Assembly (NCBI GenBank): GCA_903834765.1
Contig: CAILKE010000035.1
Location: forward strand, 1 to 38,545
Direction: 5' to 3'
DNA from: an uncultured Bacteroidota bacterium
Lineage (GTDB): Bacteria; Bacteroidota; Bacteroidia; B-17B0; Aurantibacillaceae
Length of the DNA stretch: 38,545 nucleotides
Part shown: one piece after another, positions 1 through 38,545 of the stretch
How positions within the stretch are numbered: position 1 is the first letter of the stretch
Layout of the letters: each line of letters begins with the position of its first letter
Program-made: the position numbers and the translations under genes
The notes under the pieces: generated by a model
What the model was told of the DNA's origin: nothing
Database searches by the model: none
Seen by the model: only the letters and a program-made list of their open reading frames with translations

Positions 1-448
1 ATTATGTATATAGTATATAAGCTGTTAATACTGTGTAAAAATAAGCTTTTGTTTGCTTGATTATATACTTAATTAGAGTCTATTAACATTTTTTGAACTA
101 TATTATTTTTTATAATTACTTGATAGTTAGTAATGTCTATACTAATGAACATAATAGTAAAATACATAAATGGTTGATAATAAAATAGTGAGTAAGCTCA
201 TTTTAGTGTTTATAAAACTGTAGAAGAAAGTTATTAATTATAGAAAGTAAATTTTGTTGTTATAAAAATTAAGATAAGTAAATTAACTATTAACAAAGCC
301 TTAATTAATTACACAAACTTATTAACGCTAAATTTAATTATACACAGTAATTTTGTTAATTAGCATCCTATTTAAAACACTCATTATCAGTACATGTAGT
401 TATGAGTGTTAATTAACGTTGATTACAAACTATTAACAAAACTTTGAT
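1..448. other. AT-rich gene-free region upstream of rpiB
   Basis: I find no plausible gene here. The stretch is very AT-rich (about one fifth G+C in the parts I counted) and full of TTAA and TAAT runs. Visible structure: a hairpin with 9-bp arms at 376-384 and 402-410 (AACACTCAT/ATGAGTGTT), with the palindrome TACATGTA at 391-398 in its loop. There are two matches to the DnaA-box-like pattern TTWTNCACA, at 338-346 (plus strand) and 32-40 (minus strand). The hairpin is not followed by a T-run, so it is not an obvious terminator. The region probably holds the rpiB promoter, but I saw no good TAnnTTTG element. Confidence 0.5.
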
Positions 449-880
449 ATGATAAAAATAGCTATAGGTAGCGACCACGCTGGATTTGAGTTAAAACAAG
501 TATTAATTGAGTATTTAAAAAGTAAACATACTGAAATTATTGATAAAGGTTGTTATAGTTTAGATCGCGCTGATTATGCTGATTATGGACACGCTGTTGC
601 ATTAGCTGTTATAAATAAAGAAGTTGATTTTGGTATATTAATGTGTGGCAGCGGAAATGGTATTAATATGAGCGCTAACAAACATAAAGGTATTAGAGCT
701 GCATTATGCTGGAATGCTGAAATTTCTTCGCTAGCGCGCCAACACAACGATGCTAATGTATTAACTTTGCCTGCAAGGTATATTAACGTTGAAGAAGCTA
801 AAAAATGCATAGACGCCTTTTTAACCGAAACATTTGAAGGTGGCAGACACGCCGATAGAATAAAAAAAATAGATTGTTAG
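449..880 (+). CDS. rpiB: Ribose-5-phosphate isomerase B
   Basis: Cytosolic enzyme interconverting ribose 5-phosphate and ribulose 5-phosphate in the non-oxidative pentose phosphate pathway. The 143-residue length is normal for RpiB/LacAB. The N-terminal phosphate-binding segment has GSDHAGFELK (Asp9, His10). The CGSGNG loop contains the catalytic Cys66, and RQHNDANV supplies the conserved His99. ANKHKGIRAA, between them, is the usual anion-hole region. The start ATG is preceded by an A/T-rich leader as is normal in Bacteroidota, where Shine-Dalgarno sequences are often absent. It stands alone, 87 bp upstream of the phosphate transporter. All key residues are present, so identity is secure. 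Confidence 0.95.
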   Translation: MIKIAIGSDHAGFELKQVLIEYLKSKHTEIIDKGCYSLDRADYADYGHAVALAVINKEVDFGILMCGSGNGINMSANKHKGIRAALCWNAEISSLARQHNDANVLTLPARYINVEEAKKCIDAFLTETFEGGRHADRIKKIDC

Positions 881-967
881 GCGCTGAAAAAATGTTTAAT
901 AATTATTTAAATTAACTTTAAGTTAACACAAGGAACAAGACTTCAACTTATTTTTACAAAAAAAATT

Positions 968-2362
968 ATGGCTACTAGTTTAATTATCTTTTTAGTAATC
1001 TGTTTATTACTAGCATGTACATTTGAATTTGTAAATGGCTTTCATGACACCGCAAATGCTGTAGCAACAGTTATTTATACTAATTCCATGAAACCAACCA
1101 CCGCAGTTGTTTATAGTGGTATTTTAAATTTTGTAGGAGTAATGACCGGCGGAATAGGTGTTGCTATGGGTATAGTTAACTTATTACCAATGGAAGTCCT
1201 TTTAGATAATAATGTACATCATGGTATAGCTATGATTATGGCTTTATTGTTATCATCAATTATTTGGAATTTAGGAACTTGGTGGTTTGGTTTACCTGCA
1301 TCTAGTTCTCATACCTTAATAGGTTCTATATTAGGTATAGGTTTAGCGTTTTACTTTTTACCTGGCGCTGTTGGTGGAAGCGCTGTTAACTGGGATAAAG
1401 CAAAAGAAACAGGTTGGGCTTTATTAATTTCTCCATTTGCCGGCTTTGCTTTAGCTGTTGTTGCTATGTTTATTTTTAAGCGTTTTTTAAAAAACGATAG
1501 TTTTTATAAAGAACCAATTCCGGGAAAAAAACCGCCGATTTGGATTCGATTGTTACTATGGGCAACTTGTGGAATGGTAAGTTTTTTTCATGGACAAAAT
1601 GATGGACAAAAGGGCGTTGGTTTAGTGATGATGATATTAATTGCCATAATGCCAGCTTATTTCTCTATAGATAAAAGCATCAATTTACAAAGTATTAATG
1701 CCAATGTTGTGATAATTGAAAAAATTATTTCGGCAACAGACACATCGGGTTTTGGAAAAGAAGAGTTTAAAAACTATTATAATATAAAAAACCACGCTCA
1801 GCATTTTGCAGAAGCAACTTCAGGCAAAGCTTTTGTGGACGCGGTTGTAACGACTGATAGATTTGAATTACGTAAGGATATTGTTAAAGTTACTAAAGGC
1901 GCAGAAAAATTATTAAAAAGCGAAAACGTTGCTATTTCTAAAGCAGATGCTGCTTCATTAAAAAAAGAAATTGATAGAGCAAAAAAATTAGTTGAGTTTG
2001 CACCGTCTTGGGTAATTATTATGATTTCTATCTGTTTAGGATTAGGTACTATGATTGGTTGGAAAAGAATTGTAAAAACCATAGGAGAAAAAATTGGTAA
2101 ACAGCACATGAGTTATGCGCAAGGAGCTTCGGCTGAAATTGTAGCCGCTATTGGCATTGGCGTTGCTACTGCCTATAAAGCACCGGTAAGCACAACACAC
2201 ATGTTAAGTTCAGGTATTATGGGTAGTATGGTTGCTAAAAAAGGATTAAAGAACTTACAACGCGGCACCATTACTAATATACTATTAGCGTGGGTATTAA
2301 CACTACCAGTTACTATTATCTTATCAGGAGCCTTGTTCTTATTATTTAGAGCAATCTTATAA
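968..2362 (+). CDS. PiT-family inorganic phosphate transporter
   Basis: Integral inner-membrane phosphate permease of the PiT/PHO-4 family (464 residues). The N-terminal signature is GFHDTANAVATVIYTNSM near residues 24-41. The duplicated second signature is the HGQNDGQKGVG stretch near 208, and the C-terminal half has KAPVSTTHMLSSGIMGS near 402-418. Hydrophobic helices flank both halves. A hydrophilic charged loop at about residues 235-340, rich in Lys, Ala and Asp, separates the two repeats, as in many Bacteroidota PiT proteins. It probably co-transports metal-phosphate with protons, as known for Pit proteins; the sequence does not show the coupling ion. A perfect palindromic terminator follows the stop. 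Confidence 0.93.
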   Translation: MATSLIIFLVICLLLACTFEFVNGFHDTANAVATVIYTNSMKPTTAVVYSGILNFVGVMTGGIGVAMGIVNLLPMEVLLDNNVHHGIAMIMALLLSSIIWNLGTWWFGLPASSSHTLIGSILGIGLAFYFLPGAVGGSAVNWDKAKETGWALLISPFAGFALAVVAMFIFKRFLKNDSFYKEPIPGKKPPIWIRLLLWATCGMVSFFHGQNDGQKGVGLVMMILIAIMPAYFSIDKSINLQSINANVVIIEKIISATDTSGFGKEEFKNYYNIKNHAQHFAEATSGKAFVDAVVTTDRFELRKDIVKVTKGAEKLLKSENVAISKADAASLKKEIDRAKKLVEFAPSWVIIMISICLGLGTMIGWKRIVKTIGEKIGKQHMSYAQGASAEIVAAIGIGVATAYKAPVSTTHMLSSGIMGSMVAKKGLKNLQRGTITNILLAWVLTLPVTIILSGALFLLFRAIL

Positions 2363-2386
2363 AGAAAAAACCTTTATTAATCATTT

Positions 2387-2416
2387 AAAATCCCAACAAA
2401 TTTGTTGGGATTTTTT
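2387..2416 (+). terminator. Intrinsic terminator after the phosphate transporter
   Basis: A perfect inverted repeat AAAATCCCAACAAA/TTTGTTGGGATTTT at 2387-2414 runs directly into more T residues, 24 bases after the transporter stop. The symmetric A and T tracts could let it work in both directions. Confidence 0.9.
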
Positions 2417-2455
2417 GCTTTAAAAAAAGACCGCTATAATTCAATAAATTGCTTG

Positions 2456-2484
2456 TTTGAAAATATTAAATAATAATACCTTTG
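2456..2484 (+). promoter_or_regulatory. Bacteroidota-type promoter for the P-loop kinase gene
   Basis: TTTG at 2456-2459, a 17-base spacer, then TACCTTTG at 2477-2484 matches the Bacteroidota primary sigma consensus TTTG-N17-23-TAnnTTTG. Transcription would begin near 2491, only a few bases before the ATG at 2498, so the leader is very short. Confidence 0.75.
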
Positions 2485-2497
2485 TTTAAAGTAACTC

Positions 2498-2911
2498 ATG
2501 CATACATCTAAAAACCTTATACTCTTGCGCGGATTACCAGGCTCCGGAAAATCCACATTAGCAAGGGTTTTGAGCGAAAACGGAAAACATCCCGTTTTTT
2601 CTGTAGATGATTATTTTACAAATACCCAAACAGGCAAATATGCTTTTGATTTTAAAAACAATCATTTAGCCTACAAACTTTGTGAAGAAAATACCAAGCA
2701 GAGTATGATAAATAACGCATCGAAAATTTTTATTCATAATACGTTTACGATAGATTGGGAATTGGAACCGTATTTTAAATTAGCTGCGAAATATGATTAT
2801 ACATTATTTGTGGTTACAGTTGAAAACTACCATCAATCGGGCAACATACATGATGTGACTAACGAGCAGTTACAAAAAATGGCAGAGAAATATAAAGTAA
2901 AATTGCTTTAG
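2498..2911 (+). CDS. Small AAA/P-loop kinase-like ATP-binding protein (N4BP2/polynucleotide-kinase-like)
   Basis: A 137-residue P-loop protein. The Walker A motif RGLPGSGKST lies at residues 11-20, and DDYF follows near residues 37-40, as in AAA_33 / NEDD4-binding-protein-2-like zeta-toxin and polynucleotide-kinase relatives. The HNTF segment near 86 and the strand VVTVENY near 108 fit the same fold. Substrate unknown; these small single-domain members are commonly annotated only as ATP-binding. It has its own promoter. Its stop codon overlaps the convergent O-antigen-ligase-like gene by 4 bases (2908-2911), so the two 3' ends are interlocked with no terminator between them. Confidence 0.8.
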   Translation: MHTSKNLILLRGLPGSGKSTLARVLSENGKHPVFSVDDYFTNTQTGKYAFDFKNNHLAYKLCEENTKQSMINNASKIFIHNTFTIDWELEPYFKLAAKYDYTLFVVTVENYHQSGNIHDVTNEQLQKMAEKYKVKLL

Positions 2912-4491
2912 TTATTTTCAGCGACCCTTCCAGGATAGTTATTAAAAGACGCTAGCCATAAAAACAGTGTTTGGAAAAAGATAAAAAATGTCACGCCCGA
3001 CTGCGTTTCAAGCGTATCTTCTGTTAAAAAAGAAAGTAAGGCGATAAAAAAGAAAGCCAAATATAAAGGGTGTAATTGTCTTTTTAATACAATTGCCGGA
3101 TAACACAAATAAAATAAAAAGAAAAGGAGTCCCAGTATGCCAAACGCTACAGTAATTGCTAAATACTGATTGTGGCACCTTAGCCACCAAGTTCTATCTA
3201 ATTTAGTGTGTGTTTCGGTATACGTTTCATTAAAAGAATCTTGTATATCGCCATTACCAACTCCAAAAACAGGGTGTTGTTTTATAATATAAATGGCCGT
3301 TTTCCAAAACTCTAAACGCATAGTAAGTGTATGACCAGATGGGTTTTCGCCACGCTTGTATTTGGTGTATTCCCAAACCAATTCTCGCCAGCGCGCAATG
3401 AGTCCGGAGTGTGACGTGTATTTATAATTTGTAAAACCGTGTTCAATGTTTGATATATCGTCAAGCGCTAACTTTCCGATACCTACGGAATCTTTTGTTA
3501 AGCCCTTGCTTGCTAAATACCGTAAAATCGTATAACGCACGTTATTACCCTTTACATCAGCACTATTATATGGAAGGTTGCTTTTTAAATTCCATTCTTT
3601 ATTTAACTCATCATCGTTGATATTAATCGTAATTAAATTTCCGTTTTCAGCTAATTGAAAAATTGTGTCTTGTAAATAAGGCCTGCCATTAAAGGTTTTA
3701 AAAAGTATTTTATTGTTAGGATTATTTGTTGAAACATCAAACAGGTTAAAGCTTTCGGAAACCTTTGTAAATAATAAACCTATTAAAAACTAGCTGCTTG
3801 CAAAAATCATCAACACAAAGCGCTTATTAAGCTTTAGTAGAATTAATTTTATTAATAATAGAAAACCAACTACGAGCAAACAGACAAAGCCAGTTGCCAA
3901 TTCAAGCTTATATAAAAAGAAAAAAAGCCAGCACGTAAATAGGCTATAGGCTAATTTATAATACCATTTTGGTTCTTTATAAAGGAAATAAATTAGCCCA
4001 ATAATTGCAAAAGCTATAAATAAAGAAAACCGAATATGTGACATAAACACAGAGGCTTGTCGCGCATCTATCACTGTTTTTGGCGTGAAACCCGCGTAAA
4101 CTAAAAAACAATACACAGAACTAACTACTACACTTAAAAAGAAAAAATGAAATAATAATTTTAATTCTTTTTGAGTGAGGGGAACTGTGCTAAAAAACAA
4201 AATAGGCAATACTAGTAATGGCGCCTTGTTTCGTAAATCATCTAAGCCCCTTGTTATATTGGACGTGTAAAGCATACCAATAATATGAAGTGCGAAAAAA
4301 GAAATTAAAATCCAGAAAAAAGGATTTGGTTTTAACCGTAGCCATTTAAGACGAAAATCTTTTTCTAACAACCAGTTAACCGCAATAATGATTTGCGGAA
4401 TGCTTGTTGGGACGGTTCCAAACATCATACCAGAGGCCAAGCCTATAATACCAAATAAAAATATATAACGATGCCAAATTGCGGGAAACAC
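2908..4491 (-). pseudogene. O-antigen ligase-like membrane protein, interrupted by an in-frame TAG
   Basis: One reading frame of 528 codons runs from a GTG at 4491 to the stop at 2908-2910. It is broken only by TAG at 3790-3792; codons on both sides stay in the same frame, with no other stop in the 249 bases that link the two halves. The N-terminal 233 residues hold about seven hydrophobic helices and end inside one (RFVLMIFASS, stop, FLIGLLF). The C-terminal part has features of the Wzy_C/O-antigen ligase family: a long periplasmic loop, then GVGNG, HNQYL and more helices. The family joins polysaccharide to lipid A core or to proteins. The interruption could be a real nonsense mutation, a sequencing error or readthrough. 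Neither fragment alone should be functional, since the TAG falls in a membrane helix and separates the catalytic loop from the N-terminal helices. Confidence 0.8.
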
Positions 4492-4642
4492 GTTTCTAAA
4501 TTAACTTTTTAATTAACGCAAAAAATCAGGATATATTGCCGAATAATTCTTTGTATAAAAAAATGTCATAACTGATAGAGTTGAGAATTAAATGAGCTGT
4601 TTTTTTAAGCATTTAATCATCTTAAAACTATTTTCTTTCTGT

Positions 4643-4673
4643 TTTGTTGATTAAGGCATAATTCGTAATATTG
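4643..4673 (+). promoter_or_regulatory. Possible promoter for the glutaryl-CoA dehydrogenase gene
   Basis: TTTG at 4643-4646, a 19-base spacer and TAATATTG at 4666-4673 match the Bacteroidota consensus with one mismatch in the -7 box. A start near 4680 would exclude the in-frame TTG at 4671 and favours the ATG at 4695. Confidence 0.45.
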
Positions 4674-4694
4674 CACACCTTAAAACACACAACT

Positions 4695-5879
4695 ATGGCA
4701 ACAGATAACTTTCAAGCACACGATTATTATTTAATGGATGAATTGTTAACCGACGAACATAAATTGATTCGCGAAACAACTCGTGCTTGGGTAAAAAAAG
4801 AAGTAACACCAATTGTAGAAGAAGCTTGTCAAACAACAACGTTTCCAAAACAATGGATTAAAGGCTTAGCCGAAGTAGGCGCTTTTGGCCCTTATATTCC
4901 TGCAGAATATGGAGGAGCAGGTTTAGATCAAATTTCTTACGGACTAATTATGCAAGAATTAGAGCGAGGAGATAGCGGTTTGCGCTCAACAGCTTCTGTT
5001 CAAAGCTCATTAGTGATGTATCCTATTTATACTTATGGAAGCGAAGAGCAACGCAAAAAATATTTACCAAAATTAGCCGCAGGCGATATAATGGGCTGTT
5101 TTGGTTTAACAGAACCAGATCACGGAAGTAACCCTAACGGGATGCTTACAAATTTTAAAGATGCTGGCGATGGGAAAAATGTAATTTTAAATGGAGCAAA
5201 AATGTGGATTAGTAATTCGCCTTTTGCTGATATCGCTGTTGTTTGGGCAAAAGACGAAACTGGTGAAATACGAGGTATTATTGTTGAACGTGGCATGGCA
5301 GGTTTTACAACACCTGAAACACATGGCAAATGGAGTTTACGTGCATCTGCTACTGGCGAATTAGTTTTTGCTAATGTATTAGTTCCTAAAGAAAATATTT
5401 TACCAAATGTAAAAGGTTTAAAAGGCCCGTTGGGCTGTTTAAACTCTGCTCGTTTTGGGATAGCTTGGGGCGTAATTGGCGCAGCGATGGATTGTTATGA
5501 TAGCGCTTTACGTTATAGTAAAGAGCGTATTCAATTTGGAAAACCTATTGGCGCTTTTCAATTAACACAAAAGAAATTAGCTGAGATGATAACTGAAATT
5601 ACCAAGGCACAATTATTAACTTGGCGCTTAGGTGTATTAAAGAATGAAAACCGCGCAACGCCTGCTCAAATTAGTATGTCTAAACGTAATAATTGTAATA
5701 TGGCAATAACCATTGCGCGCGAAGCTCGTCAAATACACGGCGGAATGGGAATTACAGGAGAATATCCAATTATGCGCCACATGATGAATTTAGAATCAGT
5801 AATCACATACGAAGGAACACATGATATCCATTTACTAATAACAGGAATGGATATTACAGGATTTAATGCGTTCTCATAA
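4695..5879 (+). CDS. gcdH: Glutaryl-CoA dehydrogenase (acyl-CoA dehydrogenase family)
   Basis: FAD-dependent mitochondrial-GCDH-like enzyme, 394 residues from the ATG at 4695. It would oxidise and decarboxylate glutaryl-CoA to crotonyl-CoA in lysine/tryptophan breakdown. The sequence follows human GCDH closely along its length: SVQSSLVM, YGSEEQRKKYLPKLA, CFGLTEPDHGSNP (FAD/substrate loop), the WISNSPFADI strand, LRASATGE, GCLNSARFGIAWGV, QFGKPIGAFQL, and the C-terminal YEGTHDIH with catalytic Glu373. An upstream in-frame TTG at 4671 is less likely because a candidate promoter overlaps it. It is monocistronic, with a strong hairpin terminator 22 bases downstream. Family is certain; glutaryl specificity rests on the GCDH-like motifs. 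Confidence 0.92.
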   Translation: MATDNFQAHDYYLMDELLTDEHKLIRETTRAWVKKEVTPIVEEACQTTTFPKQWIKGLAEVGAFGPYIPAEYGGAGLDQISYGLIMQELERGDSGLRSTASVQSSLVMYPIYTYGSEEQRKKYLPKLAAGDIMGCFGLTEPDHGSNPNGMLTNFKDAGDGKNVILNGAKMWISNSPFADIAVVWAKDETGEIRGIIVERGMAGFTTPETHGKWSLRASATGELVFANVLVPKENILPNVKGLKGPLGCLNSARFGIAWGVIGAAMDCYDSALRYSKERIQFGKPIGAFQLTQKKLAEMITEITKAQLLTWRLGVLKNENRATPAQISMSKRNNCNMAITIAREARQIHGGMGITGEYPIMRHMMNLESVITYEGTHDIHLLITGMDITGFNAFS

Positions 5880-5900
5880 AATATAAAATTTAGTTATTTA

Positions 5901-5932
5901 AAAACCCACGCAAATAGTTGCGTGGGTTTTTT
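5901..5932 (+). terminator. Intrinsic terminator after gcdH
   Basis: A perfect 13-bp stem, AAAACCCACGCAA (5901-5913) with TTGCGTGGGTTTT (5918-5930), a 4-base loop and a T-run. The A-run on the 5' side makes it potentially bidirectional. Confidence 0.92.
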
Positions 5933-6031
5933 GGTATAAATAAAAAAATTTAAAAGCCAATAAACCAATTAGCTTTTACCGTTTAGAGATACAGCTACTA
6001 AGATATATGGCTCTCTGTCTTATATAAATAA

Positions 6032-6066
6032 AAAACCCCGTTAAGCGATTTTCTTAACGGGGTTTT
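6032..6066 (-). terminator. Intrinsic terminator after the lipoprotein gene
   Basis: A 14-bp perfect stem, AAAACCCCGTTAAG (6032-6045) with CTTAACGGGGTTTT (6053-6066) and a 7-base loop. It lies 18 bases past the stop of the minus-strand lipoprotein gene, which it most likely ends. It reads equally well in the plus direction. Confidence 0.9.
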
Positions 6067-6083
6067 AAAATCATCATAATTAA

Positions 6084-7055
6084 TTAGTAATAAACTATCA
6101 CTTTATTTTGAGAAGCGGTTCCTACAGTCCAAGTTAATTTCCAACCATAGGCACATTGGTTAGATCCAACAGAGATAGGCGTTCCTGCAGAATTTACACC
6201 AAATAAACAATTTAAATTAAAACTTTTGCTAGCCACCTTAATGTCTAATTCACCAGCAAGTGGAGCTCCCCAGCCACAGGTTGTGTTCCAAAGAATAGGA
6301 GTTATTACCTGGCTTGTAAACGCATCGCCATCGCGAGTTGTTCCATAATTTTCTAAATTATTAAGACCACCAGATGACCCGACTCCTTCGCCACTACAGC
6401 TTAACACACTTGTAGCGCTTGCCCATGTGTAAGTGAATTTGCGATTGATATTATATATTGCAGTTGCCGTTCCATTAAATTTAACATTTAAATTAGTGCC
6501 TGTTACAGAGCTTACTAAATTTGGTTGAAGATTTAAGATCAGATCAACCCAGGTGCCACCGCTAATGTTGGTAAGCATTTGTGTTCCGTTTAATTCAATG
6601 CTTTGTCCATCAGAAGCGCGCGTAATTTTATAAGCCATATAATCTACCTGTAAAACACAACCTGCGTTTTTCCAACGAGCACCTGAAGCGTAATTAAGAA
6701 TGGTTAATTTGATAGAGCCTTCGCGTTTGCGATTGTTGCAAACGGTTCCATTGTAATTTAATTTAATAGTACCGGTATAAGAACCAACGGTATCAATTGT
6801 TAAACCGCAAATCGTTGTTGCTACTTTGTTTGATGATGATAAACGCCCATGCATTAATGGATAATCACTTAGTGTTTGGTTTACATCATTGATAGATGCA
6901 TCATTTTCGCTGATGGCTTGACGAGAGTCTGAAGAAGCCTGTCCGCTTTCATCAGTAGGTGTTGTAGCAGGATCATTTTTCTTACAGCTAGAGAAGGCCA
7001 ACAAAGTGCTAACAAAAATAATTGCTGCGTGATGTAATAATTTCTTAGATGTCAT
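6084..7055 (-). CDS. Uncharacterised outer-membrane-type lipoprotein
   Basis: A 323-residue exported protein of unknown function. The N-terminus has positive residues (TSKK), a hydrophobic segment and a lipobox ending LAFSSC, so Cys24 would be lipidated. A linker rich in Thr, Ser and Asp follows, then a Gly/Thr/Asn-rich body with many short beta-strand-like stretches and scattered cysteines, which looks like a secreted beta-sandwich. I do not recognise a family. The ATG at 7055 is chosen over the upstream TTG at 7082 because a good -7 element (7080-7087) overlaps the latter. It is a single gene, divergent from hemA and closed by a strong terminator. Confidence 0.75.
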   Translation of the reverse strand: MTSKKLLHHAAIIFVSTLLAFSSCKKNDPATTPTDESGQASSDSRQAISENDASINDVNQTLSDYPLMHGRLSSSNKVATTICGLTIDTVGSYTGTIKLNYNGTVCNNRKREGSIKLTILNYASGARWKNAGCVLQVDYMAYKITRASDGQSIELNGTQMLTNISGGTWVDLILNLQPNLVSSVTGTNLNVKFNGTATAIYNINRKFTYTWASATSVLSCSGEGVGSSGGLNNLENYGTTRDGDAFTSQVITPILWNTTCGWGAPLAGELDIKVASKSFNLNCLFGVNSAGTPISVGSNQCAYGWKLTWTVGTASQNKVIVYY

Positions 7056-7079
7056 TTTAAATAATTTTTTGTTTATACC

Positions 7080-7110
7080 CAAAGATATAAAAAGAATAAT
7101 ATAAATGCAA
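7080..7110 (-). promoter_or_regulatory. Bacteroidota-type promoter for the lipoprotein gene
   Basis: Read on the minus strand, TATCTTTG (7087-7080) is an exact TAnnTTTG -7 box, with TTG at 7110-7108 separated from it by 20 bases. Transcription would start near 7073 and give a leader of about 18 bases before the ATG at 7055. Confidence 0.65.
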
Positions 7111-7201
7111 TTTTTTCTTTAAAAATTAATAAACCAGTTATTGCTTTATTTAGACTTAATTTAAATATAAAGCTATGACACTTTAATGACAATCAAAACC
7201 T

Positions 7202-8458
7202 TTGATTTTCCGAAATTTACCAAGCATTTTGAACGCATTTAAAATCATAGCAATTACACACAAGAATGCTCCTTTGGAGTTGATTGGGTTATTGCATTTG
7301 GATGAAGCGCATCAACACGATTATTTAACAGCAGTTAAGCTTAAAATGGAACTTAACGAGTTAATGTTTTTAAGCACGTGTAACCGTGTGGAATTTGTTG
7401 TTAAAGCAGATAGGGAGGTTAACACTTTATTTTTGCAAGAGCTTTTTGCGATTATTAATTCCCGAATAACAGCCGAGCAAATAAATGCATTGATTGATGC
7501 GGTAGTTATATATGAGCACGAAGACGCATTGACCCATTTGTTTGAAGTGTCGTCTTCTCTAGATTCTTTGGTGGTTGGCGAAAGAGAAATTATTACACAA
7601 GTTCGAAAATCGTATGAGTTTTGTAATTTATTGGGTTTAACGGGCGACACTATTCGTTTAGCCATTAAACAAACTATCGAAACTGCAAAACAAGTGTATA
7701 CTGATACAGATATTGCCAAAAACCCTGTTTCTATAGTCTCTTTAGCATATCGACAATTAAGAAGCTTAGGAATTAAAAATAATGCTCGTATTGTTTTTAT
7801 TGGCGCCGGAGAAACAAATACTAACATGGCAAAGTATTTAAAAAAACATCAGTATGCCAATTTCACCGTGTTTAATAGATCTTTGCCCAATGCGCAAAAA
7901 CTAGCTAATGAACTTAAAGGACAAGCTTTCGATTTAACGCAATTAAAAAATTTTAAAGAGGGCTTTGATGTGCTTATTTCTTGTACTTCATCTGAAACAC
8001 CCATTGTTACAGATGAAATCTATAAACAACTTATTGGCAATGATTATTCTAAAAAAGTAATTATAGATTTAGCTTTACCTTCAGACATTGATAAACAAGT
8101 GGTTTTAAATAATGAATTATTTTATATAGATATTGAATCTTTGAAAAAACAAGCCGCTGAAAATTTATTGAAACGTGAAAAAGAAATTGGAGTATGTAAA
8201 ACAATTATTGCCAGTAAAGTAGAAGAGTTTAAAACGCTTTATCAAGAACGTAAAATAGAATTAGCATTTGGCGAAATCCCTAAACAAATCAAGTATATTA
8301 AAGAAACGGCTCTAAACGAGGTATTTTCTAAAGATATGGCAAACATGGATGCTCAGAGCAAAGAGGTTTTAGAAAAAGTGTTATTGTATATGGAAAAAAA
8401 ATATAATGCGTTAGCAATAAAAACTGCTAAAAAAGTTTTTTTAGAAGAAGGCATTTAA
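7202..8458 (+). CDS. hemA: Glutamyl-tRNA reductase
   Basis: First committed enzyme of C5-pathway haem synthesis: NADPH-dependent reduction of glutamyl-tRNA to glutamate-1-semialdehyde. Motifs in order: ITHKNAPLE, the catalytic-Cys motif STCNRVEF (Cys60 in this numbering), SSLDSLVVGEREI and QVRKSYE, then the nucleotide-binding IGAGETNTNMAKYL near 200-213, and the C-terminal helical dimerisation domain. The start is uncertain. No ATG lies in frame before the conserved region; TTG codons at 7202 and 7229 are both possible, and the second gives a length (409) closer to the family norm. It is the first gene of a haem cluster with hemCD and hemB downstream. Confidence 0.93.
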   Translation: MIFRNLPSILNAFKIIAITHKNAPLELIGLLHLDEAHQHDYLTAVKLKMELNELMFLSTCNRVEFVVKADREVNTLFLQELFAIINSRITAEQINALIDAVVIYEHEDALTHLFEVSSSLDSLVVGEREIITQVRKSYEFCNLLGLTGDTIRLAIKQTIETAKQVYTDTDIAKNPVSIVSLAYRQLRSLGIKNNARIVFIGAGETNTNMAKYLKKHQYANFTVFNRSLPNAQKLANELKGQAFDLTQLKNFKEGFDVLISCTSSETPIVTDEIYKQLIGNDYSKKVIIDLALPSDIDKQVVLNNELFYIDIESLKKQAAENLLKREKEIGVCKTIIASKVEEFKTLYQERKIELAFGEIPKQIKYIKETALNEVFSKDMANMDAQSKEVLEKVLLYMEKKYNALAIKTAKKVFLEEGI

Positions 8459-8507
8459 TTTATTTACTGTTTCCAAAAATAATTATTAGTATGATTAAAA
8501 AAATCCA

Positions 8508-8526
8508 GCCTTCGTTCGAACTGACA
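8508..8526. repeat. Remnant of the dispersed GTTCGA-type repeat
   Basis: The segment GCCTTCGTTCGAACTGACA, between hemA and hemCD, is close to the reverse complement of the CAGTTCGAGCGAAGTCGAG unit repeated at 28024-28173. It looks like a fragment of the same dispersed intergenic repeat, inverted here. Weak because it is short. Confidence 0.35.
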
Positions 8527-8568
8527 AAAAATAACTTATCTTGTAGCCTTTAAATTTATTACTAAACT

Positions 8569-10146
8569 ATGATTATCATTGGCACACGAGGCAGCGCTTT
8601 AGCGCTTTGGCAAGCAAATTATACGAAAGATGTATTAGAAAAAAAAGGACACGAGGTTGAAATAAAAATTATTGAAACCAAGGGTGATACCTCCCAACAA
8701 TGGAACACCAGCTTTGATAAACTAGAAGGTAAAGGGTTTTTCACTAAAGAATTAGAAGAAGCGTTATTAAATAAAACCATCGATGTTGCTGTTCATTCCC
8801 ACAAAGATTTACCAACCGAAAGCCCTGATGGCTTAATGATTGCAGGAGTTTCTTCTCGTGAAAATCCCGCCGATTGGTTGATTATGCGAGAAGAATGTGA
8901 AGACGACACTCAAAAATTTTCCTTAAAAAAAGGTGCAAAAGTTGGCACATCATCCGCCCGTCGTAAATCGCAGTTTTTAGCATTTCGCCCTGATGTAGAA
9001 ATTACTGATTTAAGAGGAAATGTTCCCACACGTATACAAAAACTAAAAGATGGTCAGTATGATGCCATTTTGTTGGCAGCAGCTGGATTAGAGCGTTTAG
9101 AATTAGATTTATCTGATTTTCATGTTGAGCAATTAGAGCCTGAAGAATTCATTCCGGCGCCCGCTCAAGGCGTTTTGGCTTGGCAAATACGTGAAGATGA
9201 TTATAAATTGAGCGATGTGTTTGATTCCATTTGTGATTATGATGTAATGATTAATATTAATATTGAACGCCGCATTTTAAATTTATTGGATGGCGGCTGT
9301 CAATTGCCATTGGGCGCTTATTGCTACGTGGAGCTCAACGACCAAGATCGTAAATTATTTAAAGTTTGGGTGTCGTGTTCAAGCGCTTGGGATAAACAGC
9401 CAAAGCAATTGTATTATGAAACAACTAATACAGAAGATTTACCAGAAAAAATAGTTGAACACTTGCATCGTATTTCTGCAAAAAACATTTTTATTTCTCG
9501 TGATGCCCATGAAAATAATAATTTAAACAGATGGTTGACAAACCTTGGTTTTACGGTTGAATGCAAAAGTTTGATTGATTTAAAAAAATTGACAATAAAA
9601 GAATTACCAAAAAGCGATTGGTTGTTTTTTAGCAGCAAACATGCGGTTGAATTTTTCTTTATGCAAAAGCCCGATATTGGCACAACTAAAATTGGTTGCA
9701 TAGGCAAATCAACATCACAAGCAATTAGAGAGTTAGGTTTAAGATCTGATTTTATTGGGCAAAGCACAGATACTAAATTGGTAGGAAAGCAATTTGCGGC
9801 ACGTGTTGGCTTAGGTAAAGTAGTGTTTCCTATTCCGCGCGACAGCATGCGAACCATACAATGGCAATTTGCTAAACAACAAAACGTAATTGATTTACCG
9901 ATTTATGCAACACTAAAAGTGCCATATGAAGTTGCGGAAACAACAGATTTATTGGTATTTACAAGTCCAAGCAATGCAGAGTCTTATTTAGAAAAAAATA
10001 AAATTCACCCGCACCAAAAAATAATTGCTATGGGTGAAGCAACACAAAAAAGTTTATTGAAAGCGAAAGTTAAAGAAACTCAAATTACAACACCAACATC
10101 GTTTGATGATATGGGCCTATTTAGAGCGATTTTAGCAACATTATAA
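8569..10146 (+). CDS. hemC: Fused hydroxymethylbilane synthase / uroporphyrinogen-III synthase
   Basis: A 525-residue bifunctional protein covering two consecutive steps of tetrapyrrole synthesis. Residues 1 to about 300 are HemC: GTRGSALALWQ at the start, HSHKDLPT with catalytic Asp80, GTSSARRKSQ, DLRGNVPTR, and DGGCQLPLGAY with Cys244, which carries the dipyrromethane cofactor. Residues about 305-525 are shorter and more divergent but look like HemD (strands WLFFSSKHAVEFF, IGCIGKSTS, DLLVFTSPSNAESYL, IIAMGEAT). Fusion of these two enzymes is known in Bacteroidota. It would channel the unstable hydroxymethylbilane product. Key HemC residues are intact. The HemD half is assigned by order and strand pattern. 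Confidence 0.93.
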   Translation: MIIIGTRGSALALWQANYTKDVLEKKGHEVEIKIIETKGDTSQQWNTSFDKLEGKGFFTKELEEALLNKTIDVAVHSHKDLPTESPDGLMIAGVSSRENPADWLIMREECEDDTQKFSLKKGAKVGTSSARRKSQFLAFRPDVEITDLRGNVPTRIQKLKDGQYDAILLAAAGLERLELDLSDFHVEQLEPEEFIPAPAQGVLAWQIREDDYKLSDVFDSICDYDVMININIERRILNLLDGGCQLPLGAYCYVELNDQDRKLFKVWVSCSSAWDKQPKQLYYETTNTEDLPEKIVEHLHRISAKNIFISRDAHENNNLNRWLTNLGFTVECKSLIDLKKLTIKELPKSDWLFFSSKHAVEFFFMQKPDIGTTKIGCIGKSTSQAIRELGLRSDFIGQSTDTKLVGKQFAARVGLGKVVFPIPRDSMRTIQWQFAKQQNVIDLPIYATLKVPYEVAETTDLLVFTSPSNAESYLEKNKIHPHQKIIAMGEATQKSLLKAKVKETQITTPTSFDDMGLFRAILATL

Positions 10147-10150
10147 CTTT

Positions 10151-10264
10151 AACACAGAGTTTTTGAGAGAGCAGAGTACACAAAGAAAAAATAACAAAGA
10201 GCAGAAGAAACAAATAATATAAAAAATGATCTCAGTGCACTCCTATACTCTGTAACTCTGTGTT
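10151..10264. repeat. Palindromic intergenic element with AACACAGAGTT arms
   Basis: AACACAGAGTT at 10151-10161 is matched by its inverse AACTCTGTGTT at 10254-10264. The inner flanks are also partly complementary (GAGTACAC against GTGCACTC). The whole 114-bp gap between hemCD and the next gene could fold as one long imperfect stem. The CACAGAG/CTCTGTG wording resembles dispersed intergenic repeats of Bacteroidota genomes. No coding potential. Confidence 0.5.
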
Positions 10265-10282
10265 GAAAAAAGAATTATACAA

Positions 10283-10975
10283 ATGGTACCTTTTCAAAAT
10301 CCAGACATATACATAGGCTCTTTAAAGATTCAAGAACCCGTAACTGTTTTTACAGATATGCTTGTTGCTTGTGTTTGTGTGTTTGCTTTTATTAAAACAA
10401 AATCAAAAGAAATTAACCTAGGCGTGGAATTATACCGTTGGTTTTTTTTAACTACTGGAATATCAACATTAGTTTCTGCTATTATCGGACATGCTTTTTT
10501 ATATCAGTGGGGTTTTAGCGCAAAAATTTATGGTTGGGTTACAGGCATTGTTAGTGTTGCTGTTGGACAGTATGCAGCACTTTATCATACAAAAGAAACG
10601 CTCGGAGAAAAATCTTTTAATGCCTTATTTTGGATTAATGCCTTTGAAATTTGTTTAGCCTTAGCCTTAGTTTTTCTTGTGTTTTCGTTCGTTGTCGTTG
10701 AGGTTCATTCTGCTATTGGATTAATTTTTTCAGTAACGGTATTAGAATATATAAATTATAAACGCACTAAATCAGTGTTAAGCAAATACATCATTCTTGG
10801 TGTTAGTATAGCTGTTCTTGCTGTATTATGCCATGTTTTTAAATTGGCTATTTCTGTGTGGTTTAACCATATGGATTTAAGTCATATTATTATAGCTATA
10901 TCTGTTTATACAATGTATAAAGGAGTCGCATTATATCAAAAGAATTTTCAACACATAACAATTACTAATTTTTAA
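10283..10975 (+). CDS. Uncharacterised multi-pass membrane protein in the haem cluster
   Basis: A 230-residue protein with about seven hydrophobic helices and short charged loops. It lies between hemCD and hemB, with its stop only 10 bases before the hemB start. The N-terminal EPVTVFTDMLVACVCVFAF followed by regularly spaced helices recalls a Bacteroidota DUF family of small membrane proteins (possibly DUF6962), but I cannot confirm that. No enzyme motif or haem-ligand pattern is clear. Three His residues occur, in loops or helix ends (IGHAFL, LYHTKE, NHMDLSH). The tight spacing to hemB suggests co-transcription. A role in haem synthesis or transport is only a guess from position. Confidence 0.7.
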   Translation: MVPFQNPDIYIGSLKIQEPVTVFTDMLVACVCVFAFIKTKSKEINLGVELYRWFFLTTGISTLVSAIIGHAFLYQWGFSAKIYGWVTGIVSVAVGQYAALYHTKETLGEKSFNALFWINAFEICLALALVFLVFSFVVVEVHSAIGLIFSVTVLEYINYKRTKSVLSKYIILGVSIAVLAVLCHVFKLAISVWFNHMDLSHIIIAISVYTMYKGVALYQKNFQHITITNF

Positions 10976-10985
10976 TCATACTATT

Positions 10986-11954
10986 ATGTTACAACGCCCA
11001 CGAAGAAATCGCAAATCAGAAGTCATTAGAAACATGGTTCAAGAAACCCAAGTGACCACTCATGATTTTATTTTTCCTTTATTTTTAATTGATGGAAAAA
11101 ACAAAACCTCTGAAGTTTCCTCTATGCCCGGTATTTTCAGATATAGCCCCGACCTTATTTTAAAAGAAATTGAATCCTGTATGAAATTAGGCATTAAAGC
11201 GTTTGATGTGTTTCCTAGTTTAGCAGACAAATACAAAGACAAGCGCGCTACAGAAAGTTTCAATAAAAAGGGATTGTATTTAAAAACGTTAACGCAAATA
11301 AAAAAAGAATTTCCTGATGCTTGCATTATGACGGATGTAGCTATGGATCCTTATAGCAGTGATGGGCATGATGGTTTAGTAAAAAACGGAGAAATCGTTA
11401 ATGACGAAACGCTAAACATATTAGCTAAAATGGCAGTTGCTCAAGCAGAATGCGGTATTGATATTATAGGGCCAAGTGATATGATGGATGGTAGAGTAGG
11501 AGTAATACGCGAAGCCTTAGATGATCATGGGTTTACGAACGTAAGCATTATGAGTTACACCGCTAAATATGCGAGTGCTTTTTATGGTCCGTTCAGAGAT
11601 GCATTAGACAGTGCACCAAAGTTTGGTGATAAAAAAACGTATCAAATGAATCCTGCTAATAGTAAAGAAGCATTAATAGAAGCACATTTAGATACTCAAG
11701 AAGGAGCAGATTTTTTAATGGTGAAACCGGCGATGTCTTATTTAGATGTGATTAAAGATTTAAGTCAAAAATTCGATTTACCAATTGCGGCTTATAACGT
11801 GAGCGGCGAATATGCTATGGTAAAAGCAGCAGCAGCAAAAGGATGGATAGATGGAGATAGAGTGCGCGATGAGATATTGTTAAGCATGAAGCGCGCAGGA
11901 GCATCTGTTATATTAACTTATTTTGCAAAAGAATGGGCGTTGAAGAATAGGTAA
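10986..11954 (+). CDS. hemB: Delta-aminolevulinic acid dehydratase (porphobilinogen synthase)
   Basis: Condenses two 5-aminolevulinate molecules to porphobilinogen. The 322-residue length is normal. The two Schiff-base lysines are present: Lys194 in YTAKYASAFYGPFR and Lys247 in MVKPAMSYLD. The metal site near residues 117-129 reads TDVAMDPYSSDGHDG. It is the Asp/Ala type rather than the Cys-rich (DxCxC) type, so this enzyme should depend on magnesium rather than active-site zinc. IIGPSDMMDGRVG is the conserved substrate loop. It is the last gene of the haem cluster and converges on the SpoIIE-type gene with a 4-base gap and no visible terminator. Confidence 0.96.
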   Translation: MLQRPRRNRKSEVIRNMVQETQVTTHDFIFPLFLIDGKNKTSEVSSMPGIFRYSPDLILKEIESCMKLGIKAFDVFPSLADKYKDKRATESFNKKGLYLKTLTQIKKEFPDACIMTDVAMDPYSSDGHDGLVKNGEIVNDETLNILAKMAVAQAECGIDIIGPSDMMDGRVGVIREALDDHGFTNVSIMSYTAKYASAFYGPFRDALDSAPKFGDKKTYQMNPANSKEALIEAHLDTQEGADFLMVKPAMSYLDVIKDLSQKFDLPIAAYNVSGEYAMVKAAAAKGWIDGDRVRDEILLSMKRAGASVILTYFAKEWALKNR

Positions 11955-11958
11955 TAGA

Positions 11959-14900
11959 CTAAACTTTAATCCCAATAACTAACACATCATCTACTTGTTC
12001 TTGATTACCTCTCCAATCAAGAAATGATTTAAGAAGAGCTTCTTTTTGTTGAGGCATAGGTAAGTTAATGTTTTTTAAAAATGTTTTTTGTAAATTACTT
12101 ACCATATATTTTTTTTCTTTCGGACCACCAAATTGATCGGCGAAACCATCACTAAACAAATATAAGTGATCGCCCTCATCAACAGTAACGGTATGGGTTT
12201 CGTAAGTTCTATTGTCTTCTAATTCAATACCACCTATTGGATATTTAGTAGCTTTAATTATATCTAATTCGTAGTTGTTGTTTTTACGATAGAGCCAAAG
12301 TGGTCTGTTTGCTCCAGCATATTTAATGGTGTTAGAATTTTCGTCAAATGCACAAAGCGTTATATCCATACCATCTCTGCGCTCAAACTCTTTAGTATTT
12401 TGATGAAGAGCTGTTTTAACACCCTTATGAAGTTCAAGCAATACTTCTCCTGGTATAGTTATATGTCGTTCATTGATGATTTCATGTAATAATGTATTTC
12501 CAACAATACTCATAAAGGCCCCCGGAACGCCATGTCCAGTGCAATCCACCGCTGCAATCCACCGAGTGTTTCCGTTTTTAGCAAACCAATAAAAATCACC
12601 ACTAACAATATCTTTAGGCATATATAACACAAAGCTATTTGGGAACAAGTCTTTTACTTCATTCAAGTTTGGCAATAAAGCCTCTTGTATATTTTTAGCA
12701 TATTTAATGCTATCCGTGATTTCTAAATTCTTATGTTCGATAACAGATTTTTGTTCAAGCACTTCTTTGTTGATATATTCAACTTTCTCTTTTTCCTCTC
12801 TTAATTCCTTAGTTCTTTCAGTAACTTGAGTTTCTAGTTTTTGCTTATCGGCTATAAGTTTTTTCGTTTTATAGGTGTTATAAAACACAATGCTACTTAT
12901 TAAGGTTATAAAACAAAGCGTATAAAACCACCATGTTTTGTACCATGGCGCTAATACTTCAAAACTATAAGATACAGCTTCTTTATTCCACAAGCCATCA
13001 TTATTCATTGCTTTAACCAAGAATGTATATTTTCCGGGCTGCAAAGAGGAATAAGTTGCTTCTGTTTTAGATGTTGGAGGATTCCATGTTTCATCAAGAC
13101 CATCTAATTTATATTGATATAATATTTTTTCGGGAGCTGTTAAACTTACTCCAACAAAATCAAACGTAAGGTGGTTTTTATTAAAAGGTAATTTAAGGTC
13201 TTTTGGTATGTTTGAAGAAGAGTCTTTTGTTGCATATTTATTTATGTCGAACTGACCAAAATATAATTTTACAGAATTAATAGTAGTTATCGCTTCTTGG
13301 TTATTTTTGGTCTCTAGTTTAGGATTATATATTTCTAACCCATTATTTGTTCCAATAAATATTCGACCATCTTTATCTTTGAAGCTCGCGTTAAAATTTG
13401 ACTCTAGACTCAACAAGCCATCATCTTTTCCTAAATGTTGAATGGATATTTTTCCTGCGTAGAAATCTGATATAGACAATACATCAACACCCGTATTTTG
13501 TCCAATGATTAAACAATTGTTGTTGTCTTTTTGCAAAAAATTACAAGCATTTGAAGTTAATCCGTTTTTTTGAGAAATTTTTAAAAAGGCTTTATAATCG
13601 TAATGAAACAAACCTTCTTCGGTTCCAAACCATAACATTTTTTTATCATCATTAATAATTGATACGACGCGCGAACTACTAAAGTTATTAGTTTTATTAT
13701 ATAGAATTGGTTTAGAATTTTTGTCTAGCTTAATAACACCTAGTTCGGTTCCTATCCATAAATTCGACTCTTTATCTTCACCCAAAGAAAATATTGGTAA
13801 ATCTAGTCCTTCTTGTTTAATAGAGTTTAATGACGTTTCTTCGGTTATAATATTATTTTGATAACGAAACAATCCATTATTTGTGCCAATCCAAATCGTG
13901 TTATTTTTGCTTTGAAAAAGGGTAAGAATATATTTTTTGTCAAAAGAGCTATTTGAAATTACATTAAAAACCCCGTTTTCATAACTACACAAACCCTCTT
14001 TGGTGCCAAATAGAACGCGTCCGTTTTTTAGAGGAAGTATTGCATTTATATCATTATCTGTTAAGCCATTAGAGTTGCGTTCAAATTGTTTAAATAATTC
14101 AACTTCACCAGTTTCGTTTATTTTATAAAGCCCATTTGTTTTTAGTGCAATCCATATGTTTCCTTTAGCGTCTTGAGATACAGTGTTAATGCTGTTTTCT
14201 GGCAACCCATTACTTTTTGAATAATAGGTGAACTTTTCGTTTTTATATTTATACGCTCCTGATCCATCAGTTCCTATCCATATATTTTGTTCTCTGTCTT
14301 TAAACAAACAAAATATAGTATTATTTGTAAATCCATTACTTAAATCATATTTCTTTATTTTTTTGTGAGTTGCAAAATTATATTCAAACACACCTTCTGA
14401 ATAGGTGCCAAATAAAGCGGTTTGTTCATTTTTTTCTAAGAGCGCACTAAAAGCAATGTTTTTGTGAGATTCGAAATTTTTTATTTGCGACACTTCAAAG
14501 TTGGAGTTGATAATGTTTAAACCTGTTTGGGTGCCAATTAATATTTCATTTTTCCCTCTTTGATTGATTGAAAAAACAAGGTTGCTCATTAAGCCATTGT
14601 CAATTGTAAAATTTTTGAAATTTTTTGTTTTCGAATCATAAAAATAAACACCATTTTGAAGCGTGCCAAACCATATATTGTTGTTGTTATCAATAAAAAT
14701 AGTGTATACAGAGCTTTTGCTTAAAAAAAAATTATCAGTGAATCGTGTAATTTTACGATTTTTGTATACATATACACCTTCCTGTGTTCCAATCCAAACC
14801 TTATCGTGGTCACTTAATAGTTTGAAAACAAGTGTACTCTTTAAGCCGTCTTTTTCTGAAAAGTTGGTATATTTTGATCCGTTATAAACAGACAGCCCTT

Positions 14901-15195
14901 TGTCTGTTGCAAATAATAATTCATTATCATCGTTTTCTGTAATGGAATAAATAATATTACTTATTAAACCATCATTATCAGTTATAGTACTAATTTTATT
15001 ACCATTATATTTACCTGCACCGCCTCCATTTGTTCCAAACCAAACATTTCCTTTTTTGTCTTGATAAATAGATAGTACTTGTGATTGAGGTAAGCCTTGT
15101 TCGGTTGTAAAATTTTTGAAATTATAAGTTTGAGCATATGAACTATGATAATAACATAATACATAAAACAAAAGATGTATTTTAAAACGACTCAT
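11959..15195 (-). CDS. Propeller/Y_Y_Y sensor with cytoplasmic SpoIIE-type PP2C phosphatase
   Basis: A 1078-residue transmembrane signalling protein. Order: signal peptide (to about residue 21, ending SSYAQ); two seven-bladed periplasmic propellers made of repeated blades ending in forms of NIWIGT or LWFGTEEG (Reg_prop repeats); a Y_Y_Y immunoglobulin-like domain near 680-750 (YQYKLDGLDETWNPP to LQPGKYTF); one membrane helix near 752-776; a coiled coil near 780-840; and a SpoIIE PP2C-like phosphatase from 859 to the end. The phosphatase has the metal-binding aspartates expected (DIVSGDFYW, AVDCTGHGVPGAF, FSDGFADQFGG, DDVLVIGIK). It probably dephosphorylates an anti-sigma-factor antagonist or similar partner in response to a periplasmic ligand; neither is visible nearby. 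The ATG at 15195 lies just past a TATATTTG box (15210-15203). Confidence 0.92.
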   Translation of the reverse strand: MSRFKIHLLFYVLCYYHSSYAQTYNFKNFTTEQGLPQSQVLSIYQDKKGNVWFGTNGGGAGKYNGNKISTITDNDGLISNIIYSITENDDNELLFATDKGLSVYNGSKYTNFSEKDGLKSTLVFKLLSDHDKVWIGTQEGVYVYKNRKITRFTDNFFLSKSSVYTIFIDNNNNIWFGTLQNGVYFYDSKTKNFKNFTIDNGLMSNLVFSINQRGKNEILIGTQTGLNIINSNFEVSQIKNFESHKNIAFSALLEKNEQTALFGTYSEGVFEYNFATHKKIKKYDLSNGFTNNTIFCLFKDREQNIWIGTDGSGAYKYKNEKFTYYSKSNGLPENSINTVSQDAKGNIWIALKTNGLYKINETGEVELFKQFERNSNGLTDNDINAILPLKNGRVLFGTKEGLCSYENGVFNVISNSSFDKKYILTLFQSKNNTIWIGTNNGLFRYQNNIITEETSLNSIKQEGLDLPIFSLGEDKESNLWIGTELGVIKLDKNSKPILYNKTNNFSSSRVVSIINDDKKMLWFGTEEGLFHYDYKAFLKISQKNGLTSNACNFLQKDNNNCLIIGQNTGVDVLSISDFYAGKISIQHLGKDDGLLSLESNFNASFKDKDGRIFIGTNNGLEIYNPKLETKNNQEAITTINSVKLYFGQFDINKYATKDSSSNIPKDLKLPFNKNHLTFDFVGVSLTAPEKILYQYKLDGLDETWNPPTSKTEATYSSLQPGKYTFLVKAMNNDGLWNKEAVSYSFEVLAPWYKTWWFYTLCFITLISSIVFYNTYKTKKLIADKQKLETQVTERTKELREEKEKVEYINKEVLEQKSVIEHKNLEITDSIKYAKNIQEALLPNLNEVKDLFPNSFVLYMPKDIVSGDFYWFAKNGNTRWIAAVDCTGHGVPGAFMSIVGNTLLHEIINERHITIPGEVLLELHKGVKTALHQNTKEFERRDGMDITLCAFDENSNTIKYAGANRPLWLYRKNNNYELDIIKATKYPIGGIELEDNRTYETHTVTVDEGDHLYLFSDGFADQFGGPKEKKYMVSNLQKTFLKNINLPMPQQKEALLKSFLDWRGNQEQVDDVLVIGIKV

Positions 15196-15216
15196 ATTAA
15201 ATCAAATATAATAAAA

Positions 15217-15242
15217 AAAGTCGGCTTTGATTTGCCGACTTT
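15217..15242 (-). terminator. Intrinsic terminator after the T9SS-secreted protein gene
   Basis: The 9-bp stem AAAGTCGGC (15217-15225) with GCCGACTTT (15234-15242) and an 8-base loop lies 22 bases past the minus-strand stop. On the minus strand it is followed by a T-run (A-run at 15213-15219 on the plus strand). It also sits immediately upstream of the next minus-strand gene. Confidence 0.88.
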
Positions 15243-15263
15243 TAATAAAATAAACTTTATATC

Positions 15264-18200
15264 TTATTGCGATATAAACAACTTCACCACCTGTTCTTTA
15301 TTATTAATTTTAAGTTTTATAAAGTAAACACCGGCGCTTAAGTTTTCTAATGAAGCTGTTGTTTGATAAGCATTAATAGGCTGATCGTTAGAATTTACAA
15401 TGGTTTTAATAGATTGACCAATCACATCAACTAAATCTATTTTTACGCTTGATGATTGTGTGAGTTTAAAGTTTATATAAACAAAACCATTTGCTGGATT
15501 TGGAAACACGCTAATATTGTTTTCTCCTAAGTTTAATTCCTTAATACCTACAGATAAATTGATAGGGTTAATTTTAGCCGAATCAATTGTAAAATCAAGG
15601 TTAGTATAGTTAATAGAACCAGGAGCGATAACTTTATGATATGTATTATTAGTATCTAATCCAGGCACGTCAACTAATATAAAATAATTATCGTTTGGCA
15701 AACCGCTTAATGTATAGGTGCCATTAGCGTCGGTTGTTGTTTGAGCAACAATAGTTCCGCCAGGATTTTTACCACCTTTTACAATTATACCTTTAATTGG
15801 AGTACTAAGTGGATGTAATCCAATTGACTTTTGTCCATAACCAGGCCCTTGTGTTATTAGACCAGATAAACTGCCAGGACCAGGAATAATTGGCGTTAAT
15901 GGAATTACACTAATGTTTGCTGTAGTAGTAGGAACAATACATCCGTGAGTGAATATACTTGCTGTTTTCCAGTTTACATCGCTATTACCATATGTTATTT
16001 GAAGTGTATTTGCGCTTGGAGTAGCTTTTACAATATATTGTCCATCTGCAATTGGTGCAGTAAACGTGTATGCTCCCGACCCTGAAATAGTAGTTGAAGC
16101 TATTGAATCAAATTTTGTGTACATTGGTAAGTAAGCGTAAAGCGTTACATCCCCGGCTACAGCAACAGTAGATCCCGCTACACTAATATTTCCAGAAATT
16201 GTTTTTAATGCATTAACTATTATTGAACTTGTGGCTGTGTTAGTGCAACCGGCAGCGCTTGTGCCAATCACTGAATATGTTGTGTTTAATAATGGAGCAT
16301 CGACTAAAGGATTTGAAGAAGATCCCGCGTCCCAAGTATATGTTAAGGCTCCACTTGCAGTAAGTGTTGCTGAAGAACCCGCACATAGTGAAGAAGAACT
16401 CGATGAAATTGAAATGACAGGGACTGCATTAACAACAACTATTGTTGTTTGTGTATCAAAGCATCCATTGTAATCAGTTCCAGTAACCGAGTAAATTGTA
16501 TTTACTGATGGCGACACTTTAATAGAAGGCGTATAGTCACCGTTAGACCAAGCGTATATATAAGGTGTAGTACCATTAGCTATTGTAGCAGTAATTGTAA
16601 TTGAATCTCCTTTGCAAATTGAAGGTAAAGATGGTGATAAAGTGATTATAGGACTCGAGAGGTAAAAAAGATCAACTGTTTGGGAATTTGTACACCCTGA
16701 TGTTGTTCCTGTTACTGTATATGTCGTGTTGCCTGTTATTGATACTGTTTGCGAGGGCCCGCTTAATGTGCCCGGTTCCCAAACATAAATAGCATTGGCA
16801 GGTCCAGTAGCAGAAAGTGATGCGGGCGCTGATCCACAAACTACTGTTGAGGAAGGGATTACAGTTATTGTAGCGTCAATTACAAAAACATTTATTTTAA
16901 AAGTGTCTTTTTGTGTACCGCCTATTGCTATGATGCCAATAGTGTGGTTTCCTGGGGTTGAAAACAAGACATTTAATGTTGAGGTTGCGCTAGCATCTGC
17001 AGCGTAATTTGTGTTAGTATCAAAAACCCATCTAACAGAATCTGTACCTAAACATGAACTTGAAAATGATTCATAACTATTTAAACAAACGGTAGAGGGT
17101 GTATTTGTAAAACCAGCAACCGGAGATACTAATTTGTAAAACTTTGAGCCATAATGAAGCGTATCAAAATTGCTTGCAAAGTCCCCTGCCATAATTAATT
17201 CGTTGTTTACACTTGCTAATTGGTACGTTTGAGGAACATCTGTTGGTATTAGACCTACACTATCTTGTGAAAGAATAATATTATTTGAAGAAGTGATTCT
17301 ATATACTAAAGGAGAACTTGTGGCATAAGACGCAGTTGTGTTACCTCCCGAACCTCCAGGCGCAGCTTTTCCTAAAGCCCCTAAAGCAGTATTAAACCAA
17401 AGTTCGTTTTTGTGTTTTTCAAAACTGATTGCGGCTCCCGTTTGTTGAAAAAGAATAGAGGTCAAAGAACCTGTTTGAACTAACTCCGTTGCATTATTTG
17501 CGTATTCAATATTATAGTAATTAGAGTTTTCTTGATGTATAGAAAAATATAATTTTCCATTAAGGGTATCCATGTCCATTATTTTTACGTTTTGTCCATT
17601 TAAACTAGTCGTTTGAAAAACGATAGGCGTATAGTTTATACCATCAACACTGTATAAGAGGTTTTCTATCAGGCCGTCATAATAAGCTATAAACAGAGTG
17701 TCTTTGTATACGATAGCCTTGTCAACGCCTAATAGCGCTAATGTGTGACTAGTTGCAGTAAAAGAAGGATCTCCAACTTTATGTTTAAAAATTTCGAGAG
17801 AAGAATTTGTTGAGTTTCGAGCGAATGCAATTAACGTATCATGAACATTAGAATTAGCGCTAAACATTACCAAATTGGAAATTCCGCTATATTCATTTTG
17901 ATTTGTAACGCTTAAACTTAACGAACTAACAGAGCCACTATTATAATGATAAACATTAGGATTGTCAATAATCAGAGTACTGTTTTTCATACCAAAATAC
18001 AAATCGCTAGAGCCATAAGCAACAGCAGAAGACAATCCGCCATCGTTGGTTGCTTTTGTATAGGAAAGATTTACCATTGAATTTGAAGCAGGGTCAAATG
18101 ATTTTATTCCAGACGTTTGATATATGGCGTCAGTGGAGTCGCCCCATATAACAATTTTGTTATTAAAGACGGTAGCTCCGTTTTGAGTAAAATGTAAAAC

Positions 18201-18314
18201 ATTTGCCACTAAAGGAGAGTTGTTGTAAATGCTGTCCCATCTATCTTTTTGAGAAAAGGATAAGGTTGCAAAAAGAATAAAGATCCCTGTTAATGTTTTT
18301 TTGAATAGTTTCAT
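15264..18314 (-). CDS. Large secreted protein with Ig/PKD-like repeats and T9SS type A sorting domain
   Basis: A 1016-residue exported protein of unknown function. A signal peptide (KMKLFKKTLTGIFILFATLSFSQ region) is followed by about 390 residues that look like a propeller-type or repeated beta domain. Next come about four Ig/PKD-like modules (residues about 400-700) with recurring forms of CxGxSxxLxASG and YxVTGTxxxGC, then a carboxypeptidase-regulatory-like domain (GTIVAQTTTDANGTYTLSGLP). The last 80 residues are a Por secretion tail (SVFPNPANGFVYINF, LENLSAGVYFIKL, VVKLFIS), so the protein should cross the outer membrane by T9SS and be surface-bound or released. The ATG at 18314 is used; an upstream in-frame TTG (18320) adds two residues. 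Closed by a strong terminator. Confidence 0.88.
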   Translation of the reverse strand: MKLFKKTLTGIFILFATLSFSQKDRWDSIYNNSPLVANVLHFTQNGATVFNNKIVIWGDSTDAIYQTSGIKSFDPASNSMVNLSYTKATNDGGLSSAVAYGSSDLYFGMKNSTLIIDNPNVYHYNSGSVSSLSLSVTNQNEYSGISNLVMFSANSNVHDTLIAFARNSTNSSLEIFKHKVGDPSFTATSHTLALLGVDKAIVYKDTLFIAYYDGLIENLLYSVDGINYTPIVFQTTSLNGQNVKIMDMDTLNGKLYFSIHQENSNYYNIEYANNATELVQTGSLTSILFQQTGAAISFEKHKNELWFNTALGALGKAAPGGSGGNTTASYATSSPLVYRITSSNNIILSQDSVGLIPTDVPQTYQLASVNNELIMAGDFASNFDTLHYGSKFYKLVSPVAGFTNTPSTVCLNSYESFSSSCLGTDSVRWVFDTNTNYAADASATSTLNVLFSTPGNHTIGIIAIGGTQKDTFKINVFVIDATITVIPSSTVVCGSAPASLSATGPANAIYVWEPGTLSGPSQTVSITGNTTYTVTGTTSGCTNSQTVDLFYLSSPIITLSPSLPSICKGDSITITATIANGTTPYIYAWSNGDYTPSIKVSPSVNTIYSVTGTDYNGCFDTQTTIVVVNAVPVISISSSSSSLCAGSSATLTASGALTYTWDAGSSSNPLVDAPLLNTTYSVIGTSAAGCTNTATSSIIVNALKTISGNISVAGSTVAVAGDVTLYAYLPMYTKFDSIASTTISGSGAYTFTAPIADGQYIVKATPSANTLQITYGNSDVNWKTASIFTHGCIVPTTTANISVIPLTPIIPGPGSLSGLITQGPGYGQKSIGLHPLSTPIKGIIVKGGKNPGGTIVAQTTTDANGTYTLSGLPNDNYFILVDVPGLDTNNTYHKVIAPGSINYTNLDFTIDSAKINPINLSVGIKELNLGENNISVFPNPANGFVYINFKLTQSSSVKIDLVDVIGQSIKTIVNSNDQPINAYQTTASLENLSAGVYFIKLKINNKEQVVKLFISQ

Positions 18315-18494
18315 TTTCAAATTTTTTATATATGATGTAAATATAATTAAAAAAAGAAAACAGTGTGTTTCTAAGCGTTAAATCCTTTTATCATTCTAAG
18401 AAATTTGATTTTTGCATTAAGATTATAAACTAAAACAACTTACTTTTTTATTATCACAATCCTTTTAAGCTAACACCTAATTTATATAAAGTAC

Positions 18495-20045
18495 TTATAT
18501 TGATAAAATCAGTTTCCAAATAAGTAACACTAATAATAATACTCCCAACCCCATACCAAAAGCCAAAGCAAACTGGGTGACAATAGTTTTTTTATCAGGA
18601 ATAATTTTTTTCATTCTTTCTATATTTTCATCTTCGTCTTTTTTTGTTAAAAAAGTTACCATAAGCCAGGTTAAACTTGTAAGAACTGTAACTACTATTA
18701 ATCGCGCTTCTTCAAAAGCAAAGCCATAAACAATGTTGTTTTTATTAAAGAAGAATGGAAAAAGCAATGTATAAACGCCTGAAGAAATCATAGCACTTAA
18801 TTGCGACCAAGCATTAATGCGATACCAAAACCAACGTAAAATATATACAGGTGCAACTCCAGCAGAAATACTGAATACTAATTTTAATAAGCCTTGCAAA
18901 CTATCTATATTCAAAGCGATTATAACGCAGCATAGTGATAAGAGCAGCATTGAAAAAAAAGAAACGACTTGAAAATGTTTCTCACTTTTTTTTGGATTTA
19001 AATATTTTTTATATAAATCAATGGTCAAAAAAGAACCTCCCCAATTTAATTGAGATTCGGCAGTTGTTATAAACATCCCAAAAAAGCCTAATAAGCATAA
19101 TGCCTTAAAAGATTCGGGAACAATCTTAAATATGGTATAGATAAATTGAGATTCGCCTGAATTAGTTTGTTGAAATGATAAAACTAAAATAGCCATGATT
19201 ACAATGAAAAACGATAAAAGAGCATAAAGTAAAATAGGAAACAATGCCGTTAAAATAGCATTTCGCTTGCCTTTTACAGCTGTGAATCTTGCCATTTCTG
19301 GACCTCCGCCATCAAACATTTGGGCACTCCACCATTGTATGAAAACAAAAGCAATCCATGAAGTCCATGCAAATTTAATTTCGGAGGGAGGAAGTAAATT
19401 TAATTTATAGGGTCCTGAATGGCTGAAATTATTAATCGCCAATTTTAAGCCGCCACTTGTTTTGTATAAATAATAAAACGAAATAAACAATACTAAAAAA
19501 TAAATAAGAGAATGGAAAAAATCTGTTTTTAATTTTATCTGAAAACTATTTTTTAAGGTAAATAAAATTAAAATAAATCCTGTTATCAAAATAGAAGAAA
19601 TTTTATCTGTCTGAAAATAAAATTCAATCACTCTTGAAAATGCTAAAACATGAAAACTTAAAAGCATAGAAACAACAAGTCCGCCAACATAAAACGCACG
19701 GAAAGCATGAAGCACTTTGGCACTAAAACCTGAATAACGAAATAATAAAAATTGATTATCAGTAATAAAGTCAAGTTTAGACCATAATGGAGCAAAAACA
19801 AAGGGTAAAACAAATGCGCCCAATAAACTCGACCAAAAAATCCAAAGGCCCCACATGCCTTGAGCGGCTAAAACACCTGTAATTACTTGCCCTTGCTCAA
19901 CAGAAACATAATACATAAACAATGAAATACCAGAAATAAACCAAGTGGTTTTTTTGCTTGATTTAAAAACGCCTTTTAATAATTCTTTTTTTTGAAAATA
20001 AGTTATTAAAAGTATAATCAGAATATAAGTATAAAAAACAAACAT
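18495..20045 (-). CDS. Sodium:solute symporter family protein
   Basis: A 516-residue integral membrane protein of the SSS/SLC5 superfamily with about 13 hydrophobic helices. Family-like segments: VEQGQVITGVLAAQGMWG in an early helix pair, FRAFYVGGLVVSMLL, WWSAQMFDGGGPEMARF (the substrate/ion region after TM6, where related proteins read QRxxAxK), and FGMFITTAESQLNWGGSFLTIDLYKKY, which matches the conserved Ser/Thr-rich Na2-site helix. Substrate not predictable. It is the last gene before the accessory island, with 66 bases to the end of the island's last minus-strand gene. It is not obviously part of that operon functionally. Confidence 0.85.
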   Translation of the reverse strand: MFVFYTYILIILLITYFQKKELLKGVFKSSKKTTWFISGISLFMYYVSVEQGQVITGVLAAQGMWGLWIFWSSLLGAFVLPFVFAPLWSKLDFITDNQFLLFRYSGFSAKVLHAFRAFYVGGLVVSMLLSFHVLAFSRVIEFYFQTDKISSILITGFILILFTLKNSFQIKLKTDFFHSLIYFLVLFISFYYLYKTSGGLKLAINNFSHSGPYKLNLLPPSEIKFAWTSWIAFVFIQWWSAQMFDGGGPEMARFTAVKGKRNAILTALFPILLYALLSFFIVIMAILVLSFQQTNSGESQFIYTIFKIVPESFKALCLLGFFGMFITTAESQLNWGGSFLTIDLYKKYLNPKKSEKHFQVVSFFSMLLLSLCCVIIALNIDSLQGLLKLVFSISAGVAPVYILRWFWYRINAWSQLSAMISSGVYTLLFPFFFNKNNIVYGFAFEEARLIVVTVLTSLTWLMVTFLTKKDEDENIERMKKIIPDKKTIVTQFALAFGMGLGVLLLVLLIWKLILSI

Positions 20046-20111
20046 TTATTTATGCAAATAGTTTTGCTAATATATGAATGTAATTTAATACGGTTTCATT
20101 TAAATAATACT

Positions 20112-20825
20112 TTAATAAAGATTAAGCAAAAGACCATTAATGTTGTTACCTATTAAGGCTTTAATAGAATTCATGCTGCGCGAAACAGGATGATCGGTAA
20201 TTACGAATAGCGTTTTGCGATTTTTGTAATAAAGCATAGGCAAAGCGGGGTGCTGAGAAAACATAATATTATGTCCGGCTACATTATTAATAATTTCTAT
20301 CCATTCATTTAAATAGGCTTTGCTATAAAAAAGAACTACTTTGGGCTGATATTTAATTAGTTGATTTACTAAAAGAATTATCCTCATAGCCTTAATTCGT
20401 TTAATATAATCCACCTTACTTTCTTTGTTGTGTGAGTCCCAATTCAAATCAGCTAAACTTTTACTAGAATAGGGTAAAAGCTCAACAACACAAGTATTAG
20501 ATGTATCTCTTCCAAATTCTGTTGATTGTATTTGCCGCTTTCGATTAATAGAATATTCTTCGCCCCGCATAGCTATTAAAATTTCAATGAGGCCGGCCCA
20601 AGTACTTTGTAATTTTATGGGTTTGTCAAAAAAACGAATCGTTCCGTTCCCAAACAATTTATGGAATTCATAAATATCAGCATAATGCTCTGCCTTAAGT
20701 TCTTCCCATATTTTCATTCTTAAATCAATCGATTCAATACTGCCCCCCTCTTCTGGCCCAACAAACCAGTAATCTCCATTAGGGTTTCCATAACCTAATT
20801 TCGAATTTTCAAATTGATTATTCAT
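20112..20825 (-). CDS. Probable uracil-DNA glycosylase-fold protein (left operon)
   Basis: A 237-residue protein. GYGNPNGDYWFVGPEEGG at residues 11-28 strongly resembles motif I of the uracil-DNA glycosylase superfamily (glycine-rich GExPG loop after a strand), with Glu24/Glu25 in the catalytic position. VVELLPYSS near 113 fits the conserved strand after it, KVVLFYSKAYLNEW near 162 fits the next, and ITDHPVSRSMN near 209 fits the C-terminal HPS motif. Residues of the true enzymes that recognise uracil are not evident, so it may act on another base or have no glycosylase activity. It is the last gene of the left operon, 12 bases after the small membrane gene. The right operon ends with a different protein of probably the same fold. 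Confidence 0.6.
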   Translation of the reverse strand: MNNQFENSKLGYGNPNGDYWFVGPEEGGSIESIDLRMKIWEELKAEHYADIYEFHKLFGNGTIRFFDKPIKLQSTWAGLIEILIAMRGEEYSINRKRQIQSTEFGRDTSNTCVVELLPYSSKSLADLNWDSHNKESKVDYIKRIKAMRIILLVNQLIKYQPKVVLFYSKAYLNEWIEIINNVAGHNIMFSQHPALPMLYYKNRKTLFVITDHPVSRSMNSIKALIGNNINGLLLNLY

Positions 20826-20837
20826 ATTCTTTGCTAT

Positions 20838-21092
20838 TTATTTTACTCCAAAAAAACTTATCACTAATTGACCAACAATTAAAAAAACCCAAAAAGCTAC
20901 TCCGCCTGCCATCCCTAGTTTTACTAATAAAACAGAGAAACCACTTTTTGACCAATGATCACGTGGTGGAATAAAAAACTCAGAAACTAACCAGGTTATT
21001 ATAAAGGCAATTAATGCTATAATTAAAGAAACAATAATAGCAACGTAACCTACAATTTTTGATGAAAGAATTAAAAGAGAAAGTATGATCAT
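20838..21092 (-). CDS. Small two-to-three-helix membrane protein (left operon)
   Basis: An 84-residue protein of unknown function: two adjoining hydrophobic helices at about residues 3-40, a short charged loop (PPRDHWSKSG), then a third hydrophobic stretch to the C-terminus. The C-terminal KSGFSVLLVKLGMAGGVAFW is loosely similar to a stretch of the small membrane protein at 33889-34083 in the right operon (DGFGLKLIKTVGVAGVI). Both lie directly upstream of a probable UDG-fold gene, so they may be positional equivalents. 11 bases separate it from the coiled-coil gene. Confidence 0.7.
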   Translation of the reverse strand: MIILSLLILSSKIVGYVAIIVSLIIALIAFIITWLVSEFFIPPRDHWSKSGFSVLLVKLGMAGGVAFWVFLIVGQLVISFFGVK

Positions 21093-21103
21093 TAAAAATA
21101 AAA

Positions 21104-21373
21104 TTAACCTTTAATGTTTTTAATGTTATTTTTTATATATTCAATTTGTTTTTTCTTTGCCTCAATTTGATTGACGTAATTATTAACGGCAGTAATTTTA
21201 CTTTGCCTATAACTCCGTTTTGAGTTTGGGTCTTTGGTGTTTTTTATATTGTTTGAATAATTATCAGCTGTTCTTTTTTTCTGATCTTTTAAATTTTGTA
21301 AATCTTTTCTATAGCCTTCTATCTGAACCTTGTAAGAAGCTATTTGATTTCTTTGCGATTGGGTTAAAGCCAT
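21104..21373 (-). CDS. Small coiled-coil protein (left operon)
   Basis: An 89-residue, Lys/Gln/Asn-rich protein with no hydrophobic segment and heptad-like spacing across residues 4-45 and 60-85, so two helices that could form a hairpin coiled coil. The ATG at 21373 (ALTQSQRNQ start) is chosen over an upstream start at 21418 because the added 15 residues are Cys/Arg-rich and unlike the rest. No family recognised. It lies directly downstream of the KAP NTPase gene and may be an accessory subunit; that is only inference from position. Confidence 0.65.
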   Translation of the reverse strand: MALTQSQRNQIASYKVQIEGYRKDLQNLKDQKKRTADNYSNNIKNTKDPNSKRSYRQSKITAVNNYVNQIEAKKKQIEYIKNNIKNIKG

Positions 21374-21447
21374 TGTTTTAATTTTTATACCTACTCTTAA
21401 ATTGGATTTTCGGCACACTCCATTTTATTATTGGGAACCGTTGAAAC

Positions 21448-23343
21448 TTATTTATCAGCTTCTAAATTGCTTTTAACAAGTTCAATAAGTAATTTACATT
21501 CATCACTAACAGTATTTACTAAGGCTTCCAATTTTTTACTATCCGCTAGTGTTGCCATACTCATGTCATCTAATTTCGAAAAATTTAATGGAGTGCTTCC
21601 AACTAAGATTGTTTTTGATAATACATCCCAAATCCCATTGCCTTTGTCATAACCGCTTTTACATATAGTATTGCGGACGTTTTGAAGAATAGCATTTTTC
21701 CCATGATTTTTTATGGTCGTTCCATCCCACGCTCTTAAACAAATATAAACACCTGTCCATGTAGCTTGACAAATATCTAATCTGTATTTTAAACTACTGA
21801 ACTTAGCATTATCAATAGGGATAGATAGTGAACAGATAATTATATTGGTGGTAGATTTTATAGGGAGCGCTTCTGTAACAATTAACTTTTCTCGCAATTT
21901 GGTAATTAGCAAATTAGAGAATGTTATACATAAGTTTATATTATCTTTTCTCGATATTTCAATTACTTTAGGTTTATCATTTGCCACCAAATTAGTAATA
22001 GCAGATTGCTCTAAAATAGATGCAACCACTTCGCCTAAATCACGATCTTCAGGAACTAATTCTTTTACTTTATTTAGCAATCTTGAAATTTGAAAAACTC
22101 TATTTTTTGAGTAAGTTTCTTTTTGACACATCCTAAATAAAACTTTCTCCCAAGGCTCATCAAATTCTGACGTAGAATTTAAGCGTGCTTGTTGTTCGGG
22201 TGTTAAACTTTCTAAATCTAATTTTAAAGCCGTTTCATCATTCCAATTAACAAAGTTTGAATCCTCAATTAATTTATTGTAAACATAAGGATATGCAATT
22301 TGCAAGCACACCATTGCAAAGCCTATTAATTTTTCGTTTTCAATTTCGTTTTGTTGCTCATCTCCATATTTATTAATGATGGTAATGAGAGAAAGTGTAT
22401 TTGTTAATCGCTTTAATGCACGAGGGTTTTGACCAACTGATAAACTAGCAAGTTCAGTTAAAGATTCTTTATATTGATCTTCTGTGGACTCTTCTTCTGT
22501 AATAAAACCAATATTTTTCAAAGCCTCAAGCAAATAAACGTCAATTGTATAACTTGCCACCGGCATTGAAAAAGGCATCTGAATAATTTTATCAAAAAAT
22601 GACCTAAACTCTCTTTCGTTTTGAGGCGTTAGTTTTCCGAATTTTGGCTCAAGTCCTTTTATGACTACATCATAATCAATGGCAAGTACAAAAATACATT
22701 TATCTAAATCAAATATATTTTTAAGTAATTCTAAAATTTGTACAGCAACCGGCGGATCTATTCTATCTAAATCATCAATAAAAAAAATAAAGCCTAACTT
22801 GTTTTTATCTTTACTCGTTTCAATAATTTCAGCAATCAGTTTTTCTATTTCCTTTTTCATACGGCTAATTTCTGCTCCTTCAGAACCTTCGCCATCAAAA
22901 AAAGCATCAACCCCATCAGGATTTAAACCAGCTTTATCAGCAATTTGTTTCGCTAAAAATTTACCACCAGCAAACGATATTTTTTTGAAAATTGATTTTA
23001 CATTTTCTACGGTTTTATTTTTTCCATCGTTATCCGATAGCGTTTTTAAAATCTGCTCAATCATGCCTTCCACTATTTTTAAAATAGCTTCTTCGGGAGT
23101 TCGCATGAGCGAGTATTGCCATGAATTAATCCAAACTCTATAAAAGGTACCTTTATCACACAACTCATCATCAAGCAAATTCATGAGTGATGTTTTACCG
23201 CTGCCCCACTCACCTTGTAAGGCAATGGTTAATGGGGTGTGTGAATGATTTACAAATTCAACCAAGGCGTTTTGATATTTTTGAATACCAAATAAATCAG
23301 CTTCGTTTTTTTTTCTTGGAATATCTATTACGCTTGATTTCAT
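21448..23343 (-). CDS. KAP-family P-loop NTPase (left operon, KAP1)
   Basis: A 631-residue KAP NTPase. Walker A is GEWGSGKTS at residues 44-52; WINSWQYS near 71-78 is the KAP signature after it; Walker B is FIFFIDDLDRID near 185-196; DYDVVIKGL and NEREFRSFFDKIIQMPF follow, then the SVGQNPRALKRLTNTL sensor region. Canonical KAPs often carry membrane helices inserted in the NTPase; I see none, so this one seems soluble. Residues 1 to about 460 are colinear with KAP2 at 31563-33323. After that it has a private domain of about 160 residues (ATWTGVYICLRAWDG, KSGYDKGNGIWDVL) that I do not recognise. It sits between the hemopexin/TerD-like and coiled-coil genes. Confidence 0.92.
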   Translation of the reverse strand: MKSSVIDIPRKKNEADLFGIQKYQNALVEFVNHSHTPLTIALQGEWGSGKTSLMNLLDDELCDKGTFYRVWINSWQYSLMRTPEEAILKIVEGMIEQILKTLSDNDGKNKTVENVKSIFKKISFAGGKFLAKQIADKAGLNPDGVDAFFDGEGSEGAEISRMKKEIEKLIAEIIETSKDKNKLGFIFFIDDLDRIDPPVAVQILELLKNIFDLDKCIFVLAIDYDVVIKGLEPKFGKLTPQNEREFRSFFDKIIQMPFSMPVASYTIDVYLLEALKNIGFITEEESTEDQYKESLTELASLSVGQNPRALKRLTNTLSLITIINKYGDEQQNEIENEKLIGFAMVCLQIAYPYVYNKLIEDSNFVNWNDETALKLDLESLTPEQQARLNSTSEFDEPWEKVLFRMCQKETYSKNRVFQISRLLNKVKELVPEDRDLGEVVASILEQSAITNLVANDKPKVIEISRKDNINLCITFSNLLITKLREKLIVTEALPIKSTTNIIICSLSIPIDNAKFSSLKYRLDICQATWTGVYICLRAWDGTTIKNHGKNAILQNVRNTICKSGYDKGNGIWDVLSKTILVGSTPLNFSKLDDMSMATLADSKKLEALVNTVSDECKLLIELVKSNLEADK

Positions 23344-23367
23344 TTGTTTTTTAATTAATAGAAGGCT

Positions 23368-23381
23368 CTCTCTTTATAAGG
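23368..23381. repeat. Short repeat CTCTCTTTATAAGG, copy 1
   Basis: The same 14-mer occurs at 25992-26005. Here it lies 25-38 bases upstream of the KAP1 start, in the gap after the hemopexin/TerD-like gene. With the neighbouring AAGGCT it can form a short stem-loop in the transcript. Confidence 0.5.
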
Positions 23382-23395
23382 AAATTTGATATATA

Positions 23396-24541
23396 TTAGA
23401 CTAATTTAGAAAGTATGTTTTTTGAATCTGAACCATCCCTTTTAAAATATGTTGACATATTTTTTATAGTATATTTACCATCATTGTTAGAATAAATTTT
23501 CGCAATACACGCAGCATCTTTGCCTGTTTCCTTTTCTAAATATGTGGACACAGAATTACCATTATTATCTAAAATAGTAATATTTACGTCAGCATCATCA
23601 AAAACACCTGTGCCACCTTCATTTGAATAATCCCAGCAAATAAGATAAATCTCGGAGAATACATCTAGTTTTGCAATTGTTATTATTTCCTCTTTTTGTG
23701 CATTACCGCCATACATTTGGTCACGATCAAGCTTAATGAAAGGGGATTTAGAAAGCTCACCTTTATTACCAAAATATATTGTACCTGTTTCGCCTGTTTT
23801 CATTTTATATACAGCGGCTAAATCAAAATCAACATCTTTAAACCAACGCAATTTAACACTCAAATTAAAAAGTGAAGGAAGATTAGCCGTTTCGTCTTTC
23901 TTTTTTAACACATTAGAAGTTGCATTAATTGCATCAGCTAATCCAGGCCAAGTATTATCTGTTATTTTCATTGGATATCCACTATCTACTTTATTTTTTA
24001 TTAAATCAAACCGCATATAGGAATCTCCTTTAAAAAAGTATATTTTATTTTCAAGTCCATTCCCGTGCCAATTTACAACAGCATCAATTCCATCTTCCCA
24101 AATTCCAGGAAAATAATGTTGTATTGGTTTTGGCCCTTCAAAACCTGCTCCATTTTCATTTTTTTTACCTGGTATAATGCATTCTTTTCCTTTAAAGAAA
24201 TAGGCGGTTTCGCCAATTGTAATACAAGCATCTATTTTATTATCCCAAAGATTTTTCCAATTACCTTTAATAGATTTAGGATACCCGGCGGTAACTTTTT
24301 TAGTTTTAATAGTACTTCTGATAAAACTATCATCCTTAAAAAAATAACAAACACCATTAGGTAACTGACATGCTGCATCTGCGGCTTTATCATATAAGCC
24401 TTTCCACTCAGCATCAATTGCAATAGGGTAACCGGGAGAAACTTTATTTGTTTTTTCATCATAAGAAATTACTTTTTCTCCAACAAAAAAATAAACTTTT
24501 CCGTCATTTGCATTCAGCGCACAATTAATTTTTATACTCAT
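23396..24541 (-). CDS. Hemopexin-repeat / TerD-like fusion protein
   Basis: A 381-residue protein with two parts. Residues about 6-205 are four repeats of the hemopexin type, each with a strand ending YFF, a helix-like segment, GYPxxI and W(K/P)GL followed by IDA, which would form a four-bladed propeller. Residues about 225-368 resemble TerD/CABP: LRWFKDVDFDLAAVY, GNKGELSKSPFIKLDRDQMYGG, EIITIAKL, FDDADVNITILD and YTIKNMSTYF follow the TerD order, with the acidic Ca-binding positions partly kept (DVDFD, DRD). TerD proteins bind calcium and act in chemical-stress, phage and colicin resistance systems. I see no signal peptide, so it should be cytosolic although hemopexin repeats are usually extracellular. 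53 bases before KAP1. Confidence 0.75.
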   Translation of the reverse strand: MSIKINCALNANDGKVYFFVGEKVISYDEKTNKVSPGYPIAIDAEWKGLYDKAADAACQLPNGVCYFFKDDSFIRSTIKTKKVTAGYPKSIKGNWKNLWDNKIDACITIGETAYFFKGKECIIPGKKNENGAGFEGPKPIQHYFPGIWEDGIDAVVNWHGNGLENKIYFFKGDSYMRFDLIKNKVDSGYPMKITDNTWPGLADAINATSNVLKKKDETANLPSLFNLSVKLRWFKDVDFDLAAVYKMKTGETGTIYFGNKGELSKSPFIKLDRDQMYGGNAQKEEIITIAKLDVFSEIYLICWDYSNEGGTGVFDDADVNITILDNNGNSVSTYLEKETGKDAACIAKIYSNNDGKYTIKNMSTYFKRDGSDSKNILSKLV

Positions 24542-24581
24542 AATATTGTTTTTTAATTAACTTGATTAGGATTTAGCCCTG

Positions 24582-24611
24582 TTTTTTAGAGTGGGTTCTA
24601 GCATCCACTTA
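24582..24611 (-). promoter_or_regulatory. Repeated leader stem-loop, copy upstream of the TerD-like gene
   Basis: The plus-strand text has TTTTTTA, then AGTGG, a spacer and CCACTTA; a 30-bp block nearly repeated at 26450-26479 (23 of 30 positions identical). On the minus strand it forms a stem of AAGTGG/CCACT type in the gap between two genes of the operon, about 40 bases before the TerD-like start. Confidence 0.45.
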
Positions 24612-24624
24612 TTTGTTTTAAAAA

Positions 24625-25155
24625 TTAAAAGCCATAAGCTGATTTAAAGAACGACATAGGTTTAAAAAAAAAGCCAAAATAAATAAGGCCCAGTAATACA
24701 AAAATTAAAATAATTACTTTAAGTGTTTTTGATGCAAAGTGTCTTTTGTTTAATTTATTTAATTCAGTTTCATAGTAATCTGCTAAAACAGTTTCATCTA
24801 CTCTGCGCAACCTTACAATGCCTGAACGGATTTTTACTTTAAATATTTCCGGATCCATTTGTGATTTAAATGTATTTTGAGCTTCTACCAATAAATCATC
24901 TAATTGCACTGTTATTTCATCAATATCTTTCGATACAAAATCTATATTTCGTGCATTTTCCGTTGTAATATTTTGTATATCCCTATATTCAGATGAATTG
25001 GTTTTATGACTAGCTTCATCACTATTGTTTTCCTTTTCAATAATAATTTTATGGGGTGTTGACCAACCGCTTCCAAAAACTTTGTTGCTTGTCCATTTGC
25101 CAGTATTTTTGCCTGTCTCTCGCCAAAAGCTACTCCAGAAACTACCTTTAGCCAT
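24625..25155 (-). CDS. C-terminally membrane-anchored protein of unknown function (left operon)
   Basis: A 176-residue protein. The N-terminal 28 residues (AKGSFWSSFWRETGKNTGKW) are Gly/Ser/Trp-rich and amphipathic. The middle (about 55-130) is acidic and helical, with a likely coiled coil around NITTENARNIDFVSKDIDEI. A single hydrophobic helix lies near residues 143-162 (VIILIFVLLGLIYFGFFF), followed by a short tail, giving a tail-anchor-like topology with a cytosolic body. I do not recognise a family. It is transcribed just after a MITE-like element inserted in the operon, and is separated from the next gene by the repeated leader stem-loop. Confidence 0.7.
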   Translation of the reverse strand: MAKGSFWSSFWRETGKNTGKWTSNKVFGSGWSTPHKIIIEKENNSDEASHKTNSSEYRDIQNITTENARNIDFVSKDIDEITVQLDDLLVEAQNTFKSQMDPEIFKVKIRSGIVRLRRVDETVLADYYETELNKLNKRHFASKTLKVIILIFVLLGLIYFGFFFKPMSFFKSAYGF

Positions 25156-25197
25156 ATATAATAATTTTAAATTTTGTAAACGTATTTATTGAAAATT

Positions 25198-25370
25198 AGA
25201 CCTCTTTCATAATTCAACATCAGTGCGTGTGTTTTTTGCTTGCCTCTTGCAATTACACTATAGCATTGGTATCGAGAACCTTTCATGCAAAGTCTTCTTC
25301 AGTGCACTTGAAAAAAAGACTCAAGCGCTATTCGAAGCGACAAATAAAAAATGAATTATGAAAGAGATCT
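25198..25370. mobile_element. MITE-like element with 19-bp terminal inverted repeats
   Basis: AGACCTCTTTCATAATTCA at 25198-25216 is matched by TGAATTATGAAAGAGATCT at 25352-25370 (18 of 19 complementary). The 173-bp element has no coding capacity. ATT flanks it on both sides (25195-25197 and 25371-25373), a possible 3-bp target duplication. Such ends fit a non-autonomous derivative of an IS element, whose transposase I cannot name from the ends alone. It sits inside the left operon between two genes. Confidence 0.72.
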
Positions 25371-25387
25371 ATTAATTTAAGATACAA

Positions 25388-25795
25388 TTACTTTTTTACC
25401 GTATTAGAATCTTTTAACCAACCCTCTTGCTCTCCTTTACGATTTAGCGCTGATAAACTTAAATTGTCAGTTATCGCACCTGTAAAACACCAAGTCCCAT
25501 CTGACTTTATATACTCTACAGAAGCAAGAACACCATGATCATCCCAAAAAATTCTTTCCAAACTTTTAACCTTTAAATTGCCTCTAATAATTAAATCTGG
25601 CCCATTTTTTTGTCTTACTTCAGAAACATTTTTCTGCAAAAATTCTTCAAAGTAATATGGCTTTGCTGTACCTGCATCAAATAGAGCCTTTTTCTCTGAT
25701 GGATAAAAGCGAAGTCTTAAATATGGAAATGCTTCCCAAAATTCTCCGGCAACACTAGATAATTTTTTATTTCCTGTAAATGTTATATCTGCCAT
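25388..25795 (-). CDS. Small adaptor-like protein, family of three in the island (copy B)
   Basis: A 135-residue protein, homologous to the products at 26029-26394 and 28390-28770. Shared features: a start of ADITFTGNKKLSSV type, then an FPYLRLRF strand; in the middle I(I/V)RGNLKVKSLE; near the end a strand ending in W-FTGA and an L--LN helix. It looks like two copies of one alpha/beta unit (G-x-kkv..F at both residue 8 and residue 71). No catalytic motif is visible. The family always appears here next to tiny basic proteins at the head of the operons, so an adaptor or recruitment role is possible. That role is inference; I do not recognise a named family. Confidence 0.75.
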   Translation of the reverse strand: MADITFTGNKKLSSVAGEFWEAFPYLRLRFYPSEKKALFDAGTAKPYYFEEFLQKNVSEVRQKNGPDLIIRGNLKVKSLERIFWDDHGVLASVEYIKSDGTWCFTGAITDNLSLSALNRKGEQEGWLKDSNTVKK

Positions 25796-25841
25796 AATTA
25801 TTTTGCGTAGTCGCCACTTTAGTTTATTATTATTTTATTGT

Positions 25842-25964
25842 TTACTTCTTCTTTGCGCCACCGTTTTTTGTTCTTTTATCGGCTTTACCTGCTTTAGTTA
25901 CTGTTTTTGTTGTATGTTTTGATCCTGTCACACTTGATGTCTGAGATTTTTTTGAACTTGCCAT
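25842..25964 (-). CDS. Small basic protein (40 aa), left operon
   Basis: A short reading frame from ATG at 25964 to TAA at 25842-25844. The product is 40 residues, about a third Lys/Arg and rich in Ser, Thr and Gly, ending NGGAKKK. It lies between two copies of the adaptor-like family, in the same strand order as the 51-residue basic gene that follows the adaptor gene in the right operon (28782-28937). That parallel placement is the main support that it is a real gene. Nucleic-acid binding is possible given its charge. Confidence 0.55.
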   Translation of the reverse strand: MASSKKSQTSSVTGSKHTTKTVTKAGKADKRTKNGGAKKK

Positions 25965-25991
25965 GTTTTCTTTATTGTAAAATTAAGCCTA

Positions 25992-26005
25992 CTCTCTTTA
26001 TAAGG
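25992..26005. repeat. Short repeat CTCTCTTTATAAGG, copy 2
   Basis: Identical to 23368-23381. Here it lies about 30-40 bases upstream of the 40-residue basic gene and forms part of a GCCT..AGGC stem-loop in the minus-strand transcript. Confidence 0.5.
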
Positions 26006-26028
26006 CATTTCGGCAATCTCCTTTGTAT

Positions 26029-26394
26029 TTACTTAAACCACTCAGGATGAGCAGTCATAATTTCAACACCACCTTTTTCTTTTGCAAAAGCATTAAATTC
26101 ATTTAATGTTAAAGCATTGTGTTCTCCTAAGGAACGGTATTTTCTACCATTTTTTTCATAACACAATTCAACCGTTGCGCCATAGGCATCTTTATGTCTT
26201 GCCTCAAAAGTTCCAACATTCATTCCTGCATTTGTGCTCAATTCTGCTGCGTCTTTTTTTGTTCTTACGCTTGCATGAGTTACATTCCACATTGGATGTT
26301 CTACAAATCGAATGTACACATAAGGAAATTTTGCCAACCATTCTTTATTAATAGTTGCAAGGGTTTTGTTACCAGTAAATTTAATGTCTGCCAT
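26029..26394 (-). CDS. Small adaptor-like protein, family of three in the island (copy A)
   Basis: First gene of the left operon: 121 residues from the ATG at 26394, which aligns its start (ADIKFTGNKTLATI) with copy B. An in-frame start at 26427 would add 11 residues absent from the paralogues. Shared blocks: FPYVYIRF, the middle NVGTFEARHKDAYG (compare NIGTFEKRFKEIFS in copy C), a strand YEKNGRKYRSLG, and a terminal LTLNEFN helix followed by a Gly/Val-rich end. No enzymatic residues stand out. The leader contains the repeated stem-loop at 26450-26479 and the 14-bp putative operator at 26525-26538. Confidence 0.75.
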   Translation of the reverse strand: MADIKFTGNKTLATINKEWLAKFPYVYIRFVEHPMWNVTHASVRTKKDAAELSTNAGMNVGTFEARHKDAYGATVELCYEKNGRKYRSLGEHNALTLNEFNAFAKEKGGVEIMTAHPEWFK

Positions 26395-26449
26395 AATTTT
26401 AGTAAATAAATAATTTTTCTTACTCATAAGGCTTTTCAGTTACGCCTCG

Positions 26450-26479
26450 TTTTTTAAAGTGGTGTCTGAACTCCACTTA
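26450..26479 (-). promoter_or_regulatory. Repeated leader stem-loop, copy upstream of the left operon
   Basis: TTTTTTAAAGTGGTGTCTGA and the following CTCCACTTA pair as AAGTGG (26457-26462) with CCACTT (26473-26478). The 30-bp block matches 24582-24611 at 23 positions. It lies in the 5' leader of the first gene of the left operon. Confidence 0.45.
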
Positions 26480-26524
26480 CATTTAATAAATATCAAAAGT
26501 TAAACTTAAAATATCAAGTTCAAC

Positions 26525-26538
26525 TTAGTTCAAGTATT
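26525..26538 (-). promoter_or_regulatory. Putative operator, copy 1 (left operon)
   Basis: TTAGTTCAAGTATT on the plus strand, so AATACTTGAACTAA in the direction of the left operon, 131 bases upstream of its first start codon. The orientation relative to transcription is the same as in the copy before the right operon at 28315-28328. Confidence 0.6.
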
Positions 26539-26731
26539 ATTACTTTTAATCTCATCTCAAAAAAAGTTATTACTACTTATAGTATTTAAATATTTCAAAA
26601 ACTATTCATATAAACCAATTGCAAGTTGTTGCAAGTTTATGTCCCACATCTTTTTATTCAAAAAAAGCTATTATTTTGCATCATCATTTTTAGTAATTTT
26701 CTAAAGGCGAATAATTATATGCCGTTTTAAG

Positions 26732-26745
26732 TTAGTTCAAGTATT
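26732..26745 (+). promoter_or_regulatory. Putative operator, copy 2 (regulator gene)
   Basis: TTAGTTCAAGTATT 46-59 bases before the ATG of the putative regulator at 26791. It is in the opposite orientation to the operon copies relative to the gene it precedes, which could mean autoregulation with a different geometry. Confidence 0.55.
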
Positions 26746-26790
26746 TATTTATAGACTTTATTTATCTTATATTATTTATTTTAGCCTAAT

Positions 26791-27891
26791 ATGCCTAAAC
26801 CTAAGTACAAATTATCGCCTTATTTAAAAAATGGTTTGTATTGGAAAGTAATTGAAACCATAGCTTTTCCAATTTATACAAAAGCAGATTGCAGAAAGGT
26901 TTGTGAGCTGTTTAAGCTAAAAGGATTGCCTGTATTATCAGAAAGCACACTATACAGGTTGTTTTTAATAGATGGAAACGACAACGTGCCTTATTTACAA
27001 ACGTTAGATATTTTAGCTAAATTTTGTAATTACAAAGATTGGCATAGTTTAGAAAAGCATTTAAACGAACTATCAACATTTGAATGGTCTTTTGGAAAAG
27101 TGCCCACCAAAAATACGAATACAATAAGCTTACTAACCTCTTGTATACATCATAATGAATTGAAATCAGTTTATAATTTTTCAGAGCAATTTGATGAAAG
27201 TCTTGAATTAGAAAAAAAAGGACTGCTTGGCGAAGAATTTTATAAGGCGCTAAAAACAAATCCAAACAAAAACGACTTGTTCTTTAAAAATTTTTCAAAG
27301 TTACCCATAGTTAGAGAATCGTTTTTTGAATATATGGCTGATCCAACTTTTAAAATTCCTAATTACGAAATTGGATTAAAATACTATTTGCTAGGTATAA
27401 AGCCTGAGCAATCAACAAAATCATTACAAGATTTTATTTTTGGAAATTGTTTATTGTTTAGATATTATTATTTGAATAACGATAAATCAGAGTCCAAGAA
27501 ATTAGGCACAAAATTATATGAAACGTATAATTTTTCATCGAAGGATTTATCGCCAATACACATCTTTCCTAAGATACGCTATTTGGCTTATAAGTTGTTT
27601 TATTTAAATGTTATAGGCTCGAGCTTAGAAATAGAAAAATATGAAGTTTGGTTGTTAAATTATATTTCAAAAATTATTCAAAAGCTTACGTTGGAAGAAA
27701 AAAGGATTGTGCTCTATACTATAGCTGATGCATTTGTAAATAATGTAAGCACTAAAATGGATATGCATAATCAATTAAAACTAATTTTTAGTGATGTTTT
27801 AAACACATTACCAGCTTTTGTAAGTGAAGCTTCACTAAAGGATGCGCTGCCATACTTGAACAGAAATGCTACTAAACTCTTGAAAATATAG
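26791..27891 (+). CDS. Putative transcriptional regulator / sensor (paralogue 1)
   Basis: A 366-residue cytosolic protein. The first 90 residues hold DCRKVCELF, SESTLYRLF, TLDILAKFCNY and WHSLEKH; this pattern (S..TL.RLF, then T..L.-.C.Y..W..F) occurs in Bacteroidota proteins and looks like an unusual helix-turn-helix. The remaining 270 residues are all-helical and Leu/Tyr/Lys-rich, as in a TPR-like ligand or partner domain. It shares both the N-terminal pattern and overall shape with the product at 36055-37329, so the two are paralogues that flank the right operon. DNA binding is inferred. Placement between the two operons, in a region carrying the shared 14-bp motif, supports a regulatory role. 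Confidence 0.6.
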   Translation: MPKPKYKLSPYLKNGLYWKVIETIAFPIYTKADCRKVCELFKLKGLPVLSESTLYRLFLIDGNDNVPYLQTLDILAKFCNYKDWHSLEKHLNELSTFEWSFGKVPTKNTNTISLLTSCIHHNELKSVYNFSEQFDESLELEKKGLLGEEFYKALKTNPNKNDLFFKNFSKLPIVRESFFEYMADPTFKIPNYEIGLKYYLLGIKPEQSTKSLQDFIFGNCLLFRYYYLNNDKSESKKLGTKLYETYNFSSKDLSPIHIFPKIRYLAYKLFYLNVIGSSLEIEKYEVWLLNYISKIIQKLTLEEKRIVLYTIADAFVNNVSTKMDMHNQLKLIFSDVLNTLPAFVSEASLKDALPYLNRNATKLLKI

Positions 27892-27972
27892 CTAAGTAAC
27901 CATAACCAATAACACCGCTCTATGATATCTAAAAGTTTGTTTTAATGTGTTATATACTCAACGTAATAAATA

Positions 27973-28204
27973 ATACCATTAGCTCATATAAAATAGACTA
28001 AAAAAACATTAAGGCTTGTTTTTCAGTTAGAGCGCAGTCGAGAACAGTAAGCGTGAACGCATCTCGATAAGTGTCAGTTCGAGCGAAGTCGAGAACAATA
28101 AGCGCGAATACATCTCGACTGCGCTCGATGTGACAATCGGAAACCCTTGTCAGTTCGAGCGAAGTCGAGAACAAAAAAACTAAACTATAAAAAGCTAATG
28201 GTAT
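27973..28204. repeat. Composite dispersed repeat between 12-bp inverted ends
   Basis: ATACCATTAGCT at 27973-27984 and AGCTAATGGTAT at 28193-28204 are perfect inverted ends of a 232-bp block. Inside are three direct copies of CAGTTCGAGCGAAGTCGAGA-like text (28024, 28075 and 28151 onward) and one inverted copy (CATCTCGACTGCGCTCGATG at 28111-28130). GTTCGAGC/GAAGTCGAG text is common in Bacteroidota intergenic repeats. The core is markedly richer in G+C than its surroundings. No protein is expected. A remnant of the same unit is at 8508-8526. Confidence 0.7.
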
Positions 28205-28314
28205 AATACGTGCGGTCAAATATACGGTGCGTTATAACAAGCATCTTATCATAAATATATTCCATTCAATAAAAAACGAATAATCAAAATTTAAGTTAAC
28301 ACAAATCACACATT

Positions 28315-28328
28315 AATACTTGAACTAA
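28315..28328 (+). promoter_or_regulatory. Putative operator, copy 3 (right operon)
   Basis: AATACTTGAACTAA, the exact inverse of the motif at 26525 and 26732, 62 bases before the first ATG of the right operon. It is centred about 50 bases upstream of the start predicted from the -7 box at 28359-28366. Confidence 0.6.
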
Positions 28329-28358
28329 CATAAACTAAAATAGGAAAAATCAAAAATA

Positions 28359-28366
28359 TATATTTG
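28359..28366 (+). promoter_or_regulatory. -7 promoter element of the right operon
   Basis: TATATTTG is an exact TAnnTTTG match 23 bases before the ATG of the first gene. I see no TTG-type -33 element at the proper distance, which would fit a promoter needing an activator bound at 28315-28328. Confidence 0.55.
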
Positions 28367-28389
28367 ATAAACTCTAAAAAATTTAAACC

Positions 28390-28770
28390 ATGTCAGAAAT
28401 AAGCGTTTCAGGAAGAACAAAAGTAAAATCATTTTATCAAGCTTTTCTAAAAGCTTATCCGTATTTGCATGCAGGCTTACAGTATCCTGATGGTAAACCA
28501 GTAGATGCTGAAGCTACCATAGCAAATGCGCGAAGTAAATCCATAGGTGGCGAATACACTCCAACTGGCGAATCAGAACTTTCAGTAAGAGGCAATTTAA
28601 ATATTGGAACTTTTGAAAAGCGTTTTAAGGAAATATTTTCTATTACATGCCAAGTTCATTTTAAAAAGAATGGAAAATGGGTTGTAACTGGTCAAAAATA
28701 TGATGCTATGACGTTAAATGACGCAAACACCTTAATAAAAGAAGAAGGTGCAGATTTAATAAAATTATAA
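28390..28770 (+). CDS. Small adaptor-like protein, family of three in the island (copy C)
   Basis: First gene of the right operon; 126 residues. Homologous to the left-operon copies: SEISVSGRTKVKSFYQAFLK, AYPYLHAGL, then SVRGNLNIGTFEKRF, the strand VHFKKNGKWVVTG and LTLNDANTLIKEEGADLI. The repeated G-x-kV--F unit at residues about 7-15 and 72-80 suggests an internal duplication. No signal peptide, membrane helix or catalytic motif. Cytosolic, probably a protein-interaction module. Followed after 11 bases by the small basic gene, as in the left operon. Confidence 0.75.
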   Translation: MSEISVSGRTKVKSFYQAFLKAYPYLHAGLQYPDGKPVDAEATIANARSKSIGGEYTPTGESELSVRGNLNIGTFEKRFKEIFSITCQVHFKKNGKWVVTGQKYDAMTLNDANTLIKEEGADLIKL

Positions 28771-28781
28771 AAATTGAAGAT

Positions 28782-28937
28782 ATGCCTGCTAAAACAAGAA
28801 AAATAAAAGCTAAACGCAGAAAAGACGGGAAGCTTGACAAGAGAACAAAGAAAGGAAAAGAAATTGCTGCTAGACTTACAAAAGCAAGAGCGGCAAGAAA
28901 AAATAATAAGAAGAAAAAACGTTTTCTTTTTTGGTAA
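28782..28937 (+). CDS. Small basic protein (51 aa), right operon
   Basis: ATG at 28782 to TAA at 28935-28937; 51 residues with about half Lys/Arg (PAKTRKIKAKRRKDGKLDKR at the start, KKKKRF near the end, closing FLFW). It lies 11 bases after the adaptor gene and 22 before the TerB-like gene. Extreme charge suggests nucleic-acid or acidic-partner binding. It has a positional counterpart of 40 residues in the left operon. Confidence 0.65.
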   Translation: MPAKTRKIKAKRRKDGKLDKRTKKGKEIAARLTKARAARKNNKKKKRFLFW

Positions 28938-28959
28938 ACTATAACTTAAAACTTTAAAA

Positions 28960-29739
28960 ATGAAAGAACAAATAAATTCTATTGCTAATATTTTGGCAAT
29001 TGCCATGTTGGCCGACGGAGAGCCAGACGAACAAGAATTATCAATACTTGACGATATAGAATCAGATATTGAAATACCTGGTTTAGCTATTTCTATTAAG
29101 CAAGTTATATCAACTGCAGCTGTTTTAAATGATGAACAATTAACAGATTTGTTACACAAAAATTCAGACGCATTAGATGAAACTGCAAAACCATTAGTTT
29201 TTGAAGCAGCAATAACACTTACGCTTGCCGATGGAGTTATTACTGAAGATGAGATTTCTAATATTTTAACGCTAGCAGAAGCGCTAGATATACCTGCTGA
29301 AAAGGCAGTTGCACGATTATTATTTCAAGTTCAAGAAATGGAAGGTGAATTATTAGTTGATGTAGAAGATGATTTACAAGATTTTATTGTTGTTGGAGGC
29401 AAAACAAGATTTACAAGTTGGGACGCTTATGCGAAAATGCTTAACGAAAAAAAGTATCCAGCAAACTTAATCGACACATTAAAAACAGTTAACGATTATG
29501 CTAATCCAAAATATGGAAGCAAAGCTATAGTAAATTATACACCTAATTTTTTAACACTATCATGTACTGAACCAGTATCAAGAAGTAAAACATTTTGCTT
29601 TGTGAGATTATTAAAAGATTCATTGAAATTTGAGTATAATGGAAAAGCTACTTTTGCTACCAGCGCAGCTGAATTTAATGAAACATTGAAAAAAGAAATA
29701 GAAGATTATTTTAATCAACTATCAAAAGATAAATTATAA
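28960..29739 (+). CDS. TerB-like protein with a C-terminal module shared with KAP2
   Basis: A 259-residue protein with two parts. Residues 1 to about 125 are a TerB/DjlA-like helical metal-binding domain in two similar halves: IANILAIAMLADGEPDEQEL and FEAAITLTLADGVITEDE, each with the ADG-x-x-x-x-E pattern typical of TerB. Residues about 142-259 align along their whole length with residues 468-586 of KAP2 (31563-33323): GGKTRF, DTLKTVNDY, VNYTPNFLTLSC, SRSKTFCFVR, KFEYNG. About half of the best-aligned 39 residues are identical. TerB domains belong to Ter stress systems that include TerD; the left operon has the TerD-like partner. The function of the shared module is unknown. Confidence 0.75.
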   Translation: MKEQINSIANILAIAMLADGEPDEQELSILDDIESDIEIPGLAISIKQVISTAAVLNDEQLTDLLHKNSDALDETAKPLVFEAAITLTLADGVITEDEISNILTLAEALDIPAEKAVARLLFQVQEMEGELLVDVEDDLQDFIVVGGKTRFTSWDAYAKMLNEKKYPANLIDTLKTVNDYANPKYGSKAIVNYTPNFLTLSCTEPVSRSKTFCFVRLLKDSLKFEYNGKATFATSAAEFNETLKKEIEDYFNQLSKDKL

Positions 29740-29764
29740 TATCGCTTAACGGAAAAATTAAATT

Positions 29765-30889
29765 ATGAAAGTATTAGATAGCTTAACTGAAAAAGAAAAG
29801 AGTGAATTAAAAACTGGCGTAATTGAAGTTACAGGAAAGGCGATGAATAGAACTGCTTTAGGAGTAGTTGATGCTTTAATGCAACTATATCCTAAAGCAA
29901 CTTTTGATGAGTTAAAGCAGATGCTGCCAGATACAATTAATACTGCTGCACCTAAAAATTACAAATCTTTATTTAAACCATATTCCGAAAGATTATATGG
30001 TGTTATACAACCAGGAAGCATCAAAACAGAATGTCAGGACCAGGGTTTAGATGTTAGTGCTTCTCATTTTATTAAGCCTGAAGAAACATTTAAAACATTT
30101 GATGGAGTTGAGGTTTTGGTTTCTAAATCGTGGGAATCTGCCGATACATCAACCGGTGAAAATGATTTACAAAACTTGATTAACCACGTTTCACAATATG
30201 GCGTTAAAGTTACAAAAGTTGAAAAAAAAGAAGCTTTTAATAAGGGCGAATATAACTTAGAAATTATTAACCCTATTTTATATAAACAATTAACAAATCC
30301 TGAGGAAAAGAAAAAGTTTCCGTGGTGGATTCTTATTTTAATAGCACTATTATTAGCCATATTGGCTTATTTTCTATTGGCTAAAAAAGCTACACCTGAA
30401 GTTATCCCAGCTCCACAAGCTGCAGTAATTACTCCAACTATAGCGCCAGTGGTAGCAAAAAACCCCGAAGTACAACCAGAAATTGATACGATTACCTCTA
30501 TAAAAAATGCGATAGCCGCAGGTGCAAATACAGAAAACAGATCTGTTAATTTCAATGATATTCTATTTAAATATGATAGCGATTCAATTTTAACCGAGTC
30601 AAATGCATCATTAAACGAAGCTTATTCCTTTTTAAATGAAATCCCTAAGTTGAAAGTTAAAATAGTTGGACATACAAGTAACGAGGGAAAAGCAAAGTAT
30701 AATGAGAAATTATCTAAAAAAAGAGCAGTTGCTGTTTTAAACTATTTAATAGGAAAAGGTATTGCTGAAGATAGAATGGTTGCGGAAGGCAAAGGAAGTG
30801 TGGAGCCGGTTGTTGATAATGATACAGAAGAAAACAAGCAAAAAAATAGAAGAATACAATTTATTATAACTGCTGATGGAAATAAATAA
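29765..30889 (+). CDS. Inner-membrane OmpA-domain protein with a cytosolic N-terminal domain
   Basis: A 374-residue protein. Residues 1 to about 170 form a cytosolic domain that I do not recognise (ALGVVDALMQLYPKATFDEL, LPDTINTAAPKNYKSLFKPY, ETFKTFDGVEVLVSKSWES). A single helix (186-206, WWILILIALLLAILAYFLLA) is followed by a Pro/Ala-rich linker and an OmpA/MotB peptidoglycan-binding domain at about 261-370 with VNFNDILFKYDSDSI, VGHTSNEG, the LSKKRAVAVLNYL helix and NRRIQF. There is no signal peptide, so the helix is the anchor and the OmpA domain reaches the peptidoglycan. It could tie the operon's cytosolic machinery to the cell wall, as MotB and ZorB do in their systems; here that is an inference. 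Confidence 0.88.
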   Translation: MKVLDSLTEKEKSELKTGVIEVTGKAMNRTALGVVDALMQLYPKATFDELKQMLPDTINTAAPKNYKSLFKPYSERLYGVIQPGSIKTECQDQGLDVSASHFIKPEETFKTFDGVEVLVSKSWESADTSTGENDLQNLINHVSQYGVKVTKVEKKEAFNKGEYNLEIINPILYKQLTNPEEKKKFPWWILILIALLLAILAYFLLAKKATPEVIPAPQAAVITPTIAPVVAKNPEVQPEIDTITSIKNAIAAGANTENRSVNFNDILFKYDSDSILTESNASLNEAYSFLNEIPKLKVKIVGHTSNEGKAKYNEKLSKKRAVAVLNYLIGKGIAEDRMVAEGKGSVEPVVDNDTEENKQKNRRIQFIITADGNK

Positions 30890-30920
30890 TGCGTTTAAAG
30901 CAATATGAAATACTTTTAAA

Positions 30921-31535
30921 GTGGAATTTAACTCACAAATTGAGCAAATAAAAAATACATTAAAAGCTGTTTGTGTTTATGCTGGATTGTTACCTTCTAT
31001 AAAGGGGGTTTTTAAGGAAAAAGAAATACAACTTAAAGAAACAGTTTTAATACTTGAAGATGTAAAAAGTATAGCTCAATTTTTTACCGCGACAGCTTAT
31101 GAGGACATTGCAATTGACACAACTAAACAAATTGCAAAGTCAACAATAATGTCCGTTTTTAGTGCGGCAAAAACTGAACCTTCAAGATTTGTAATTCTTG
31201 CAAAAGGTAAATGTATGGCAGGCACAGACTTATCAAATATAAAAACAGAAGATATTGTTGTTAAAGATTCTTGCGCATCCATAACTATTCCAAAGCCAAA
31301 AATACTATCGACTATAGTTAATCCTTCTGATTTTGAAATTTACATTGATGATGGTAATTGGTCGAATGAGGAAGTAAAAGGGATAAAAGTTACTGCTATA
31401 AAACGAATTGAGCAATTAGCAATTAGTGATGAGTTATTAAAAAAAGCCTCCGAACGAACAAAATTATTATTAACTCAGTTTTTTAAATCAATAGGATTTA
31501 AGCAAGTAACAGTTATCGAACTGGAATTACAATAG
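30921..31535 (+). CDS. DUF4230 family protein, without a membrane anchor
   Basis: 204 residues from the GTG at 30921; no in-frame ATG precedes the conserved region, and an upstream stop (30906-30908) closes the frame. Residues about 40-204 follow the DUF4230 pattern: LEDVKSIAQFFTA, FVILAKGKCMAGTDLSNIKTEDI, ASITIPKPKILSTIVNPSDFEIY, then a helix and LLTQFFKSIGFKQVTV. DUF4230 proteins commonly start with a membrane helix; this one has only a mildly hydrophobic segment (about residues 13-24), so it may be cytosolic. The function of the family is unknown. It sits between the OmpA-domain and KAP2 genes, 31 and 27 bases from them. Confidence 0.8.
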   Translation: MEFNSQIEQIKNTLKAVCVYAGLLPSIKGVFKEKEIQLKETVLILEDVKSIAQFFTATAYEDIAIDTTKQIAKSTIMSVFSAAKTEPSRFVILAKGKCMAGTDLSNIKTEDIVVKDSCASITIPKPKILSTIVNPSDFEIYIDDGNWSNEEVKGIKVTAIKRIEQLAISDELLKKASERTKLLLTQFFKSIGFKQVTVIELELQ

Positions 31536-31562
31536 TTAATTGAACTAAATCATGATTTTATT

Positions 31563-33323
31563 ATGCATTCAAATATAATTGATAAACCTAGAAAAGAAGG
31601 CGCCGACGATTTACTTGGTGTAGATAAATATACAGATGCCTTAATTCAATTTATTGAGTCATGCCAAATGCCTACAACATTGGCTATTCAAGGAGAGTGG
31701 GGAAGTGGAAAAACCTCGTTATTAAACCAAATTCGCCATAGGCTTTGTGAATCAGTTTTAAATTCAAATGAAATTAATAATCAAAAGCCTTATTACGGTA
31801 TTTGGGTAAATACTTGGCAATACTCTTTAATGAAAAGTAAAGATGAAGCCTTGATTGCAATTATTGGTGGACTTACCAATGAAATATTAAACATCATAAA
31901 AAGCAAACACGAAACTAAAGCTACGGCAACAATAAATAAAGTAAAAGGTTTGTTTGGTAAACTTGCTAAGGTAGGTGCAAAAGCTGCTATCAGCACTGTT
32001 GGTATTGAATCAGATATTGTTGATTCATTAACCGAAAGTGATGAAGGTGAAGTAAGTTTAATGCAATTTAAAAAAGCATTACAAGATGCTATCGAACAAT
32101 GCTTAACAGAAGATAGAAAATCAGGAAATAATAATCGTGGGTTTATTTTTTTTATTGATGATTTAGATAGAATTGATCCGCCTGTTGCGGTTGAAATATT
32201 AGAATTAATTAAAAATATTTTTGAAGTTGAAAACTGCATTTTTATTTTAGCAATCGATTACGAAGTGGTTGTAAAAGGCTTGGTTCCAAAATTTGGCCCA
32301 CTTACAGAAAAGAATGAAAGAGAATTCCGTTCCTTTTTTGATAAAATAATTCAGTTACCGTTTTCAATGCCTATTGCAAATTATGATGTTGCAAAATTCC
32401 TTATTCACTCATTAAAAGATATAGGATATATTGATGATAGATTTGAAAAAGATGAGTCCCTAAAAGAGAAATTAACTGACTTAACTTTATTATCCGTTGG
32501 CACTAATCCAAGATCATTAAAACGACTTATAAATACATTATCACTTTTAAATATTATTGGGAAAATTGAGGAAGATTCTGAAAAACAAATTCATGAATTA
32601 TTTATTAATTATGCATTAGTCTGCATACAGATTGCATACCCTAAAATATATGAATTATTAACACAAGAGCCTTCTTATAGAGAATGGACTGAACAAACAG
32701 CTAAAAAATTAAGGTTGCCTGAGTTAAACGAATCACAAATAGTAGTTTTAAATAGCACCAACGAATTTGATGAAGAGTGGGAGAAGGTCCTTTTCAGAAA
32801 ATGCCAACAAGATCCTTATATGGCGTCAAGAGCATTTCAAATTTCTCAACTGTTAAATTATATTATAGAATTAGTACCAGAAAACTTAAATTTTACAGAA
32901 GAAATAACTCGTATAATAGGATTTAGTTCAGTAACAAGTGTTAATCTTGATCCTACTCCAAAGACAATAATAAAAGGGAATAAAGTTAGATTTGAAGGGT
33001 TTGCATCCTTAGAAGAAATGCTGAAATTGAATAAACATTCAGCAGATTATATTTCTAATCTTAAAACAATTCACGATAAAATAAAAGATGAATTTAAAGA
33101 TTTAATACAAATTAATTACACGCCAAATTTTGTAACATTTATATGTGTTTTTCCAAAAGGACGAAGTAAAACGTTTTTATTTATTAGGTTCAAAAAAAAT
33201 AATGTCATATTTGAGTTTGCAGGCCAAACAATCCCAATAAATCAATCTTCTGATTTTACATCTGAAGTTATGGGTAAACTAAAACTAGCCTTTAATAATT
33301 TATCTTCTAAGGAATTAAATTAG
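31563..33323 (+). CDS. KAP-family P-loop NTPase (right operon, KAP2)
   Basis: A 586-residue NTPase colinear with KAP1 of the left operon over about 460 residues. Walker A GEWGSGKTS at 44-52, WVNTWQYS at 81-88, Walker B FIFFIDDLDRID at 194-205, DYEVVVKGL, NEREFRSFFDKIIQLPF, SVGTNPRSLKRLINTL, and NEFDEEWEKVLFR. No membrane helix. The C-terminal 119 residues differ completely from KAP1 and instead match the second half of the TerB-like protein at 28960-29739. So the two KAP proteins share an engine but carry different output or recognition domains. It is preceded by DUF4230 and followed after 18 bases by a 56-residue gene. Confidence 0.92.
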   Translation: MHSNIIDKPRKEGADDLLGVDKYTDALIQFIESCQMPTTLAIQGEWGSGKTSLLNQIRHRLCESVLNSNEINNQKPYYGIWVNTWQYSLMKSKDEALIAIIGGLTNEILNIIKSKHETKATATINKVKGLFGKLAKVGAKAAISTVGIESDIVDSLTESDEGEVSLMQFKKALQDAIEQCLTEDRKSGNNNRGFIFFIDDLDRIDPPVAVEILELIKNIFEVENCIFILAIDYEVVVKGLVPKFGPLTEKNEREFRSFFDKIIQLPFSMPIANYDVAKFLIHSLKDIGYIDDRFEKDESLKEKLTDLTLLSVGTNPRSLKRLINTLSLLNIIGKIEEDSEKQIHELFINYALVCIQIAYPKIYELLTQEPSYREWTEQTAKKLRLPELNESQIVVLNSTNEFDEEWEKVLFRKCQQDPYMASRAFQISQLLNYIIELVPENLNFTEEITRIIGFSSVTSVNLDPTPKTIIKGNKVRFEGFASLEEMLKLNKHSADYISNLKTIHDKIKDEFKDLIQINYTPNFVTFICVFPKGRSKTFLFIRFKKNNVIFEFAGQTIPINQSSDFTSEVMGKLKLAFNNLSSKELN

Positions 33324-33341
33324 AATTAATACCATATTAAA

Positions 33342-33512
33342 ATGTTTGGATTTAAAGGAAAATACGGAGTTTCATTTTCTTGGAAAAGATTACTGGGAAT
33401 TAGCGGGATGCGTAATAGTATTGCTAAGCAAACCGGCATACCAACAACAAAAGGTGGCGTTGAAAGAAAAATAGGTAGAGGGATATTAAACTTAATATTT
33501 GGAAAAAAATGA
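33342..33512 (+). CDS. Small basic Gly/Lys-rich protein (56 aa)
   Basis: ATG at 33342 to TGA at 33510-33512; the stop overlaps the ATG of the next gene (ATGA). The product starts FGFKGKYGVSFSWKRLLGIS and continues with Arg/Lys/Gly-rich text (KQTGIPTTKGGVERKIGRGI), ending LIFGKK. The charge pattern and translational coupling support a real gene. The KRLLGI / GIPTT / IGRG arrangement seems familiar from small proteins of mobile or conflict loci, but I cannot name a family with certainty. Confidence 0.65.
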   Translation: MFGFKGKYGVSFSWKRLLGISGMRNSIAKQTGIPTTKGGVERKIGRGILNLIFGKK

Positions 33513-33841
33513 AAAATTCTCAAAGAGATTTAAATTCTAATTTTTCCATTAAATTGATTCTATTTTATTTCTTATCTTCTTTTTTTGGAGGCTTGTTGTT
33601 TAGCATATTATCGTATAGGTCTAGAAAGAAAGGGAACACAGGGCTTGGTTGGATTCTTTTATCAATAGTATTCATTGTTATTTTTAGCTACATATCATTT
33701 GCATTATATAAAACGTCGAGCGCATATCACGATGCATTTTGGTATTATTTAAGCTTAAGCACTTTTGCAACAAATAGCGCTGCCCTTTTTATTTTATTGA
33801 TATCAATTTTTTTAAATAGAAGTAATGGGATTAGTTCGTGA
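33509..33841 (+). CDS. Small four-helix membrane protein (right operon)
   Basis: A 110-residue protein with about three to four hydrophobic helices (residues about 13-32, 46-65, 78-100) separated by short basic loops (SYRSRKKGNTG). It overlaps the preceding stop by ATGA and ends over the next possible GTG start, so it is translationally coupled on both sides. No family recognised; it could form the membrane part of the operon's complex. Confidence 0.7.
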   Translation: MKNSQRDLNSNFSIKLILFYFLSSFFGGLLFSILSYRSRKKGNTGLGWILLSIVFIVIFSYISFALYKTSSAYHDAFWYYLSLSTFATNSAALFILLISIFLNRSNGISS

Positions 33842-33888
33842 ACTTTATGACGAAGAAATTCCTCTACCAAATACACATATTAAAAGTA

Positions 33889-34083
33889 ATGGCAAAAAAT
33901 AATAAATTCAGAAATAAAATTCGTGATGAAGAATTTGAAACAGAATCTAAATTACAGCGTAATTTAGATGGTTTTGGTTTAAAGTTAATAAAAACTGTAG
34001 GTGTAGCAGGCGTTATTATTGGCCTTGCAATTTTAGTAGCTTTTTGGTGGTGGGTAATTAAGATGCTTTTTAAAGTTGGTTAA
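33889..34083 (+). CDS. Small single-helix membrane protein (right operon)
   Basis: 64 residues from the ATG at 33889. Longer starts in the same frame exist: GTG at 33838, overlapping the previous stop, and ATG at 33847, giving 81 and 78 residues. The short form begins AKNNKFRNKIRDEEFETESK, a charged cytosolic segment, followed by one long hydrophobic helix (VGVAGVIIGLAILVAFWWWV). The part DGFGLKLIKTVGVAGV loosely resembles the C-terminus of the small membrane protein at 20838-21092. It lies 2 bases before the second probable UDG-fold gene, as its counterpart lies 12 bases before the first. Confidence 0.6.
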   Translation: MAKNNKFRNKIRDEEFETESKLQRNLDGFGLKLIKTVGVAGVIIGLAILVAFWWWVIKMLFKVG

Positions 34084-34085
34084 TT

Positions 34086-34976
34086 ATGTTTTCATTTCAT
34101 AAAAATCATTCTCAATTAGAATGTTTAATTAATAATTATCTTATAGCTCCAAATGAATTAGGAGTAAATTTAGTGTATAATGAAATCTCAAATTATATAG
34201 ATAGTGGCGGAGCAACAAAAATTAATGCTGGATTTATTTCAAACTTAAAAGAACCCTTTAAATCATTATTACAACAAAATTTTAAAAACGTAACAACGGT
34301 TGCAATTGATTTCCCTATTTACTTTAAATCTAAAATAGAAACGAAAAAAACTATCATGGTTTGCGCCATGGATTCTTTTCCGCCAATTCCTAACAGCAGC
34401 TATTGGAATGATAAAAATTTTGACTTCAAAAAAAATATTGGATTTTGGGCACCGTTTAGTTTAATAGATAATTGGCATGCACCAGTTGGTTCAATGAAAA
34501 CAAACATTCCGTTTTTTAGAGTATTGTTAGAAGAGTACAACTTATATATTACTGATGTTTATAAAGTATTTTTTAGACTTGAAAATGATGGACAATTAGT
34601 AAATAGTAATACTATTTCAGATTATACAGAAATAAAAAACCAAGAAGGCACAAACATACATGGCTATTTACTTTCTAATGAAATCCAAATTATAGAACCA
34701 GACGCCATTGTAACCCTTGGAAATTCAGCAAGAAATAAATTACTTCATATTAATTATTTAATTAATAATGTTGAACAGCAATCGAAGGGATGGAGCAATG
34801 AACCGCAAATGTATAAGTGGAAAAACTCTATTCCTATTATTGCAATACCACACATATCGGGTGCTGCAAATGGAGCAAAATCAGCTATTTTAAATAATTC
34901 TAATTATTCAAACATTACAGGTAATTATCAAAATGAAAGACTAGCAAAAATAATTAAACTAAAAATTAATGAATAA
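34086..34976 (+). CDS. Probable uracil-DNA glycosylase-fold protein (right operon)
   Basis: A 296-residue protein. After an N-terminal region of about 88 residues come KKTIMVCAMDSFPPIP (Asp96 at the end of the strand, the position of the catalytic acidic residue in UDG motif I), ITDVYKVFFR (the next strand), PDAIVTLGNSARNKLL and IPIIAIPHISGAANGAK (the C-terminal His loop). The order strand-D-x-x-P, D-V, DxxVTLG, P-HxS resembles the UDG superfamily. The normal asparagine and HPS motif are not exact, so catalysis is uncertain. It begins 2 bases after the small membrane gene, and its end overlaps the DUF481-like gene by 8 bases. It is not closely similar to the left-operon protein, so the two are at most distant relatives. 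Confidence 0.5.
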   Translation: MFSFHKNHSQLECLINNYLIAPNELGVNLVYNEISNYIDSGGATKINAGFISNLKEPFKSLLQQNFKNVTTVAIDFPIYFKSKIETKKTIMVCAMDSFPPIPNSSYWNDKNFDFKKNIGFWAPFSLIDNWHAPVGSMKTNIPFFRVLLEEYNLYITDVYKVFFRLENDGQLVNSNTISDYTEIKNQEGTNIHGYLLSNEIQIIEPDAIVTLGNSARNKLLHINYLINNVEQQSKGWSNEPQMYKWKNSIPIIAIPHISGAANGAKSAILNNSNYSNITGNYQNERLAKIIKLKINE

Positions 34977-35790
34977 GAACGTAATTAATTTAATGGTGAA
35001 GCTTATGCCTTGTTTCTTGCTCTGTATAGGCATAAACACATTCTGTAACGCTCAGGTTTTAAATATAGATCGTGAAAATGAAACTGATACCGTGTTTCAT
35101 AAATTCAGAGCCTTTTGCACGTTTAGTTTTTCGAATCAAAAACAGAGAAAGAATTTAATAGATTTTACAAATACAAACGAAGCAGACTATTTTTTAAAAA
35201 ATAATTATATATTTATTTTTTTAAATCAAACAGATTTAGCGTTTAACGGTCCTATTGTTAATGAGAATAATGGTTTTTTTCAAGTTAGATTTAGAGATAA
35301 TGATAAAAGAAAAGTAAGTCCTGATGTTTTTACTCAATATCAATGGAACGGAATACAAGGTATGGAGTATAGAGCGTTAGCCGGCATAAATGCTAGATTT
35401 AAATGGTTAGAAAAAAGCAAATCAGATTTATATACATGCATTGGCGTTTTTTATGAAAACGAAAAATGGAATCCTTTTTTAGGTTCCTTTGCTTACAAAC
35501 AAGATTCGTTAAGCCTTGTGTATAGAAGTATGTTGCGTTTAAATGTAACAGCAAAGTTTGCCTTAAAATTAGGTAAATCGATTGATTATGTTGGATCGAG
35601 CTATTTACAATTCCCTTTAAATAATAATTTTACAAATCCGAGATGGGTATTTGATTCAAATCTTTATTTTGCAATAAATAAATATTTAAGTTTTAAAATT
35701 CATTTTGATAGCAATTTCGATAACTATCGTCCATTACCAATTGATAATTATTATTATTCGTTAACAACAGGCATACAAATAAAAATCTAG
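34969..35790 (+). CDS. DUF481-like outer-membrane beta-barrel protein (right operon)
   Basis: A 273-residue exported protein with a signal peptide (NLMVKLMPCFLLCIG to FCNAQ). The body is an alternation of polar and aromatic strands (YRALAGINARFKW, SDLYTCIGVFYEN, RSMLRLNVTAKFAL, NLYFAINKYLSFKIHF, YYYSLTTGIQIKI) ending in a Tyr/Ile-rich strand, typical of an outer-membrane barrel and resembling DUF481 (YdiY-like) proteins. The start ATG at 34969 overlaps the stop of the preceding gene by 8 bases, so it is translationally coupled to a DNA-repair-fold protein. That is an odd pairing, and it places an outer-membrane component in an otherwise cytosolic/inner-membrane system. Confidence 0.7.
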   Translation: MNKNVINLMVKLMPCFLLCIGINTFCNAQVLNIDRENETDTVFHKFRAFCTFSFSNQKQRKNLIDFTNTNEADYFLKNNYIFIFLNQTDLAFNGPIVNENNGFFQVRFRDNDKRKVSPDVFTQYQWNGIQGMEYRALAGINARFKWLEKSKSDLYTCIGVFYENEKWNPFLGSFAYKQDSLSLVYRSMLRLNVTAKFALKLGKSIDYVGSSYLQFPLNNNFTNPRWVFDSNLYFAINKYLSFKIHFDSNFDNYRPLPIDNYYYSLTTGIQIKI

Positions 35791-36054
35791 CTATATTTTG
35801 TTGCCAATAGAATTTTAGAATTCTTGATTTTATGCTCTTCGTCTTAATAATATTTTTATTACCCAGTTTCTATTTCCCAACCCACACAACCTAACACGTA
35901 TCATAACAGAATAAGCATATAGGTTTTTATTGAACGTTTGCAATATAAAACTAATACACTTTTACAATTTCCAAAAAATATTAGTCGGTATATTTATATA
36001 CTAATAGACCTTCGTATAAAAAATTAGCTTAATTTAGAAGTAGTTTATTTGTAT

Positions 36055-37329
36055 ATGCGAAAAATTTGTAACGAGCAGTTTGAACATTTGTATTTGCGTG
36101 AATTATCTTCACGTCTACAAAGGCATTTATTAATAGATGTAAAAGACTTTAATGATTGTAAAAATGCCTCTGAAAAATTAAGGAACCAAGGGCTTGTAAT
36201 TTCAGCACATACATTAGCTCGATTTTTTGGAATTTTAAAAAACAACCACAATCAATATACTTCTACACTTAATTTAATGTGCAAATTTATTGGTCTAGAT
36301 TCTTATGCTATTTTTTGTAAGGATATAAAACAAAGAACAGAAAACGCATTATTTAACCCGGTTGATACTTTTAAAACTAGCTCTTTTACATTAATAACAC
36401 TTGAAATTGCTTTAGCCAATAAGGATTGGAAAAGTGTTCAAGATATTGTAAACGATTTTAATATTAACGATCCATTAAAAAACGAATTGGTGATGTTGCT
36501 GGGTAAAAGTGTGAGGCATAACCAAAACAAACAGCTATTATTAAAGAAATTAATTGAAATAGAACAAGGTAGAATTTTGTTTTATGAAAGTTATGTTGAT
36601 GAAGATGATCCTCGTGGTTATTATTCACGCGCCCTAAAAAATTATTATAAGCCACGTTTTCCAAATTACAACAATCAACTCTTTCTTCAGTGTTTTATAA
36701 TGTCAAAAGCAATTTATCTAAATGAGGTTATTGATTTAACTTTATTAAATTCATCTGTTTTAAATTTAGATGTGCCTTTTAAAAAATTACATTTTCATGA
36801 AATTTCACGTTATTTAGAATTGCAAATTTTGCTCGATTTTAAAAAGGGCTTTTTAAAAAATAATTTACTTAATCATTTAGAACAAATTACAGAACTAACT
36901 GCAGGATATGTATATAATGATAAGTATACGTTAGAATTCCTCAATCATGATAGATGCTGGATTGTTGCCCGCAGTTTAAAAGCTTTAGCATTTGCAGGGT
37001 TTTTAAAAGACGCTTTAAAACAAGATAGTTTTAGATTACTTATTGAAGAACTTTATATTGGTTCTTTAAAAAATATTGGAAGCGTTGCTGAATTAATTAT
37101 TCAGTATGTTTTACACGCCATTAACAAGCAAAAAGCACATGATAATGATTATTTTCCTCCCAAACGCATTACTTCATTTTGGGATAACGAAACTAATTCT
37201 AGAATTGCAATTGAAGCAGCAACATCTTTGCTTTATGCAGAAGAAAAAATAAAACCTATCCTTGAAAAAAACGTGTATTCGTTTGCTAAAAAAACAGGCC
37301 ACACGTGGTTGTTCGAACTATTGAGCTAA
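36055..37329 (+). CDS. Putative transcriptional regulator / sensor (paralogue 2)
   Basis: 424 residues from the ATG at 36055; a TTG two codons upstream is less likely. The N-terminal part has DCKNASEKL, ISAHTLARFFGI, STLNLMCKFIG and YAIFCKD, the same order as paralogue 1 at 26791 (DCRKVCELF, SESTLYRLF, TLDILAKFCNY). The C-terminal 320 residues are all-helical and of unknown function. It sits after the right operon with its own 260-base upstream region, which lacks the 14-bp motif but has an inverted pair TATTAGT/ACTAATA at 35979-35985 and 36000-36006. Regulation by this protein is inferred from paralogy and position. Confidence 0.6.
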   Translation: MRKICNEQFEHLYLRELSSRLQRHLLIDVKDFNDCKNASEKLRNQGLVISAHTLARFFGILKNNHNQYTSTLNLMCKFIGLDSYAIFCKDIKQRTENALFNPVDTFKTSSFTLITLEIALANKDWKSVQDIVNDFNINDPLKNELVMLLGKSVRHNQNKQLLLKKLIEIEQGRILFYESYVDEDDPRGYYSRALKNYYKPRFPNYNNQLFLQCFIMSKAIYLNEVIDLTLLNSSVLNLDVPFKKLHFHEISRYLELQILLDFKKGFLKNNLLNHLEQITELTAGYVYNDKYTLEFLNHDRCWIVARSLKALAFAGFLKDALKQDSFRLLIEELYIGSLKNIGSVAELIIQYVLHAINKQKAHDNDYFPPKRITSFWDNETNSRIAIEAATSLLYAEEKIKPILEKNVYSFAKKTGHTWLFELLS

Positions 37330-37440
37330 TAGTTACTAATCCTGATTTCTCATTTTCACCATGGTCAATATAGTATGGCCGCAACTTGTTTTGTATAAAT
37401 AATTTAATTTAGAAATCACCAATACTATTGGTATTAATTT

Positions 37441-37488
37441 AAACTAAAAAAACGCCTGGCTAAATAAAGTCAGGCGTTTTTTTAGTTT
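37441..37488. terminator. Bidirectional intrinsic terminator
   Basis: A perfect 18-bp stem, AAACTAAAAAAACGCCTG (37441-37458) with its inverse at 37471-37488, and a 12-base loop. It ends paralogue 2 from the left and the minus-strand secreted protein from the right. Confidence 0.95.
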
Positions 37489-37496
37489 AAATCTTT

Positions 37497-38545
37497 TTAC
37501 TGTTTAATAACTCTTGTTATAAAATAAGTGCCATTATTTTTAATTCGAACGGAGTAAATTCCTTTAGAAAAATGTTCAAACGAAATGCTTGTGTTTTTAT
37601 TGGAAATTGTTTCTGTTAACACTAATTTACCAATCGCATCAAATATCTCTATGCTTGCATTTTGAATGGAATTTGATTTAAAATCAATTGAAAAATTTCC
37701 AGTCGTTGGATTTGGGAATACAATAAATGAATTATCATTTATTTCATTAATTCCTGTACATAAATCAACACCCACTGTTTGGCTTGCTATAGCAGCACAT
37801 GAATTGGCATCTGTATAATTATAGTCTAATGTAAAAGTACCTACTCCCGAAATAGCAGGGTCAAATGCAGAACCGCTTACACCTATTCCTGAAAAAACAC
37901 CTCCGGCAGGACTTCCTGATAATGCAATTGAACTATTGCTTGCGCAAAGTGGTCCTGATACTGCATCAAAAATTACATTAGGCAAAGCATTAACAGTAAC
38001 GCTTGCTATTTGAATATCAGAACACCCATTTGTTGAACCTGTTACACTATAATTTGTATTTGTTGTTGGCGACACAGAAATACTATTTGTAGTAGCAGTT
38101 GTATTCCAACTATAAGTTGTAGCGCCTGATGCAATTAAAGCTGCTGAATTACCAGAACAAATAGTTGAACTGTTTACCGCAACTGTTGGTGTAGCATTAA
38201 CTGTAACAGTTGTTACTTTAGTGTTTACACAACCATTATTTGTACCCGTTACACTATAATTTGTAGTTGATGTTGGCGACACAGAAATACTATTTGTAGT
38301 AGCAGTTGTATTCCAACTATAAGTTGTAGCGCCTGATGCAATTAAAGCTGCTGAATTGCCTGAACAAATAGTTGAACTGTTTACCGCAACTGTTGGTGTA
38401 GCTTTAACTGTAACAGTTGTTACCTTAGTGTTTACACAACCATTAGTTGTACCCGTTACACTATAATTTGTAGTTGATGTTGGCGACACAGAAATACTAT
38501 TTGTAGTAGCAGTTGTATTCCAACTATAAGTTGTAGCTCCTGATG
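37497..38545 (-). CDS. T9SS-secreted protein with tandem Ig-like repeats (5' end outside the window)
   Basis: The frame is open to the window edge, so only the C-terminal 350 or so residues are seen. Three copies of a 69-residue module recur (SWNTTATTNSISVSPT, NYSVTGTxNGC, VTVxATPTVAVNSSTICSG), followed by a divergent module and a Gly-rich segment (GVFSGIGVSGSAFDPAISG). The end is a T9SS type A sorting domain (FIVFPNPTTGNFSIDF, YFITRVIKQ). It is likely a surface-exposed or released adhesin-like protein. The repeats are nearly identical at DNA level, see the repeat entry. Confidence 0.9.
   Translation of the reverse strand, partial: SGATTYSWNTTATTNSISVSPTSTTNYSVTGTTNGCVNTKVTTVTVKATPTVAVNSSTICSGNSAALIASGATTYSWNTTATTNSISVSPTSTTNYSVTGTNNGCVNTKVTTVTVNATPTVAVNSSTICSGNSAALIASGATTYSWNTTATTNSISVSPTTNTNYSVTGSTNGCSDIQIASVTVNALPNVIFDAVSGPLCASNSSIALSGSPAGGVFSGIGVSGSAFDPAISGVGTFTLDYNYTDANSCAAIASQTVGVDLCTGINEINDNSFIVFPNPTTGNFSIDFKSNSIQNASIEIFDAIGKLVLTETISNKNTSISFEHFSKGIYSVRIKNNGTYFITRVIKQ
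38068..38545 (-). repeat. In-frame 207-bp tandem repeats within the secreted protein gene
   Basis: GGCGACACAGAAATACTATT begins at 38068, 38275 and 38482, a spacing of exactly 207 bases (69 codons), with near-identical text through each unit. The array continues past the window edge, so copy number is unknown. High DNA identity implies recent duplication or gene conversion. Confidence 0.9.

Follow-up and report, generated by a model that had tools for sequence, protein, structure and literature searches.

Two diverging KAP-NTPase operons with recurrent small modules in a Bacteroidota genome: a candidate envelope-tethered conflict system

What purpose is served by two operons that run away from a common centre, each with its own KAP NTPase? 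The window analysed here, a stretch of 38,545 nucleotides from an uncultured bacterium of the Aurantibacillaceae (contig CAILKE010000035.1), holds such a pair. An earlier note on this DNA had proposed one paired conflict or DNA-damage response, made of two diversified modules with parallel parts. The divergence is as described: two same-strand gene runs lead away from the centre (26428-28389, occupied by regulator-like gene g09), one from 26427 to 20112 on the minus strand and one from 28390 to 35790 on the plus strand, with a spacing of less than 100 bp in 11 of 15 gaps. The arrangement is more than chance, since a large part of its genes is met again in other genomes. The left limit of the island at 20112 is probably too narrow. 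The adjacent symporter gene may be the last gene of operon 1, because L030, another locus with SMALL and KAP genes, has a counterpart with 49% identity; L089 has one with 31%. The contig ends at 38545, so that the exact insertion site is not delimited. A degenerate DNA pattern searched in the own genome gave no match and was uninformative.

Table 1. Genes of the island and its left neighbour.
Gene	Position	Strand	Description	Basis
symporter	18495..20045	-	sodium:solute symporter family	PF00474 4.5e-16; 66 bp from g01
g01	20112..20825	-	237 aa	homologue in KAP locus L024 (30%, E 8e-28)
g02	20838..21092	-	small protein, 2-3 predicted membrane segments	hydropathy
g03	21104..21418	-	CC, basic coiled-coil-like small protein	25 K+R, 7 D+E; family f2
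KAP1	21448..23343	-	KAP NTPase, tail group 8	PF07693 1e-43
g05	23396..24541	-	N-part hemopexin repeats, C-part TerD-like	PF00045 5e-30, 3 stretches
g06	24625..25155	-	176 aa, one C-terminal membrane segment	hydropathy
g07	25388..25795	-	SMALL adaptor-like	homology to g10 E 1.7e-10; SMALL profile
g08	26029..26427	-	SMALL adaptor-like, first gene of operon 1	homology to g10 E 1.9e-13
g09	26791..27891	+	regulator-like, 366 aa	homologues 40-44% in operon-2-like loci L015, L016
g10	28390..28770	+	SMALL adaptor-like, first gene of operon 2	82% to L017, 63% to L015
g11	28960..29739	+	TerB-like N-part, C-terminal CTM module	CTM (residues 144-259) shared with KAP2
g12	29765..30889	+	anchor: RAL module, OmpA domain	one membrane segment (188-206)
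g13	30921..31535	+	DUF4230	PF14014 2e-23
KAP2	31563..33323	+	KAP NTPase, CTM tail (470-585)	PF07693 1.5e-38
g15	33509..33841	+	small protein, 3 membrane segments	homologues in L017, G081 (36-37%)
g16	33838..34083	+	basic, single membrane segment	homologues in L015-L019 and G081
g17	34086..34976	+	UDG-superfamily protein	PF03167 5.9e-5
g18	34969..35790	+	outer-membrane-like, DUF481-like	7e-4, below cut-off; family f4 in 13 loci
g19	36049..37329	+	regulator-like, 426 aa	homologue of g09

Both halves do carry a KAP NTPase. KAP1 and KAP2 score 150 and 133 bits against PF07693 (cut-off 20) and are 47% identical to each other over 477 aa; a PDB sequence search with KAP2 returned nothing significant. 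Membrane inserts inside the NTPase domain are known for many KAP proteins. Hydropathy revealed none in KAP1 or KAP2, and they are not treated as defining here. The parallel between the halves extends to the SMALL proteins g07, g08 and g10 (E 8e-8 to 2e-13) and to the regulator-like genes g09 and g19 (28.7% over 171 aa, E 2e-7), but the order of the genes is only roughly parallel, and neither the "tiny basic" proteins nor the "small membrane" ones, once taken as matched parts, resemble each other across the halves in protein comparisons. The regulator role is putative. g09 has no Pfam match; g19 is 56% identical to a gene beside an operon-1 set in another genome (L064) and 40% to one in L015.

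The remaining assignments vary in strength. The OmpA anchor is secure: g12 matches OmpA at 9e-22, has its RAL module at residues 11-152 (E 8e-32) and is 86% identical to its L017 counterpart. The TerB part of g11 comes close, with PF05099 at 3.7e-4 and 21.2 bits, below the cut-off of 24.4 that a TerB-like gene in another KAP/SMALL locus (L023) passes with 26.7 bits. The CTM module of g11 is 34% identical to the tail of KAP2 (E 1e-20). Of the two UDG-fold proteins proposed, the one in operon 2 holds. g17 scores 23.6 bits against PF03167 by hmmscan (cut-off 24.3) and 24.6 bits, above the cut-off, in the search of its own genome, and its family matched PF03167 in all four members scanned, a fifth (L098) lying outside the scan; among the sisters, L018 reaches 28.9 bits, over the cut-off, and L016 and L017 21.8 bits. 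UDG motifs have a conserved acid in motif 1 and a histidine in motif 2, which we take to be D96 and H256 of g17, both invariant in the four sequences aligned. PDB sequence searches gave nothing significant, either with g17 alone (best GmaR, E 0.06) or with the family profile (UDG entries at E 0.3-0.5, best 4zbx/4zby). Judged by sequence, g17 is a probable base-excision effector.

For g01, the supposed UDG-fold protein of operon 1, the claim finds no support: its two Pfam matches are both at chance level, hhalign to the g17 family gives 0.1%, NCBIfam has no match and a PDB sequence search nothing significant. The TerD assignment of g05 fares little better. Its C-part is 47% identical to L064_07, a protein that bears a different N-part. 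HMMER finds no PF02342 match even at E 10, and gives TerD no support because the C-part ranked only 8th and 10th of 502 sequences (two alignment versions) in a shuffle control. Against the genome's own pair of TerD proteins hhalign gives P 0.19; with a larger alignment of the C-part it gives P 0.54 as long as a wrong-frame row is included, and P 0.001 (probability 20% over 133 columns) once that row and a duplicate are removed. A PDB sequence search was without significant result. With no PF02342 match and a weak hhalign result, TerD identity is not accepted; a distant kinship may exist. Of the other operon 1 proteins, g02 has homologues in the KAP/SMALL loci L064 (62%), L073 and L089, and g06 matches no Pfam family above cut-off.

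A gene-neighbourhood survey of KAP NTPases shows that the island belongs to a larger family of its kind, met for the most part in Bacteroidota. Four small modules, here called SMALL, RAL, WDV and CTM, recur in varying combinations. They are carried by some KAP tails (RAL, WDV, CTM) and by OmpA anchors, TerB and LRR proteins, as well as by a single nuclease-like protein, and the fusions include SMALL-RAL-OmpA, TerB-CTM, LRR-SMALL-WDV and one PDDEXK-WDV. SMALL is present in 28 of the 83 listed KAP loci, and 57 SMALL domains were counted in 29 loci. The SMALL-to-KAP distance has a median of 2.4 kb and a maximum of 8.0 kb, in stretches with flanks of at most 10 kb; in the remaining SMALL-positive genomes of the phylum sample, no close KAP lies near SMALL. 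The three SMALL proteins of the window have no Pfam match, and PDB sequence searches with SMALL and RAL gave nothing significant. Predicted models of both are mixed alpha/beta (g10, AlphaFold2: pLDDT 84, pTM 0.76). Fold comparisons stayed below match level for SMALL (Foldseek best E 0.19; VIA best Z 4.5, rmsd 4.3, 76 aligned), and RAL was likewise left without a fold match (Foldseek best E 0.27; one VIA row, Z 2.8, rmsd 3.2, 72 aligned). Many of the SMALL rows, all sub-threshold, are ubiquitin, ISG15, NEDD8 and other ubiquitin-fold entries, only a hint that SMALL may have a ubiquitin-like fold. A count of SMALL subtypes (at least two in 14 of 16 multi-copy loci) was left unused, its crude regular expression seemingly misplacing g08.

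Do the two halves form one system? Each is found without the other beside it. The operon-1 set stands alone on an 8.9-kb MAG contig (L064), with a regulator, SMALL (52% identical to g08), a membrane protein, a TerD-like protein and a KAP 90% identical to KAP1 over 631 aa. Operon-2-like sets occur in L015, L016, L017 and L018, with no operon 1 within the stretch read; KAP2 is 82% and 81% identical to its counterparts in L015 and L016. A single paired system is thus rejected. KAP pairs are also seen in L044 and L022, so modules are indeed stacked, though they need not be. Full-length KAP2 relatives were found in 3 of 87 genomes of the host family, the own genome included. A KAP2 relative in G002, 75% identical, sits behind a dnaJ-like gene, and none of the other island families appears in the 38 kb read there. 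Mobility of the island is unsupported, because collections of plasmids, phages and viral contigs gave no match to it.

What accompanies KAP and SMALL was examined in a KAP-seeded sample of 83 loci among the matches listed, which are not independent of each other. Several families are commoner in the 28 loci with SMALL than in the other 55: the CC family of g03 (16 vs. 3), RAL outside KAP (15 vs. 4), DUF4230 (9 vs. 1), kinases (9 vs. 0), TerB-like family f11 (6 vs. 0) and GIY-YIG (5 vs. 0). Ion_trans is weakly enriched (8 vs. 6, p 0.06), and UDG families are not (2 vs. 3). The variable cargo beside SMALL comprises ion channels, kinases, peptidases, GIY-YIG, PvuRts1I-SRA, PD-(D/E)XK and UDG proteins; a tally of 122 island ORFs gave Ion_trans 10, C15 5, kinase 5, GIY-YIG 4, TerB 4 (at 1e-4, best 5.6e-8) and SRA/PvuRts1I 2.

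The C-terminal tails of KAP over the 83 listed loci fall into 21 groups. Tail states mostly track clades (24 changes for 21 states), yet in some KAP pairs the tails differ although the cores are 81-91.5% identical; in a tandem pair the cores are 91.5% identical and the tails unrelated. A RAL tail goes with a RAL partner in 10 of 16 cases, against 9 of 67 for other tails (p 1.5e-4); inside SMALL loci the figures are 9/13 and 6/15, which is not significant (p 0.15). For CTM they are 2/14 and 0/69 (p 0.03), and for WDV 0/1 and 7/82, the sole WDV tail having no WDV partner in its own locus. Matching of tail to partner is no more than suggested.

We consider it somewhat more likely than not that the island consists of two stacked members of a polymorphic, envelope-tethered KAP-NTPase conflict system, most likely anti-phage. 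We infer that function from anatomy and neighbourhood only. This much of the earlier proposal, two diversified, envelope-tethered modules of conflict type, is supported by the patchy distribution and by the nucleases, channels and kinases encoded nearby in relatives. The RAL-TM-OmpA protein would fasten a complex in the cytoplasm to both the inner membrane and the peptidoglycan, with KAP, anchor and effector held together by SMALL, TerB-CTM and the KAP tail. A signal of infection, at the envelope or on DNA, would trigger the KAP ATPase, which would then release or load the effector. In operon 2 the effector may be the UDG-fold protein, excising bases, possibly modified phage bases, and so breaking up invader DNA; in sister loci GIY-YIG, PvuRts1I-SRA and PD-(D/E)XK nucleases, ion channels with C15 peptidase, or kinases could take its place. 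The regulator-like genes may set the expression of each module. A more daring version, to which we give a low probability, makes KAP a programmable immune hub: a fixed core with a swappable tail that serves as an address and is recognised by the same module on effector or anchor, and tandem ubiquitin-like (beta-grasp-like) SMALL proteins as scaffold. Tails and cargo would then be swapped as cassettes, so that a single ATPase could be directed to effectors of the glycosylase, nuclease, channel or kinase type.

Three other explanations have to be weighed against the conflict system. The parts could serve an envelope or genotoxic stress response, in which Ter-like, OmpA, membrane and UDG proteins sense damage and repair it, and which is not aimed at phages. 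DNA repair is the normal task of UDG-fold proteins, the TerB-like family is confined to SMALL loci in the sample, two TerD genes stand in a separate ter-type operon of the genome, and outer-membrane-like families f4 and f15 recur across loci. All of this would fit, but the PvuRts1I-SRA, GIY-YIG, PD-(D/E)XK and ion-channel cargo of sister loci destroys rather than repairs, and patchy distribution with tail exchange suits an arms race better; we hold such a response to be rather unlikely. In a conflict between bacteria, or in defence against predators at the envelope, the anchor and outer-membrane-like proteins might sense an attacking cell instead of a phage. The OmpA anchor, g18/f15 and the membrane proteins are in its favour, whereas the cargo is mostly nucleases, channels, kinases and peptidases, and no secretion or toxin-export domain appears among the best 25 of 41 cargo families. 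The chance of this is slight.

It is also improbable, if a little less so, that the two KAP operons are neighbours by chance, linked only historically, with KAP as the sole real link and the rest defence-island clutter. The separate occurrence of each half (L064; L015, L017), the dissimilarity of several partners and the solitary KAP2 relative of G002 speak for it. Against it, SMALL and the regulator-like genes are homologous across the halves as KAP is, 55 of 56 SMALL ORFs are on the same strand as the KAP closest to them, and KAP pairs recur elsewhere. If the conflict-system reading is right, an odd pair of operons becomes a testable family, in which KAP ATPases, proteins with established links to phage immunity, go together with an anchor that binds peptidoglycan, with tails that can be exchanged and with a choice of effectors. 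KAP proteins would be switchable hubs with a natural toolkit of small adaptor modules, and there would be a reason for TerB, DUF4230 and UDG-fold proteins in Bacteroidota islands.

How does the island compare with known systems? Our literature search found no paper describing this gene set; an earlier description is possible, the Ter and KAP literature being covered in part. PifA, QatABCD and PDC-S20 share the KAP core, and the matches lie mostly within it; KAP1 and KAP2 match the PADLOC profiles of PifA and PDC-S20 at 1e-30 to 2e-32. The partners of Qat are QatB, QatC and QatD. None is among the PADLOC matches of the 10 window proteins scanned, and KAP1 scores 81.9 bits against a QatA cut-off of 600 (KAP2 was outside the scan). 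The ter operons resemble the island in the TerB-like g11 and the unproven TerD-like part of g05, but the island's TerB-like protein has a C-terminal module in common with KAP. Zorya is closer in its anchor: ZorB, a precedent for a peptidoglycan-bound defence protein (PMC11890865), shares with g12 a domain of OmpA/MotB type that binds peptidoglycan and follows a membrane helix, the ZorB profiles of PADLOC match g12 at 8e-14, and the island, like Zorya, probably has a soluble effector acting on DNA. Zorya, however, has the MotA-like stator ZorA, whereas the island has RAL on the other side of the membrane and KAP would replace the motor; the 19 island proteins have no MotA/ExbB match in Pfam, and ZorA is absent from the PADLOC matches of the 10 window proteins and from the best 25 of 104 tallied families.

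Brig1, in the accessible part of its description, is an anti-phage DNA glycosylase of the UDG superfamily, sufficient alone for immunity, with 4ZBY as a close structural homologue (PMC11078745). We liken g17 to it, without direct sequence comparison, as a UDG-superfamily protein in a defence setting whose family has 4zbx/4zby as best PDB match, albeit a non-significant one; unlike the self-sufficient Brig1, g17 sits in a KAP operon. The nearest kin in principle are the NTPase-centred EAD systems, in which an NTPase hub goes with multiple small adaptor domains fused to variable effectors (PMC7159879; PMC8195603). As far as the accessible text goes, KAP is named there as an alternative NTPase (PMC8195603) and OmpA-type anchors are named for iSTAND systems (PMC7159879), in whose accessible part KAP, TerB and EcsC do not occur. 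The family of KAP islands likewise has an NTPase hub and multi-copy adaptor-like domains, some fused to effectors. It differs in that the adaptor of the published KAP case, as seen in that part of the text, is N-terminal, with an FGS domain (no match among the window proteins), whereas the modules of the island are at the C-terminus of KAP. The adaptor domains of EAD systems are moreover alpha-helical according to the abstract, against the mixed alpha/beta models of RAL and SMALL. In sum, the island is best read as an undescribed-looking variant of the EAD principle.

The window spans all of contig C35 of a 3.63-Mb genome, which is assigned to the Bacteroidota by its type IX sorting domain and by its relatives. 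The genes of the island form two operons that run in opposite directions (see the table). Operon 1 begins with two genes for the adaptor-like protein SMALL (g08 and g07) and continues with a membrane protein (g06), a hemopexin/TerD-like protein (g05), KAP1, a basic coiled-coil-like protein (g03), a membrane protein (g02) and g01. The sodium-solute symporter gene that follows is probably also a member, which would extend the operon to 18495. On the left flank are genes for a phosphate transporter and an acyl-CoA dehydrogenase, and hemA, hemC and hemB. Operon 2 encodes SMALL (g10), a TerB-like protein (g11), the anchor g12, a DUF4230 protein (g13), KAP2, two membrane proteins (g15 and g16), the UDG-fold protein g17 and the outer-membrane-like g18. 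Regulator-like genes sit at the centre of the island (g09) and at its right end (g19). The symporter gene recurs in two other KAP/SMALL loci (L030, 49%; L089, 31%).

Coordinates of the island features and of the compared loci discussed in the text
Feature	Sequence	Coordinates	Strand
Operon 1	window	leftward from 26427	-
Sodium-solute symporter gene	window	18495-20045	
KAP1	window	21448-23343	-
Operon 2	window	rightward from 28390	+
KAP2	window	31563-33323	+
Solitary SMALL homologue	L112 (G000:C79, own genome)	3443-3805	
Separate ter-type operon	L122 (G000:C56, own genome)	625-2923	
SMALL and RAL-like protein	L113 (G278:C74)	2426-8948	
KAP2 relative	L095 (G002:C60)	11623-13395	
MORN-repeat proteins and KAP2 homologue	L016	5413-17130	

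The two operons had been described in the earlier note as repeating the same kinds of parts. By homology this holds for the KAP NTPases (47% identity, E 4e-148), the SMALL paralogues (mutually homologous, E 8e-8 to 2e-13) and the regulator-like g09 and g19 (E 2e-7). For the Ter-like pair (TerB vs. a weak TerD-like domain), the membrane proteins and the tiny basic proteins, sequence comparison gave no support for homology between the halves, and for g01 and g17 homology is likewise not supported (E 0.035, hhalign 0.1%). A 117-aa module is common to the ends of TerB-like g11 and KAP2 (34%, E 1e-20). KAP1 and KAP2 are the only PF07693 matches in a profile search of the whole genome. The same genome has a fourth SMALL homologue, solitary and outside the island, and a separate ter-type operon of two TerD genes followed by one for a membrane protein. 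This membrane protein has an OmpA-like end (by eye), its N-terminal part repeats the TerD N-terminal peptide (xLNLNK), and it is possibly another peptidoglycan tether for Ter proteins.

The distribution is patchy. Of the family's 87 genomes, 3 (counting our own) have a full-length KAP2 relative, and 8 have any match at all. Ten island proteins (KAPs included; SMALL not among the queries) are absent from the 7.6-16 kb downstream of hemB in all eight genus relatives examined, the sole exception being an OmpA-domain match (32% over 94 aa). G081, which belongs to these eight, has an operon-2-like set on other contigs. The plasmids, phages and viral contigs searched gave no match to the island. Scanning genomes with four KAPs as seeds yielded at least 148 confirmed relatives, from which 80 loci were kept; adding the window and L095-L098, four stretches taken from two relatives, makes a pool of 1,320 ORFs, with KAPs of the family in 83 loci (86 KAPs altogether).

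The halves also occur apart. An operon-1 set stands alone on an 8.9-kb contig (L064), where a KAP1 90% identical over 631 aa is accompanied by SMALL, a regulator resembling g19, and g02-like and TerD-like genes. Sets like operon 2 are found in L015 (regulator, SMALL, TerB, KAP2 at 82%, g16, regulator), in L017 (SMALL, anchor at 86%, UDG-family gene at 29%, a gene of the EcsC-type cluster f97, KAP at 66%, g15, g16, g18), and in L016 and L018. In G002, a KAP2 relative (75%) lies directly downstream of a gene that we read from its sequence as dnaJ-like, and the 38 kb covered there contain none of the other island families. In L016, two large MORN-repeat proteins adjoin the KAP2 homologue; upstream are genes that clustering assigns to an ion channel and a C15-type peptidase.

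The C-terminal tails of the KAPs have been exchanged on conserved cores. By BLAST, 84 tails fall into 21 sequence groups, of which 3/4 and 10/15 are weakly linked by profiles. Only 24 changes for 21 states are needed on the tree of the 84 cores, and hence tail groups mostly follow clades. Yet unrelated tails are also seen on near-identical cores, as in a tandem pair in one locus, L044_13 and L044_14, whose cores are 91.5% identical over aligned columns (88% by BLAST) and whose tails are of the WDV and RAL types. Other close cores with unrelated tails are L025/L028 (84%), L082/L025 (84%) and L033/L044 (81%). The presence of SMALL requires 15 changes on the core tree, whereas shuffled labels need 24.3 and none of 500 shuffles came down to 15; thus SMALL partly follows KAP lineages.

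Iterated profiles for the small modules RAL, CTM, WDV and SMALL revealed that tails are shared with other proteins. RAL (about 110-150 aa) forms 16 KAP tails, precedes the membrane segment and OmpA domain in g12 and its kin, and stands behind SMALL in L040 and L042. CTM forms 14 tails and occurs in TerB-like proteins (g11, L015, L098). WDV (about 65 aa) is found in one tail, in a PD-(D/E)XK-type protein (L034; Pfam 1e-5) and in an LRR protein (L059), and elsewhere before SMALL (L029), before RAL anchors (L034, L059) or alone. SMALL is fused to LRR proteins (L031, L059) and OmpA anchors (L025, L082); iterated profiles found it on no KAP of the pool loci. Over all 83 loci, kinship ignored, a RAL tail is accompanied by a RAL partner in 10/16 vs. 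9/67 loci (p 1.5e-4), and a CTM tail by a CTM partner in 2/14 vs. 0/69 (p 0.03). Within SMALL loci the RAL association is not significant (9/13 vs. 6/15, p 0.15, kinship again ignored), and for WDV the counts over the 83 loci are 0/1 vs. 7/82. We hypothesize an address code, in which a tail would be recognized by a module of its own type on a partner protein.

SMALL is matched in 10 genomes of a 392-genome phylum sample, and in the nine other than ours no KAP of this family is near it; SMALL is therefore not tied to KAP. Weaker KAP matches in three of the nine are on other contigs or megabases distant. Among the nine, G303 is borderline (8e-4) and absent from the ORF list, and G456 is hidden there by the ORF filter. 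Solitary SMALL genes are also seen in other Bacteroidota genomes (among L113-L120). In L113, SMALL and a RAL-like protein occur without KAP; the neighbours of the two are a TPR histidine kinase, a TPR-LuxR protein and a response regulator of the LytTR type.

The cargo, its families set by clustering and named from representatives, is variable. Comparing the 28 SMALL loci with the 55 other KAP loci, enrichment is seen for the g03 family (16 vs. 3), DUF4230 (9 vs. 1), kinase (9 vs. 0), GIY-YIG (5 vs. 0) and TerB (6 vs. 0), and weakly for C15 peptidase (5/28 vs. 2/55, p 0.04); Ion_trans is not clearly enriched (8/28 vs. 6/55, p 0.06), and UDG is not enriched (2/28 vs. 3/55). Of 134 selected ORFs, 122 were tallied by Pfam family; the 25 of 41 families listed include Ion_trans 10, Peptidase_C15 5, Pkinase 5, GIY-YIG 4, TerB 4, PvuRts1I/SRA 2, and DUF2779, DUF1016/YhcG and Endonuclease_NS 1 each. 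In the same ORF set, each of the 25 of 104 PADLOC families listed matches five members, presumably the five kinases. An Ion_trans-family gene directly adjoins a pyroglutamyl peptidase C15 gene (f9) in L029, L059, L082, L093, L016 and L025.

The UDG-fold family (f19) comprises g17 and members from L016, L017, L018 and L098. All four members scanned match PF03167 (L018 at 28.9 bits), and D96 and H256, which we take to be the positions of the motif-1 acid and motif-2 histidine of UNG-type enzymes, are invariant in four aligned members. The family profile had three matches in the PDB, none significant (E 0.3-0.5); two carry the label UDG and the third is a hypothetical protein. Because PvuRts1I-SRA, found in L028 and assigned to L039 by clustering, belongs to a family that cuts hmC-DNA, and Brig1 excises alpha-glucosyl-hmC, modified phage DNA is a plausible target. 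Brig1 is a UDG-superfamily enzyme that removes this base and protects against phages (PMC11078745).

In predicted structures, SMALL (pLDDT 84, pTM 0.76) consists of two beta-alpha-beta-alpha repeats. Fold searches with it returned nothing significant; ubiquitin-fold entries make up many of the VIA rows, with Z 4.5 or less. RAL (pLDDT 78.5, pTM 0.76) is mixed alpha/beta, and fold searches gave no match. The anchor g12 has a single hydrophobic stretch (188-206), from which RAL and OmpA would face opposite sides of the inner membrane, RAL presumably the cytoplasm. We propose that this protein would be the tether and the KAP the switch, whose triggering would lead to recruitment and killing. Zorya depends for its defence on the binding of ZorB to peptidoglycan, and the authors of that study propose that this binding senses phage entry, leading to nuclease recruitment (PMC11890865).

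NTPase-centred, adaptor-based conflict systems as a kind are already known. Neither the present gene set nor the C-terminal tail exchange on KAP was found in the literature searched, which covers older work in part. According to the paper on the principle of effector-associated domains (EADs), KAP can take the place of STAND NTPases (PMC8195603). The island and its relatives have the architecture of that principle, with modules shared across NTPase tails, anchors and effector-type proteins. They differ from the KAP case described there, which has N-terminal adaptors and an FGS domain, in that the tails here are C-terminal (PMC8195603).
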